Part shown: in pieces, positions 1-64,000 of the stretch
Layout of the letters: each line of letters opens with the position of its first letter
How positions within the stretch are numbered: the stretch's first letter is position 1
NCBI RefSeq assembly: GCF_964355755.1
Contig: NC_092670.1
Span: 14,259,201 to 14,323,200 of the forward strand
Length of the DNA: 64,000 nucleotides
Direction: 5' to 3'
From: Antedon mediterranea
Lineage: Eukaryota > Echinodermata > Crinoidea > Comatulida > Antedonidae
Translations under genes and position numbers: made by a program
The notes under the pieces: model-generated
Told to the model about the DNA's origin: nothing
The model's database searches: none
The model's input: only the letters and a program-made list of their open reading frames with translations

Positions 1-217
1 GTTCTCCTTTAAATTGTACATAATTGTCTCGCTTTTTTATAAACTACAAAAGGATCAACGCACCATATACCAACAAATCAACTCGAAACCTTTGAAATGT
101 GTTGATAATCAAAAACTGGCTGCTCAAAGACTAACTGAGAAAAAAACTATTTGTGCAAATTTTGAGTTTTGTTTTTAGGTAAATAGGTTATTTATTATTT
201 GTTCCACTTTTTTTCAG

Positions 218-1996
218 GCTTGTATGGTTGAAAACGAAAATGATGACGACCCTAGTCAAGAGACAATCACATTCCTGTACAAGTTTGTGAAGGGAGCATG
301 TCCAAAGAGTTATGGGTTTAATGCAGCTAGGCTAGCTAACATCCCAGATGAAGTAAGTACTGCGTCTAACCATTTTGTCACTGGCGGAGAAGGGTGCAAT
401 GGGGTTTGGAAGGGTGTTTTATGATCCCATTTCGCAATTGAGAAAATGACTACTGACAGGCTATTGTATGCGTACAACAGAGAATTGAACATTTCACGCT
501 TGAATGAATCAAATATTTATCATTTGAGGTTTAGATCCACACAAGATTGTTGTTCCCTGGACATGCACAAAAGCAGTTTCCCTTTGAAGCACACAATTTG
601 GCATAAAATGATATTTAAGTACAAAGAAAAAAGAAAACAATTGTATGATTTATTAGAAATTATTGTGTGATTTAAGCTTAAAAGTACTGTCCACCATGCA
701 GCTAAATTAATAGTCCAAGTCCTAGGTTATTTTGTGAAAAAAACATTTTGGCACACATTGCGTGCCATACAGATACTTGAGCTGGAATCATTGTCTAGGC
801 AATGTCACATCCTTTGCTACTTCAATTCCAAGGTACAAAAAAACAAAATGTTTGCCGATGACAACAATTTAAAAAGAAATAATAACTAGAGAGATGGGGG
901 CAAGCCTGTGGCGCAGTGTGTTGGACATTGGCAGAGCCATATATAGAGAGAGTTTCGACATTGCGTTCACAGATTTTAGAAAGTCATGTGGTGTGCACAC
1001 CGGCCATCTTTGTGTCCAACTATGCTTATATAGCGTATGGAGTCGAATCATTTGCTTAAATATCGTATTTAATATCAAAACAAGTTTTTTGTTAAGATAA
1101 TAACAAAATCATAAAGTTACTGAGAACATGATTTTAAACAACAAAATGTAAAAACAATGCATTACTATAGAGAATCGCTGTACAAACTAAACGCGTAAAG
1201 CGTGCATGGAGCGCGTAACCAAAGCCATTCCGAAATTGCTATTTTTTTTTGTTTAAAATCATGTTCGCAGTAACATTATAATTTTTTTATTATTTTAACA
1301 AAAACCTTTAAACAAATTGATTGTTTCGATATTAAATTAGATAATTAAAGCCTTTTGAACGTTATACATTTTCAAAACAAAAAACTCAACTCCATACTCT
1401 ACATAGGAATAGTTGGACACAAACACGGCTTTTAATCCATTCAATGTCGAAACTCTCTCTATATATGGCTCTGGACATTGGATTTGTGATCGTGAGTTTG
1501 AATCCAACTCTCGCCGCATGGCTTGTATTCTTGGGCAAGATATTTTACTTACATTTGTCTCTCTCCACCCAGGTGTATAAATTGGTTAGATCAGGATACA
1601 ATTTTGCGCTGATTATTAGCTGCATTATGGGAGTATGTTGCCATACATGTTTGATAAAAAATATGACATGGTAATACTGTGAAGCGCATAGAAGCATTGT
1701 GCAAAAAGCGCTATATAAGAACAAATATATAAGAACAAATATATAAGAACAAATATATAAGAACAAATATATAAGAACAAATATTAATAAATTGATAATT
1801 ACCTTATTATACTTTAATGAGTGTCAACAAAACATAATCTTTTTTACAGATTATTAAGGTTGCCAAGAAAAAAGCCGCAGATTTTGAGGCGTCATCTGAA
1901 CGACTTAAACTATTGAGGGCGCTGAACAGAATCTCAACCTCATGCAAAATAGAAGATTTGATATCAATGAGAAATTCCATAAAACTAACTCATTAG
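218..1996 (+). CDS. MSH6: DNA mismatch repair protein MSH6, last two coding exons
   Basis: Two exons are visible, 218-352 (45 codons) and 1850-1996 (48 codons plus TAG). The first follows a pyrimidine-rich acceptor and ends in phase 0 at a GTAAGT donor; the second follows TTTTTTACAG. The first exon encodes the conserved block [20 protein letters not shown] followed by [11 protein letters not shown], which I recognise as the C-terminal part of the MSH6 ATPase region. The second begins [13 protein letters not shown], matching the helical tail of MSH6, and ends in a divergent, family-typical C-terminus. MSH6 pairs with MSH2 as MutS-alpha, which recognises base mismatches and small loops in the nucleus. 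The mismatch-binding domain and Walker motifs lie off the left edge. The intron (353-1849) carries a foldback element. MSH6 is favoured over other MutS homologues because of the [15 protein letters not shown] block. Confidence 0.93.
895..1510. mobile_element. Foldback/MITE-like inverted repeat in the MSH6 intron
   Basis: A 32-base stretch at 932-963 is an exact reverse complement of 1442-1473. Weaker complementarity continues inward through about 1150 and 1240, around a centre near 1195. The arrangement fits a non-autonomous foldback element. I could not define a target duplication, so the outer limits are approximate. No coding capacity is seen. Confidence 0.7.
1711..1786. repeat. Short tandem repeat, 15-bp unit
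   Basis: About five direct copies of a unit reading AAGAACAAATATATA lie in the MSH6 intron, 64 bases upstream of the last-exon acceptor. It is probably a neutral microsatellite-like expansion. Confidence 0.85.
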
Positions 1997-2009
1997 AACC
2001 TGATTCTAG

Positions 2010-2149
2010 GGCTGTCTACACTATCAAACTAGTTTGACAAAAAAAAAAGTGTGATGTGCCAAATATGTTAGTTCTATGACATCATCATATCTATATATTG
2101 GTACATCACATTTGGTTGTCAGATAAACTTTAATAGTGTAGACAGAGCG
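2010..2149. mobile_element. MITE family 1, copy 1
   Basis: The ends are inverted: the left end reads GTCTACACTATCAAACT and the right end is the complement of GTCTACACTATTAAA. Inside both ends follows a TGACA-type run and a GTGATGT motif. The element is about 140 bp and starts only 13 bases after the MSH6 stop codon, so it may sit in the 3' UTR. Related copies are at 12651 and 46097. The superfamily is not identified. Confidence 0.75.
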
Positions 2150-2169
2150 TCAATGCTGACAATATTTGT

Positions 2170-2290
2170 CCAGTATCATAGGCAAATTTTTTTCTACAGC
2201 ATCTCATTGTGTCACATGTGATACATGTATCATGGAAAGACATGGTCTGTGATACAGGTATCAAATGTCAGACAGAGAATCAACTTACTA
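2170..2290. repeat. Dispersed short repeat (CAGTATCRTAGGCAAATTYT type), copy 1
   Basis: The segment holding CAGTATCATAGGCAAATTTT and then TACAGCATCTCA recurs, diverged, near 30300-30400 and 45912-46000. In two of the three places it lies next to a MITE family 1 copy. No coding potential is seen. Confidence 0.5.
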
Positions 2291-2345
2291 AGAATTACCT
2301 GGAGGGTTTTTTTTTCGACCAGGAACATCAGTCCCTGAATTAACT

Positions 2346-2935
2346 TTTGTTTTTGATAATGAATACATGAAAGTAAGGCGTTTTTGATAATGAACACATG
2401 GAAGTAAGGCGTTTTTTATAATGAACATATGGAAGTATGGTGTTTTTGATATTGAACACATGGAAGTAAGGCGTTTTTAATAATAAACACATAGGAGTAG
2501 GCTGTTTTTGATATTGAACATATGGAAGTTAGGTGTTTTTAATAATGAGCACAATAAAGAAGGGCGTTTTTGATAATGAACACATTGAAGTATGGTGTTG
2601 TTGATAAGCACATTAAAGAAGGGCGTTTTTGATAATGAACACATGAAAGTCGGGTGTTTTTTATAATAAACGCATGGAAGTATGGTGTTTTTGATAATGG
2701 AACACATAAAAGTAGGCTGTTTTTGATAATGATCACATGAAAGTAGGCTGTTTTTGATAATGAACATATGGAAGTACTGTATGGTGTTTTTTATATTGAA
2801 CACATGGAATTAAGGCGTTTTTGATAATGAACACATAGAAGTATGATGTTTTTGATAATGTGCACATGAAAGTTGGGTGTTTTTTATAATGAGAAAATGA
2901 CGAAAGTAGGGCGTTTTTGATAATGAACAAAACCG
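2346..2935. repeat. Minisatellite, about 31-bp unit
   Basis: About 18-19 imperfect direct copies of a unit built on GTTTTTGATAATGAACACAT followed by GGAAGTAAGGC. Open frames on the minus strand here are products of the repeat and carry no recognisable domain. Confidence 0.92.
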
Positions 2936-3284
2936 TAAAAGCAATCAGTGGGTGCTACTTTTGTATTCATCTTTTATAATTTACTTGTTGTTGACATTTC
3001 GTTAATTTGTTTACCCATAGAGATATTGTGCTACTACTGTACTTAAAATATGTGTCAATCCTCACTACATTCTTTTCAAAAATTTATTATCTCTTCTCAG
3101 TGGGGTCACCAGTTCACATTAGTTGAATTTGTCTACACAATTTGAGAGTTTCATTAAGAAACATGAAAATACTTTATCACACATGCAGCTAATACTAATG
3201 ATAAATTTAACAATAAATGGTATGCTTTTTACATACAAATTGACTTTTTTGTTGTTGAAATAATGTGTATGGATTGTCAAACAC
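2936..3284. other. Intergenic, nothing recognised
   Basis: AT-rich single-copy-looking DNA between the 31-bp minisatellite and the 5S-derived SINE. I see no exon, RNA gene or terminal repeats. Confidence 0.5.
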
Positions 3285-3590
3285 AACAACGTTGGGCCTG
3301 GTTAGAGCTTGGATGGGAGACCATCTGGGAATAGCGGGTGCTGTATACGGAACTGGGGTCCCGTTAGGCATTTGAAATCAGCACTGCTGACTCTTATGGC
3401 AGCCCCTGCATCTAGTATCTGCCTCAGACCTCTGGTCAATGTGGGCACTGGACGAGAGAAGCCCCTGATCAATGTCAGGACCAATCAAGGTGTTTTAAAC
3501 AGTCCTGGCTTTGTTTGTATCAAACCTGTTAGTATCGGTAATTATCGCTGTTGGTTTCGATTGAATAAAATAAAATTAAAATAAAAATAC
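3285..3590 (+). mobile_element. SINE with a 5S rRNA-derived head
   Basis: Positions about 3290-3347 closely resemble the 3' half of 5S rRNA, including GCTTGGATGGGAGACCATCT and GGGAATAGCGGGTGCTG. That part of 5S rRNA holds the downstream internal promoter elements for RNA polymerase III. It is followed by about 200 bases of unrelated body and an A-rich tail (AATAAAATAAAATTAAAATA) ending near 3590. This architecture is that of the SINE3 class. The 5' half of the 5S head is missing, so the copy is truncated. A 5S pseudogene is the alternative, but the attached body and tail argue for a SINE. Confidence 0.8.
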
Positions 3591-4020
3591 CACAAAGTTA
3601 ACGACGACAAGCTAAATTCATACTTTATTATCAACACAACAATGACCTGTTACAAATGCATCTTATACAATCACCCCATATGTATCAGCAGTATACAATG
3701 GATAAAAGCTTTTATATCGATATGCATTTTATAAGCAATTCTTATGTATTGTTCACACAGATGCGAATAATAATAGTACCAACATACAGTCTGCCAACAT
3801 AGTGTTTTTAACAAAATAAAATGTTCGTATTCGTTCAATCACCTGAGAGGAGAATATTTTTATGAGTTATGAAAGTTCTGAATTTGTATAGTACAGTATA
3901 TCTATTTTTTATATATCATGCCAGTTTCAAATTTATTTCCATTTTACTACTCTGGACAAGTAAATAGTATCAGTATCAGATCAGCGCTCCCCATCGCCCT
4001 ACATTCACATTTGTATTTAC
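3591..4020. other. Intergenic, nothing recognised
   Basis: AT-rich sequence with no exon, RNA gene or clear repeat. It ends where the 20-bp minisatellite starts. Confidence 0.5.
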
Positions 4021-4022
4021 TG

Positions 4023-4905
4023 TCGCACTTTGTAATACGCACTTTGTAATAACATGTCGCACTTTGTAATAACATGTCGCACTTTGTAATAACATGTCGC
4101 ACTTTGTAATAACATGTCGCACTTTGTAATAACATGTCGCACTTTGTAATAACATGTCGCACTTTGTAATAACATGTCGCACTTTGTAATAACATGTCGC
4201 ACTTTGTAATAACATGTCGCACTTTGTAATAACATGTCGCACTTTGTAATAACATGTCGCACTTTGTAATAACATGTCGCACTTTGTAATAACATGTCGC
4301 ACTTTGTAATAACATGTCGCACTTTGTAATAACATGTCGCACTTTGTAATAACATGTCGCACTTTGTAATAACATGTCGCACTTTGTAATAACAACATGT
4401 CGCACTTTGTAATAACATGTCGCACTTTGTAATAACCTGTCGCACTTTACAATAACATGTCGCATTTTGTAATAACCTGTCGCATTTCGCAATAACATGT
4501 CGCACCTTTTTAATAACATGTCGCACTTTGTAATAACCTGTCGCACTTTACAATAACATGTCGCATTTTGTAATAACCTGTCGCATTTCGCAATAACATG
4601 TCGCATTTTGTAATAACCTGTCGCATTTCGCAATAACATGTCGCACCTTTTTAATAACATGTCATACTTTGTAATAACCTGTCGCACTTTGTAATAACAT
4701 GTCGCACTTTGTAATAACCTGTCGCACTTTGTAATAACCTGTCGCATTTTGCAATAACATGTCGCATTTTGTAATAACCTGTCGCATTTCGCAATAACAT
4801 GTCGCACCTTTTTAATAACATGTCGCACTTCGTAATAACATGTCGCACTTTTTAATAACCTGTCGCACTTTGTAATAACCTGTCGCACTTTGTAATACAT
4901 GTCGC
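4023..4905. repeat. Minisatellite, 20-bp unit, about 44 copies
   Basis: The unit is AACATGTCGCACTTTGTAAT. Copies are essentially perfect up to about 4395, then become a higher-order mix of AACATGTCGC and AACCTGTCGC variants with TTTCGCAAT and CCTTTTTAAT changes. A diverged array with the same core is at 16275-16850. Long minus-strand open frames here (up to 317 codons) arise because the repeat lacks stops and should not be read as a gene. Confidence 0.97.
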
Positions 4906-5139
4906 AGTTTTCTTAAGTGAGCTACACTGTCCGTCGACATAATTTTGTAATGGCCATGTTATTTCATTTTTCAGTCAAAGAAATCCATTCTTGACCTTTC
5001 CACATGGTTAGATAGATGCGCCATAATACAGTTTTTTATTACCGTGTTTTGGTTTCAATATGTGTAGGTTTACTACCTTTTAGTCTTTATTACAAAACTC
5101 GAACTTCTGTGGTACCGATACCGTTGTTCTCATAGAGAC
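4906..5139. other. Upstream region of the P450 gene
   Basis: This is the gap between the minisatellite array and the P450 start codon. It must hold at least part of the promoter and 5' UTR, but I cannot point to a convincing TATA box or initiator. Confidence 0.4.
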
Positions 5140-8100
5140 GTGTCCACACTGTACACCATGAGTATTTTAACTGACTTCATTGAAAATTACAGCACATTTC
5201 TTGTATTCAGCGCGATTTTTCTAGCGTTATACTTTCGACAGCGTTCAATAAACGCGTTTCCACCAGGACCAACTCCACTGCCTTTAGTCGGCAATGTGCT
5301 ATCGTACGGAAAGCAGCCTTTTAAGACGATAACCAAATGGGTTGAAAAATACGGCGATATTATTACACTGTATCAAGGACCTTTTAGGAAAGTGATTTGG
5401 ATCAACGATGCTAAACTCGGCATTGATTTGTTTCAGAAACAACCAGACATTTTTTCAGAACGCCGCCCTATTCCGTTTATGGTAGCATTGATAAACCCTG
5501 AGGGTGAGTAGGCCTATTTTGTTCCATTAGACCGTCAGCTGTAAATCTTATTTATAAATGCATATCAATTTTATATCCAATGAGCATAGCTTGTTTCGAA
5601 TGTAATAATAAATTCAATTTGATAGTGCACAATGCAGGACGCCTCTAAGTGCTGAACAATCAAAAGAACATATTTGTGCAAACAAATAAAAATATAGGCC
5701 TAAATTTACTTTATGCAAAAAACACATTTCAGGCTTTGTAGATATAACCGTTTTAACGTGTATATATATATACACTTGGATTTTACTATACGCGTTATCA
5801 TCGGTTGTTTGTTGTGTAGACATGCATTCAATTCAACAATTATTTCGACCAAAATCAAACATCAATATATATTTGAAAAAGTATCATTTGGTCTAGGGAC
5901 GACATTATAGAGACCCAAGTCCTTAACCGTCGCCCCTCTTCATAGACACAATCCATACATCATTTTATTTTTCCTTCTTAACTGTTTCAATAACGTCTTT
6001 GTCTAGAGTACATTTACACAGCAAGTTTTAGTCTTTGTTTTAGGGTATATTCACACAGTATCACTATTATTGTACGCCTATTTAGGCCTATACTCTTGAG
6101 TGAATAACGCTTGTCCCCAATAACGTGTTTTTAGCTTGTAATTTATGTTGTAATCCAATTTTTTTATGTTTTCGTACAAAAATACGAACATTTGAGTATT
6201 GTTGCTTCTGTATATTGTGTTCGAATAAGTAAAATGTTGACAAAGTGAGTCGAATTGTCGACAGCAAGTTAAAGATAATCCCATACTCATGTGGCATGAT
6301 TAGGCATTCTTACATTTCACAGAAACTATAAAAAAAATAGTTGAAAATAAATAAAACTAGAGAGGTAACTGACACATAACTAAATATCACTTCCGATTCT
6401 TCAAAAAGTAAATGGTTATTCGTTTTTTTATTCTTGTAGAAGTAATATAATTTCTTGTATAAGTAACATAACAATAGTTAAGTCAGATACAATAACACTG
6501 TTATTTTGACTCAGCTTTGCAATTTCATAACGAAAATAAGTGCATAACAAAGAATAACAACAACCAATATACAAACACGTAATTTTTTTATTAGGGCCCG
6601 GGTTGAAGATGTCATAGAGGAACCGTTGTTTTGTTATACTCGTGATTTACAATAGCCCTATTTATGCGCGCTCCTTTAAATTGTTATGTGGTTGCGCACG
6701 TCGTCCTACTTAAACACAACGTAAGGACAACGTAAACGTACACTTCAATTCATTTGACCAATCACAACACCATGTATCACTCACTAACTACCGTATCTGT
6801 CGCGTGGGATTGGTCAACTCACTTTGCGTTTTACGTCCAAGTGGGAACTAAGCTTAAAACTCCAATTCATTATAGGCCTACACTGCCACACTATCTATCA
6901 CTTACTTCATCATTAGGGCCAAAAACGAAAGATATTGTTTTTGGAGGTGAATGGCCTTCTTCTTCTGAGGCCTATATTGTTATGCTGGGTCTGCCTGTTT
7001 CTGTTCTGTTTCTAATTATTTGTTATGTCTTTAAACACAGGAAGTATTGTTTGGGAAAATGGTCCTGCCTGGAAAGCTAGAAGACGATGGATTATCAGTG
7101 CATTGCGCCATTTTGGAATGGGAAAACGAAGCATGGAAGTTCAGATAAATAGAGAGGCAACTACGTTTTGCCAAGAAGCCGCTGAGTACAAATCGAAACC
7201 ATTTGATCCTGAGCATATTGTCAACTGTGCTGTCACCAATATAATATGCTCTATTGCGTTTGGAAGACGTTATGAATACCAAGACCCTGAATTTGTCGAG
7301 TTATTGAAAAATTTACTTGCTTTCTTCCGACAGTGCAATATAAAGAGCATCGAAATGCACCTCCCATTCATAATGTCATTTCCTATGTTTAAATACAAGA
7401 CCCTTTCGGCCAAACATATCGTTGAGTTTACCAAGAAGCAGGTAAAACAACATGTAGAAACATTTGATCTTGAAAACATTAGGGACGTAACAGACAGGCT
7501 GTTAGCGGAGCGAGAGACCTGTAGTGATGACGAAAAAGCGTTCTTTGACCCAGACGTTATGTGCTCATCCATAACGACGATATTTTTAGCAGGAGCTGAG
7601 ACGACTTCCAGCACACTGAAATGGTTCATTTTATTCATGGCTGCTTATCAGAATGTACAAGCTAAAGTATGTATCAACTTGATGTACAATAAACCAATGT
7701 GCTTGTGTAGGCCTACTTACTTGGTTTGTAATTCTAAATAATGAGAGTTGTAGGCCTACTGTCCACAGTTAACCAAATATTTCGAAAATTGTATACTGGT
7801 GAATAAAGACTAGTAAAGTTAAACTTGCGGCCCACCATGCGTTTCTTCTTTTCCTCCAGTAAGACGATTTTAACATAAAGACGGAAACGTCAAGATATTC
7901 TAAGCCATACTTTTTTTTTCTTTTTGGAAACACACCAGAAAATCTAACTGCCATTGATTTGACATTTGATATTTGCGTTCATGCGTGTCTAGCACATTAC
8001 AAATTAAATCAAAAACAGTATTCTTTTCATTCTAACATACTCAGTTCGCAAACAAGTACAATGCAGTGACAAGTAACATTAAGTGGTACTCAAATTTACA

Positions 8101-9624
8101 ACATCGTGACCTGACATAACATACCCTCCGGTACCAGTACTGAACAATTGGAATCTCTTGCCACGTATTATTTTAATGTATGCATTCCATAACCATTATT
8201 AAAAGTTAATCTGCACACTGAAGAGAATACTGGCGCATTCAATACAAAAAAAGTGAGCTAAATAAAAGCTTGTAACATGTGTTCCTAAAGAAATTCCTTA
8301 TGGGAAATAATAATGTTAGATATGATCGCTTTCAGGTACATGAGGAAATTGATCGTGTGTTAGAGGGTAGAAGCCCAACGATGACAGATCGACAACTCTT
8401 GCCATATTTAGAAGCTACCACTTATGAGGTGCAAAGGTTGGGCAACGTATTAGGCACTACAATCCCTCATGGAACAGCAGAAGAGTGCACTATAAAAGGA
8501 TACAAAATTCCAAAAGGAACCACCATACTCTTGAATCTTTATAGAATTCACAGAGATCCAAAATATTGGGATGACCCTTTGTTGTTTAACCCTTTACGGT
8601 TTTTTAAAGAGGATAGTCAGACAGTACACAAGCCAGAATCGTTCATGCCGTTTGGAATAGGTTTGTATATAGCTGTTTTATTGTTTTGCTTTATTGTACA
8701 CTTTTAAAATAGGTGTCAAGTATAAATGTAGAGGGCCTAACCTAAATTATGGTTCTTGATTTGTCTTCAATAGTGCTAATATTGTATGCAAACTTTTTCC
8801 CATCGTGTAAAAACAGAAGCATCAATAAATACATGGTTCATAATCGCAGGATAGCAATACGTAACCCTGATAACGAAAACCTACATTTTAAAATGACAAA
8901 AACTGGCATTGTTTGGTTCGAATCAAACTCAGCTTTTGCTACAGTACCAACTATTGCCATGTCCATGCGTCATACGTCTCTAATAACTACAGGCGTATGA
9001 AAAACCCAAGGAAATAACAATGACGCCTTTGAGCTATTTATTCATTCATATGTATAAAATTATAAAATATTGTTTACATGATATACCTATATTATTATTA
9101 TTTTTTGTATATATGTGTATATATATATATAAACACAGCAGGCAAAGAACATTAATTCTAAACCGCCCGGTGATATACTGAAATGTAATTAATTAATTTG
9201 AAAGGATAAAGATGAGGAAATTTGTGAGAATGAGAAAAAGTCGCCCCAAACGAGACTCGAACTCGGACCGTCTGCTTGATATGCAGTTGCCCTAACCATT
9301 GTGTGTATATATATCTATATATCTATATTTTATCCTGTAATTGGTGTATGTTGGATGTGAAAGAATAAAATGCACAAAAAAATAACATAATATTATTGAT
9401 ACATATTTGCTTATCTTTCTATATCATTATTTTATTTTATAGGAAGAAGAGCCTGTCTTGGTGAAAATTTGGCTAAAATGGAGATATTTATTTTCATGGT
9501 AAACTTCTTTCAAAAGTTTAAAGTTGAAATACCAGCAGGCCATCCACAGCCTGACGTTGAACCTGAGATTGGACTTACATTCAGTCCAAAACCATTTCAA
9601 GTATGCGTCAATGCACGTGGATAG
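5140..9624 (+). CDS. Cytochrome P450, clan 2 (CYP2/CYP1/CYP17-like), four exons
   Basis: Exons are 5140-5503, 7041-7666, 8336-8660 and 9443-9624; intron phases are 1, 0, 1 and the spliced product is 498 residues, a normal P450 length. A membrane anchor lies near residues 20-32 (FLVFSAIFLALYF), then the proline hinge PPGPTPLPLVGN (41-52). Further signatures are WKARR in helix C (132-136), AGAETTS in helix I (305-311), the ExxR motif EVQR (361-364), NPLRF (415-419), and the heme loop FGIGRRACLG with the thiolate ligand Cys443. Codons at two splice junctions are split inside Gly122 and Gly439. It should be an ER-bound monooxygenase using NADPH-P450 reductase. The substrate cannot be told; CYP2-like and steroid-17-hydroxylase-like enzymes are both possible. 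A second in-frame ATG at 5158 is an alternative start. No broken motif is seen, so the gene looks functional. Confidence 0.95.
9238..9303 (-). mobile_element. Truncated tRNA-derived SINE (or tRNA pseudogene)
   Basis: Read on the minus strand it has a D-arm-like TGGTTAGGGCA, an anticodon stem-loop (CTGC-ATATCAA-GCAG) and a T-arm CGAG-TTCGAGT-CTCG with a B-box GAGTTCGAGTC. The 5' acceptor and most of the D stem are replaced by a TA-rich microsatellite (from 9304). It cannot fold as a full tRNA. It lies in P450 intron 3. Confidence 0.65.
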
Positions 9625-9634
9625 AAAATGAAAG

Positions 9635-9640
9635 AATAAA
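9635..9640 (+). promoter_or_regulatory. Polyadenylation signal candidate for the P450 gene
   Basis: AATAAA lies 10 bases after the P450 stop codon. A second AATAAA at 9707-9712 is an equally good candidate. Confidence 0.5.
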
Positions 9641-11578
9641 CGGCTTTGCAATAACGTTGAAAAACAGATTACAATAGCCGGGATAATAGCATTCTTTTAT
9701 TGCACAAATAAAAATTTTTCTATGAAATTATGCATAGTTTAATATAACAGAGCCGAGTGCCTTTTTGTGTGGTTCCGGTAGCGAGTAAAAGTACGACAAT
9801 CCCGCCATTTTCGGTTTGTTTAGCTTCAGTTTGTAAATTGCAATGGTGTCCAAATAGATGAAATTTGCATATGTTTTATGCTGAAATTTTTTTTTAAACA
9901 TTTAATAAGCAGGGAGACAGCGAGGAGAAATTGAATTTACCTTGTAATAAATAATCAATTCATTGCACTTATCATAAAAAAAACCTACCCTTCCTCAATT
10001 TTAGATCTTCTTTTATACCTTATTCGGGCGATCGGTTTCGCCCCGGATTTAGTACACATCTAACACATTTTTAAGACTTAGTAAAATAATGTATTACTTT
10101 AAAATTCACCTGTTTGATCATGGATGTATATGTCCACATGGTTTAATTATGTAAATAGTCGATTCTTAACAAGCATTATTAGCTCTTGTTTTTTAATAAT
10201 GTTAATCTGCATAGAGTAAGCCGAGGCACAACCAGGACAACACGTCACAACGTTAGAATAAAGAATTAGCAGGGAAGAGTGATTTTACTCTTCCCTGCCA
10301 TTATAGGTACGATGATGTAGGCATGAACAGCATGTAAGTATCCGGCATAATTGATGTAATTACTTTTGATTTTTCTAATTATTATTTCTCCTTTTTTACA
10401 ATTGTAATCGTTGTTGGAGTTTGAATTGTAAATATCTCTATATTTTATAATTCTTTGTTTTTTTTTGTCTGATAGGCACCATAAAATCAGCTTACGCTGA
10501 CTGGGTAACCCTCTTGAAATAATGGTGAAATTAATAAAGAAATAATTGTCCTTAAGGAACCGTAGTTGTGTATGTCTTTGTTTTACCATATTATTTAAAC
10601 CGTGTCTGTGATCTAAGCGGCACCTCAATGGTTTTTATTGAGCACCACCAGTACATAAATCCATTTGATATGTGTACAGTACTTTGTAAAACATTTATTT
10701 AGTATCTAGTTACAAAACATGTCTTGTGGTAAATACCTATTGAAATGGGCGAAACACTAGTACAATGAAAGCTGTCGACCCCTTTGTTATCTAAATAAAT
10801 TACAGTGTATATATTGAAGGCTTGGTTTACACTATTAGGCCTAAAATGCATGTGATTCTAAGTAAACTTATGACAATAGACTTTGCGGCGGGGCTGTTTC
10901 ATGTCATAAATTTAGAAAGATTTAGGTTTTTTACTCTCACCCATTTAATTTTGGGATTAAAAAATGTAAATAGAAGGTGACGACTTTTCCCAAATGTTCT
11001 TCCTTTTCTATTTTCCATCTACAAGCATGGAAGAGTGAGATTAAAATGATCTCACTTTTTCCTGATACAATTTTATAGGCCTATACTTTGTAAAATGGCA
11101 ATGTTAAAAATGACCCAACAACCCAAAGTTTCCAAATTGACTCCATTTAATATATGGAGGTGTAAATGTAGTTCTAATATGGCACCTCACGTCACTCAGA
11201 TGAAAATAAGCGCAACTGAGCAGTTGTTTGAAGGAGTGGAGACCATCATACGAATGAATAGGCGAAAAGTGTTTTTGTTGGTAAGTTATTATTTTTAATA
11301 TTCCGTGTTACGAAACGCGACAAGTAGCCTACCTTATAGCTACTCCCATTTTGTCATTCTTTAAAATCAATAGAATAACATAATAGAAAAAGAAAATAAT
11401 CCTTATTTTATAAAGATCTGTTAAAGGTTCACTGAAGCGAATATTATTTTAATTTTTTAGATATTGTTCACAATCACTCACCCATACCTATTTAAAGTTG
11501 AATGTATAAGTTGAAAATACTTGTGGTGATCGGTAGGAGTCTATTGGTGTATCGTGCTATCCAGGTGTAGTAACGAAA
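9641..11578. other. Intergenic region between the P450 and HYR genes
   Basis: AT-rich DNA with a perfect hairpin at 10269-10298 and a smaller one at about 11030-11060 (AGTGAGAT and ATCTCACT). An open frame at 11095-11280 ends at a GTAAGT donor but matches no family I know. The right end must contain the HYR-gene promoter; no TATA box is obvious. Confidence 0.45.
10269..10298. repeat. Perfect 12-bp inverted repeat (hairpin)
   Basis: GCAGGGAAGAGT and its exact complement flank the six-base loop GATTTT. It does not match the histone mRNA 3' stem-loop. Function unknown. Confidence 0.8.
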
Positions 11579-11648
11579 ATGTTGCAAATCATGTTAGTGA
11601 GATTATTAATTCCCCTTTTTGGACTTATCACTCTTGGACATTCCCAAA
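11579..11648 (+). CDS. HYR gene exon 1, signal peptide (predicted)
   Basis: An ATG is followed by 22 codons with the hydrophobic core RLLIPLFGLITLG and a polar end HSQ, a good secretory signal. The exon ends at a GTGAGT donor in phase 1, exactly the phase needed by the HYR exon at 18426; the split codon would be ATC (Ile). The intron would be 6.8 kb. No transcript evidence is available here, and another first exon is possible. Confidence 0.7.
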
Positions 11649-14600
11649 GTGAGTATTGTATTATTTCATCAAAATTTATTTTATCGCTATTATTTAATTA
11701 TTAGTAAACCTGAGCGTATGAAAGCGACATACTGGACCCCTATTAGGGCCCTTGTCTCCTCCAGCCTAGAGCTTGGTTCTCACTTGGGCGCAATGACGAG
11801 GCACAACGCAGGTGACTTTACAAAGCGATAGTTGGGATGATCCGTCGCTTGTGATTGGTCAAAGTACTTGCGTTGCGCGTCCTTTCGTTGCGTCCTGATG
11901 GGGGAACATCATGTTTAAGACCGCTTGTTTAGCTCGCAAAGAGCATACTTCCCATCCCAAACTCGTACATACGACGTTTACCCAGTTCCAGTTCTATGTC
12001 GTTTTCGTAGTCGCTTCAAATTTGAGAACGCGCGATAAATTGGAATGAAATTTTACACAAGTAGGCCTATACATGATTCAATACATTTGAAATTAGAATG
12101 CCAAAAGTAATTTAATGGCAGTACCTATAAACAAAAAAAATAGGAACCAGGGAGATCTTCATTATCCGGGTACAACCAATCAATATGAAATGAGAACATA
12201 CAAATATACATATTAAAATAATATTATAGGCCTATTCGTTCACGGTCGGTTTTTATCCTAAATAATCCGAAATCATGACATTTATAATACATTAGACATA
12301 TTAGGGTGTGGTTGTGACCATGAGGTGTTGTAGTCACCGTCATAAAGAAGACTTCTATAACACAACACATGGGAATTTCCCCAACGAGTACCGGTCATCA
12401 GCTCCCTATTGAATACGAACGACGTCACATCGCTGGTCGAACTTCATTATCGGTAATAATAGAAATGAAAAACCCGGATAATTATTTTTGAAAGAAAATC
12501 ATTATTGTCAAATATAGTAGGCGTTTGTTAAAAATTAAATACAATAGACCTATAGATATAATAAATACAGAATTTATAGTTTAAAAAACTATCATAGAAG
12601 TAATGAAAAATGAAAACTCCCTTATATGATTCGTGTCAATTCATCTTAAAGTTCTGTCTACACTATCAAACTTTATGTGACAACAAAATGTGATGTGCCC
12701 ATATATGGACATGGTGATGTCATATCACTACCATACTTAAACATATCACTACCATAAATACAGTACGGTATATTAAAAACATCTTGTAAGTATTGCATAA
12801 TGTATAATAATAAATAATTTAATTTACAGGACCCCAACGGATATAAACCTAGGTAATTGGTTTTTTTGGGCTATCCTGGTCGAAATCAACTTAATTGTTT
12901 TATTCTTAATGTTCATAACTTTATTCTGCTGCTTACTTTTTAACTGAACGCTTTTTAATATTCTATTGTCTTTTTATAACTTGTATTTTTAATGACTTTT
13001 TTAACTATGGTACTGAACGGTATTCTGTTTTAATGCCGTTTTTTATGCCATTTTTAAACCATTTTTAAACCATCATTTTAGACATTTGCATTGTTTTAGA
13101 TTGTTTATAACATTTTTTCCATCTTTTTAATTGTGAGTCTCAAGTTTTATCTTTTTGTTATGTAATCATGTATTGTATGTTGATTTTGACCGAATAATAA
13201 ATGAATGAATGTATATTCATTTTAATTTTCCATTTTTAAAATCTGTAACGATTTCATATTTATTCTATTAATATTTGAGCATATGAATTTCTGAAATCAA
13301 TATAATTGTTTTAATTTTTTGGATTACTTTTTTTTTTATTACTGAATGCGACATCGTGCCACTCGGCTGCGCAGTGTAAAGTATAAAAAAAAATAATAAC
13401 TTTGCTTAGTTGCTTATAAGGCCAGTTCCCATAATGAGCATTTACGAAGCGACACGCGTTAAAAGTCAAATCGATTCGCTTGAAAACTTGAAAAAGTTGC
13501 CCGCGCATGAATGGAGCAACTCGACACGCGAATTCACTTCGCGAGCTTCGAATTCATCGCATTGAAGTTGAACATCGACTGCAGGGGTGGCGCCAGGATC
13601 TTCCCGATGCGGGGGCTACATTCCCCGACGAGGGGGCTATACGAGCGAAGCGAGCATCACAAGGCTGGGGGCCAGGGGGCCGCCAAGGGCCCCTGGTGGG
13701 GGTCCAGGGGGCGAAGCCCCCGGAAGCAACGCGTTCTAGCGTCATTTGAGGTCATTTTAATCAGATTTAGGGTAGCCATTTTTTCCATTTTTTATAATGC
13801 ATCGATGCGCGATTACTGTTTCAATCCATATTTTTCAATTTAAAAAATAAAAGTTCAAAGAAAATTTAGAAAAATAGAGTTGGAGGTCCTGGAAATTGGA
13901 CTTATTATACTTCAAAACATGAAACAAAATATATAAGTCCCTATCATGGTTGTGACTGAGCTAAGAAATGTTTGAAAAATAGAGATGTTAGGTCCCGGAA
14001 AATGCACTTCTTGTACTTCGAAATATGACCAGCTTTATTGTTGGGGCTGAGCTAAGAAAATGTTTAAAACTAGAGCTGCAGGTCTTCAAAAAATTGCATT
14101 TTATACTTTGGAAACATCAGGCCCAGAGGCTTAAAAAACGCAAGCGTAGACCTTTTTCAGTCGGGGAAATTTTGTATTTTTTGTATTTGTATTCATGACA
14201 TACAGGACATTGAAAATTTAATAACTTAATGTTGGCTAAGCGAAAATGGCATGTTTTTTTGTTTAGTAATGGATGAAATATTTATTTTAGGTGCCCCACG
14301 GTACAGAAGGTTACTTGTAAATTAAAAAATTGGTGAACATATTTTTTTTTGCTGTAGTGTAGCGTACGTCGACACAGTACACGACGTAACCGTCGGTAAA
14401 CTTCGCCTGGAAAATAACTACAGTACACATTTTGATATGATATCACGACCCAACGTTGAACGATTCGTACAAAGGGATACCGCCAGACAAGTGCGTACCT
14501 ATAGCTATTGTTTAGTACAGTATTAAGTTAGATCGCTGGCAATAATGAATGCATATAAAGTGCATAATATCACTCTGACGTACTCTCACGGTCAATGAAA

Positions 14601-17600
14601 CGTCGAGGTTTTCTAGGCGCTGAAGCTACGAAGTGAACGCGAACGAATTATATTCCCCGACAAAAAGTACCCGAACCGTCGGTAAACTTCGCCTGGAAAA
14701 TAACTACATTACACATTTTGGTCCCTGGATGGAACTTGATATCACGCGTCTCGACCCAACGTTGAACGATTCGTACAAAGGGATACCGCCAGACAAGTGC
14801 GTACCTAGCTAATGTTTAGTAGTAAGTTAGATCGCTGGCAATAATGAATGCATATAAATTGCATAATAGCACTCTGACGTACTATCACGGTCAATGAGAC
14901 GTCGCGGTTTTCTAGGCGCTGAAACTACCAAGTGAACGCGAACGTTTTTTACTGTATATTATATTCCCCGACAAAAAGTACCCGTGTTCCCTTCGGTAAC
15001 CGTCGGTAAACTTCGCCTGGAAAATAACTACATTACACATTTTGGTCCCTGGATGGAACATGATATCACGCGTCTCGACCCAACGGTGAACGATTCGTAC
15101 AAAGAGATACCGCCAAACAAGTGCGTACTAGCTATTGTTTAGTAGTTAGATCTCTGGCAATAATGAATGCATAAAAGTGCATAAAAGCCCTCTGACGTAC
15201 TCTCACGGTCAATGGAACGTCGTGGTTTTCTAGGCGCTGAAGCTATATGAAGTGAACGCGAACGTTTTTTACTGTATGTTATATTCCCCGACAAAAAGTA
15301 CCCGTGTTCCCCGACGGGGGGGCTAGGCTCCCCGACGAGGGGGCTAGAGCCCCCGTAGCCCCCCCGCTGGCGCCACCACTGATCGACTGACGAATTTATT
15401 TCATCTTCCCACTGAAATGGTTCGTCGCGTCAAAATTACGCTTCGGTAAAAAAATATAATCGTATACTACACTGAAAATACGGTAAAAAGTAGTTCTTAC
15501 TACAGTATACTACAGTGTGTGGTATAGGCCTATAGAAGTATGATGAACTCGACTCTACCTGTAACGAGTACAGATTATATGCGAGATTATTTACGGATAC
15601 GATCTCATTTATTGTATTATTCAATGAATGAAGCCAATTATTTTTGGACCTTGAAGTCCATTTAGAAACTCATGAGTTATATTGACAACAACGCAATTGG
15701 ATAGAAAGATTTTCGTAAGAGGGATTAAAACACAATTGAAATACTTCAATAATAATATATAAAAAAAGAAACTCTCAAAGATAAATATAGAGAATTCTTT
15801 TGATTTAAACAAAATTGTAATGTGTATCTGCTTATCAGAGCAAAACAAATTATCTTGCATTATTAGGTGTAGTTTAATACCGCAGTTTAAACCATGCCAC
15901 TCTTTCATTGTGCGTGAATATTTATAGAACGCGTGGGTTACGTAATAGCCTACATATCGATATTATCTATATGAACGAAATTAGCCTATTTTCATTATAC
16001 GTTGTAGGCCTACTTGAGAATAGGAATTATTTCCACTCGTATGAATGAATGAACAAAAATGATGTAACACTTGCAGCTTACACTAGTGTATGGTGCAATT
16101 ATTGTGGTACATCATAATATCATTAATAATAATAATGAGTAAAGTTAGGAGTTTCTCGATGTTTTGGTTGTTGTGCTACTACACCGTCTTCTGGCTACAG
16201 TTAAGTGAGCTTCGTCGAGTCGGTAGACGAAGACGAACGTTTAAATTATAATAACTGCCTGTCGAAATTTGTACTAACTTCTGTTTCGCTTTATAATAAC
16301 CGCTGTCGCATTTTAATAATGACGTAAGCTGTCACGTTTTGTGTAATAAATGCCGTTGCACATTGTAATAACTGCATGTCGCACTTTGTAATCTGCAGGT
16401 CGCACTTTGTAATAACATAAGCTGTCACACGTTGTAGGCCTAATAAATGCTGTCGCACTTTGTAATAACTGCATGTCGCACTTTGTATAACAACGAAAGC
16501 TGTCACGCTTTGTATTAACTGAATGTCGCACATTCTAAAAACTGCATGTCGCATTTTGTAATAAAGTAAGCTGTCACGCTTTGTACTAACTGTCGTCGCA
16601 CTTTTATAACTGCACTTTGTAATTACTGCCGTCGCACTTTAATAACTGCATGTCGCACTTTGTAATAACTGCCGTCGCACTTTGTAATAAGCTAGTCACG
16701 CTTTGTAATAAATGCTGTCGTACTTTGTCACAACTGCGTGTGACAATAAGCTAGTCACGCTTTGTAGTAACCGCTGTCGTACTTTTTCATAACTGCATTT
16801 TGCACTTTGTAGCGTAAGCTGTCACGCTTTGTAATAAAGTATATATATAAATGATATTTCTATCGAAGGAATTCAACTGTATTTTTTAAAAGATTGTATT
16901 GTTGACTCGAGTACAAAGGGTTTAACCGTACTATGTACAGTATTTTATTCCAACACAATGCCTTTTATTGTGTGTGAATAGGCGTTACCGTTTGGATGCA
17001 CAATAGCTGAGTAACTTTTCAACTCTTTTCCCCCTTGGCGATAGTCAGTCAATGGCCATGGAACTAGGACTACTATAATGGTACAATTTACACGAGTCCT
17101 TGCGACAATTTATTACACCATGGACATATGTAGGCCTGTAAAATGAGATTGTTAATGTATGCGTAATCAATTCGTTAAATTCAAGCGTTCACAAATGCTT
17201 TCATTCCAAAATTAGGCTAATAATCAGTGTAATTAATAATTACGGGAATGTCCATAGTGTCGGCGTGTCGTGATAAACTCTCCCGGCCCTTTTTCTTAAA
17301 ATGGAAATATAAACCATGGGCTTTTAACAGTAGGCCTACATTCATATTTACGTCATTTTTTAACAAAGTTACAATGTCATCGCATGCCGTTTATAGCTAT
17401 CAACAAAGCAAATGCATGGGTGACTTAAATATATTTGCGTCAAGTTTTTTGTTAATAGTTGATTAATAGTTGATTAATAGTTGCGAATTTTTACATATTT
17501 TAATATATAGTATGTAGACTATTTTTCAAACGGTCTCAGATGAAATGAAAAAAAAAAAACAAATCACTATTTGTAATGTAGCAAACTGTATTGAGATTTT

Positions 17601-20600
17601 GTCTGAATATCACTCAGGCGATTTGGGAATAAAGGAGAACATCTGTAAAGAAGACACCTTTGCTGTGTCCCAAATGAGGGTAACGGGATGATGCGGCCCT
17701 GAAGCAATTCGACGCCGAGATGATTCGCCCAGGTAGATTCAGCCCTGAGACGATTCGGCCCACTTATATCGGCTTTAATATGCATTTAATAAGCATTCTA
17801 TACTGTATTTATTTATTTATTTTTTTATTTATTCATTCTTAATTTCAGATCCATAGAAATCAAAACCAAAATATTTATATAATGCTGAGATAAAGCATCA
17901 GAATAAATAAAAATATAAATAAATTATTTTACACCATGGTACAACTTTGACACTTCAACAATACTATTGATTGTTGTAAATAAGACATTATCACTAAGCT
18001 TAATTTGTTTTGCTAACGTTGCGGTAGATTTTTTTCAAGTAGAAACCAAGCTTTTAAAGCTTCTCAATAATCATAAACAGCTTGCAGTGAGAATAAAACA
18101 ATGTCTATATAAAAAAAGGATCATTTAATTCATTCTCAGACATTGTCTTTTAAAATGCTTTATTACTAACATTGAATACATCATTTACAGCCGTACAACA
18201 TAAACGGTAATAACAAAATATCACGAAGCATTAAACAATTCACAGAAAGAAAATTACAGCAAAGCCCTGCTGTTTTTGGGTAATCATACACACTGTTTAT
18301 CACAGTGACAGTCTACATTGATAAACAAGTCATACATTTGCAGTAGAAAATGTAGTTACTGCAGTAATTGCAGTAGATTGATGTTGACATGATTCCTTAC
18401 GGCACAATGTTTCCTTCTCTTTCAGTCACGTTTGATAATAATTGTCCAACAGTAGATGAGACAATAAATAACACTGGTCAATTTCCATATGCATACACTA
18501 TCCCAGTGATTACAGCAACCTATTCAAACGGAATGACTGCTGCAGACGTTCAGGTGACATCATCACCTGCCTATACTCCAGGTGGTGTTGTCAATTTTGG
18601 AGTAAATGCTGTTCTTATTATGGTGTACACAGCATCAGCCATTGGTGAGGCTGATGTAACCTGTGAATTCTCTGTGACATTTTTGGGTATGTAAAGCTTA
18701 AAAATTCATCTCTTCATCTTAATGTAATGTTCCATGTATTCACAAAAAATATATATATATATTGGCAAGGACACAAACTCTTAGGGCAGCCTATGTATCA
18801 CAAAGACCAGTTATGAAAAAACGTCCGCCAATGAAACGTCAATATTACAGGTAAGTTCCAAATACACGGTGTCATAATTATGCGTCATAATGTGAAATCT
18901 ATTTTATCACATTCACTATTATGTGACGTTGTCACATTTAATACACTGTGTGTACAATTTACTATGAAGCTGATTGTAAATGTTCATCTGGTTTGTAATT
19001 AACAATAAAAGTTAAAGAATCTTCAAAGTATTTTAATTTTAAAAAATATCAAAAAAGGTAAATCCTCACTATTTTATCATTTTGCTTGAATCCAGTTTTA
19101 TTTTACAATTGTATTTTAGGAATTTCCTCTTTTTAGACTAATTTATTACTATATTTGTAAACATGTTCTGAACAATTTCATTCATTTCCTTTTATTTGTC
19201 ACTCCTTTTTAACATGTTAAATATTGTCTTTCTTTGTATTGTGATTTTAAAGTGTTATTGTATGTTTTTTTATGTCTTTTATGAATGTTTTTAATCTATT
19301 GCTAAAAAAACAGGACCATGTAAACCAAGTGCAATATATATACCCGATATGTTTTTATCCTGTTTTTATCCTAAATAAATAAATGTGTAAACAATTCTTT
19401 TATCAAACCAATGGAAGAATTACGAGATTAGATGGCAAATACCTTCTTTTCTTGACGGTTCACGAACAACTTCTTCAGAAGAATGAATACCTGCAATTAG
19501 ACAGATTGAACTCTGGAGGACCAATTCTGTCTAAATATACAGGTTCATATAATATGTGACTCAGTTGGTATAAAAGCCAACTTCACAGATATATATTTGG
19601 ATACGATCGAAGAAGACAAAAGACCATCAATACAACCGGACGAAGGCGCACACCAACTGAGTCACAATTGACCCTGTGTAATTAGACAGAATTGGCCCTC
19701 TGGAGGTCAGTCTGTCTAATTACAGAAGAAGTTGTTCGTCGAAAGGAGCAACGTCGAAACCGTCAATAAAAGAAGGTATAGGTTTATACCAGGGAGTTGT
19801 TATTAGTAAGTATTAGTATTAGTAATAACAACAATAACAACAATAACTAATAACAACTCCCTGGGTATACCATCTAATCTCGTAATTCGTACCATTGGTT
19901 TGATAAAAAGGAATTTTTACACACTTTTAAGATTTCATAATAATGGTATGTATGTTATGCGCGATTTGAACGATTTGCGCAATTTAAAATTGCGCAAAGA
20001 ATTCTTGCGCAATTTGAAATTGCGCAGGGATTTTCTTGCGCAATATTAAATTGCGCAATCAACTTGCGCAATTTGAAATTGCGCAAGAAAATTCTTGCGC
20101 AATTTCAAATTGCGCTGCACAATTTGTAAATTGCGCAAGATAGTTCTTGCGCAATATGACACCTTTGCGCAATTTGAAAACGAACGGTTTGTTATTTTTG
20201 TTATTGTACTCATTTGTTGTTGAGAATGGTACCGAAAGGTCGATCTTTTTTGTCATTAAATTTAATTTTTAAGTTAAATAGTAAACGTCTAATAATTCGT
20301 AATAATTATTGTTTCTAAAAAAAATCCAATCGTGATTAGTCTTATTAATCGTCATTAGTACTGATATTTGAATTGAAATTATTATCTATTGGTATTTATT
20401 TATGCCTTCTCCTCATATTATGTGTGAATATGGTATTTTATAGAACCATTGGGAATTCGAGATTTTTTTTATTCGGAAAAAAAAATTCGGGAGGGAGGCT
20501 CCCGGGAGGGTAAGGAAATGCGATATTATCTTCAATTTTGAATCATTCTTAGAAATTACTAAAAAAATATGGGTGTGCATGATTTCACAATCTGTCGAAA

Positions 20601-23600
20601 AACCTTGCGCAATTTGCAGATTACTTGCGCAATTTAATACGTTGCTTGCGCAATTTGAAACACATGTTTCAATTCAAATTGCGCAAGGAATTTTTTGCGC
20701 AATTTTAAATTGCTCAAGAAAATGCTTGCGCAATTTGAAATTGCGCAAATCGTTCAAATCGCGCATAACATGTATACCACACGAATCTGTATTCACGGTG
20801 CTGTCACACCAAAATTAGTCCGGGCCAAAATCGGTCCGGCGGACCAGTTTTGGCTGCCAAAATCAGTCCGGGGGACCATTTATGGCTGCCAAAACCTGTC
20901 GGCCTGGATAAAATCGGTCCGGGCAGTAGGACTGTTTTTGGCCGCCAAATATGGTCCGGTCTTACAAATATATGGTGCGCAAAATGAGTCATAATGTATA
21001 TAATCATTAAAAAAAGGCCATGATTAGTCATTATATTGAAAACTACGGGGTTTTATTTGTTATTTTAATATTATAAATTAAGCCTGTTTTTGTTATTATC
21101 ATTATTAGTAGTAACTCATCAATAATTAGTACTAATTGTTAGACTTTTTGTATACAATGTATCTCTGCCTGTTTTAATCCATTTTGTTCTTTTTTAACAT
21201 CTTCGTTTCCCCATGATGTTAAAAACAATTTAATTTATTAATTATTTATGGTTAATCAATCAATATATCAATTCAATACAATTATTATAAAACAATTATC
21301 CAATATTGATTAGGCTGAGGAAGGAAAAAGGCCTCAATCATAAATAAAATCTAGCTGGCAATATCAGCGTCTCATACCCGTTCGTGTGAGTGTTTGGCCT
21401 AGGCCTACATCCACTTCCAATGCTTGTGATTTGGTTGTGTTATGTCTGATAAGTAATGACATATCCAAATATATTTTGGCGCTACTGCAGTTTCGCACCA
21501 CACCGTTATATCTTCAATTTCTCACCTAAACTTTCGTTTTTTACACTCACAACATAATATTATGTAACATGTTTATACGATTCGACCACTTACGAAGTAA
21601 TTTTTTTTAAATAACAATACTTTTCAAAACATTTTAAACAATACTGAACTCGCTGTCAACACACTGCGAAATGTTCGCCATCTTATATTTATCACTTAAT
21701 TGCCAGAATTTATGCTTCATTTTACCCCAAAAATTGTAGAAACTATAGAGGGCAGTGTTATAAAATCCGATTACACGTACATATAGGCCTACCCTATTTA
21801 GTTTTGAAAAGCAAGAAATGTTTTCAGCTGGCGAAATAAAGGTTAAATTAATATTTAATTATTAGTATTACTATTATTATTTATATTAATGGTTCCTATC
21901 AATGTTTTATGTACGGACTCATATCGTCGCCGTTTTGATATGTACAGTTGGTTCTTTATAAAACCACTCTTTGCAGTTTAAAAATAAAAACAGAAAATAA
22001 AACATACATTGATTTCTGGCAATTTTCTGAATCTAAAATGGCCACAGTTCAATCGAAGTTTTCGCGAAAAAAGGAGCTGTTTTGAAAGGCATTTTTTATT
22101 GTGATAAAGGTAATATAACGGTGGCTAAATCATGGGAACATGTTACATAATGGCCCAAAATTGTATGATGTGAGTGCGAGAAAAAAATGAAGCAAGAAAT
22201 CCAAGATATAACAGTGTGGTGCGAAACTGCAGTAGCGCCATATATTTTTCTGTTGTGATGATACACATGATATGATTTTAATATATGAAAATAACCTGTT
22301 ATTATTTTATCTGAAGAAGACAATACACAGCAAGCGGTATATTGGTAATTGCGTATCCTTACACAGCAGCAACCATCATGTCATATTATATGAGAGAAAT
22401 TCTCAATGGTTTTCTGGCAGACAGCTGTTCGGCTGATTGGTTGCTTTACCTTACCATGCACGAACCTCAACGTGGTTCGATATACATGGTTATTTATTGT
22501 TGTTCGTGGTGCCTGTCAGCAGACACAATGCTGCATAGTGGTTGTTATTATCAGAAAATAATCTGGTATGTTCACTATAATATCTCTAGGCCTATGCAGG
22601 CCCGTATCCAGGGGTGGCGCCAGGATCTTCCCGACGCGGGGGCTACATTCCCCGACGAGGGGGGCTATGCGAGCATCACTAGGCTGGGGGCCAGGGGGCC
22701 GCCAAGGGCCCCCGGTGGGGGTCCAGGGGGCGAAGCCCCCGGAAGCAACGCGTTCTAGCGTCATTTGAGGTTATTTTAATCAGATTTAGGGTAGCCATTT
22801 TTTCCATTTTTTATAATGCATAAATAAAATACTGCGTGCAAAAAAACGATGCGCGATGACTGTTTCAATCCATATTTTTCAATTTAAAAAATAAAAGTTC
22901 AAAGAAAATTTTGAAAAATAGAGTTGGAGGTCCCGGAAATTGGACTTATTATACTTCAAAACATGAAACAAAATATATCAAGTCCCTATCAAGAGGTTGT
23001 GACTGAGCTAAGAAATGTTTGAAAAATAGAGATGTTAGGTCCCGGAAAATGCACTTTTTGTACTTCGAAATATGACCAGCTTTATTGTTGGGGCTGAGCT
23101 AAGAAACTGTTTAAAACTAGAGCTGCAGGTCTTCAAAAAATTGCATTTTATACTTCGGAAACATCAGGCCTAGAGGCTTAAAAAACGCAAGCGTAGACCT
23201 TTTTCAGTCGGGTAAATAAGTTTATTCCTCCCAAGTGTATGCGTGCGTACCATCTGGACTTCCGAGTGGTGAGAAATTCATGACATACAGGACATTGAAA
23301 ATGTAATAACTTAGCTATAATAAGATGTTGGCTAAGCGAAAATGGCATGTTTTTTGTTTAGTAATGGATGAAAAATTTATTTTAGGTGCCCCACGGTACA
23401 GAAGGTTACTAATTGTAAATTTAAAAAAATGGTGAACATACGAACAATTAACGTAATTCGTTTTTGCTGTAGTGTAGCGTACGTCGACGCAGTACACGAT
23501 GTAACCGTCAGTAAACTTTGCCTGGAAAATAAATACAGTACACATTTTGGTCCCTGGATGGAACATGATATCACGCGTCTCGACCCAACGTTGAACGATT

Positions 23601-26600
23601 CGTACAAAGGGATACCGCCAGACAAGTGCGAACCTAGCTATTGTTTAGTAGTAAGTTAGATCGCTGGCAATAATGAATGCATATAAAGTGCATAATATCA
23701 CTCTGACGTACTCTCACGGTCAATGGAACGTCGTGGTTTTCTAGGCGCTGAAGCTATATGAAGTGAACGCGAACGCTTTTTACTGTATATTATATTCCCC
23801 GACAAAAAGTACATGTGTTCCCTTCGGTAACCGTCGGTAAACTTCGCCTGGAAAATAACTACATTACACATCTGGATGGAACTTGATATCACGCGTCTCA
23901 ACCCAACGTTGAACGATTCGTACAAAGGGATACCGCCAGACAAGTGCGTACCTAGCTAATGTTTAGTAGTAAGTTAGATCGCTGGCAATAAATGAATGCA
24001 TAAAAGTGCATAATAGCCCTCTGACGTACTCTCACGGTCAATGGAACGTCGTGGTTTTCTAGGCGCTGAAGCTATATGAAGTGAACGCGAACGTTTTTTA
24101 CTGTATATTATATTCCCCGACAAAAAGTACCCGTGTTCCCCGACGGGGGGGCTAGGCTCCCCGACGAGGGGGCTAGAGCCCCCGTAGCCCCCCCGCTGGC
24201 GCCACCACTGCCCGTATCCAGGGGGGGTGCGTTGGGTGCAGACGCACCCCACCAAGTCCCAAAAGGTCCACTTTTTCCTCGGTTGGTATTTTTTCTTGTC
24301 TTGTTTAACTAAAGACAATATCATTATATATATACAAAATTTACATTATCAATGGTATACAAACAAAAATATGCTAATATAAAATGAAAAAATACCGGTA
24401 ATTAAATTACGGAATCTGAACTGACTACAAACTCGATGTAAAACATGCGCAGTCGATCATGTGACGACAAGTAATAGCTTAGCGCTTCATGTACGCGGTA
24501 AAGTGTTTGCTGGAGAACGTCAGGGAACACGTGTACTTTTTGTCGGGGAATATAATATACAGTAAAAAGCGTTCGCGTTCACTTCGTAGCTAGCTTCAGC
24601 GCCTAGAAAACCGCGACGTTTCATTGACCGTGAGAGTACGTCAGAGTGATATTATGCACTTTATATGCATTCATTATTGCCAGCGATCTAACTTACTACT
24701 AAACAATAGCTAGGTACGCACTTGTCTGGCGGTATCCCTCTTTGTACGAATCGTTCAACGTTGGGTCGAGACGCGTGATATCAAGTTTCATCCAGGGACC
24801 AAAATGTGTAATGTGTTATTTTCCAGGCGAAGTTTACCGACGGTTACGTCGTGTACTGCGTCGACGTACGCTACACTACAGCAAAAACGAATTATGTTAA
24901 TTGTTCGTTTGTTCACCAATTTTTTAATTTACAAGTAACCTTCTGTACCGTGGGGCACCTAAAATAAATTTTTCATCCATTACTAAACAAAAAAACATGC
25001 CATTTTCGCTTAGCCAACATTATAGCTATAGTTATTACATTTTCAATATCCTGTATGTCATGAATTTCTCACCACTCGGAAGTCCAGATGGTACGCATGC
25101 ATACACCTGGGAGGAATAAACTTTTTTCCCCGACTGAAAAAGGTCTACGCTTGCGTTTTTTAAGCCTCTAGGCCTAATGTTTCCAAAGTATAAAATGCAA
25201 TTTTTTGAAGACCTGCAGCTCTAGTTTTAAACATTTTCTTAGCTCAGCCCCAACAATAAAGCTGGTCATATTTCGAAGAACAAGAAGTACATTTTCCGGG
25301 ACCTAACATCTCTATTTTTCAAACATTTCTTAGCTCAGTCACAACCCATGATAGGGACTTATATATTTTTTTTCATGTTTTGAAGTATAATAAGTCCAAT
25401 TTCCGGGACCTCCAACTCTATTTTTCAAAATTTTCTTTGAACTTTTATTTTTTAAATTGAAAAATATGGATTGAAACAGTCATCGCGCATCGTTTTTTTG
25501 CACGCAGTATTTTATTTATGCATTATAAAAAATGGAAAAAATGGCTACCCTAAATCTGATTAAAAAGACCTCAAATGACGCTAGAACGCGTTGTCGGGGG
25601 CCCTTGGCGGCCCCTGGCCCTCAGCCTAGTGATGCTCGCTTCGCTCGCATAGCCCCCTCGTCGGAGAATGTAGCCCCCGCGTCGGGAAGATCCTGGCGCC
25701 ACCCCTGCTGAGTTGGCCTCATCATGAAAGCGTTAAGTTCTGGTGTCCATCGTTCAACTAGCCCAAGCCACAACAGAGAGTCTTACATCAGTCTTTAGAA
25801 CGTCAAATAACGCAAATTTTTCCAGGGCCTTCGGCCCCTGGACCCTGACCGGGGGCCCTTGGCGGCCCCCTGGCCCCCAGCCATTGTTGCTCGCTTCGCT
25901 CGCACCCCCCCATTATAAATGCTGCATACGGGCCTGCTATGGTTTATTCAATGTATTTTTTTAAATAGATACCGGTGATCCCTACTACCCTGATTGTCCA
26001 ACTGAACCATTGGTGTTTAATACAAGTGACTCTGATATGGCTCTGGCAACGTGGAATGAACCAACGCCAACTGATGCATCTGCTGGTATGATACCCGAGT
26101 CAATGCAGACTAAGCCAGCTGAGACATCACCGGCTAACTTTCCCATAGGAGAGACTAGTCTTACATACACTGCAACTGATGGCAGTGGTAACACTGGAAC
26201 TTGTATTATAACTATTATAGTAATTGGTAAGTAAATCGTTCGGGTAGTACTTAAAGGGGTAGCTCCAGCAATTTCTGTAGTGGCCTCCCATGTGTGTCAA
26301 GATAAACAATCAGAACTGGTAAATTGTTTAAAACAGACCAAGATTTATTACCCGGATTTTTTCAAAAACCCGGGTGAAATGGACTGATTCTGCTAAGGGA
26401 GAGAAATGCCTAATGTTCTATTTTTATACATTCTATCCGTTTAGATATTGGAGACCCTATTGTGACGGAGTATCCTGATGACACAACAATTGATACAGAC
26501 TCTGGACAGCCAATAGCTTTATACAACTGGACAGCTCCAGTTGCTACAGATAATTCTGGTACACTAGTCATAGTCTTTTACGAAATCAACGGAGTGATCA

Positions 26601-28410
26601 TTAGCAGTCCATCTTACGAATTTCCTATAGGACCCACCGTAGTAACAGTAAATGTGTCAGACCCATCTGGAAACAGCGTCGCAGACATGTTTACAGTCAC
26701 TGTTCAAGGTAATATACAAGATACATATTTGTATGCACAAGTAACTTTTTTTCCCCGATACTTACATTTCAATGTCAACTTACACGCGTGGGAAGTGATG
26801 AAATAGCTTTAATGAATTAAATGGGCTTTTCTAAATTTCGCTACTGTAGTTTTGTTTTTATAACCTCTTGATCCACATTTCTTTTATTGTTGTTTAGTAG
26901 TACAAGTGAAATAAGGTATTTAAGGGTAGATTACTGTCGAACAAAAACCATATGCCTACGGCATTTAGACTCCACCTAATTTAATTGAATACATTGTTTG
27001 TGACTGCAATGATTATTGACAATAAAAGGTATGCGGATGAGAAATGTAACATCACAACAGGTTATAACCATGAATACTTGCATTGTCAAACTGTGCTATG
27101 TATATAAAGTTGTTTTACATCAATAGAAAGTGAAACTTTTGTGTAGGGGTACACCTCTATAAAACAAATAGAGAAAATATAAGCTTATTCTATTGAAAAT
27201 CATCATTATTGTGTAAATATATAAATAATTGTTTAAAATAGTCTTATGCCTTTGATATCACTGTGTGTAAACTGGTGTACTTTTTCCCAAATGAAACTAA
27301 TTTTCACCCTGAATTTATTGTGTGAATCCATACATATAGGCCTATTTACTGTATAACATGTTATTTAGCCTACTTTAGAAATTATTTCATTGTGAAATTT
27401 ATTTGTCCAAAAAAAAACATCGCATATTTTTTAACTTAAATAATTTTAAAATGGGACAGTTGATCAACATCAGCTTATTACCATCAAGCAAGTAGGCCTA
27501 TTATGGATATTCAATAAAAGTTGTCTATGTGGTGCTATGTCTTTCATGTCTGTATTAATAATAAAACATATTCTCTTTAGTATTACTGTCATAATATTGA
27601 GGCTTGGTTTAAAATAAAGCATTCTTTTTTTGCAGATATGGAGGATCCCAATATCACATGCCCAACAAATTCTTCAAACTATTACTCTAGCATTTCTGCA
27701 GACATCTGGGTTGTACACACAGACAATGGTGAAAGCTTTGCTACTGTTACCTGGGATCTACCTTCAGTCAGTGATAACAGTGGAAACACTACTTTTTCTG
27801 AACCATCATACAGTTCTGGAAACATGTTTAACGTTGGAGTAAATTACACAATTGTTTACAATGTGTCAGATCCTAGTGGAAATGAGAATACTTGCTCATT
27901 TACAATTGTAGTAGAAGGTTAGTTTTGTTTTCCTTTTTTATTTTATTCATTTTGTCAGAGAAAATGTTGCATAACCAGGGAAGTAGTCTCATAAATGTGT
28001 AAAGGCATCATACAACACTGTCTGAGTTGGCCTTAACAAAACTGCCATTAAAATTGCATTAAAAAAAAAAAGGACTTAGTACTGTTTTTTATATTATGTT
28101 TTTTAATCCTGAATTATTTATAGACTCTTATGATCTGTTTATTTAGTAAGTTATAATAACTATTTATTTGAATAAAAAAGTTTTATGTTTAATTAAATTA
28201 TTTAGTTGAAATATGTTATAAAAGAAAAAATTGACAACAAATTATTTATAGACTTTGTTTTTAAGAGAAAAGAAAAAGTAGATTTATATTTATTACATTA
28301 TGAAATTATTTATATTTTGTTCTTAAGAGAAATGTATATTGTGTATTACTATTAATAAGAAAGTGTTATTATTTTAAGCTATTTTTTAAATTTAAATATG
28401 AAAGTGTTCA

Positions 28411-28447
<37 letters not shown>

Positions 28448-31400
28448 GCCATTGGTGCATTCATAGTTGTTATACAGTAGAGCCTCTCCTTTGGGACAAC
28501 CACTGAAGGAGAAACTTTCGTGTTAAACAAATCAGGAGCAATACTGTATAATGTATGCCAACCATAATTCAGAAGACATCCATATATATCCAATAATAAA
28601 TCCCTATTAAGGGGACAATACTGTTCGTACTGTGTACTCATTATTAAATCATGGCATTCATATTGAGACAGTGATGGACACACAGTCTGATCATTGTTTC
28701 TATTTTGATATTGATAACGATTGATTGATATTGATTGGTTATTGATTCCTTTTTGTAATTAGATCATGAGGATCCAGATATCACATGCCCAATGCCGTTA
28801 ACTGTCAGTACTGCAAACGATGCAAACAGTGGCACTGCAACATGGGTAATAGATGCAACCGATAACGTAGAAGTAGCGAGTCTTGAAGAGGACTCCAATG
28901 CTAATGGTTCATTTACACCTGGTCTGAACACAACTACAAGTTACTCAGAAACTGTGGAAATAGGACAATTGACTGTAAACTTCACAGCTACAGATTCTTT
29001 TGGTAACCAAGCTAGTTGCAGTGTACTTATCACTGTCTTAGGTATGTTACATTAGTTTGGACTTTTTGAGTAATAGAGAGTGATATTTGGTACTTTTAGC
29101 TAACCAACCTATTCTATGCGGTAAAATCTTGAGTCAAAAAGCTCAGTACAAATCCTATTGCGGTGGTCTTTAAAGATGGTTGGTCGTAGTACACTGCAAT
29201 TTTGCGCCAACAAAATATCTGTATAATATTACTTAAAGGTATGCTGGCTGATAAAATATATCAAGATCAATTGGTAATAATAAATTAACTATTGTGTGAA
29301 CCTTGACATGAAAAATTAGTGTAATATATTTCCAGAAATTATCGTTTTCAATTGAAAGGTTATGGTAAAATAATTTCATTTTTATTATTGGTACAAGGAC
29401 ATTGCATAATGATGAAAGATGCTCAGTGCTTATATTTCTTTCATAATGCAGTGGAAGTTTATCATTAATTGTCTTCATGAAATGTTCATAATCTATTTAT
29501 TGAACTGCTGTTTTCTCTCATAGAACAATTTATTTATTTTGACAGCACTGGTAACATACATTTACAAATATTGTATCCCACAGATGAACAAGCTCCAGAT
29601 ATTATAGGTTGTCCAATGGATATAATTGTTAACACAACAACTGGTGAGGCATTTGCCATCAATGTTACATGGATGGAACCGACAGCTACTGATAACTCTG
29701 AAGAGACTCCTGTACCAGTAGCAGACTACACTTCTGGTGATAATATGTTTGCAATTGGTGACACAACAGTCCAGTACAATATCTCTGATTCAGCTGGTAA
29801 CTTTAATGATAGCTGCAGTTTTGTTATCACTGTTGAAGGTACTTAATTTGTTTTCTAATATCTGTAACAATTATACAAACATCTATAATTTGAAATACGC
29901 CTTTCACATTGTCCAAAACCAGATTTTCAATATGGTAGAATTATGATTCAGTCATATCAGTCATGTTTTTTTTAATGATTTTTTTTATTTGCATAAAATA
30001 TTACAATAATCACATCTTTCACATACTTACACTTATTTGCAAAAAAAAAAAAAAATTGTTGGCTTTGCCAAAATGTTAGTTTTCCGGGAAATATTTACAC
30101 AGTCTATTATTTCGAAACAGAATATAGAAATCTTGTGTTGGGAGAGTTGATATTGTAAAGGTTTAAAACAAAACATATCTGAAAAAAATTTGTGGAATTT
30201 GTTGATATTTATTTATTGAAATAAAAGTTTTACTTTGAATGAACTTGGTCTCCTTTAAAATTGTTATAGTCAATTCTCCATACAGTATCTCAACTTTTCC
30301 AGTGTCGTAGGCAAATTCTATGATACAGCATCACCTGTGTTTTGCATACGTGACCTAGTCTAACCCTTAACCTAACATTATTGTTATGTGCTGTATTATT
30401 GAATTTTTCTTTGATACTGTCATAATGTCATAATATGGAGACACATCAATAATGCAATAGTGAAATAAATTAAATACATTTTGATTATTTATTTTTATAT
30501 TAATTGTTATTTATTACATTGTTTTTTACTGAGAGGACTTGCTTCCTCAACACAACTTCTTTTTTGTTTTACTTTTAATATTGTAAGATGTTTTCATTTT
30601 GTTAATAGATAATGAAAAACCAATGATTGTCTGTCCAGCAAATGTCACAATGAATTACATCGGAGAAGCTTTTGGGTTGATAAGTGTCAGTACAGATTAT
30701 GGACATCCAACTGCCACTGTCACCTGGGATCCACCTGTGACAAGTGACAATAGTAATGCAACAGTTACTGTAGTTTCATCACCATTTGAGTCAGGTGACC
30801 TGATACCAATTGGTACTCACACAATCACTTTTACAGCAACTGATCTTTCTGGAAATAATGACACATGTGATTTTTATATTAAAGTTGAAGGTAAAGTATG
30901 AATCTCTTATTCTGAATTTTTAAAATTAATACCAAATTATATTGCATCGGTCCTTTTAATACATAGTCGCTTCCCCACTGCTTTGAAAGTAGCAAAAGTA
31001 ATACCTCTATTTAAGAAAGGTAATACAGATAAACCAGGTAATTATCGTCCAATTTCCATTTTGCCTTTATTATTAAAATTTTTGAAAGAATTATCAATAA
31101 CAGACTTATTATCTTCTTTGAAAAAATAATTTGTTCTTTAAACACCAGTACGGTTTTCGTGAAAAATATAGTACAACATTATTCCTAATTAATCTAATTA
31201 ATAATTTTCTTTACCAAGTTGATAATAATAAGTCTTCACTAGGTATATTTATTGATTTTTCTAAAGCCTTCGATACAATTAATCACCAAATTTTGTTATC
31301 CAAATTATATTATTATGGTAGAGGGCAACCGTTACTTTTGTTTACTGATTATTTAAAAATAGATCCCAATTTGTTTTTTCGAACGGTCAAACCTCTGATC

Positions 31401-34400
31401 ATTTATCAATTCAATGCGGTGTTCCGCAAGGCTCGGTTCTTGGACCCACTCTTTTTCTAATCCATATTAATGATTTACCAAATTCTTCCAGTTTTTTTGA
31501 ATATCGTTTATTTGCTGACGACACTACCTTATATCACAATTTTGCAGGCAATAATATTGATTTGTCTATGGTAAATCATCATTTAAAAAAAATATCAAAC
31601 TGGTGTGACGCTAATAAATTAACTGTTAATTTAGTTAAAACTAATTATATTATTTTTTGTAACAGATATAAAACTATTAATAAATCAAACAATATTTATT
31701 ACAAACATGTTATTATTAAAGAAGTCAATGAAATTCAGTTTTTAGGTGTTAAATTAGATAAACACATCACATGGAAGAGCCATATAAACTTTATAAAAAA
31801 TAGGATAAAAAAGAAATCTGGAATTCTGTTTAGTTTACGCCATATTGTACCCCGTAATATTTTAGTTATGCTTTATAAATTATTTATTCAATCAAATATT
31901 ACTTATGGTTTAGAAGTCTGGGGTAGCATGTATAAGTCGCATCTATATCCTATTTTACTTGTCCAAAAAATGTGTCTTATATGTATAACTTTCTCTGATT
32001 TTATGGCTCCATCTTCTCCATTATTTAAAGATCTGGGTATTTTAGACGTTTTTAAGTTGTTTGAATTAAGTATAGTTAAGTTTGTTCATGACCAAATTAA
32101 CACCAAAACACCACATCAAACAATGGAACACTTTTATTTAATTACACATAATGCTAGTACCAGATTTAGTAATAAATAGATATAATTTTGCAATTCCGAA
32201 AGCTCGCACAGATGCTGGTAAATTTAGAATTTCTTTTAATGGGGCTCAACTTTGGAATAATTCACCCTTAGTTATAAAATGTACCTCTTCTAGATTTAAA
32301 TTCATAAATGAAGTTAAATGTTTACTTTTACAAAAATATTAATGTTAGCCCTTGTTAACGTTATTTCTTTCATATAGTTGCTGTTTCTTTCTTATTGAAT
32401 TATTGTTGATAGATGAAAATGTATGCATTATGACTAATTTATTTTTTTGTGACAGGAGTCAAACCTTGATTAGCGAAAGCTATTTTTTGGCTCCTTTTCA
32501 CACACACATACATATTGTATTGTATTGTACTATTTATGTATGATGATGTGAATAAAGTTGGTATTATTATTACAACTGCAAGCCCCTTAATTCTATATAC
32601 TATATAGTAACAGTGGCATCTGTATCCAAGTTGAAGTTTAAATTTAAAAAAATGCTCTTATGATTTTTAACTATCATAAAGACTAACTTGGTATGAACAC
32701 AAACAGTTGAGAATATTACTAGACACTGAAAACTGATTTAATATTTTTCTACCACTAAACAAACAGGTAGAGAATAAGCTTCCTGTTCAAATACATTTTG
32801 TATTCAAAAGTGTAGTCTAGGTTCCACACCGTAATATTAGTAAATATGTAAATATTTTGGCAAAAAATGTATTTCAAATCAAAACATAAAATAAAAATCA
32901 TAATAAATACAGACTTGGGGCAAGTATAGCAAAAGTGCTATAGTGGTTATAGGCATAAAGTCATAGAAAAAAAAACGTTAACTATTTTAACTTATGCAAA
33001 AAAAGAGGGCAGACAGTTAATATTGTAACTTAAATTCAAATTTAAATCATTATTATGTTTTTAATTACATTAGCCTTTGTATAAAATTGATCAATCTATT
33101 TTTCCTAAACATAATTAAAGATTAAAAATAATAATAAATAAAGATTATGAATAAGTGCTATTCCTATTTTTTGTAAATAAATTTACTATCTTTAAATTGA
33201 ATGGCAAATAAAGACTTAACTACATGATTTATTCAACTATTTTTATATTTTAGATGTGGAGCCACCTACTCCAAATTGTCCTTCCACTGTTGCTGGTGTG
33301 ACTGATCCTGGAAGTCCCAATGGCACTGTCAGTTTCAACATTACTGTTGTGGATAATGTTCTGATTGCTATGTTTGCAACCAACTATACATTAATCACTC
33401 CAAGTTCAATTGATATGGTGTATTATGACTTTGAGACTACTGCTGTATTTCCTATTGGAGAAACTATTGTTAATTACACATTCGTCGACAATGCTTCACC
33501 AACAGGCAATCAAGAATCTTGTTATGTTATGGTGGTAATTGAAGGTATGTTTTCTCTTGACAATAACTGCTAATTTAAAATTGTCTTACAGGTCAGTTTA
33601 TGCACATTATGTTTACTACATTATAGTTATATTATAATGTAAAACAATATATAGATTGAATTAATTGATAGAAAAGTACTCAATGAAGATGATCAGAGCA
33701 GAATATAAATAAGCAGTCAAAGATGCTGCAACTATCGTCTTTGACTTTTATATAATAATATTATCAATCAATCAGTTATAACAATTAAGACTAAATTCAG
33801 ACACATGACTTTTATAAGTTTGTTGTTAATATAATCCTTGAAGTATAATCCCAAACCTAATTTTGCCTACGTTATTAACAATTATTATAACATTTCTTAT
33901 GTCTAATGTTTATGTTTAAACTAATAAAAATATTATATTTACACTGAATAAACATTCAACTCAAATTTGCATCATTTGATTAAAAAGTCAACTATCCGTT
34001 TTCCTTTTAAATATTTATAAGTTTCTTCATTACATCTTTAGATGATGAAGCACCAGATATTATAGATTGTCCAATGAATATGATTGTTAATACAACAACT
34101 GGTGAGGCATTTGCCACCAATGTTACATGGATGGAACCGACAGCTACTGATAACTCTGGAGAGACTCCTGTACCAGTATCAGACTACACTTCTGGTGATA
34201 ATATGTTTGCAATTGGTGACACAACAGTCCAGTACAATGTCTCAGATTCAGCTGGTAACTTTAATGATAGCTGCAATTTCGTTATCACTGTTGAAGGTAA
34301 GACATCTATACCTCTGGTGGAAATTTAAATTGAGCTACAGTAATATGGTTATAACAAATGTAATTTATTTATTTATGTTATTTATGTTGTGAATAGATAA

Positions 34401-37400
34401 TGAAAGTCCAATGATTGACTGCCCAACAAATGTCACTTCAAACAATTACATCGGAGAAGGGTATGGACTAGTAAATGTCAGCACAGATATAGGAAGTCCA
34501 AATGCCACAGTCACGTGGGATCCTCCTGTGACAAGTGACAATAATGGTGGACTTGTGACTGTAATGTCTTCATATTTCGAGTCTGGTGACATGATACCAT
34601 ATGGTACTCACACAATCACTTTTACAGCAACTGATCCTTATGGTAATATTGACACCTGTGTCTTTGGCCTCAATGTTGAAGGTAAAATAAAAACCTCTTT
34701 TTAAATGTTGATAATTTAGAAAATACAGGAATTAAAATTTTATTCAACAGCGTTATGAGTATATTATAATATTTATCCTCAGCACGTAGAAAAGAAAATA
34801 ATAATAATTATATTACAAAAGTTAAGTACAAGTAATTACTAATTGATGATTAATTCATTGGTCTTTATACTAAAATTACATAATTTTCATCAATATTTTT
34901 TTCACCAATATTTCAGAGCACTATAATAGTAATAAGTACTGTTAATTATTTTATCGATATTCTTTGCTTAATAGTAATTATGGTTTTTAACAGCTTGTTT
35001 ATTATTTGTTTATATGTTAAGTTTGAGAAAAATAATATACTGTACTGTAAGAGTTAACATTTTTTTTCGTAACTATGAATCGACTCTTATGTGGAAATAA
35101 GGAAATTAATTGTTCCATTCTACCATTAAAAAGGTGTAATATGATTTTAGCATTAGTCATTATTGTTTCTTCCATTTGTATTATTAGATAATGAGGATCC
35201 AGTCTTGGTTTGTCCGCCTAATATTACAACTACTACAGCAGAGAGTTCAGATCAAGCAGTCAATGTCAACTGGACTGATCCAATAGTAATTGACAATTCT
35301 GATGAAGATATAACACCAACGTCCAAGTACAATCCTGGAAATAATGAATTTGATATTGGTAGAACTGATGTTATATATGATGCATTTGATAGTTCAGGCA
35401 ATGCAGGAACATGTACTTTTACAGTAACTGTTACTGGTAAGCATAGATGGCTTTCATTCTTTCCTCTGGAGTATTTAACTTAATTAATATAGAAATGTTT
35501 GCATAAATGCATTTTTACCCTGATCTTCTTTTCTGAGTATTATTAATATTATTTGTTGTAAGTTATACTTTCCTCATGTTTCAGATCCAGAAGCTCCAGA
35601 TATTATAGATTGTCCAATGGATATAATTGTTAATACAACAACTGGTGAGGCATTTGCCATCAATGTCACATGGGTTGAACCAACAGCTACTGATAACTCT
35701 GAAGAGGCTCCTGTACCAGTAGCAGACTACACTTCTGATGATAATATGTTTCCAATTGGTGATACAACAGTCCAGTACAATGTCTCAGATTCAGCTGGTA
35801 ACTTTAATGATAGCTGCAGTTTCGTTATCACTGTTGAAGGTAAGACAACTGTACCTCTGGTGGAAATTAAAATTGAACTACAGTAATATGGTTATATCAT
35901 ATGTAATTTATTTATTCCTGTTATTTATGTTGTGAATAGATAATGAAAGTCCAATGATTGACTGTCCAACAAATGTCACTTCAAACAATTACATCGGAGA
36001 AGGGTATGGACTAGTAAATGTCAGCACAGATATAGGAAGTCCAAATGCCACAGTCACGTGGGATCCTCCTGAGACAAGTGACAATAGTGGTGGACTTGTG
36101 ACTGTAATGTCTTCATATTTCGAGTCTGGTGACATGATACCATATGGTACTCACACAATCACTTTTACAGCAACTGATCCTTATGGTAATATTGACACCT
36201 GTGACTTTGGCCTCAATGTTGAAGGTAAAATATAAACCTCCTTGAAATTTTGATAATTTACAAAATACAGGAATTATAATTTTTATAAACAACATTATGA
36301 ACATATAAGATTTACCTTCAACACACAACACAAACGAGAATATATTTTATATTGCATATGTAAATCTAAGTAATTACTGTTTGATGATTAATTCCTTGGC
36401 CTTTATACACAAATTACATCTTTACTGATGAACCCATAGTCATTTTCATCAATAATTGTTCACCAATTTTTAAGCGCACTATAATTGTAATAAGTACCAT
36501 TATTATTACTTTGCATATATGTAACAGCTTTTTTATTATCTGTTTATATGGTAAGTTTGAGAAAATTAATTTATATACTGTACCAAAATGTTATTTTGCA
36601 ACCAGGAATCGACTCTTAGGTGAGAAGATAGGAATCATTTTGTTCCATTCTACCATTAAAAAGGTGTAATATGATTATAGCATTAGTCATTCTTGTTTCT
36701 TCCTTTTGTATTATTAGATAATGAGGATCCAGTCTTGGTTTGTCCGCCTAATATTACAACTACTACAGCAGAGGGTTCAGATCAAGCAGTCAATGTCAAC
36801 TGGACTGATCCAATAGTAATTGACAATTCTAATGAAGATATAACACCAACGTCCAAGTACAATCCTGGAAATAATGAATTTGATATTGGTAGAACTGATG
36901 TTATATATGATGCATTTGATAGTTCAGGCAATGCAGGAACATGTACTTTTACAGTAACTGTTACTGGTAAGCATAGTTGGCTTTCATTCTTTCCTCTGGA
37001 GTATTTAACTTAATTAATATAGAAATGTTTGCATAAATGCATTTTTACCCTGATCTTCTTTTCTGAGTATTATTAATATTATTTGTTGTAAGTTATACTT
37101 TCCTCATGTTTTAGATCTAGAGGCTCCAGATATTATAGATTGTCCAATGGATATTATTGTTAATACAACAACTGGGGAGGCATTTGCCATCAATGTTACA
37201 TGGATGGAACCGACAGCTACTGATAACTCTGAAGAGGCTCCTGTACCAGTAGCAGACTACACTTCTGATGATAATATGTTTCCAATTGGTGATACAACAG
37301 TCCAGTACAATGTCTCAGATTCAGCTGGTAACTTTAATGATAGCTGCAGTTTCGTTATCACTGTTGAAGGTAAGACAACTGTACCTCTGGTGGAAATTAA

Positions 37401-40400
37401 AATTGAACTACAGTAATATGGTTATATCAAATGTAATTTATTTATTCCTGTTATTTATGTTGTGAATAGATAATGAAAGTCCAATGATTGACTGTCCAAC
37501 AAATGTCACTTCAAACAATTACATCGGAGAAGGGTATGGACTAGTAAATGTCAGCACAGATATAGGAAGTCCAAATGCCACAGTCACGTGGGATCCTCCT
37601 GAGACAAGTGACAATAGTGGTGGACTTGTGACTGTAATGTCTTCATATTTCGAGTCTGGTGACATGATACCATATGGTACTCACACAATCACTTTTACAG
37701 CAACTGATCCTTATGGTAATATTGACACCTGTGACTTTGGCCTCAATGTTGAAGGTAAAATATAAACCTCCTTGAAATTTTGATAATTTACAAAATACAG
37801 GAATTATAATTTTTATAAACAACATTATGAACATATAAGATTTACCTTCAACACACAACACAAACGAGAATATATTTTATATTGCATATGTAAATCTAAG
37901 TAATTACTGTTTGATGATTAATTCCTTGGCCTTTATACACAAATTACATCTTTACTGATGAACCCATAGTCATTTTCATCAATAATTGTTCACCAATTTT
38001 TAAGCGCACTATAATTGTAATAAGTACCATTATTATTACTTTGCATATATGTAACAGCTTTTTTATTATCTGTTTATATGGTAAGTTTGAGAAAATTAAT
38101 TTATATACTGTACCAAAATGTTATTTTGCAACCAGGAATCGACTCTTAGGTGAGAAGATAGGAATCATTTTGTTCCATTCTACCATTAAAAAGGTGTAAT
38201 ATGATTATAGCATTAGTCATTCTTGTTTCTTCCTTTTGTATTATTAGATAATGAGGATCCAGTCTTGGTTTGTCCGCCTAATATTACAACTACTACAGCA
38301 GAGGGTTCAGATCAAGCAGTCAATGTCAGTTGGACTGATCCAATAGTAATTGACAATTCTAATGAAGATATAACACCAACGTCCAAGTACAATCCTGGAA
38401 ATAATGAATTTGATATTGGTAGAACTGATGTTATATATGATGCATTTGATAGTTCAGGCAATGCAGGAACATGTACTTTTACAGTAACTGTTACTGGTAA
38501 GCATAGTTGGCTTTCATTCTTTCCTCTGGAGTATTTAACTTAATTAATATAGAAATGTTTGCATAAATGCATTTTTACCCTGATCTTCTTTTCTGAGTAT
38601 TATTAATATTATTTGTTGTAAGTTATACTTTCCTCATGTTTTAGATCTAGAGGCTCCAGATATTATAGATTGTCCAATGGATATTATTGTTAATACAACA
38701 ACTGGGGAGGCATTTGCCATCAATGTTACATGGATGGAACCGACAGCTACTGATAACTCTGAAGAGACTCCTGTACCAGTATCAGACTACACTTCTGGTG
38801 ATAATATGTTTGCAATTGGTGACACAACAGTCCAGTACAATGTCTCAGATTCAGCTGATAACTTTAATGATAGCTGCAATTTCGTTATCACTGTTGAAGG
38901 TAAGACATCTGTACATCTGGTGGAAATTAAAATTGAGCTACTGAAATATGGTTATAGCAATGTAATTTATTTATACCTTTTATTTATGTTGTGAATAGAT
39001 AATGAAAGTCCAATGATTGACTGTCCAACAAATGTCACTTCAAACAATTACATCGGAGAAGGGTATGGACTAGTAAATGTCAGCACAGATATAGGAAGTC
39101 CAAATGCCACAGTCACCTGGGATCTTCCTGTGACAAGTGACAATAGTGGTGGACTTGTGACTGTAATGTCTTCATATTTCGAGTCTGGTGACATGATACC
39201 ATATGGTACTCACACAATCACTTTTACAGCAACTGATCCTTATGGAAATATTGACACCTGTGATTTTGGCCTCAATGTTGAAGGTAAAATAAAAACCTCT
39301 TTTTAAATTTTGGTAATTTTTGAAAATACAGGAATTAAAATTTTATTCAACAGCGTTATGAGTATATTATAATATTTACCCTCAGCACATAGAAAAGAAA
39401 ACATATGTTATATTACAAAAGTAAAATACAAGTAATTACTAATTGATGATTAATTCATTGGTCTTTATACAAAAATTACATCTTTAACTGATAAACCAAC
39501 AGTCATTTTCATAAATTTTTTTTCACCAATATTTCAGAGCACTATAATAGTAATAGGTACCATTAATTATTTTATCGATATTCTTTGCATAATTGTAATT
39601 ATGGTTTTTAACGGCTTGTTTATTATTTGTTTATATGTTAAGTTTGAGAAAAATAATATACTGTACTGTAAGAGTTAACATTTTATTTCGTAACTATGAA
39701 TCGACTCTTATGTGGAAATAAGGAAATTAATTGTTCCATTCTACCATTAAAAAGGTGTAATATGATTTTAGCATTAGTCATTATTGTTTCTTCCATTTGT
39801 ATTATTAGATAATGAGGATCCAGTCTTGGTTTGTCCGCCTAATATTACAACTACTACAGCAGAGGGTTCAGATCAAGCAGTCAATGTCAACTGGACTGAT
39901 CCAATAGTAATTGACAATTCTGATGAAGATATAACACCAACGTCCAAGTACAATCCTGGAAATAATGAATTTGATATTGGTAGAACAGATGTTATATATG
40001 ATGCAGTTGATAGTTCAGGCAATGCAGGAACATGTACTTTTACAGTAACTGTTACTGGTAAGCATAGTTGGCTTTCATTCTTTCCTCTGGAGTATTTAAC
40101 TTAATTAATATAGAAATGTTTGCATAAATGCATTTTTACCCTGATCTTCTTTTCTGAGTATTATTAATATTATTTGTTGTAAGTTATACTTTCCTCATGT
40201 TTTAGATCTAGAGGCTCCAGATATTATAGATTGTCCAATGGATATTATTGTTAATACAACAACTGGGGAGGCATTTGCCATCAATGTTACATGGATGGAA
40301 CCGACAGCTACTGATAACTCTGAAGAGACTCCTGTACCAGTATCAGACTACACTTCTGGTGATAATATGTTTGCAATTGGTGACACAACAGTCCAGTACA

Positions 40401-43238
40401 ATGTCTCAGATTCAGCTGATAACTTTAATGATAGCTGCAATTTCGTTATCACTGTTGAAGGTAAGACATCTGTACATCTGGTGGAAATTAAAATTGAGCT
40501 ACTGAAATATGGTTATAACAATGTAATTTATTTATACCTTTTATTTATGTTGTGAATAGATAATGAAAGTCCAATGATTGACTGTCCAACAAATGTCACT
40601 TCAAACAATTACATCGGAGAAGGGTATGGACTAGTAAATGTCAGCACAGATATAGGAAGTCCAAATGCCACAGTCACCTGGGATCTTCCTGTGACAAGTG
40701 ACAATAGTGGTGGACTTGTGACTGTAATGTCTTCATATTTCGAGTCTGGTGACATGATACCATATGGTACTCACACAATCACTTTTACAGCAACTGATCC
40801 TTATGGAAATATTGACACCTGTGATTTTGGCCTCAATGTTGAAGGTAAAATAAAAACCTCTTTTTAAATTTTGGTAATTTTTGAAAATACAGGAATTAAA
40901 ATTTTATTCAACAGCGTTATGAGTATATTATAATATTTACCCTCAGCACATAGAAAAGAAAACATATGTTATATTACAAAAGTAAAATACAAGTAATTAC
41001 TAATTGATGATTAATTCATTGGTCTTTATACAAAAATTACATCTTTAACCGATAAACCAACAGTCATTTTCATAAATTTTTTTTCACCAATATTTCAGAG
41101 CACTATAATAGTAATAGGTACCATTAATTATTTTATCGATATTCTTTGCATAATTGTAATTATGGTTTTTAACGGCTTGTTTATTATTTGTTTATATGTT
41201 AAGTTTGAGAAAAATAATATACTGTACTGTAAGAGTTAACATTTTATTTCGTAACTATGAATCGACTCTTATGTGGAAATAAGGAAATTAATTGTTCCAT
41301 TCTACCATTAAAAAGGTGTAATATGATTTTAGCATTAGTCATTATTGTTTCTTCCATTTGTATTATTAGATAATGAGGATCCAGTCTTGGTTTGTCCACC
41401 AAATATTACAACTTCTACAGTGGAGGGTTCAGAACAAGCAGTCAATGTCAGTTGGACTGATCCAATAGTAATTGACAATTCTGATGAAGATATAACACCA
41501 ACATCCAAGTACAATCCTGGAAATAATGAATTTGATATTGGTAGAACTGATGTTATATATGATGCAGTTGATAGTTCAGGCAATGCAGGAACATGTACTT
41601 TTATAGTAACTGTTACTGGTAAGTATAGTCTTCTATTCTTCTTTCTACTGAATTATTAAATTTTACTTGATAATATAGACAACTATTGTACTAATAGTTA
41701 TGTGTTTTTTCGGCCTTGTCTGGTACGCTTGAAACTTTGCACAACTTAATAATAATGGATTCATTCGTGCGTGTCAATAAGAAAAATAGTGCGTGTTCCA
41801 ATAGCATGCTCAGAGTTATACAGTTTATTTTGTTCACAAGGCCAGGAAATTCATAGTTAAAGTAATGCAAGAGAGCAACACATTTACTCTGATGAACAGA
41901 GTTGATTAATAGCCTGATAGAAATAGCAAAACAAGAATTACAATTCCACAATGAACAGACTCTAAGCGCTACCAGGTCTTAACAGTATTAATATTATAGA
42001 ATGGTTGTCTTTCCTTTTGCTAATGTTTGGAACGATTTAAACTTTACTTTAGAAAAAATATATAGTTACGGCTGTAGTAGAATTATTTCATCATGATCGC
42101 AAAAACAGTGCTTCAAGACTTTTTTTTAACTTAACAAATTGAAAGACATTAATCAGCCCAGAGTATCAATTCTGTCTTGCACTCTTAGTTGTATCATGCA
42201 GTTCAGTTCTCTGTTGCACTAACAATAGTTTTCAAAATAATACAATAGTAAACGCTATTACTTTTACCATTATGTTTAGACGAAGAAGCCCCAGTTATCA
42301 TAAATTGTCCAATGGATATAACTGTTGACACAACAACTGGTGAAGCTTTTGCCATCAATGTCACGTGGATGGAACCGACAGCTACTGATAACTCAGGAGA
42401 GACTCCTTTACCAGTAGCAGACTACACTTCTGGTGATATGTTTTTTCTTGGCAACACAACAGTCCAGTACAATGTCTCAGATTCAGCTGGTAACTTTAAT
42501 GATAGCTGCAGTTTTGTTATAACTGTTGTAGGTAAGTCCTTTTATAACATTATTATTCAACCTTATTTATAGAGGCTGACCCTAAACATCAGTTGCTGAC
42601 AATCAATGGTATGATAACCGACAGCTACTGTGTGTATACTAGTACACTGTGGTAACCCCTACTCGTTGATAAATATGTATTAAATTCTTTATAGTGCACA
42701 TGAGCCTACAGTTTATAGTCCTTATCCGAGAAGACTCTTTCTACCACCAGAATCAAGGAGCGAGTGAGCCTTAAACCCTTGCCGATGTTTTGGCTAGGTA
42801 TTATGGTTCCACTGTCTTAACCGCTTGCACTACACAAAAAAAATATAAAACAATAAGGTTGTTATTTTTCCATATGTTTTATTCATACAGTTGTAGTATA
42901 ACAGATATATATGAATATATATATATAAATCCAAAGGCAAATTACTGAAAAAAATGACAATGCTGTGGGTATCAGTGGCTGGATCTCAATGGAGATACAA
43001 AAATATAAAGCGAAAAGCTAAATCAAAACGATAAAGTAAACAGCCAGAAAAGTTAGCAGAGCTTTCGGGCAACACTAGCCCTTCATCAGTGCAAGTGAAA
43101 TATGAAATATATATATTTGTTTATTTTATTAATGAGACAAGCTATTATATTGCTTCTAATGCGTGCCCCAGTTATAGTCAAATAACGGAATAAATGTGTA
43201 TGAATCTAAAAATCTGAATCTAAAAAAAAATATATCAA

Positions 43239-43271
<33 letters not shown>

Positions 43272-46200
43272 AAGCACATGAAATTACAAAAGCACATTTT
43301 AGTAATAACGTTGATACAAAAACATGAGTATCTGAAAATTAAAATAATATTTTAATATTTAATTCTATTACAGAAATTATTTGTTATTAGTTTTTTAAGG
43401 TTTAGCAGTGCCTTCTTTTTGCTTAATATTAGTATGTGTTGCAACTTTCATTTTTTTATTTATTAAAATACTATATTATAGACATGGAGGCACCATCGTT
43501 CAGTGGTACCTGCCCTGCCAGTCCATTGGAAGTACCAACTGATCCTCCAACCGGCAACAGAGCCATTGGTGAAATGTTTGCAACCGTGACCTGGACAATA
43601 CCAACAGCAACTGATAATGTAGACGACGTTGTGATGGTAACAAACAACAGTTTTCCAGGATCTCAAGTTTATTTCGATATATCAACTGAGTATGACCTGA
43701 ATGTGACGTATGTTGCAGAAGATGCTGCAGGCAATGTGGAGATATGTTCCTTTTTAGTTAAGGTCGTCGGTAAGGATGTATTCATACAGTCAGGGCTGTA
43801 GCCAGCTTGAGGCACACAAAGCGTTCGGCTCGTCTGAAATTTTCAATTTTCACCACCCACTCCAATCCCAGCACAGATCGTAATATTTTATATTAATTGT
43901 ATTTTAAGCATTTTTGCCTTATCTGTTTTTTACCACCACTAATAAATGTTGGTTTGCAGTGTTTAAAAAAGGGTATTATAGTAAAATTTGAAATTGGCTT
44001 AATATTGTGTTTGGTATGCTACCATCATCTCCTATTTGCAAACAGTAACAACAATATTTATACATTGATATCATTTATTACAGATGAAGAACCTCCGATC
44101 TTCTATACTTGTGACAACTCAACTGTTTATATCAACAACACTGCTGGTGAAAACTTTGCACCATATACATGGATGGAGCCAACTAACGCTGACAACATTC
44201 TTGTAGATGCAGAGAGATCAACACCAAATATGGCACCAGGTCAAGACTTTACCATCGGAGAAAATGATATTATTTATATACTATATGATACATCAGGAAA
44301 CCAAAACAGTTGTAACTTTACAATTGTGGTTTTAGGTATGTTCCTGTAATTTCAAAATGGGTTCAATAAACAGTACTGTTAAGCAATTGTAAAACATAAT
44401 ATAGCCGGTTAAGTTAACAGTGGTTAAAAATCAATAAACAATTTTATTACTACATATATTTTACCAAAGCAGGCAATTAACAAAAAGTTAATTAAAGTTT
44501 AAAAGAATTATGGTAGTGTAAGGATAATGGATTTTGGGTAAATAAGATTTTTTATTACTGTATATAGTTATTAAGATTTGACATGACATTACGTGTCAAA
44601 ATTATTTTAATGTTGGCCTGGTTAGATTAGATTAGATTTAAACTTGATTATCCCCATAGGGAAACCCTGGTCTTATCAACTGTGCATACATAAGGAATAT
44701 AACATTTGCAAGGAATGATATTACAGTAAAATAGTTTTGACTTGATCCTTTACTCTTCACTATCTTTTTCCCAAGATATTGAAGATCCAGTTATTGTCAA
44801 TTGTCCAAACAACACTGTAGATATGACAGATGCTGGCAAAAATAACACCAATGTTACTTGGACTGAGCCTACAGCTACAGATAATGATGATGTTGTAAGT
44901 TTTGATGGAACACACTATTCAGGAAATTTATTCTATATTGGTGTTACAACTGTTAACTATACAGCAGTCGATCCTTCAGGAAATATTGCTGTATGTGTAT
45001 TCAATGTTACCATAGAAGGTAAGATCTGTTCATCATTCATCAACCCGCTCCATAACTCTCTATGTTGTGCTAATCTCATTCGTGTTATACCAATTGATTG
45101 GGAAATTTCCTCGTCCCATCTCACTTATTCCTTGGTTTCTGGCATTGTTCCTTAGTATCCAGTCAGTGACAATTTTGTACATATATATATATAATATATC
45201 ATCTGTCTGCTGTGCTAGATGACCTGCCCAAGACCATTTCTTTGATTATATAACTTTCACTATGTATAACTCGGATTATTTGTTGAATATGTGCGCTTAC
45301 TAAATATTATCCATTTAAAAATATACAGTTTAGTATTATCCCTAATGATCGTAAACTAATATTTATTTATTATCGATTTATAAATTTTGAATTGTTTCTA
45401 AACAGATAAAGAGTCTCCTACTTTGGACTGTGTGTCCAATGTGACTGTATACACCGATTTAAATTCAGCAACAGCTAATGTATCCTGGCCAATACCAGAA
45501 ACAACAGACAACAGTGGTTTAGATCCTACATTAACCTCTAACTATGAACCCTATACACTGTTTAATATTGGAACAACTCTAGTAATGTACACATCAACAG
45601 ATGCATCAAATAATGTGCAAACTTGCACATTTAATGTGACTGTAATTGGTAAGTACTGTACGATTAATTATAATCAATACTGCAGTAGGATGTACAGTCA
45701 TAAAAACCGTTTACCATTCCCACTCAGTTTTTCTATGGACGAAATTTGGAAAACATTAGTTAATTAGCGGTTAATTAGGAAACAATAAGACAGCCCGAAT
45801 AATAGTCCACTAAAAATGGATGGTACATAAATACATTACAACTACACTGAAATAATATGTTAATATTGTTTTAAACTAGTATTTTTAGTGCTGTAAATCC
45901 ACCTGCTTCCCAGTATCGTAGAAAAATTCTCTAATACAGCATCTCATATGTATCACTTAGATGCCTGTGTCATGTAAGGTTAGGTTATGATAGGTCTAGG
46001 ATACTAGGCGATATGATACTGTGGATATCTAGTACCAAGAATCGTAGCCGAATGAAGTCAGGTTTGTGGTTTGTGTTTCCAAAAAGGAAATATTGTAAAG
46101 CTTAGTCTACACTATCAAAGTTTATGTGACAAAAAAAATGTGATGTGCCTATGTATGGATATGATGATGATGTCATATCACTACCATATTTGGGAACATC

Positions 46201-49200
46201 ATACTTTTTTGTCAAACTAGTTAGATAGTGTAGACAGAGCTTTGGATTAAGAATGCATTTTGTTACAGATAACGAAGATCCAGACTTTGCCTGCCCTCTT
46301 GACGTAATTATAGTAGATACAGATGCTTCACAACCTTATGCAACTGTGACATGGACTGTACCGATCGTTGTCGATAACTCGGGCACTGTTGAATATAATT
46401 GTACACATGAGTCAGGTGATCTGTTTGATGCTGTTTGGCCAGTTGTACTACAAAATGTAAGCTGTACGGCACAGGATCCATCTGGAAATGATGCATATTG
46501 TTTTTTCTCCATAACGGTTCATGGTAAGTTAATTAGAGACCATATAAAAATGATCGCAGTTGTCATCTTGACATCTTGTTAATCTGATTATGCTATTTAG
46601 CAAGCTTTTTTTGTGTAATAATACACATTGCTTATTGCAGTAAATGCCCTATAAATTTCCATATGATTGCATAGATTGCCTTACACAAAAATATGTTTAT
46701 TCTAAAATCAAAGTCTACATTCTCAAATTAATGAGACAAGATTTAAATACAATGTAATGGCGTACTTGAACAACGCTAATATACTATATATTTCACATAA
46801 TCTCAAACAATATAAGTTATTAATAGAGTATGTATCAGGCAGCAATATGTTCAGTTTTTAAAACATTTTGGTTTTCAAGACTTAAATAATTTAATAAAAA
46901 CTGTAAATTCTGTTTTTCTTCTAGATAATGAGAATCCAAATATAACATGTCCCAGTGACTTCAATGTGACAACAGACAATGGACAACCAACAGCTTGGAT
47001 TGAATGGAATGTTGAATACACAGACAATACAGAATCTCTATATAACCTCAGCCTAACAGGATCTGGTTCAAATTATAATCCATCTGGTGAAAACTTTACT
47101 ATTGGAATAACAACACTTGAATATATAGTAACTGATGTATTTGGAAACAATGCTAGCTGTACCTTTTATGTCACTGTGCGAGGTGAATACAAAATTATTT
47201 GGTTTTCACCTAATATTTCTTCTGATTATCCTATGTTCTATCAGCCTGTTAATGTCTGCAATATTTCTAGATGTTAATATTGTTGCATTTATAACCCAAA
47301 ACTAAATCTGAATTAAATCTAGATATCCCATAATAGTGATGATTTATTTTGAGAAATGTACACTGTTTAGGTTTTCAAAAAAAGAAAACTGGAAAATTGG
47401 TGAACTTGAGTATAAATTATTTTAATAACTTTTCTCAGCACAAATATAAAATCTGTAACAACATCATGGAAACTTGAATTTAATTATTTAATTCCAAACT
47501 ATGTAGAATAGTGTATTTTATCAAATTGTATTTTTCTTTTATTCTTAATGAACAGACGAAGAAGCTCCATATATAGCTGGTTGTCCAATGGACATTGTTT
47601 TGAACACTACAAGTATGTTATCACATGCTAATGCTACTTGGATGACTCCAAATGCTACAGATAATTCAGGCAATGTTACCTTAGTCGCTACACATAACCC
47701 TGGTGATGGCTTTGCTGCAACAATAACTCAGGTTACTTACACAGCAACTGATCCGTATGGAAACAAAGACATCTGTACATTTAATGTTACTGTAATCGGT
47801 AAGTAATGTTTAAATGTATAACAAACAGATATACTTAAAATTACCTTAGCAGTGCATGTAATTAACCATGTTTTATGCACACTGTACAACCCCTTATTTC
47901 AAAATATGAATAATGTATTTTTTCAATTATTTACACAGATACAGAGTCTCCTACTTTGGACTGTGTGTCCAATGTGACTGTGTACACTGATTTAAATTCA
48001 GCAACAGCTAACGTATCTTGGCCAATACCAGAAACAACAGACAACAGTGGGTTAGAACCTACATTAACCTCTAACTATGAACCATATACACTGTTTGATA
48101 TTGGAACAACTCTAGTAATGTACACATCAACAGATACATCAGATAATGAAGAAACTTGCACGTTCAATGTAACTGTAATTGGTAAGTTAACTTTATATGA
48201 CAAAATACATTAACAAAAATACTAAAATATATAGAAAGTTAAAAGTTCCTTTGTGGTATTTATTATTTTATTGTAGATAATGAAGATCCAGTATTTGATT
48301 GTCCTGACAACATTATGGTATATACAGATGAGTCACAATATTATTCAACTGTTTATTGGAATGTGTCAGTTACTGATAATTCAGGAAATGTTACATATAA
48401 TTGTACAAGTGAATCTGGTAACCAGTTTGATGCTGTTTGGCCAATAATACAACAAAATGTAAGCTGTATGGCACAAGATCCATCGGGAAATGACGCATCT
48501 TGCTTTTTCACCGTAACGGTCGATGGTGAGCATATCATGATTGTGAAGATTGTCTTGCACACAAATATTTTTCCTTTACAATTAAAGTCTACAATGTTAA
48601 ATCAAAATACAAAGACAATAAATAATTTGTTTTCAATATTAAACTATAAGTTCAGTAAAAATTTTATCATTGTATATTTAATTATTGTTCTATAGATTTT
48701 ACAAAATCTTGTCTTTAAAATGTTATTAAATTAATTTTATTAACTTGTTACTCGGTTATTTATTGAGTAAGTATCAGTCAGCAATAAATTCAAAAGATTG
48801 GGTTGTCATTAATTCTGTTTTTCTTATAGATAATGAGAATCCAAATATAACATGTCCTAGTGACTTCAATGTGACAACAGACAATGGACAACCAACAGCT
48901 TGGATTCAATGGAATGTTGAATACACAGACAATACAGAATCTCTATATAACCTCAGCCTAACAGGAACTGGTTCAAATTATAATCCATCTGGTGAAAACT
49001 TTCCTATTGGAACAACAACACTTAAGTATATAGTAACTGATGTATTTGGAAACATTGATAGCTGTACATTTGATGTCACTGTGCGAGGTGAATACAAAAT
49101 GATTTGGTTTTCAACTATTATTTCTTCTGATTATCCTATGTTCTATCAGCCTGTTAATGTCTGCAATATTTCTAGATGTTAATATTGTTGCATTTTTAAC

Positions 49201-52200
49201 CCAAAAATAAATCTAAATTAAATCTAGATATCCCATACTAGTGATGATTTATTTTGAGAAATGTACACTGTTTAGGCTTTCAAAAAAAGAAAACTGGAAA
49301 ATTGCTGAACTTGAGTATAAATTATTTTAATAAATTGTCTCGGCACAAATATAAAATCTGTAACAACATCATGGAAACTTGAATTTAATTATTTAATTCC
49401 AAACTATGTAAAATAGTGTATTTTATCAAATTGTATTTTTCTTTTATTCTTAATGAACAGACGAAGAAGCTCCATATATAGCTGGTTGTCCAATGGACAT
49501 TGTTTTGAACACTACAAGTATGTTATCACATGCTAATGCTACTTGGATGACTCCAAATGCTACAGATAATTCAGGCAATGTTACCTTAGTCGCTACACAT
49601 TACCCTGGTGATGGCTTTGCAGCAACAATAACTCAAGTTACTTACACAGCAACTGATCCGTATGGAAACGAAGACATCTGTATATTTAATGTTACTGTAA
49701 TCGGTAAGTAATGTTTAAATGTATAACAAACATATATAATTAAAATTACCTTAGCAGTGCATGTAATTAAAGATGTATTGTCCCCCTGAAAAAATAATTC
49801 TTAATTTTTTTTTTAATATTCCATTTTAATGTAACATAATAGTTATCCACATTGACCAAAAATTGGATCGAAAAACAATGTATTTACCTGAAAAAATGTA
49901 ATTTAAACCAAAAAAAAAGGTCAAATTGGCTGCCAGCCAATGGCTTTTTGGTTGAATTTAACCTTTTTTTTTTTGTTTTTTTTTCTATGGAAGTGATTAA
50001 TTTTTTTTAAACTACAAAATAACACATTCAAAGTCTGATTTAATCAATCTTCATTTTTCATGTTTTTGGGTGACAAATACATCTTTAACCATGTTTTATG
50101 CACATTGTACATATTAAACTCTTATTTCAAAATATGAATAATGTATTTTTTCAATTATTTATACAGATACAGAGTCTCCTACTTTAGACTGTGTGTCCAA
50201 TGTGACTGTTTACACTGATTTAAATTCAGCAACAGCTAATGTATCTTGGCGAATACCAGAAACAACAGACAACAGTGGGTTAGAACCTATATTAACCTCT
50301 AACTATGAACCCTATACACTGTTTGATATTGGAACAACTCTAGTAATGTACACATCAACAGATACATCAGATAATGGAGAAACTTGCACGTTTAATGTAA
50401 CTGTAATTGGTAAGTTAACTTTATATGACAAAATACATTAACAAAAATACTAAAATATATAGAAAGTTAAAAGTTCCTTTGTGGTATTTATTATTTTATT
50501 GTAGATAATGAAGATCCAGTATTTGATTGTCCTGACAACATTATGGTATATACAGATGAGTCACAATATTATTCAACTGTTTATTGGAATGTGTCAGTTA
50601 CTGATAATTCAGGTAATGTTACGTATAATTGTACAAGTGAATCTGGTGACCAGTTTGATGCTGTTTGGCCAATAATACAACAAAACGTAAGCTGTATGAC
50701 ACAGGATCCATCAGGAAATGACGCATCTTGCTTTTTCACCGTAACGGTCGATGGTGAGTATATCATGATTGTGAAGATTGTCTTTTACAATTCAATTCTA
50801 CAATGTTAAATCAAAATACAAAGACAACAAATAATTGTTTTCAATATTAATCTATAAGTTTAGTAAAAAATGTTGTCACGGTGTATTTAGTTAGTGTTCT
50901 ATAGATTTTACAAAATCTTGTTTTAGAAATATTATTACATTAATATTATTAACTTGTCACTCTGTTATTTACAGAGTAAGTATCAGTCAGCAATAAATTG
51001 ATTGGTTTAAAATTTGGGAATTGTCAATAATTCTGTTTTTCTTATAGATAATGAGAATCCAAATATAACATGTCCCAGTGATTTCAATGTGACAACAAAC
51101 AATGGACAACCAACAGCTTGGATTCAATGGGATGTTGAATACACAGACAATACAGAATCTTTATATAATCTCAGCCTAACAGGATCAGGTTTAGATTATA
51201 ATCCATCTGGTGAAAACTTTCCTATTGGAACAACAACACTTAAGTATATAGTAACTGATGCATTTGGAAACACTGATAGCTGTACATTTGATGTCACTGT
51301 GCGAGGTGAATACAAAATGATTTGGTTTTTAACTTTTCTTTCTTCTGATTATCCTATGTTATATCAGCCTGTTAATGTCTGCAATATTTCTAGATGTTAA
51401 TATTGTTGCATTTTTAACCCAAAAATAAATCTAAATTAAATCTAGATATCCCATAATAGTGATGATTTATTTTGAGAAATGTACACTGTTTAGGCTTTCA
51501 AAAAAAGAAAACTGGAAAATTGCTGAACTTGAGTATAAATTATTTTAATAAATTGTCTCGGCACAAATATAAAATCTGTAACAACATCATGGAAACTTGA
51601 AATTAATTATTTAATTCCAAACTATGTAAAATAGTGTATTTGATGAAATTGTATTTTTCTTTTATTCTTAATGAACAGACGAAGAAGCTCCATATATAGC
51701 TGGTTGTCCAATGGACATTGTTTTGAACACTACAAGTATGTTATCACATGCTAATGCTACTTGGATGACTCCAAATGCTACAGATAATTCAGGCAATGTT
51801 ACATTAGTCTCTACACATAACCCTGGTGATGGCTTTGCTGCAACAATAACTCAGGTTACTTACACAGCAACTGATCCGTATGGAAACGAAGATATCTGTA
51901 CATTTAATGTTACTGTAATCGGTAAGTAATGTTTAAATGTATAACAAACAGATATACTTAAAATTACCTTAGCAGTGCATGTAATTAACCATGTTTTATG
52001 CACACTGTACATATTAACCCCTTATTTCAAAATATGAATAATGTATTTTTTTCAATTATTTACACAGATACAGAGTCTCCTACTTTGGACTGTGTGTCCA
52101 ATGTGACTGTGTACACTGATTTAAATTCAGCAACAGCTAACGTATCTTGGCCAATACCAGAAACAACAGACAACAGTGGGTTAGACCCTACATTAACCTC

Positions 52201-55200
52201 TAACTATGAACCCTATACACTGTTTGATATTGGAACAACTCTAGTAATGTACACATCAACAGATACATCAGATAATGGCGAAACTTGCACGTTTAATGTA
52301 ACTGTTATTGGTAAGTTTACTTTTATATGACAAAATACATTAACACAAATACTAAAATATATAGAAAGTTAAAAGTTCCTTTGTGGTATTTATTATTTTA
52401 TTGTAGATAATGAAGATCCAGTATTTGATTGTCCTGACAACATTATGGTATATACAGATGAGTCACAATATTATTCAACTGTGTATTGGAATGTGTCAGT
52501 TACTGATAATTCAGGTAATGTTACATATAATTGTACAAGTGAATCTGGTGACCAGTTTGATGCTGTTTGGCCAATAATACAACAAAACGTAAGCTGTATG
52601 ACACAGGATCCATCAGGAAATGACGCATCTTGCTTTTTCACCGTAACGGTCGATGGTGAGTATATCATGATTGTGAAGATTGTCTTTTACAATTCAATTC
52701 TACAATGTTAAATCAAAATACAAAGACAACAAATAATTGTTTTCAATATTAATCTATAAGTTTAGTAAAAAATGTTGTCACGGTGTATTTAGTTAGTGTT
52801 CTATAGATTTTACAAAATCTTGTTTTAGAAATATTATTACATTAATATTATTAACTTGTCACTCTGTTATTTACAGAGTAAGTATCAGTCAGCAATAAAT
52901 TGATTGGTTTACAATTTGGGAATTGTCAATAATTCTGTTTTTCTTATAGATAATGAGAATCCAAATATAACATGTCCCAGTGATTTCAATGTGACAACAA
53001 ACAATGGACAACCAACAGCTTGGATTCAATGGGATGTTGAATACACAGACAACACAGAATCTTTATATAATCTCAGCCTAACAGGATCAGGTTTAGATTA
53101 TAATCCATCTGGTGAAAACTTTCCTATTGGAACAACAACACTTAAGTATATAGTAACTGATGCATTTGGAAACACTGATAGCTGTACATTTGATGTCACT
53201 GTGCGAGGTTAATACAAAATGATTTGGTTTTCAACTTTTATTTCTTCTGATTATCCTATGCTTAACATATCAGCCTGTTAATGTCTGCAATATTTCTAAA
53301 TGTTAATATTGTTGCATTTTTAACCCAAAAATAAATCTAAATTAAATCTAGATATCCCATAATAGTGATGATTTATTTTGAGAAATGTACACTGTTTAGG
53401 TTTTCAAAAAAAGAAAACTGGAAAATTGTTGAACTTGAGTATAAATTATTTTAATAAATTGTCTCAGCACAAATATAAAATCTGTAACAACATCAGGGAA
53501 ACTTGAAACTAATTATTTAATTCCAAACTATGTAAAATAGTGTATTTGATGAAATTGTTTTTTTCTTTTATTCTTAATGAACAGACGAAGAAGCTCCATA
53601 TATAGCTGGTTGTCCAATGGACATTGTTTTGAACACTACAAGTATGTTATCACATGCTAATGCTACTTGGATGACTCCAAATGCTACAGATAATTCAGGC
53701 AATGTTACCTTAGTCGCTACACATTACCCTGGTGATGGCTTTGCAGCAACAATAACTCAGGTTACTTACACAGCAACTGATCCGTATGGAAACAAAGAAA
53801 TCTGTACATTCAATGTTACTGTAATCGGTAAGTAATGTTTAAATGTATAACAAACATATACTTAAAATTACCTTAGCAGTGCATGTAATTAACCATGTTT
53901 TATGCACACTGTACATATTAACCCCTTATTTCAAAATATGAATAATTGTATTTTTTCAATTATTTACACAGATACAGAGTCTCCTACTTTGGACTGTGTG
54001 TCCAATGTGACTGTGTACACTGATTTAAATTCAGCAACAGCTAACGTATCTTGGCCAATACCAGAAACAACAGACAACAGTGGGTTAGAACCTACATTAA
54101 CCTCTAACTATGAACCATATACACTGTTTGATATTGGAACAACTCTAGTAATGTACACATCAACAGATACATCAGATAATGAAGAAACTTGCACGTTTAA
54201 TGTAACTGTAATTGGTAAGTTAACTTTATATGACAAAATACATTAACAAAAATACTAAAATATATAGAAAGTTAAAAGTTCCTTTGTGGTATTTCTTATT
54301 TTATTGTAGATAATGAAGATCCAGTATTTGATTGTCCTGACAACATTATGGTATATACAGATGAGTCACAATATTATTCCACTGTGTATTGGAATGTGTC
54401 AGTTACTGATAATTCAGGAAATTTTACTTATAATTGTACAAGTGAATCTGGTAACCAGTTTGATGCTGTTTGGCCAATTATACAACAAAATGTAAGCTGT
54501 ATGGCACAGGATCCATCTGAAAATGACGCATCTTGCTTTTTCACCGTAACAGTTGACGGTGAGTATATCATGATTGTGAAGAGTATCTAACACACAAATA
54601 TGTTTTTACAATTAAAGTCTACAATGCTAAATCAAAACACAAAGACAATAAATAATTGTTTTAAATATTAAAGATGTATTGTCCCTTTGACTAATCCAAA
54701 AAAAAAAAAAAATATTTCGAAAAAAAGTCGGTCATTTTGAAGTATCATAATAGTTATTAACTTTCACCAAAAATTAGTCGGAAAAAAAAATATATAAAAA
54801 ATATAGACGTTTTTTTGTTCCAAAAATAACTTTGACTTCCAGTCAAAGTTTTCGATCAAAACATATCTCATAATGCAACGCTCTTGTTTGGCTACTCTGT
54901 ATGCATAATCATAAAACTTCCTCACGATCTGTGTGAAAACACCTTCTCAACTGTGACGAATTGTAAACAATCCTAATTAGCATCATGCATAATGCATACT
55001 CGTGGTTTGAAATCTTTGTTTACTTTCGCTCGCGACGATTTTCCAGACGAAATATAATCAAATTTATTTACCTGTTAATTACGTAAACTTGTTGTTTTTG
55101 GCTCAACTTTAATATTACTTTGATATGGCCAATTTAAATTTAGAATATATTTTTTTTCATTTTTTGTGTTTCAAGGGACAATACATCTTTAACCTATAAG

Positions 55201-58200
55201 TTCAGTAAAAATGTTATCATGGTATATTTAATTATTGTTGTATATATTTTACAAAATCTTATCTTAAAAATGTTATTAAATTGATATTATTAGATTGTCA
55301 CTGTCAATAAATTGATTTGTTTAAAATATAGGTTGTCAATAATTCTGTTTTTCTTATAGATAATGAGAATCCAAATATAACTTGTCCCAGTGACTTCAAT
55401 GTTACAACAAGCAATGGAAAACCAACAGCTTGGATTCGATGGGATGTTGAATACACAGACAACACAGAATCTTTATATGATCTCAGTCTAACAGGATCAG
55501 GTTCAAGTTATAATCAATCTGGTGATAACTTTCCCATTGGAACAACAACACTGAAGTATATAGTAACTGATGCATTTGGAAACATTGATAGCTGCACATT
55601 TGATGTCATTGTACGAGGTGAATCCAAAATGAGTTTATTATATTTTTTTTGTAACTTTTATAACCATTTTATTATTCAGGAAGCTTTGTTGTGTAATCAT
55701 ACACACTGTTTACTGCATTGACTGCTTCAAAAACTTCAACATTGAACACAAAAGATATATCCTACATTTTAGCAGTAAAAAATATAGTTTAATTCAATTC
55801 AATAAACTTTATTGTCAAACTCATGAATGGCTTGAAACTTTGGCTGAAAGTACACAAATTAAAATTGTCTAAAAACATTGTCGCACAAACAGTAATAAAA
55901 AGTATAAAATCACATAAAACTGAGAACAAGATGGTATATAAAATAGTTAAAAGAGGACATAAAAAGTATAAATCGAGGTAAAAGTACAGCTAAAATACTT
56001 ATAGCGGTTATCGTTTCCACATTAAATTAAAATGCCTCATAGCAGATGGGAGAAAGGATCTACGTAGACGTTCAGTGTTCCAGCGAGGATATGTAATGCG
56101 CCCAGACCGGCTTAACGTAGTGTACTAGTTAAGGGGGTGGCTAACATCTGACATAATAACTTTAAGTTTATTTATAAGTGCGTTGTTAACAACTTCATCT
56201 GATTTCTTAATATCGTTTCCTATTATCTTTTTGGCAGATTTACTTTTATTCTTTGTCTTTCATGCTGGTTTAAATTGTTGAACCAAACTATTGCATTAAA
56301 ACTTAAAACAGATAAAATAAAAGATTCATAAAATAAACTCAAGATCCTATTGCACACATGAAATTTCTTCAATCTTCTCAGAAGGTACAGTCGTTTATAA
56401 CAATTTGTGATAACTAACTTAGTTAGTGTTTTCCTTCCAATTAAGTTTATCATCGATTACTGTGCCTAGATACTTAAAGTTACTAACAACTTCCACTTCA
56501 TTGTTTAATATACATAACTTATCATGTAATAATATAAGTAGTTCTTTGATAGTAAACCAATAAAACTTACGTTGGCAAGACAGTTTCGTCTAGCTGTCAG
56601 CTTGACTTCTTCAGTTGCTATGATGCGTTATGGCGCCGATTGGTCTCCTTTCCAGCCACTAGATGATTTTGTTGTGTAGCCTAGGGGACCAGTCGTCGTC
56701 AGAAGCTGATCGTAAATGTGAGATAGTTGGTGCGCGCCTTCGTCTCTATTCATCTTTGTATTTTTATTTTGCTTTCTTATGCTGATGCTTTCTTTAATTT
56801 TACGTTTAAGCCAAACTTGTTCTTTGTGTAGTACCTCTATCTTATCCCAGTTAGGTATGTGGTTGTGTGTGGTCATATGGTCCGTGATTGCTGATTTATG
56901 TAAAATGGAGGACGAAACTTTCCGTGATGCACGCGTCTGCATGTTCTGTGTGTTTTCCTCAACATCTTTCTTGTGCTCTTTAATTCTGGTTTTGAGTGCC
57001 CTACCCGTTTCCCCAATGTACACCATCTCACAGTTGGTGCACCCCACTTTGTAGACGACACCACAGGAATCCTCTTTGCATGCTTTATCTTTCGGTCGGA
57101 CGATTAAGTTTTTAATTTTGTTAGATGGTTTAAAGTATGTTCGTATGTTATATTTTTTAAATGTTCTCTTGATTTTCTCTGACAGGCCTTGAATATATGG
57201 GATGGATATCGACCCTCTTATATCTTCTGTTTCGGGTTGTTTGTCCGTTTTTTGTTTATCTAGGTTACGTTGTACCTTTCTAATCGTCCATGTAGGGTAG
57301 TTGCATTGTTTAAGTGAAGTATGTATCATCTCAGTTTTGTTCTGTTTGTCTGGATTATTTGTGATTATCGTGTTACATCTGTGTAGAAGTGTGCGGATAA
57401 CGGATAACTTGTGTTGTAGAGGATGATGTGAGTTAAAGTCCAAGTATTTAACTCACATCATCCTCTACAACACAAGTTATCCGTTATCCGCACACTTCTA
57501 CACAGATGTAACACGATAATCACAAATAATCCAGACAAACAGAACGAAACTGAGATGATACATACTTCACTTAAACAATGCAACTACCCTACATGGACGA
57601 TTAGAAAGGTACAACGTAACCTAGATAAACAAAAAACGGACAAACAACCCGAAACAGAAGATATAAGAGGGTCGATATCCATCCCATTTATTCAAGGCCT
57701 GTCAGAGAAAATCAAGAGAACATTTAAAAAATATAACATACGAACATACTTTAAACCATCTAACAAAATTAAAAACTTAATCGTCCGACCGAAAGATAAA
57801 GCATGCAAAGAGGATTCCTGTGGTGTCGTCTACAAAGTGGGGTGCACCAACTGTGAGATGGTGTACATTGGGGAAACGGGTAGGGCACTCAAAACCAGAA
57901 TTAAAGAGCACAAGAAAGATGTTGAGGAAAACACACAGAACATGCAGACGCGTGCATCACGGAAAGTTTCGTCCTCCATTTTACATAAATCAGCAATCAC
58001 GGACCATATGACCACACACAACCACATACCTAACTGGGATAAGATAGAGGTACTACACAAAGAACAAGTTTGGCTTAAACGTAAAATTAAAGAAAGCATC
58101 TGCATAAGAAAGCAAAATAAAAATACAAAGATGAATAGAGACGAAGGCGCGCACCAACTATCTCACATTTACGATCAGCTTCTGACGACGACTGGTCCCC

Positions 58201-61200
58201 TAGGCTACACAACAAAATCATCTAGTGGCTGGAAAGGAGACCAATCGGCGCCATAACGCATCATAGCAACTGAAGAAGTCAAGCTGACAGCCAGCTAGAC
58301 GAAACTGTCTTGCCAACGTAAGTTTTATTGGTTTACTATCAAAGAACTACTTATATTATTATACGAATCGAAACCAGAAGAAATGTTTTCATAACTTATC
58401 ATGTGTTTTGTTACCTTTTCTAAAAGTAATGAACATTTCTTTAGTCTTGTTAACATTTAATTTTAGATAGTTATTAGAACACCAAGTAGAAAAATAACTA
58501 GACCGGTGTCATCAGCGTATTTCACAGTAAAGCATTTGGTTAAACCTAGATCATCTGAACATTTAAAATCATTTGTATATAAAGAGAATAAAATAGGAGA
58601 TAAAACACAACCTTGTGGTGCACCAGTATTGCACATAAGTTGCATAGACGAATTTTTCCCTATCTTTTAAAAAATCATTGATCCATAAAATAGTAGCTGG
58701 ATTTATATCCAAGACATACATTTTCTCCATTAAAATATGAGGTTGCAAAGTGTTAAAAGCGGATGAAAAATCCAAGAATAAAACTCTAGCATACAAATTG
58801 TTATGTAATAAAGTTGTAACTGTATCTTCTACCCCCCTTTTGGAACGGTAGGCAAATTGACAGGGATCCAAAAGACTCTCAGTCTCACTTAAAATCTCAT
58901 TCTTAATTAATTTTTCAAAACATTTCATAGGTACAGCAGTTATGGCAATGGACGTCCTATAGTCATTTAGAGCTTCAGGTTTATTATTCTTTGACAAGGG
59001 GTGAATTGATGATTTTTTACAGATTCTAGTTAGTGCAGTAACTTCAGTAAAACAATTTTACATGGTCCCTTATTATATGATAGTAGGTTTTCTAATAATT
59101 GTAGTTACGTTTTGTTTGCTTATCTAGATACTGAAGCGCCAATGTTAACTTGTCCAGATGACATTGTAAACACGACTGTGATTGGTGAGGAGTACGGTAT
59201 TGCCAATTGGGTGGAGCCAGAAATTACAGACAACTCCGGCATTATTTACCTCAACATGTCAAATTTCATTTCTGGTGATCAATTCTACCCAGGCAACACA
59301 ACTGTTTATTATTATGCTGAGGATCCATCTGGAAACTATGTTAACTGTAGCTTTATTGTCACAATTGATGGTAAGGTTTTAAAATATCTACAACATTAGA
59401 CACATTGTTGATATAATCCTTAAATGTCACTTAAAATACTGTAGAGAACACCCATGTAGGGCACACCTTCAGGACAAATTCTCTTGAATAGGGGTTGTAG
59501 CATTACAATGTCCCCTTGTTTGTTGCTGAATGTTGGTGTGCCAGAAGAAGGCTCTACTGTTTTATAGTACAGATAACATTAACATTATATATAGCACACC
59601 TTTCTATGATATACTGTCACAGCATTGTTTAAACGGATTATTGTCATCACAATTTTGAATGATACTCAGCAAATTCTTCCAGATTCTTGGTTCTGCTACG
59701 TAAAATGCGTGGTCAGCAAATTGTTATTTGTCTGCTTGAACTGCCAGCTACAATAACAATCTATTTTATTTGAGTGGAGATGTGGCTTGGTGGTTATGGT
59801 GCTTGGCTACCACTCCAAGGGTCCTGGGTTCAAATCCCATCACATGTCAGGATTTTTTCTAAGGACAAAATTACAACTTCACTCCCAAAGACTTTGTTTA
59901 TGTAGAGCATCTTGTGTATATGTTTGTCTTGTGAACCTCTGAGGGTCCCTAATGATCAGCTGTTGCTGGATGGATCATCCTCATTAAATATGGTTTGAAT
60001 GAATGAAATGAATGAATAGATGCACAGCGTATTATTTGGAAAGACATTTTAAGAATAATTTCTCAATCAGCGTAGGTTTATATCTTTCCATAGGTTATAT
60101 TGAGATCAAACAATCCTTATACCTTATTATTATCATTCAATTTGAAGGTTGAATATGACATTTTAAAATATGTTTTTTTTTTGCTCCTAGATTTCCAGAT
60201 ACCAATCTTTGACCCATGTCCTGCTAATATTGATGTGAACACAGATCCAACGCTTCCGTATGCTGTAGTCAATTGGACCATTGCTGTAGATGATAACGTC
60301 GGTATTGTTACACTAGAAAGCAACTATTACCCTCTTGATAAATTTAATATTACAGTTACGGAAGTAATATATGTTGCAACAGACACTGACAACAATCAAG
60401 CAGAGTGTAAATTTAATATTACAGTTACAGGTAACACTCATTTTGTGTAAATTCTTTGCATAAAAAAATAAACGTGTATTCAAATTGCTTACATACCTGT
60501 CAAGCCTAGAGTAAAGTACTAACAACTTTGTTGCTTGTGGTATTTGCACATCACAACGTGAAGCAGCCTATACTGATAACGATACTAGATACTTTACTCT
60601 TAATTCCTTATTCTTCAGATGGGACATTAAGCTGTTTGTCAGAAAGCTGTAAGGCTCTGTAAAAGTTGGATAACAACAAAAACTAACTCCGCCATTAATT
60701 TTTCTGCATGTGTTAATTATATTTTTTTACTGCGTGGCAGCTATTCATATTCTGGACAGCAATTTGACCTCCTGAGATGCTTTATTGCTTTTCAGATCCG
60801 AAAGGTTATTGTTTGTCTACAAAACATTGGCCTAAGACGACCTAGGCTAAATTTACGGCTTTTACTCTCTGCGGGTGAAATCAATTAAGACGATTGTACA
60901 CTGCATGGTCCGTGGGTGTTCTAATATAGAAATTCAGTTTGTTTCTTTATTTCTAGTTTATATTAATATACCATTTGAGCATGTAGCTAAAACGGTCTTC
61001 AGAATCATTCACAATTTAATTTCTTTGCTTTTTATTTTAAAGATAACGAAATACCAATCATTGATGGATGTCCTGACGATGTTACAATAAACACAACAAG
61101 TGGTTTATCAACAGGCGTGTACACCTGGCCTCAGGTGAATGCTACGGATAACTCTGGTTCTGTTAATTTGTTTGGTCCTCAACCACCGGGCAACACTTTC

Positions 61201-64000
61201 ACAATTGGAGTCACGTCTATCCTTTACATTGCTATTGATGATTACAATAACCTGGCTCAGTGTGAATTTACCATCACTGTTATTGGTAATTTTTTTGAAA
61301 TACTTAATACTTATTTAAAGGTCTGCTAAAGCTGTTAGATATACACAGTTGTTAGGAATTCACATATCCATTGACTAATTATGGGTGGCTGTCACATTTT
61401 GAAAATCTGGCCAACTTCTGCCTACGTACTGTATCAACATCGTTTTACTAAAATGCTGGACTTGTGTGGGGCTATCACAATTTGATGCTTTAGCCATTGT
61501 ACACCGACATATCAAAATGAGCTTGGATGCATCTCAAATATGTTACAGGTTAGTTTCTATAAGTCCAGAGCATGCTGCAACATGCTCGTATTCCTAAAGG
61601 TTGTCTTCATACATTGGCTGTAAGTCTGATTATTTTACACATAGTTTGAACATTTCTTAGTATATGCTCTGAACTTAAGCAAAACTTGCCTATAACTTAT
61701 TCATATGCCAGCGTTTTATATAATATAACAATTCTGTATTGTATGTATTTAAAAAAAATGTAACTTTGTTTGTGTACTTAGATGTGGAAGCCCCGGTAAT
61801 TGATAGTTGTCCAGAAGATATGATTGCTTTTGCAGAAGTTGGCGACGCCTATGCCAATGTGTCATGGGTTGAACCAATTGCAATGGACAACTCTGGAACT
61901 TTAGATTTTGAAGCTGACAAGGATGTTAATAGCGGTTTTCCAATTGGATCGACCATAGTTACATATACAGCCAGTGATGAGTCAGGAAATCAGGAAATAT
62001 GCTCATTTAATTTAACAGTATTTGGTAAGTTCTTCTACTTTTCAATCATGAAAATTTGCATAACTTTAATGTGGTTTCGCAGTAGATTTAATTTGACAGT
62101 AGGGAGTTTTTGCATTAGCACTTAACTCACAAGCTCCACTTTTGACATGATAAAAAAATCGAAAAATACACTTAAACATGAAAGCCTTGGTCAATGAATT
62201 GTAATATAGTGTGAGTTGTTGAGGTACTGACTTGTAATGAAGACTCTTACTCGCTTAACTGTCGTAATACATATATTGTTTATTCAGTATAATACTTGAT
62301 AGTACGATAATAATGATACAGCTAACTAACTGACTGACTAAGGAACAGAGGATATAGTGATGCTGTCGGTGAGGTGTGAAGTGTGTAGGTCTGCTTCTGG
62401 AGAAGTGGCTGTGAGGTGTGTGCTCCGTGAGGTGGCTGTAAGGTGTGTGCTCCGTGAAGTGGCTGTAAGGTGTGTCTGGGCTCTTCTGAAACTTGGGGGT
62501 ATATTGGCTTCGGTTCATTTGCATATGTCACTACGTAATCTGTGAGGGTAACGATTGGTCCTAAGTTGGTCCAGGGGTGTTTAGGTAGAAGAAATTAACA
62601 GTATAATAAGGTATTTCTATGATGGATGACACTGTCAAATCTGTACTTAAACAGTGTCAATCTCTCCTGGTTTAACGATGGGAAAAGTCACAAAATTAAG
62701 CTAAGTGTTTTCTTTAGGGATTCTATTATAAACTAAATGGTCATTAAAACATCTGGACAAACTCTCCTCTGGACTTTCTGGGTCAAGTTTGTGAACTTAT
62801 TTGAATTCTGATACAAAGGTCAATTTCTTAATTATAAAAGTATATCGTTATATTACAGAATATAATTACTGTATATCAAACAGAAGTTCCAAAAGTTTAT
62901 GTTTTTCCCCTCAAAAATTGAACTTTCTTTTTCTTCACAATGTGTTTTATGAAGCTTATACTTTTTATGAAATTAAGCGAATTAAAAAAAAAAATCAAAT
63001 GTTGTTTTAACAAATGTATACAGTACTTTTGTATTTATCTTATCTTGCTGATTGTAGGTAATGATATGGAAAATCCGGTTTTTGAAAACTGTCCAAGCGA
63101 TATAAATCGCACTACCATTGATGGTGAAAGTTATAATGTTGCAGTATGGCCGGATATTATGGTTACCGATAACATTAAAGTTTACAACACAAGTATGACG
63201 CACATGAGTGGAGATAACTTCTCTATAGGAATGACAGAGGTTATATATACTGCCTTTGATTCAGCTGGAAATGTTATGTACTGTGAATTCATAGTATGGA
63301 TTATTGGTAATTAGTGTTTGTTACTGTTCTTGTAGCCGTAGCCGTCTTCTTCTGAAGACACCTGTTACCAGTTGAATCGAGATTTACGTTTATACCATGT
63401 TATACACTTTTATTTTATTTTTTTGATTTCTATAACATTAAGAATAAGAATTATGTTATTTATTAATATGAAATAAGATAACGTATTGTTGGTCAAAATA
63501 ATTGTACCTAACCTTCTAAACAATCTCTTGCACTCAAAAATAAAAAAAAACAACATTTCCTTGATATCCTTACAGCGTTGCCCAGATTTTTTTCATGAAT
63601 GTTGTACTAGCTAAGGGAGTACACTTTCATTGTATATTTTAACATTCAGACTTACACTCCGCCATAATTTCGACTGGAATGTATATTGAAGCTACTCTAC
63701 TGGGCCTACCATGATTAGATTAGCTGCTTTAGTTACCAACAATATTCCTGATATAATATAAAATTTATAAAAGAAAGAGCAAGAACCAATACACAAATGA
63801 GAAAACAGATTTTTCTTAAATTATATAACTGTCTATTTAAAAAAAATTAATTTATTTCTGTAGACAATGAAATTCCAACACTGAATAATTGTTCAGAAGA
63901 TATTTCTCAAGTTGCTCTTCTTGGCGAAAATTCAACTACCGTCAGTTGGGATAAACCAGTAGCCGGTGACAACTCCGGAGAAAATACCCTCACATCAAAT
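11579..64000 (+). CDS. Giant HYR-repeat (hyalin-like) secreted/cell-surface protein, 5' part
   Basis: A signal-peptide exon and 52 HYR exons give about 4,435 codons without a stop; the gene runs off the right edge. Each HYR domain is encoded by one exon of 240-291 bases that starts and ends in phase 1, so exons can be added or lost without shifting frame. The typical domain reads xEDP/xEAP near the start, then CP, a VTW or VSW strand, ATDNSG, an FxIG turn, a Y-A-D-SGN loop and C-x-F-x-V-T-V-x-G. HYR domains have an immunoglobulin-like fold and act in adhesion and extracellular matrix; sea-urchin hyalin is the namesake. Many N-x-T/S sites suggest dense N-glycosylation. No other domain type, transmembrane segment or EGF/CCP module is seen in this window. 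Linking the signal-peptide exon to the array rests on phase and position only. A split into two genes cannot be excluded where introns are long. Confidence 0.9.
12651..12735. mobile_element. MITE family 1, copy 2 (half)
   Basis: It begins GTTCTGTCTACACTATCAAA and continues with the same TGTGACAA and GTGATGTGCC motifs as the copies at 2010 and 46097. The opposite inverted end is absent, so this is a truncated copy. It lies in HYR intron 1. Confidence 0.65.
12830..13213 (+). mobile_element. Possible LINE 3' tail
   Basis: A T-rich segment follows GGACCCCAACGG and ends with ACCGAATAATAAATGAATGAATG, a simple-repeat tail of the kind left by CR1/L2-type LINEs. A segment with a comparable tail (CCTAAATAAATAAATG) ends near 19385 in the next intron. 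No reverse-transcriptase coding is present, so the call is tentative. Confidence 0.35.
13582..15381. mobile_element. hAT-like non-autonomous transposon, copy 1 (1,800 bp)
   Basis: The ends are CAGGGGTGGCGCCAG and the complement of CAGTGGTGGCGCCAG. The element is bounded by an exact 8-bp duplication, ATCGACTG, at 13574-13581 and 15382-15389. CAG-starting ends plus an 8-bp target duplication are hallmarks of the hAT superfamily. There is no transposase frame; open frames inside are GC-rich artefacts. The element is in HYR intron 1. Related copies are at 22609-24210 and, inverted and truncated, at 24521-25707. Confidence 0.93.
14391..15300. repeat. Internal tandem repeats of hAT copy 1 (three units of about 290-325 bp)
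   Basis: The motif CGTCGGTAAACTTCGCCTGG starts units near 14391, 14677 and 15001. Each unit continues with the same GATATCACG, CAACGTTGAACGATTCGTAC-type and TCTAGGCGCTGAA blocks. Copy 2 of the element has two units and copy 3 has one. Confidence 0.9.
15390..16274. other. Intron 1 sequence, nothing recognised
   Basis: AT-rich intronic DNA right of the hAT element. I see no exon or defined repeat; two TAGGCCTA palindromes occur near 15525 and 16004. Confidence 0.45.
16275..16850. repeat. Degenerate minisatellite related to the 20-bp array at 4 kb
   Basis: Variants of GTCGCACTTTGTAATAACTG alternate with GCTGTCACGCTTTGTAATAA. The core TGTCGCACTTTGTAATAAC is shared with the array at 4023-4905, 12 kb away. 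This array is more diverged and thus probably older. Confidence 0.85.
16851..18425. other. 3' part of HYR intron 1
   Basis: AT-rich sequence. A patch at 17660-17770 repeats GATTCGGCCC-like motifs, and T-rich stretches occur near 17810. No exon is seen until the TTCTCTTTCAG acceptor ending at 18425. Confidence 0.45.
18426..18686 (+). CDS. HYR gene exon 2, first (divergent) HYR domain
   Basis: The exon encodes 87 residues starting TFDNNCPTVDET and ending CEFSVTFLG before a GTATGT donor. The two outer cysteines and the closing C-x-F-x-V strand fit HYR, but the TDNSG block is absent and the usual VTW is ITATYS. It is the most diverged domain, as expected of an N-terminal cap. Downstream lies a 7.3-kb transposon-filled intron. 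Confidence 0.8.
19402..19902. mobile_element. Inverted pair of Penelope-like element 3' fragments
   Basis: The outer arms are inverted copies: ACGAGATTAGATGG near 19420 and its complement near 19870. The arms also share the ACTTCTTC/GAAGAAGT and AATTAGACAGA blocks. Between them, on the + strand at about 19600-19670, a frame reads RPSIQPDEGAHQLSHN and stop. That matches the C-terminal tail DEGAHQLSH of the Penelope-type endonuclease seen at 56.6-58.3 kb. A GAAGAAGTTG...GTCGAAACC block near 19723-19770 resembles the hammerhead-type core of Penelope terminal repeats. No complete protein remains. Confidence 0.7.
19944..20779. mobile_element. Foldback element built of TTGCGCAA palindromes
   Basis: The termini are inverted: TGGTATGTATGTTATGCGCG at the left and TGGTATACATGTTATGCGCG read inward from the right. 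Both continue as ATTTGAACGATTTGCGCAAT. Inside each arm (19965-20175 and 20600-20755) TTGCGCAATTTGAAATTGCG-type units alternate in both orientations. The AT-rich middle, about 400 bases, has no coding frame. It is probably a non-autonomous transposon; the superfamily is not identified. Confidence 0.8.
20808..20965. repeat. Short GGTCCGG / GGCTGCCAAAA repeat cluster
   Basis: Motifs such as AAATCGGTCCGG and TTTGGCTGCCAAAA recur about four times in 150 bases, partly as inverted copies. It abuts the TTGCGCAA element and may be its neighbour or part of another degenerate transposon. Confidence 0.5.
21477..22240. mobile_element. Non-autonomous transposon with long terminal inverted repeats
   Basis: TGGCGCTACTGCAGTTTCGC at the left is matched by its complement at the right end. 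Inverted homology continues for about 120 bases (ACCACACYGTTATATCTT, then TTATGTAACATG). Both sides are flanked by TATATTT, a possible AT-rich target duplication. The interior is AT-rich with no transposase. Family unknown. Confidence 0.75.
22609..24210. mobile_element. hAT-like non-autonomous transposon, copy 2 (1,602 bp)
   Basis: Ends are the same as copy 1 (CAGGGGTGGCGCCAG and CTGGCGCCACCACTG). An exact 8-bp duplication, CCCGTATC, flanks it at 22601-22608 and 24211-24218. That target lies within the terminal repeat of the host element, so this insertion is younger than the host. It carries two internal tandem units (near 23506 and 23832), one fewer than copy 1. Confidence 0.93.
24521..25707 (-). 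mobile_element. hAT-like non-autonomous transposon, copy 3, inverted and truncated
   Basis: The sequence is the reverse complement of copies 1 and 2. It ends with an intact GGCGCCACCCCTG at 25707. At the other side homology stops at about 24521 inside the GGGAACACG block, so the GC-rich terminal segment is missing. Only one internal unit is present (GTTTACCGACGG near 24835). No 8-bp duplication is found. Confidence 0.88.
25969..26226 (+). CDS. HYR gene exon 3
   Basis: This 86-residue domain starts GDPYYPDCPTEP, contains ATWNEPTPTDAS and YTATDGSGNTGTC, and ends VIG before GTAAGT. An insertion of about 12 residues after the TDAS block (MIPESMQTK region) makes the strand C-D loop longer than usual. 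The acceptor lies just 32 bases from a transposon end. Confidence 0.9.
26445..26708 (+). CDS. HYR gene exon 4, cysteine-free HYR domain
   Basis: The domain of 88 residues reads GDPIVTEYPDDTT, LYNWTAPVATDNSG, FPIGPTVVTV, SDPSGNSVADMFTVTVQG. Both canonical cysteines are replaced: CP is YP and the C-x-F position is M-F. Folding would rely on the hydrophobic core alone. The frame, phases and other motifs are intact, so it is not a pseudo-exon. Intron 4 (26709-27635) shows nothing recognisable. Confidence 0.88.
27636..27917 (+). CDS. HYR gene exon 5
   Basis: The domain starts EDPNITCPTNSS, with a roughly 12-residue extension (YYSSISADIWV) before the NGES block. It continues VTWDLPSVSDNSG, YNVSDPSGNENTC and FTIVVEG. 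The donor is GTTAGT. About six N-glycosylation sequons are visible. Confidence 0.92.
28050..28441 (+). mobile_element. A-tailed retroposed sequence with 12-bp target duplication
   Basis: AAAACTGCCATT occurs at 28038-28049 and again at 28442-28453. Between them is about 390 bases of AT-rich sequence ending TTCAATAAA plus a run of some 33 adenines. A polyadenylation signal fused to a poly-A run with flanking duplications is the signature of LINE-mediated retroposition. No coding region is seen; the source could be an mRNA 3' UTR or a short LINE end. It lies in HYR intron 5. Confidence 0.75.
28763..29041 (+). CDS. HYR gene exon 6
   Basis: 93 residues starting EDPDITCPMPLTV. The strand is ATWVIDATDNVE and the end is NFTATDSFGNQASCSVLITVLG before GTATGT. 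An unusual EDSNANGSF stretch replaces the standard loop. Confidence 0.9.
29584..29838 (+). CDS. HYR gene exon 7, ancestor-like A1-type domain
   Basis: 85 residues: EQAPDIIGCPMDIIVNTTTG, NVTWMEPTATDNSEETPV, DNMFAIGDTTVQY, SAGNFNDSC. It is clearly the same type as the first exon of each downstream three-exon module, 4.5 kb before the tandem block. The donor is GTACTT, weaker than in the other copies. Confidence 0.93.
30609..30890 (+). CDS. HYR gene exon 8, ancestor-like A2-type domain
   Basis: 94 residues starting NEKPMIVCPANVTMNYIG, then TVTWDPPVTSDNSNATV, LIPIGTHTITFTATD and a C-terminal KVEG. It resembles the second exon (NESPMIDC type) of the three-exon modules, so exons 7-8 look like a diverged founder pair. 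Confidence 0.93.
30945..32570 (+). mobile_element. 5'-truncated LINE with degenerate reverse transcriptase
   Basis: From about 30975 the frames read FPTALKVAKVIPLFKKG, then NYRPISILP, FKHQYGFREKYSTT, GIFIDFSKAFDTINH, GVPQGSVLGP and the catalytic-box-like LFADDTTLYH. These are the ordered motifs of a Jockey/CR1-type non-LTR reverse transcriptase. Further on are a WCDANKLTVNLVKT block and a C-terminal NNSPLVIK region. Several frameshifts and at least two stops break the frame. The end carries a TATTATTATTA tail near 32570. It sits in HYR intron 8 in sense orientation. Confidence 0.88.
32571..33253. other. 3' part of HYR intron 8
   Basis: Very AT-rich sequence after the LINE; no exon or defined repeat is seen until the TATTTTAG acceptor. 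Confidence 0.45.
33254..33544 (+). CDS. HYR gene exon 9
   Basis: 97 residues starting EPPTPNCPSTVAG. It has VSFNITVVDNV in place of VTW plus DNSG and an expanded loop with SIDMVYYDFETT. It ends QESCYVMVVIEG. The tryptophan is lost (Phe-Asn at this place). Phase and both cysteines are kept. Confidence 0.88.
34042..35436 (+). CDS. HYR module A, copy 1: exons 10-12
   Basis: Exons are 34042-34296, 34397-34681 and 35188-35436 (85, 95 and 83 codons). First domain: DEAPDIIDCPMN and NVTWMEPTATDNSG. Second: NESPMIDCPTNVTSNNYIG and VTWDPPVTSDNNGG, ending VFGLNVEG. Third: NEDPVLVCPPNITTTT, NVNWTDPIVIDNSDED and AGTCTFTVTVTG. The intron after the second exon is of the same type as in copies 4 and 5 (CAGCGTTATGAGTATATTAT). 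The second exon has VFG where other copies have DFG. Confidence 0.95.
35585..36966 (+). CDS. HYR module A, copy 2: exons 13-15
   Basis: Exons are 35585-35839, 35940-36224 and 36718-36966. The first domain starts PEAPDIIDC with VTWVEPTATDNSEEAP and DNMFPIG. The second has DPPETSDNSGG. The third has AEGSDQAV and IDNSNED. The long intron (36225-36717) belongs to the second intron type, shared only with copy 3. The module period to copy 3 is exactly 1,530 bases. Confidence 0.95.
37115..38496 (+). CDS. HYR module A, copy 3: exons 16-18
   Basis: Exons are 37115-37369, 37470-37754 and 38248-38496. It differs from copy 2 by only a few bases: the first exon starts LEAPDIIDC with VTWMEP, and the third reads NVSWTDP. 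The 493-base intron 37755-38247 looks identical to that of copy 2 by eye, pointing to very recent duplication or conversion. Confidence 0.95.
38645..40057 (+). CDS. HYR module A, copy 4: exons 19-21
   Basis: Exons are 38645-38899, 38999-39283 and 39809-40057. The first domain has EETPVPVSDYTSGDNMFAIG and SADNFNDSC: the usual AGN of the SGN loop is ADN. The second has WDLPVTSDNSGG. The third has YDAVDSSGNAGTC. The long intron (39284-39808, 525 bases) is nearly identical to that of copy 5. Confidence 0.95.
40206..41618 (+). CDS. HYR module A, copy 5: exons 22-24
   Basis: Exons are 40206-40460, 40560-40844 and 41370-41618. The first two match copy 4 residue for residue as far as I can see, including ADN. 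The third is more diverged (TTSTVEGSEQAV, CTFIVTVTG), so the end of the tandem block has accumulated more changes. Confidence 0.95.
41619..42279. other. HYR intron 24
   Basis: Unlike the 148-base equivalent introns inside the tandem block, this one is 661 bases and unrelated to them after the first few bases. No exon or defined mobile element is seen. Confidence 0.5.
42280..42531 (+). CDS. HYR gene exon 25, diverged module-A first domain
   Basis: 84 residues: EEAPVIINCPMDITVDTTTG, VTWMEPTATDNSGETPLPV and a loop SGDMFFLGNTTVQY one residue shorter than the tandem copies. It marks the right border of the A block: a sixth, solitary first exon without its partners. Confidence 0.94.
42885..43125 (-). 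mobile_element. Penelope-type terminal fragment with hammerhead-like core
   Basis: On the minus strand, around 43055-43090, it reads CTGATGA, then AGGGCTAGTGTTGCCC, then GAAAGCTCTGCT. CTGATGA plus a GGGC/GCCC stem plus GAAA is the core layout of hammerhead ribozymes found in Penelope-like retroelement terminal repeats. Stem I is not obvious. Downstream is a long AT-rich remainder with a TA microsatellite. No protein frame remains. Confidence 0.5.
43240..43269. repeat. (TAA)n microsatellite
   Basis: Ten perfect TAA units in HYR intron 25. Confidence 0.95.
43482..43769 (+). CDS. HYR gene exon 26
   Basis: 96 residues: MEAPSFSGTCPASPLEVPTD, an insertion with PTGNRAIG, then FATVTWTIPTATDNVDDVV. 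It ends EDAAGNVEICSFLVKVVG. The N-terminal loop is about ten residues longer than in neighbouring domains. Confidence 0.92.
44084..44335 (+). CDS. HYR gene exon 27
   Basis: 84 residues: EEPPIFYTCDNSTVYINNT, YTWMEPTNADNI, FTIGENDIIYILYD, SGNQNSCNFTIVVLG. The CP pair is CD and the DNSG turn is DNIL. Confidence 0.92.
44776..45018 (+). CDS. HYR gene exon 28
   Basis: 81 residues: EDPVIVNCPNNTVDMTDAG, NVTWTEPTATDNDDVV, FYIGVTTVNYTAVDPSGN and AVCVFNVTIEG. It is the standard short HYR form. Confidence 0.94.
45406..45648 (+). CDS. HYR gene exon 29, module-B second-domain type
   Basis: 81 residues starting KESPTLDCVSNVTVYTDLN, with NVSWPIPETTDNSG and STDASNNVQTC. It is the diverged forerunner of the TESPTLDC exon in the four-exon modules. 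Exons 29-31 together form an incomplete zeroth module B that lacks the EEAPYIAG domain. Confidence 0.94.
46097..46244. mobile_element. MITE family 1, copy 3
   Basis: AAAGCTTAGTCTACACTATC at the left is mirrored by GTGTAGACAGAGCTTT at the right. The interior shares GTGATGTGCC and the TGATGTCATATCACTACCAT block with copy 2. It lies in HYR intron 29, about 25 bases before the exon 30 acceptor. Confidence 0.8.
46269..46523 (+). CDS. HYR gene exon 30, four-cysteine HYR domain
   Basis: 85 residues: NEDPDFACPLDVIIVDTDAS, TVTWTVPIVVDNSG, YNCTHESGDLFD, QNVSCTAQDPSGNDAYCFF. Two extra cysteines (YNC and VSC) sit on facing strands in addition to the usual pair, predicting a second disulfide. Confidence 0.93.
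46925..47182 (+). CDS. HYR gene exon 31, module-B fourth-domain type
   Basis: 86 residues: NENPNITCPSDFNVTTDNG, AWIEWNVEYTDNTES, FTIGITTLEYIVTD, NASCTFYVTVRG. The donor is GTGAAT, shared with the later copies of this exon except the one at 52950. Confidence 0.94.
47556..49087 (+). CDS. HYR module B, copy 1: exons 32-35
   Basis: Exons are 47556-47798, 47939-48181, 48277-48525 and 48830-49087 (81, 81, 83 and 86 codons). Domains in order: EEAPYIAGCPMDIVLNTTSM, TESPTLDCVSNVTVYTDLN, NEDPVFDCPDNIMVYTDES and NENPNITCPSDFNVTTDNG. The third is the four-cysteine form (YNC and VSC extra). The first lacks an F-x-I-G turn (GFAATITQVTY). The introns are not disrupted, so this copy shows the uninserted state of the TTAA MITE site used in copy 2. 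Confidence 0.95.
49461..51305 (+). CDS. HYR module B, copy 2: exons 36-39
   Basis: Exons are 49461-49703, 50167-50409, 50505-50753 and 51048-51305. It differs by single residues from copy 1: EDICIFNVTVIG in exon 36, SWRIPETTDNSG in exon 37 (Pro to Arg beside the core tryptophan), VSCMTQDPSG in exon 38 and TTNNGQPTAW in exon 39. The first intron holds a TTAA MITE, which makes this module about 310 bases longer. Confidence 0.95.
49771..50084. mobile_element. TTAA-target MITE, copy 1 (314 bp)
   Basis: AGATGTATTGTCCCC at the left and AATACATCT at the right are inverted ends. TTAA directly flanks both sides (49767-49770 and 50085-50088). The paralogous introns at 47.86, 51.98 and 53.89 kb read straight through GTAATTAACCATG, giving the pre-insertion sequence. 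TTAA duplication points to a piggyBac- or Kolobok-type transposase source. An internal palindrome (GGTCAAATTGGCTGCCAGCC region) could fold. Confidence 0.93.
51679..53207 (+). CDS. HYR module B, copy 3: exons 40-43
   Basis: Exons are 51679-51921, 52068-52310, 52407-52655 and 52950-53207. Exons 42-43 and their 294-base intron are almost identical to those of copy 2. Exon 43 has a changed donor, GTTAAT instead of GTGAAT, which also makes an in-frame TAA immediately after the donor. If the donor failed, translation would stop there. Confidence 0.94.
53585..55617 (+). CDS. HYR module B, copy 4: exons 44-47
   Basis: Exons are 53585-53827, 53972-54214, 54310-54558 and 55360-55617. Exon 46 has FTYNCTSES and DPSENDASC (Glu replaces the Gly of SGN). 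Exon 47 is the most diverged of its type (TTSNGKPTAWIRW, NQSGDNFPIG, CTFDVIVRG). The last intron is lengthened by a TTAA MITE of 517 bases. Confidence 0.94.
54672..55188. mobile_element. TTAA-target MITE, copy 2 (517 bp)
   Basis: AGATGTATTGTCCC at the left is exactly mirrored by GGGACAATACATCT at the right. TTAA flanks lie at 54668-54671 and 55189-55192. The homologous intron of module B copy 3 has ATATTAATCTATAAG at this place, again an empty site. Only the ends resemble copy 1, so the family is heterogeneous inside. Confidence 0.93.
56628..57443 (-). CDS. Penelope-like GIY-YIG endonuclease C-terminal fragment, left arm
   Basis: An open frame of about 270 codons with no reverse transcriptase part. 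It holds a KDKACKEDSCGVVYKVGCTN cysteine cluster, the GIY-YIG-like MVYIGETGRALKTRIKEHK, and a downstream SAITDHMTTHNHIPNW histidine block. This is the CCHH-type GIY-YIG endonuclease of Penelope-like elements, which nicks DNA for target-primed reverse transcription. The frame starts at the palindrome centre, so it is 5'-truncated and not an intact gene. Confidence 0.88.
   Translation of the reverse strand: MDFNSHHPLQHKLSVIRTLLHRCNTIITNNPDKQNKTEMIHTSLKQCNYPTWTIRKVQRNLDKQKTDKQPETEDIRGSISIPYIQGLSEKIKRTFKKYNIRTYFKPSNKIKNLIVRPKDKACKEDSCGVVYKVGCTNCEMVYIGETGRALKTRIKEHKKDVEENTQNMQTRASRKVSSSILHKSAITDHMTTHNHIPNWDKIEVLHKEQVWLKRKIKESISIRKQNKNTKMNRDEGAHQLSHIYDQLLTTTGPLGYTTKSSSGWKGDQSAP
57447..58256 (+). 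CDS. Penelope-like GIY-YIG endonuclease C-terminal fragment, right arm
   Basis: The mirror copy of the left-arm frame, open to the same C-terminus (SSGWKGDQSAP). An ATG at 57555 leaves 233 codons. I see only a few substitutions against the left arm (IPFIQG for IPYIQG, ESICIRK for ESISIRK), so the arms separated recently or are kept alike by conversion. Confidence 0.88.
   Translation, partial: FNSHHPLQHKLSVIRTLLHRCNTIITNNPDKQNETEMIHTSLKQCNYPTWTIRKVQRNLDKQKTDKQPETEDIRGSISIPFIQGLSEKIKRTFKKYNIRTYFKPSNKIKNLIVRPKDKACKEDSCGVVYKVGCTNCEMVYIGETGRALKTRIKEHKKDVEENTQNMQTRASRKVSSSILHKSAITDHMTTHNHIPNWDKIEVLHKEQVWLKRKIKESICIRKQNKNTKMNRDEGAHQLSHIYDQLLTTTGPLGYTTKSSSGWKGDQSAP
59128..59370 (+). CDS. HYR gene exon 48
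   Basis: 81 residues: TEAPMLTCPDDIVNTTVIG, ANWVEPEITDNSG, FYPGNTTVYYYAEDPSGN, VNCSFIVTIDG. It is the first domain after the LINE-bearing 3.5-kb intron and clearly not a module-B copy. Confidence 0.94.
59765..60027 (+). mobile_element. tRNA-derived SINE
   Basis: The head has an A-box-like GTGGCTTGGTGG and a perfect B-box GGTTCAAATCC 38 bases on, with partial cloverleaf pairing. A body of about 170 bases follows, ending in the tail GAATGAATGAAATGAATGAA. It lies in HYR intron 48, sense orientation. A functional tRNA is excluded by the imperfect acceptor and the attached body. Confidence 0.85.
60191..60430 (+). CDS. HYR gene exon 49
   Basis: 80 residues: FQIPIFDPCPANIDVNTD, VVNWTIAVDDNVGIV, KFNITVTEVIYVATDTDNN, ECKFNITVTG. 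The FxIG turn is replaced by FNIT. The donor is GTAACA. Confidence 0.92.
61043..61285 (+). CDS. HYR gene exon 50
   Basis: 81 residues: NEIPIIDGCPDDVTINTTSG, VYTWPQVNATDNSGSV, FTIGVTSILYIAIDDYNN, QCEFTITVIG. The SGN loop is YNN. Confidence 0.92.
61782..62024 (+). CDS. HYR gene exon 51
   Basis: 81 residues: VEAPVIDSCPEDMIAFAEVG, NVSWVEPIAMDNSG, FPIGSTIVTYTASDESGN, ICSFNLTVFG. A standard domain with every consensus landmark. Confidence 0.94.
62380..62485. repeat. Minisatellite, about 33-bp unit
   Basis: Three direct copies built on GTGGCTGTAAGGTGTGTGCT plus CCGTGA in HYR intron 51. The open frames on both strands here are repeat artefacts. Confidence 0.85.
63058..63306 (+). CDS. HYR gene exon 52
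   Basis: 83 residues: NDMENPVFENCPSDINRTT, VAVWPDIMVTDNIKV, FSIGMTEVIYTAFDSAGN, YCEFIVWIIG. The acceptor is TTGTAG. The donor GTAATT is weak, and an in-frame TAG follows shortly after it. Confidence 0.9.
63864..64000 (+). CDS. HYR gene exon 53, cut by the window end
   Basis: The 5' half of a domain: NEIPTLNNCSEDISQVALLG, VSWDKPVAGDNSGENTL. The window ends before the second cysteine. The proline of CP is Ser here. Confidence 0.9.

What the first reader, a model, noticed from the sequence alone, without database searches (positions are those of the whole stretch)
11579..64000. A single gene with at least 52 one-exon HYR domains, all symmetrical phase 1-1
I placed both splice sites for every HYR exon; all complete exons have lengths divisible by three and phase-1 borders, giving about 4,435 open codons. 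No other domain type is present so far. An HYR-only protein of this size would be a very long filament, larger than the HYR run I know from hyalin.
Basis: partly seen in the sequence, partly recalled or inferred. Interest (0 to 1): 0.75.

Follow-up and report, generated by a model that had tools for sequence, protein, structure and literature searches.

The report
Giant membrane-anchored HYR-array gene
In an echinoderm genome, one huge gene strings about 80 copies of a sticky domain (HYR) into a long rod that ends not as a free filament but in a membrane anchor, and a second, similar gene lies just beside it.

Summary
The window carries a signal-peptide exon and 52 HYR(-like) exons (51 complete, 1 cut at the window edge), all on the + strand and modelled as phase 1-1. 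The first is too divergent for Pfam.

The reading "HYR-only filament" does not hold. Read into the adjoining chromosome, the modelled gene runs to 94,030 in window coordinates: 99 exons, GT-AG introns, an open frame of 7,460 codons (about 804 kDa). It encodes 80 HYR domains, one of them split over two exons. After the array come EGF, EGF_CA, SEA, EGF, one more HYR, a SEA-like segment, EGF, EGF_CA, SEA, EGF, a transmembrane helix and a short cytoplasmic tail. The last SEA carries a variant (GSVKV) of the self-cleaving motif.

A tandem paralogue (75 HYR, 7,069 aa) follows, and two other loci show a similar tail. dN/dS of 0.26-0.38 indicates purifying selection. Tandem units of three or four exons, introns included, have duplicated recently.

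Best reading: a very long, glycosylated, probably calcium-stiffened cell-surface tether with a membrane-proximal SEA release point. Ligand, expression and species are unknown; no transcript was available.

The parts
11579..64000 (+). part of the giant gene inside the window; the model runs on to 94030 in window coordinates (C1:14270779-14353230)
11579..11648 (+). first coding exon: signal peptide, phase-1 donor
   Evidence: 58% identical counterpart over 31 aa at 100517-100609
18426..18686 (+). divergent first HYR-like exon (N-terminal tip 1)
   Evidence: no Pfam hit; 63-79% identical copies at other loci
25969..26226 (+). HYR exon (N-terminal tip 2)
26445..26708 (+). HYR exon (N-terminal tip 3)
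27636..27917 (+). HYR exon
28763..29041 (+). HYR exon
29524..29838 (+). HYR exon, type A (start uncertain; the domain proper begins near 29583)
30609..30890 (+). HYR exon, type B
33254..33544 (+). HYR exon
34042..34296 (+). HYR exon, type A
34397..34681 (+). HYR exon, type B
35188..35436 (+). HYR exon, type C
35585..35839 (+). HYR exon, type A
35940..36224 (+). HYR exon, type B
36718..36966 (+). HYR exon, type C
37115..37369 (+). HYR exon, type A
37470..37754 (+). HYR exon, type B
38248..38496 (+). HYR exon, type C
38645..38899 (+). HYR exon, type A
38999..39283 (+). HYR exon, type B
39809..40057 (+). HYR exon, type C
40206..40460 (+). HYR exon, type A
40560..40844 (+). HYR exon, type B
41370..41618 (+). 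HYR exon, type C
35585..41766 (+). four tandem three-exon units of 1.53-1.56 kb (A-B-C), introns included
42280..42531 (+). HYR exon, type A
43482..43769 (+). HYR exon
44084..44335 (+). HYR exon
44785..45018 (+). HYR exon (start uncertain; the genome-wide Pfam match begins at 44772)
45406..45648 (+). HYR exon, type D
46269..46523 (+). HYR exon (a higher-scoring acceptor exists elsewhere; start kept as the phase-1 site)
46925..47182 (+). HYR exon, type E
47556..47798 (+). HYR exon, type F
47939..48181 (+). HYR exon, type D (domain used for the fold model)
48277..48525 (+). HYR exon, type G
48830..49087 (+). HYR exon, type E
49461..49703 (+). HYR exon, type F
50167..50409 (+). HYR exon, type D
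50505..50753 (+). HYR exon, type G
51048..51305 (+). HYR exon, type E
51679..51921 (+). HYR exon, type F
52068..52310 (+). HYR exon, type D
52407..52655 (+). HYR exon, type G
52950..53207 (+). HYR exon, type E
53585..53827 (+). HYR exon, type F
53972..54214 (+). HYR exon, type D
54310..54558 (+). HYR exon, type G
55360..55617 (+). HYR exon, type E
47556..55617 (+). four tandem four-exon units of about 1.9-2.2 kb (F-D-G-E), introns included
59128..59370 (+). HYR exon
60191..60430 (+). HYR exon
61043..61285 (+). HYR exon
61782..62024 (+). HYR exon (mid-array control)
63058..63306 (+). HYR exon
63864..64000 (+). HYR exon, cut by the window end (true end 64106); not in the Pfam scan

Best explanation
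The array is the ectodomain of one giant type I membrane protein (7,460 aa, about 804 kDa). A signal peptide is followed by about 80 HYR beta-sandwich domains, all but one in an unbroken row, then a membrane-proximal stalk of EGF, EGF_CA and SEA modules, a transmembrane helix and a cytoplasmic tail of about 80 residues (shown, as a gene model). Inferred: the HYR domains stack end to end into an acidic, N-glycosylated, calcium-stiffened rod a few hundred nanometres long. The rod tethers the cell surface to other HYR proteins or to the apical extracellular matrix. The last SEA self-cleaves at GSVKV, so the ectodomain is held non-covalently and can be let go under load or by regulated shedding. 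Rod length is set by how many three- or four-exon units each gene carries; symmetrical phase 1-1 exons let whole units be duplicated or lost without breaking the frame.
For: Continuous frame of 7,460 codons over 99 exons with GT-AG introns, a signal peptide exon and one terminal stop. HYR in 76 of 77 scanned exons. Pfam SEA 5.1e-12, EGF_CA 9e-8, EGF 2.8e-6 in the tail; EGF 5.7e-10, EGF_CA 1.1e-6 and a just-sub-threshold SEA (25.7 against 26.4 bits) in the block before it. The hydropathy maximum of the whole protein (3.3) is at residue 7358. Purifying selection: pooled dN/dS 0.36 over 34 reciprocal-best exon pairs with the paralogue (34 of 34 below 1, range 0.06-0.77), 0.26 within the gene (24 pairs), 0.38 in the tail. 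A similar tail recurs in the tandem paralogue, at C10:11.87 Mb and at C1:39.149 Mb (read by eye). Fold model of one HYR domain: pLDDT 93.3, all beta. The array profile matches the solved SraP adhesin by sequence at 1.5e-6, and SraP, dystroglycan and cadherins are among the nearest folds, though none at E<=0.001. 226 N-x-S/T sequons, pI 4.05. GSxxV is the stated motif of self-cleaving SEA domains (PMC9478142, passages); GSVKV or GSIKV stands in SEA2 of this gene, SEA2 and SEA3 of the paralogue and the C10 gene, and exact GSIVV at C1:39.149. Neighbouring tandem units are 94-99% identical with introns.
Against: No transcript or peptide evidence. Calcium binding and end-to-end stacking are inferred from fold resemblance and recalled knowledge of cadherins. 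GSVKV departs from the strict motif (V or I at both x positions), and a similar string (GSVEV) occurs once inside a HYR domain. No solved SEA matched SEA2 by sequence. A genome-wide search with the SEA profile found 4 matches, none in this gene or its paralogue, whose SEA domains are each split by an intron. The 'SEA1' segment is not recognised by Pfam, and the last EGF before the membrane has no match of its own above the cut-off. No dedicated transmembrane predictor was run; a weaker hydrophobic stretch (above 1.6) lies at residues 6820-6840 inside the first SEA block. Ligand and tissue are unknown.
Confidence: 0.62

Rival explanations
1. It is an egg-surface sperm receptor of the EBR1 type: HYR repeats on the egg bind sperm bindin and set species specificity.
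For: The genome encodes a bindin core (PF02084, E 2.3e-28) on the same contig, about 1.2 Mb away. Sea urchin Ebr1 carries HYR repeats (PMC8403831, passage), and a S. [quoted passage not shown]
Against: No CUB or TSP1 module was reported in the parts of this gene scanned with Pfam. HYR exon pairs show purifying selection, 34 of 34 ratios below 1. Same-contig location with bindin at 1.2 Mb means little. No expression data.
Confidence: 0.15
2. It is one of a set of variable recognition receptors (self/non-self or immune) whose heads are shared between different anchors.
For: The first three HYR-type exons recur at 63-89% identity at C1:6.69-7.22 and 34.0 Mb, while one mid-array control exon has at most 53% outside the two paralogues among the 150 listed matches. 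HYR arrays at C1:6.5-7.3 Mb have GPS motifs of adhesion GPCRs downstream.
Against: Only one mid-array control was run. That the heads at C1:6.69-7.22 Mb belong to the GPS-bearing genes was not shown, and no GPS match lies near the one at 34.0 Mb. The head exons differ by modest dS (0.1-0.5), so recent duplication explains them. Allelic hypervariability could not be tested.
Confidence: 0.12
3. The array is really two or more transcription units, or is heavily alternatively spliced, so that no 80-HYR protein is made.
For: No RNA data. Large introns of up to 7.3 kb. Symmetrical phase 1-1 exons can be skipped without frameshift. Internal start and poly(A) sites were not searched for.
Against: The paralogue has a similar plan from signal peptide to stop. 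No other strong exon candidate in the window.
Confidence: 0.15
4. The copy number is inflated by assembly error in the 1.5 and 1.9 kb tandem units.
For: Neighbouring units are 94-99% identical; one pair has introns differing at only 1 of 741 sites.
Against: Only 36 of the 79 single-exon domains belong to such families; in the other 11 of 12 unit pairs compared, introns differ by 2-15%; the one N run in the 204 kb lies outside both genes.
Confidence: 0.06

Closest known systems
Hyalin (sea urchin hyaline-layer protein, 330 kDa)
   Same: Built of HYR repeats; extracellular, adhesive; echinoderm.
   Different: Described as exclusively HYR and as a matrix protein (PMC3723904, PMC3528131, passages). 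Here about 804 kDa with EGF, SEA and a transmembrane anchor.
S. purpuratus EBR1_5 (1,243 aa: transmembrane, SEA, seven HYR)
   Same: HYR domains plus SEA plus transmembrane domain (PMC5521101, passage). Closest architecture found in the held papers.
EBR1, egg bindin receptor
   Same: HYR repeats; very large echinoderm surface-associated protein.
   Different: CUB and TSP modules and no predicted transmembrane domain (PMC8403831, passage).
IMPG2 and membrane mucins (SEA membrane stalk)
   Same: SEA domains of which the second bears the GSxxV self-cleavage motif and leaves a membrane-attached piece (PMC9478142, passages).
   Different: The extended part is HYR domains and not a mucin or proteoglycan region.
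HycP of Clostridium cellulolyticum (23 HYR, 250 kDa)
   Same: Long HYR array (PMC3723904, passages).
   Different: Bacterial, with a cellulose-binding module; unrelated architecture.
HYR-bearing adhesion GPCRs of the same genome (C1:6.5-7.3 Mb; probably C4:22.19 Mb)
   Same: Upstream HYR exons; the N-terminal tip exons of this gene recur in the C1:6.5-7.3 Mb cluster (not shown to be in the same genes).
   Different: At C1:6.914-6.924 Mb HYR exons run on to GPS and 7tm_2; this gene ends in one transmembrane helix and no GPS match lies near it.

Membership tests
HYR domain (PF02494) | profile match of each unit | tested here: met
   76 of 77 scanned single-exon domains at E<=0.01; the divergent first one fails; 77 of 79 were scanned
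HYR domain (PF02494) | Ig-like beta-sandwich fold | tested here: met
   AlphaFold2 model of one domain (alignment of 25 of the 51 complete window exons), pLDDT 93.3, eight strands; best PDB matches are Ig/cadherin-like but weak, none at E<=0.001
Hyalin | HYR repeats only, secreted matrix protein without membrane anchor | tested here: not met
   EGF, EGF_CA, SEA and a transmembrane helix in the same frame
EBR1 (egg bindin receptor) | CUB and TSP1 modules (ADAMTS-type) | tested here: not met
   none among Pfam matches of the tail and of 77 array exons
EBR1_5-like HYR-SEA-TM proteins | HYR array followed by SEA and one transmembrane helix | tested here: met
   (helix by hydropathy only)
EBR1_5-like HYR-SEA-TM proteins | common descent with the sea urchin gene | not testable with these tools
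   no sea urchin protein collection available
Self-cleaving SEA proteins (MUC1, IMPG2 type) | GSxxV with V or I at both x, in the membrane-proximal SEA | tested here: inconclusive
   GSVKV in this gene, GSVKV and GSIKV in the paralogue, GSIKV at C10; GSIVA and GSIIA in the earlier SEA block; exact GSIVV only at the C1:39.149 relative
Membrane mucins | long Ser/Thr/Pro-rich mucin region | tested here: not met
   the extended part is HYR domains
Adhesion GPCR | GPS motif and seven-transmembrane domain | tested here: not met
   stop codon soon after the transmembrane segment; no GPS match at C1:14.2-14.46 Mb among 139 matches (150 of 180 candidates scored)

The most novel reading that the evidence does not exclude
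This echinoderm uses a shared N-terminal recognition head of three HYR-type domains mounted on interchangeable giant HYR stalks and anchors: single-pass SEA/EGF tethers with a release point here, adhesion GPCRs elsewhere. Stalk length is tuned by recurrent duplication of exon units. It would be a combinatorial long-range adhesion or recognition system.
Probability: 0.17. Interest if true: 0.75.

Novelty: new variant of a known kind. Interest (0 to 1): 0.5.

Why it matters
If expressed as modelled, it is a very long single-pass ectodomain, with about eleven times the HYR domains of the only HYR-SEA-transmembrane protein I found described (7 HYR, PMC5521101). It turns 'hyalin-like' repeats from matrix filaments into cell-surface tethers with a possible built-in release point. 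It also gives a clean case of symmetrical-exon arrays growing by whole-unit duplication in two neighbouring genes.

Tried and rejected
Rejected: HYR-only filament (the tail encodes EGF, SEA and a transmembrane helix). Chance phase agreement (145 of 154 acceptors even with an untrained matrix). Pseudogene array (open frame, dN/dS below 0.4). Large non-HYR exons in the window (none found; exons under 25 codons or of other phases would be missed).

Led nowhere: COX1 search to identify the species (no match); sequence search of SEA2 against solved structures (no match). A search for 'adhesion GPCR' + HYR + 'sea urchin' gave one paper; its listing counted HYR twice but the main text holds none. Two further papers were opened for passages only: PMC9382459 (a sea star footprint protein with 3 hyalin repeats) and PMC4063459 (OBi1 named as sea star bindin receptor).

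Corrected on the way: a first splice script had offset errors (fixed). The models lacked six tail exons in gene 1 and four in gene 2, found later through a SEA hit in an intron and added. dN/dS and the repeat families were computed on the earlier exon lists; HYR exons were unchanged. I expected the N-terminal tip to be under exceptional constraint; dN/dS between its copies is 0.24-0.85, so it is not. A tiny possible exon of gene 2 near 182105-182144 was left out as uncertain. Parts of the printed outputs were cut; I worked from the stored files.

Full report
Observation. The window lies at C1:14259201-14323200 (+) of a 354 Mb genome held in 18 contigs. An HYR profile built from the window finds 51 HYR hits, all on the + strand, the last cut by the window edge. 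A 52nd, divergent HYR-like exon at 18426-18686 is conserved at 70.7% over 92 aa in the neighbouring paralogue. Over 154 HYR hits in 204 kb, best-scoring splice sites taken without regard to phase fall in phase 1 for 152 of 154 acceptors and 151 of 154 donors. As that matrix had been trained on phase-1 picks, I repeated it with an untrained intron-only matrix: 145 of 154 and 128 of 154. The modelled exon borders were then taken from phase-1 sites only. Pfam HYR matches 76 of the 77 domains scanned.

What lies beyond. I fetched 140 kb downstream. The 154 HYR hits form two tandem groups: 80 hits up to 87.8 kb and 74 from 109.6 kb on. The first gene does not end in HYR. After the array come EGF, EGF_CA, SEA, EGF, one more HYR, a SEA-like segment, EGF, EGF_CA, SEA, EGF, a transmembrane helix and a short tail with a stop at 94030. 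The model has 99 exons, GT-AG introns (90 phase 1, 6 phase 0, 2 phase 2), 7,460 aa, 804 kDa, pI 4.05 and 226 N-x-S/T sites. It holds 80 HYR domains: 79 in single exons and one split by a phase-0 intron at 82369-82694. Pfam supports SEA2 (5.1e-12), one EGF_CA and one EGF in the last block, and one EGF and one EGF_CA in the block before. The SEA of that block is just under the cut-off (25.7 against 26.4 bits); the SEA-like segment is not recognised, and two of the EGFs are assigned by cysteine pattern only. A genome-wide SEA profile search found 4 matches, none in these two genes, whose SEA domains are split by introns. The helix is read from hydropathy (3.3 at residue 7358); a weaker stretch above 1.6 lies at 6820-6840 in the first SEA block. 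The second gene has 95 exons, 75 HYR and 7,069 aa; it has an extra EGF_CA-SEA-EGF block and, in my model, lacks the first EGF-EGF_CA pair.

Coding evidence. Between the two genes, 34 reciprocal-best HYR pairs give pooled dN 0.093 and dS 0.258 (ratio 0.36; single pairs 0.06-0.77). Pairs at least 75% identical within gene 1 give 0.26 (24 pairs) and within gene 2 0.35 (40 pairs); the tail gives 0.38 over 427 codons. These values argue for translated, selected exons. They came from the earlier exon lists, in which the HYR exons were the same and the first SEA block was missing.

How it grew. In gene 1, 36 of 79 single-exon domains fall in families at least 70% identical, in repeating order A-B-C and F-D-G-E; in gene 2, 59 of 75. 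Neighbouring units are 94-99% identical with introns included. One unit pair differs at 10 of 789 exon sites but 1 of 741 intron sites, while the other 11 pairs compared show the opposite, as expected if conversion tracts shuffle some units (inference). The four-exon unit is multiplied in both genes, the A-B-C unit more in gene 1, and a stretch around 164-177 kb only in gene 2.

Family. Searching the genome with the gene-1 tail gives strong matches only in the two paralogues; weaker ones are EGF-type matches elsewhere and a SEA match beside the HYR cluster at C10:11.87 Mb. That locus has 51 HYR hits (including partial ones) in the 36 kb fetched. They are followed by a SEA piece just under the cut-off, an EGF, an EGF_CA and a SEA over the cut-off with GSIKV, then a transmembrane segment read by eye. 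A further relative at C1:39.149 Mb, downstream of HYR hits on the same strand, shows SEA-like, EGF, EGF_CA, SEA with exact GSIVV, and a transmembrane segment (read by eye from open frames, not scanned with Pfam). So four loci share the tail plan, two of them on thinner evidence. Other HYR clusters end differently: HYR exons at C1:6.914-6.924 Mb run on to GPS (5.6e-16) and 7tm_2 (3.6e-14) exons, and eight GPS matches lie in C1:6.59-7.30 Mb.

The head. The first three HYR-type exons have 63-89% identical copies at C1:6.69-7.22 and 34.0 Mb, and a degenerate copy with stops at C3:27.709 Mb. One mid-array control exon has none above 53% outside the two paralogues among 150 listed matches. Synonymous divergence between head copies is only 0.1-0.5, so this can be recent duplication or exchange; it is not proof of special constraint. 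Only one control exon was run, and the copies were not traced to their own anchors.

Mechanism. Shown as a model: signal peptide, HYR array, EGF/SEA stalk, one membrane pass. Inferred: a rod of about 80 domains, roughly 300 nm if each adds 3.5-4 nm (recalled domain size). The HYR fold model is a confident all-beta domain (pLDDT 93.3). The array profile matches the solved SraP adhesin by sequence (1.5e-6), and SraP repeats, dystroglycan and cadherins are among the nearest folds, all weak. The invariant or nearly invariant D, N and D-x-x-x-N positions (25 of 51 exons) would suit calcium between domains, as in cadherins (recalled). The membrane-proximal SEA carries GSVKV; self-cleaving SEA domains carry GSxxV with x being V or I, and in IMPG2 the second SEA, not the first, is the cleaving one (PMC9478142, passages). 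I therefore favour a cell-surface tether with a membrane-proximal release point.

Literature. A library search for 'HYR domains' + transmembrane + 'SEA domain' gave one paper, PMC5521101, whose passage describes S. purpuratus EBR1_5: 1,243 aa, transmembrane, SEA and seven HYR. Ebr1 itself has CUB, TSP and HYR and no transmembrane domain (PMC8403831, passage). Hyalin is given as 330 kDa (PMC3528131, passage). Most subscription papers are not held, so larger HYR proteins may be in print.

Organism. A bindin core (PF02084, 2.3e-28, C1:15552879-15553076) marks it as an echinoderm (that bindin is echinoderm-specific is recalled). Matches in my genome searches fell only on C1-C11. Eleven large chromosomes would fit a crinoid (recalled, low confidence); the class is not established.

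Verdict. A real and unusually large gene model; the HYR count is right, the 'HYR-only' reading is not. A new variant of a known kind (HYR-SEA-transmembrane), of moderate interest.

Noticed in passing
window 56590-58294: Perfect inverted repeat (848-nt arms, 100% identical, 9-nt spacer) in the intron between HYR exons 55617 and 59128. The arm gives 54 matches over the genome (40 of 166 candidates scored), many at or near 100% and often as inverted pairs: it looks like a recently active mobile element with long terminal inverted repeats.
   Followed up: partly
C1:6.5-7.3 Mb; L021 (C1:6914001-6924000); L020 (C4:22186001-22196000): HYR-bearing adhesion GPCR genes: in L021 HYR exons are followed by GPS and 7tm_2; in L020 HYR exons are followed by EGF and Ig, with a GPS match just beyond it at C4:22196950. 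Eight GPS matches lie at C1:6.59-7.30 Mb.
   Followed up: partly
L015 (C1:15551379-15554576): Bindin core exon, on the same contig as the window and about 1.2 Mb away, on the opposite strand.
   Followed up: partly
window 5068-8707: Cytochrome P450 gene on the + strand upstream of the giant gene, in at least three open stretches.
   Followed up: partly
window 13581-15381, 22609-24210 and 24518-25708: GC-richer interspersed element in three copies, two of them in inverted orientation at 92.5% identity, in the first two introns.
   Followed up: no
window 4020-4897 and 16245-16838: Related minisatellite-like arrays about 12 kb apart, 68-73% alike.
   Followed up: no
L003 and L004 (cytoplasmic exons of gene 1) and L013 (gene 2): The two paralogues share cytoplasmic stretches (Y-D-N and S-T-P-Y-[IM]-A-T-G-D-E-E-L-S); possible signalling or sorting motifs.
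   Followed up: no
window 35585-37114 against 37115-38644: Two neighbouring three-exon units differ at 10 of 789 exon sites but only 1 of 741 intron sites, 8 of the 10 in one exon, as if by a conversion tract.
   Followed up: partly
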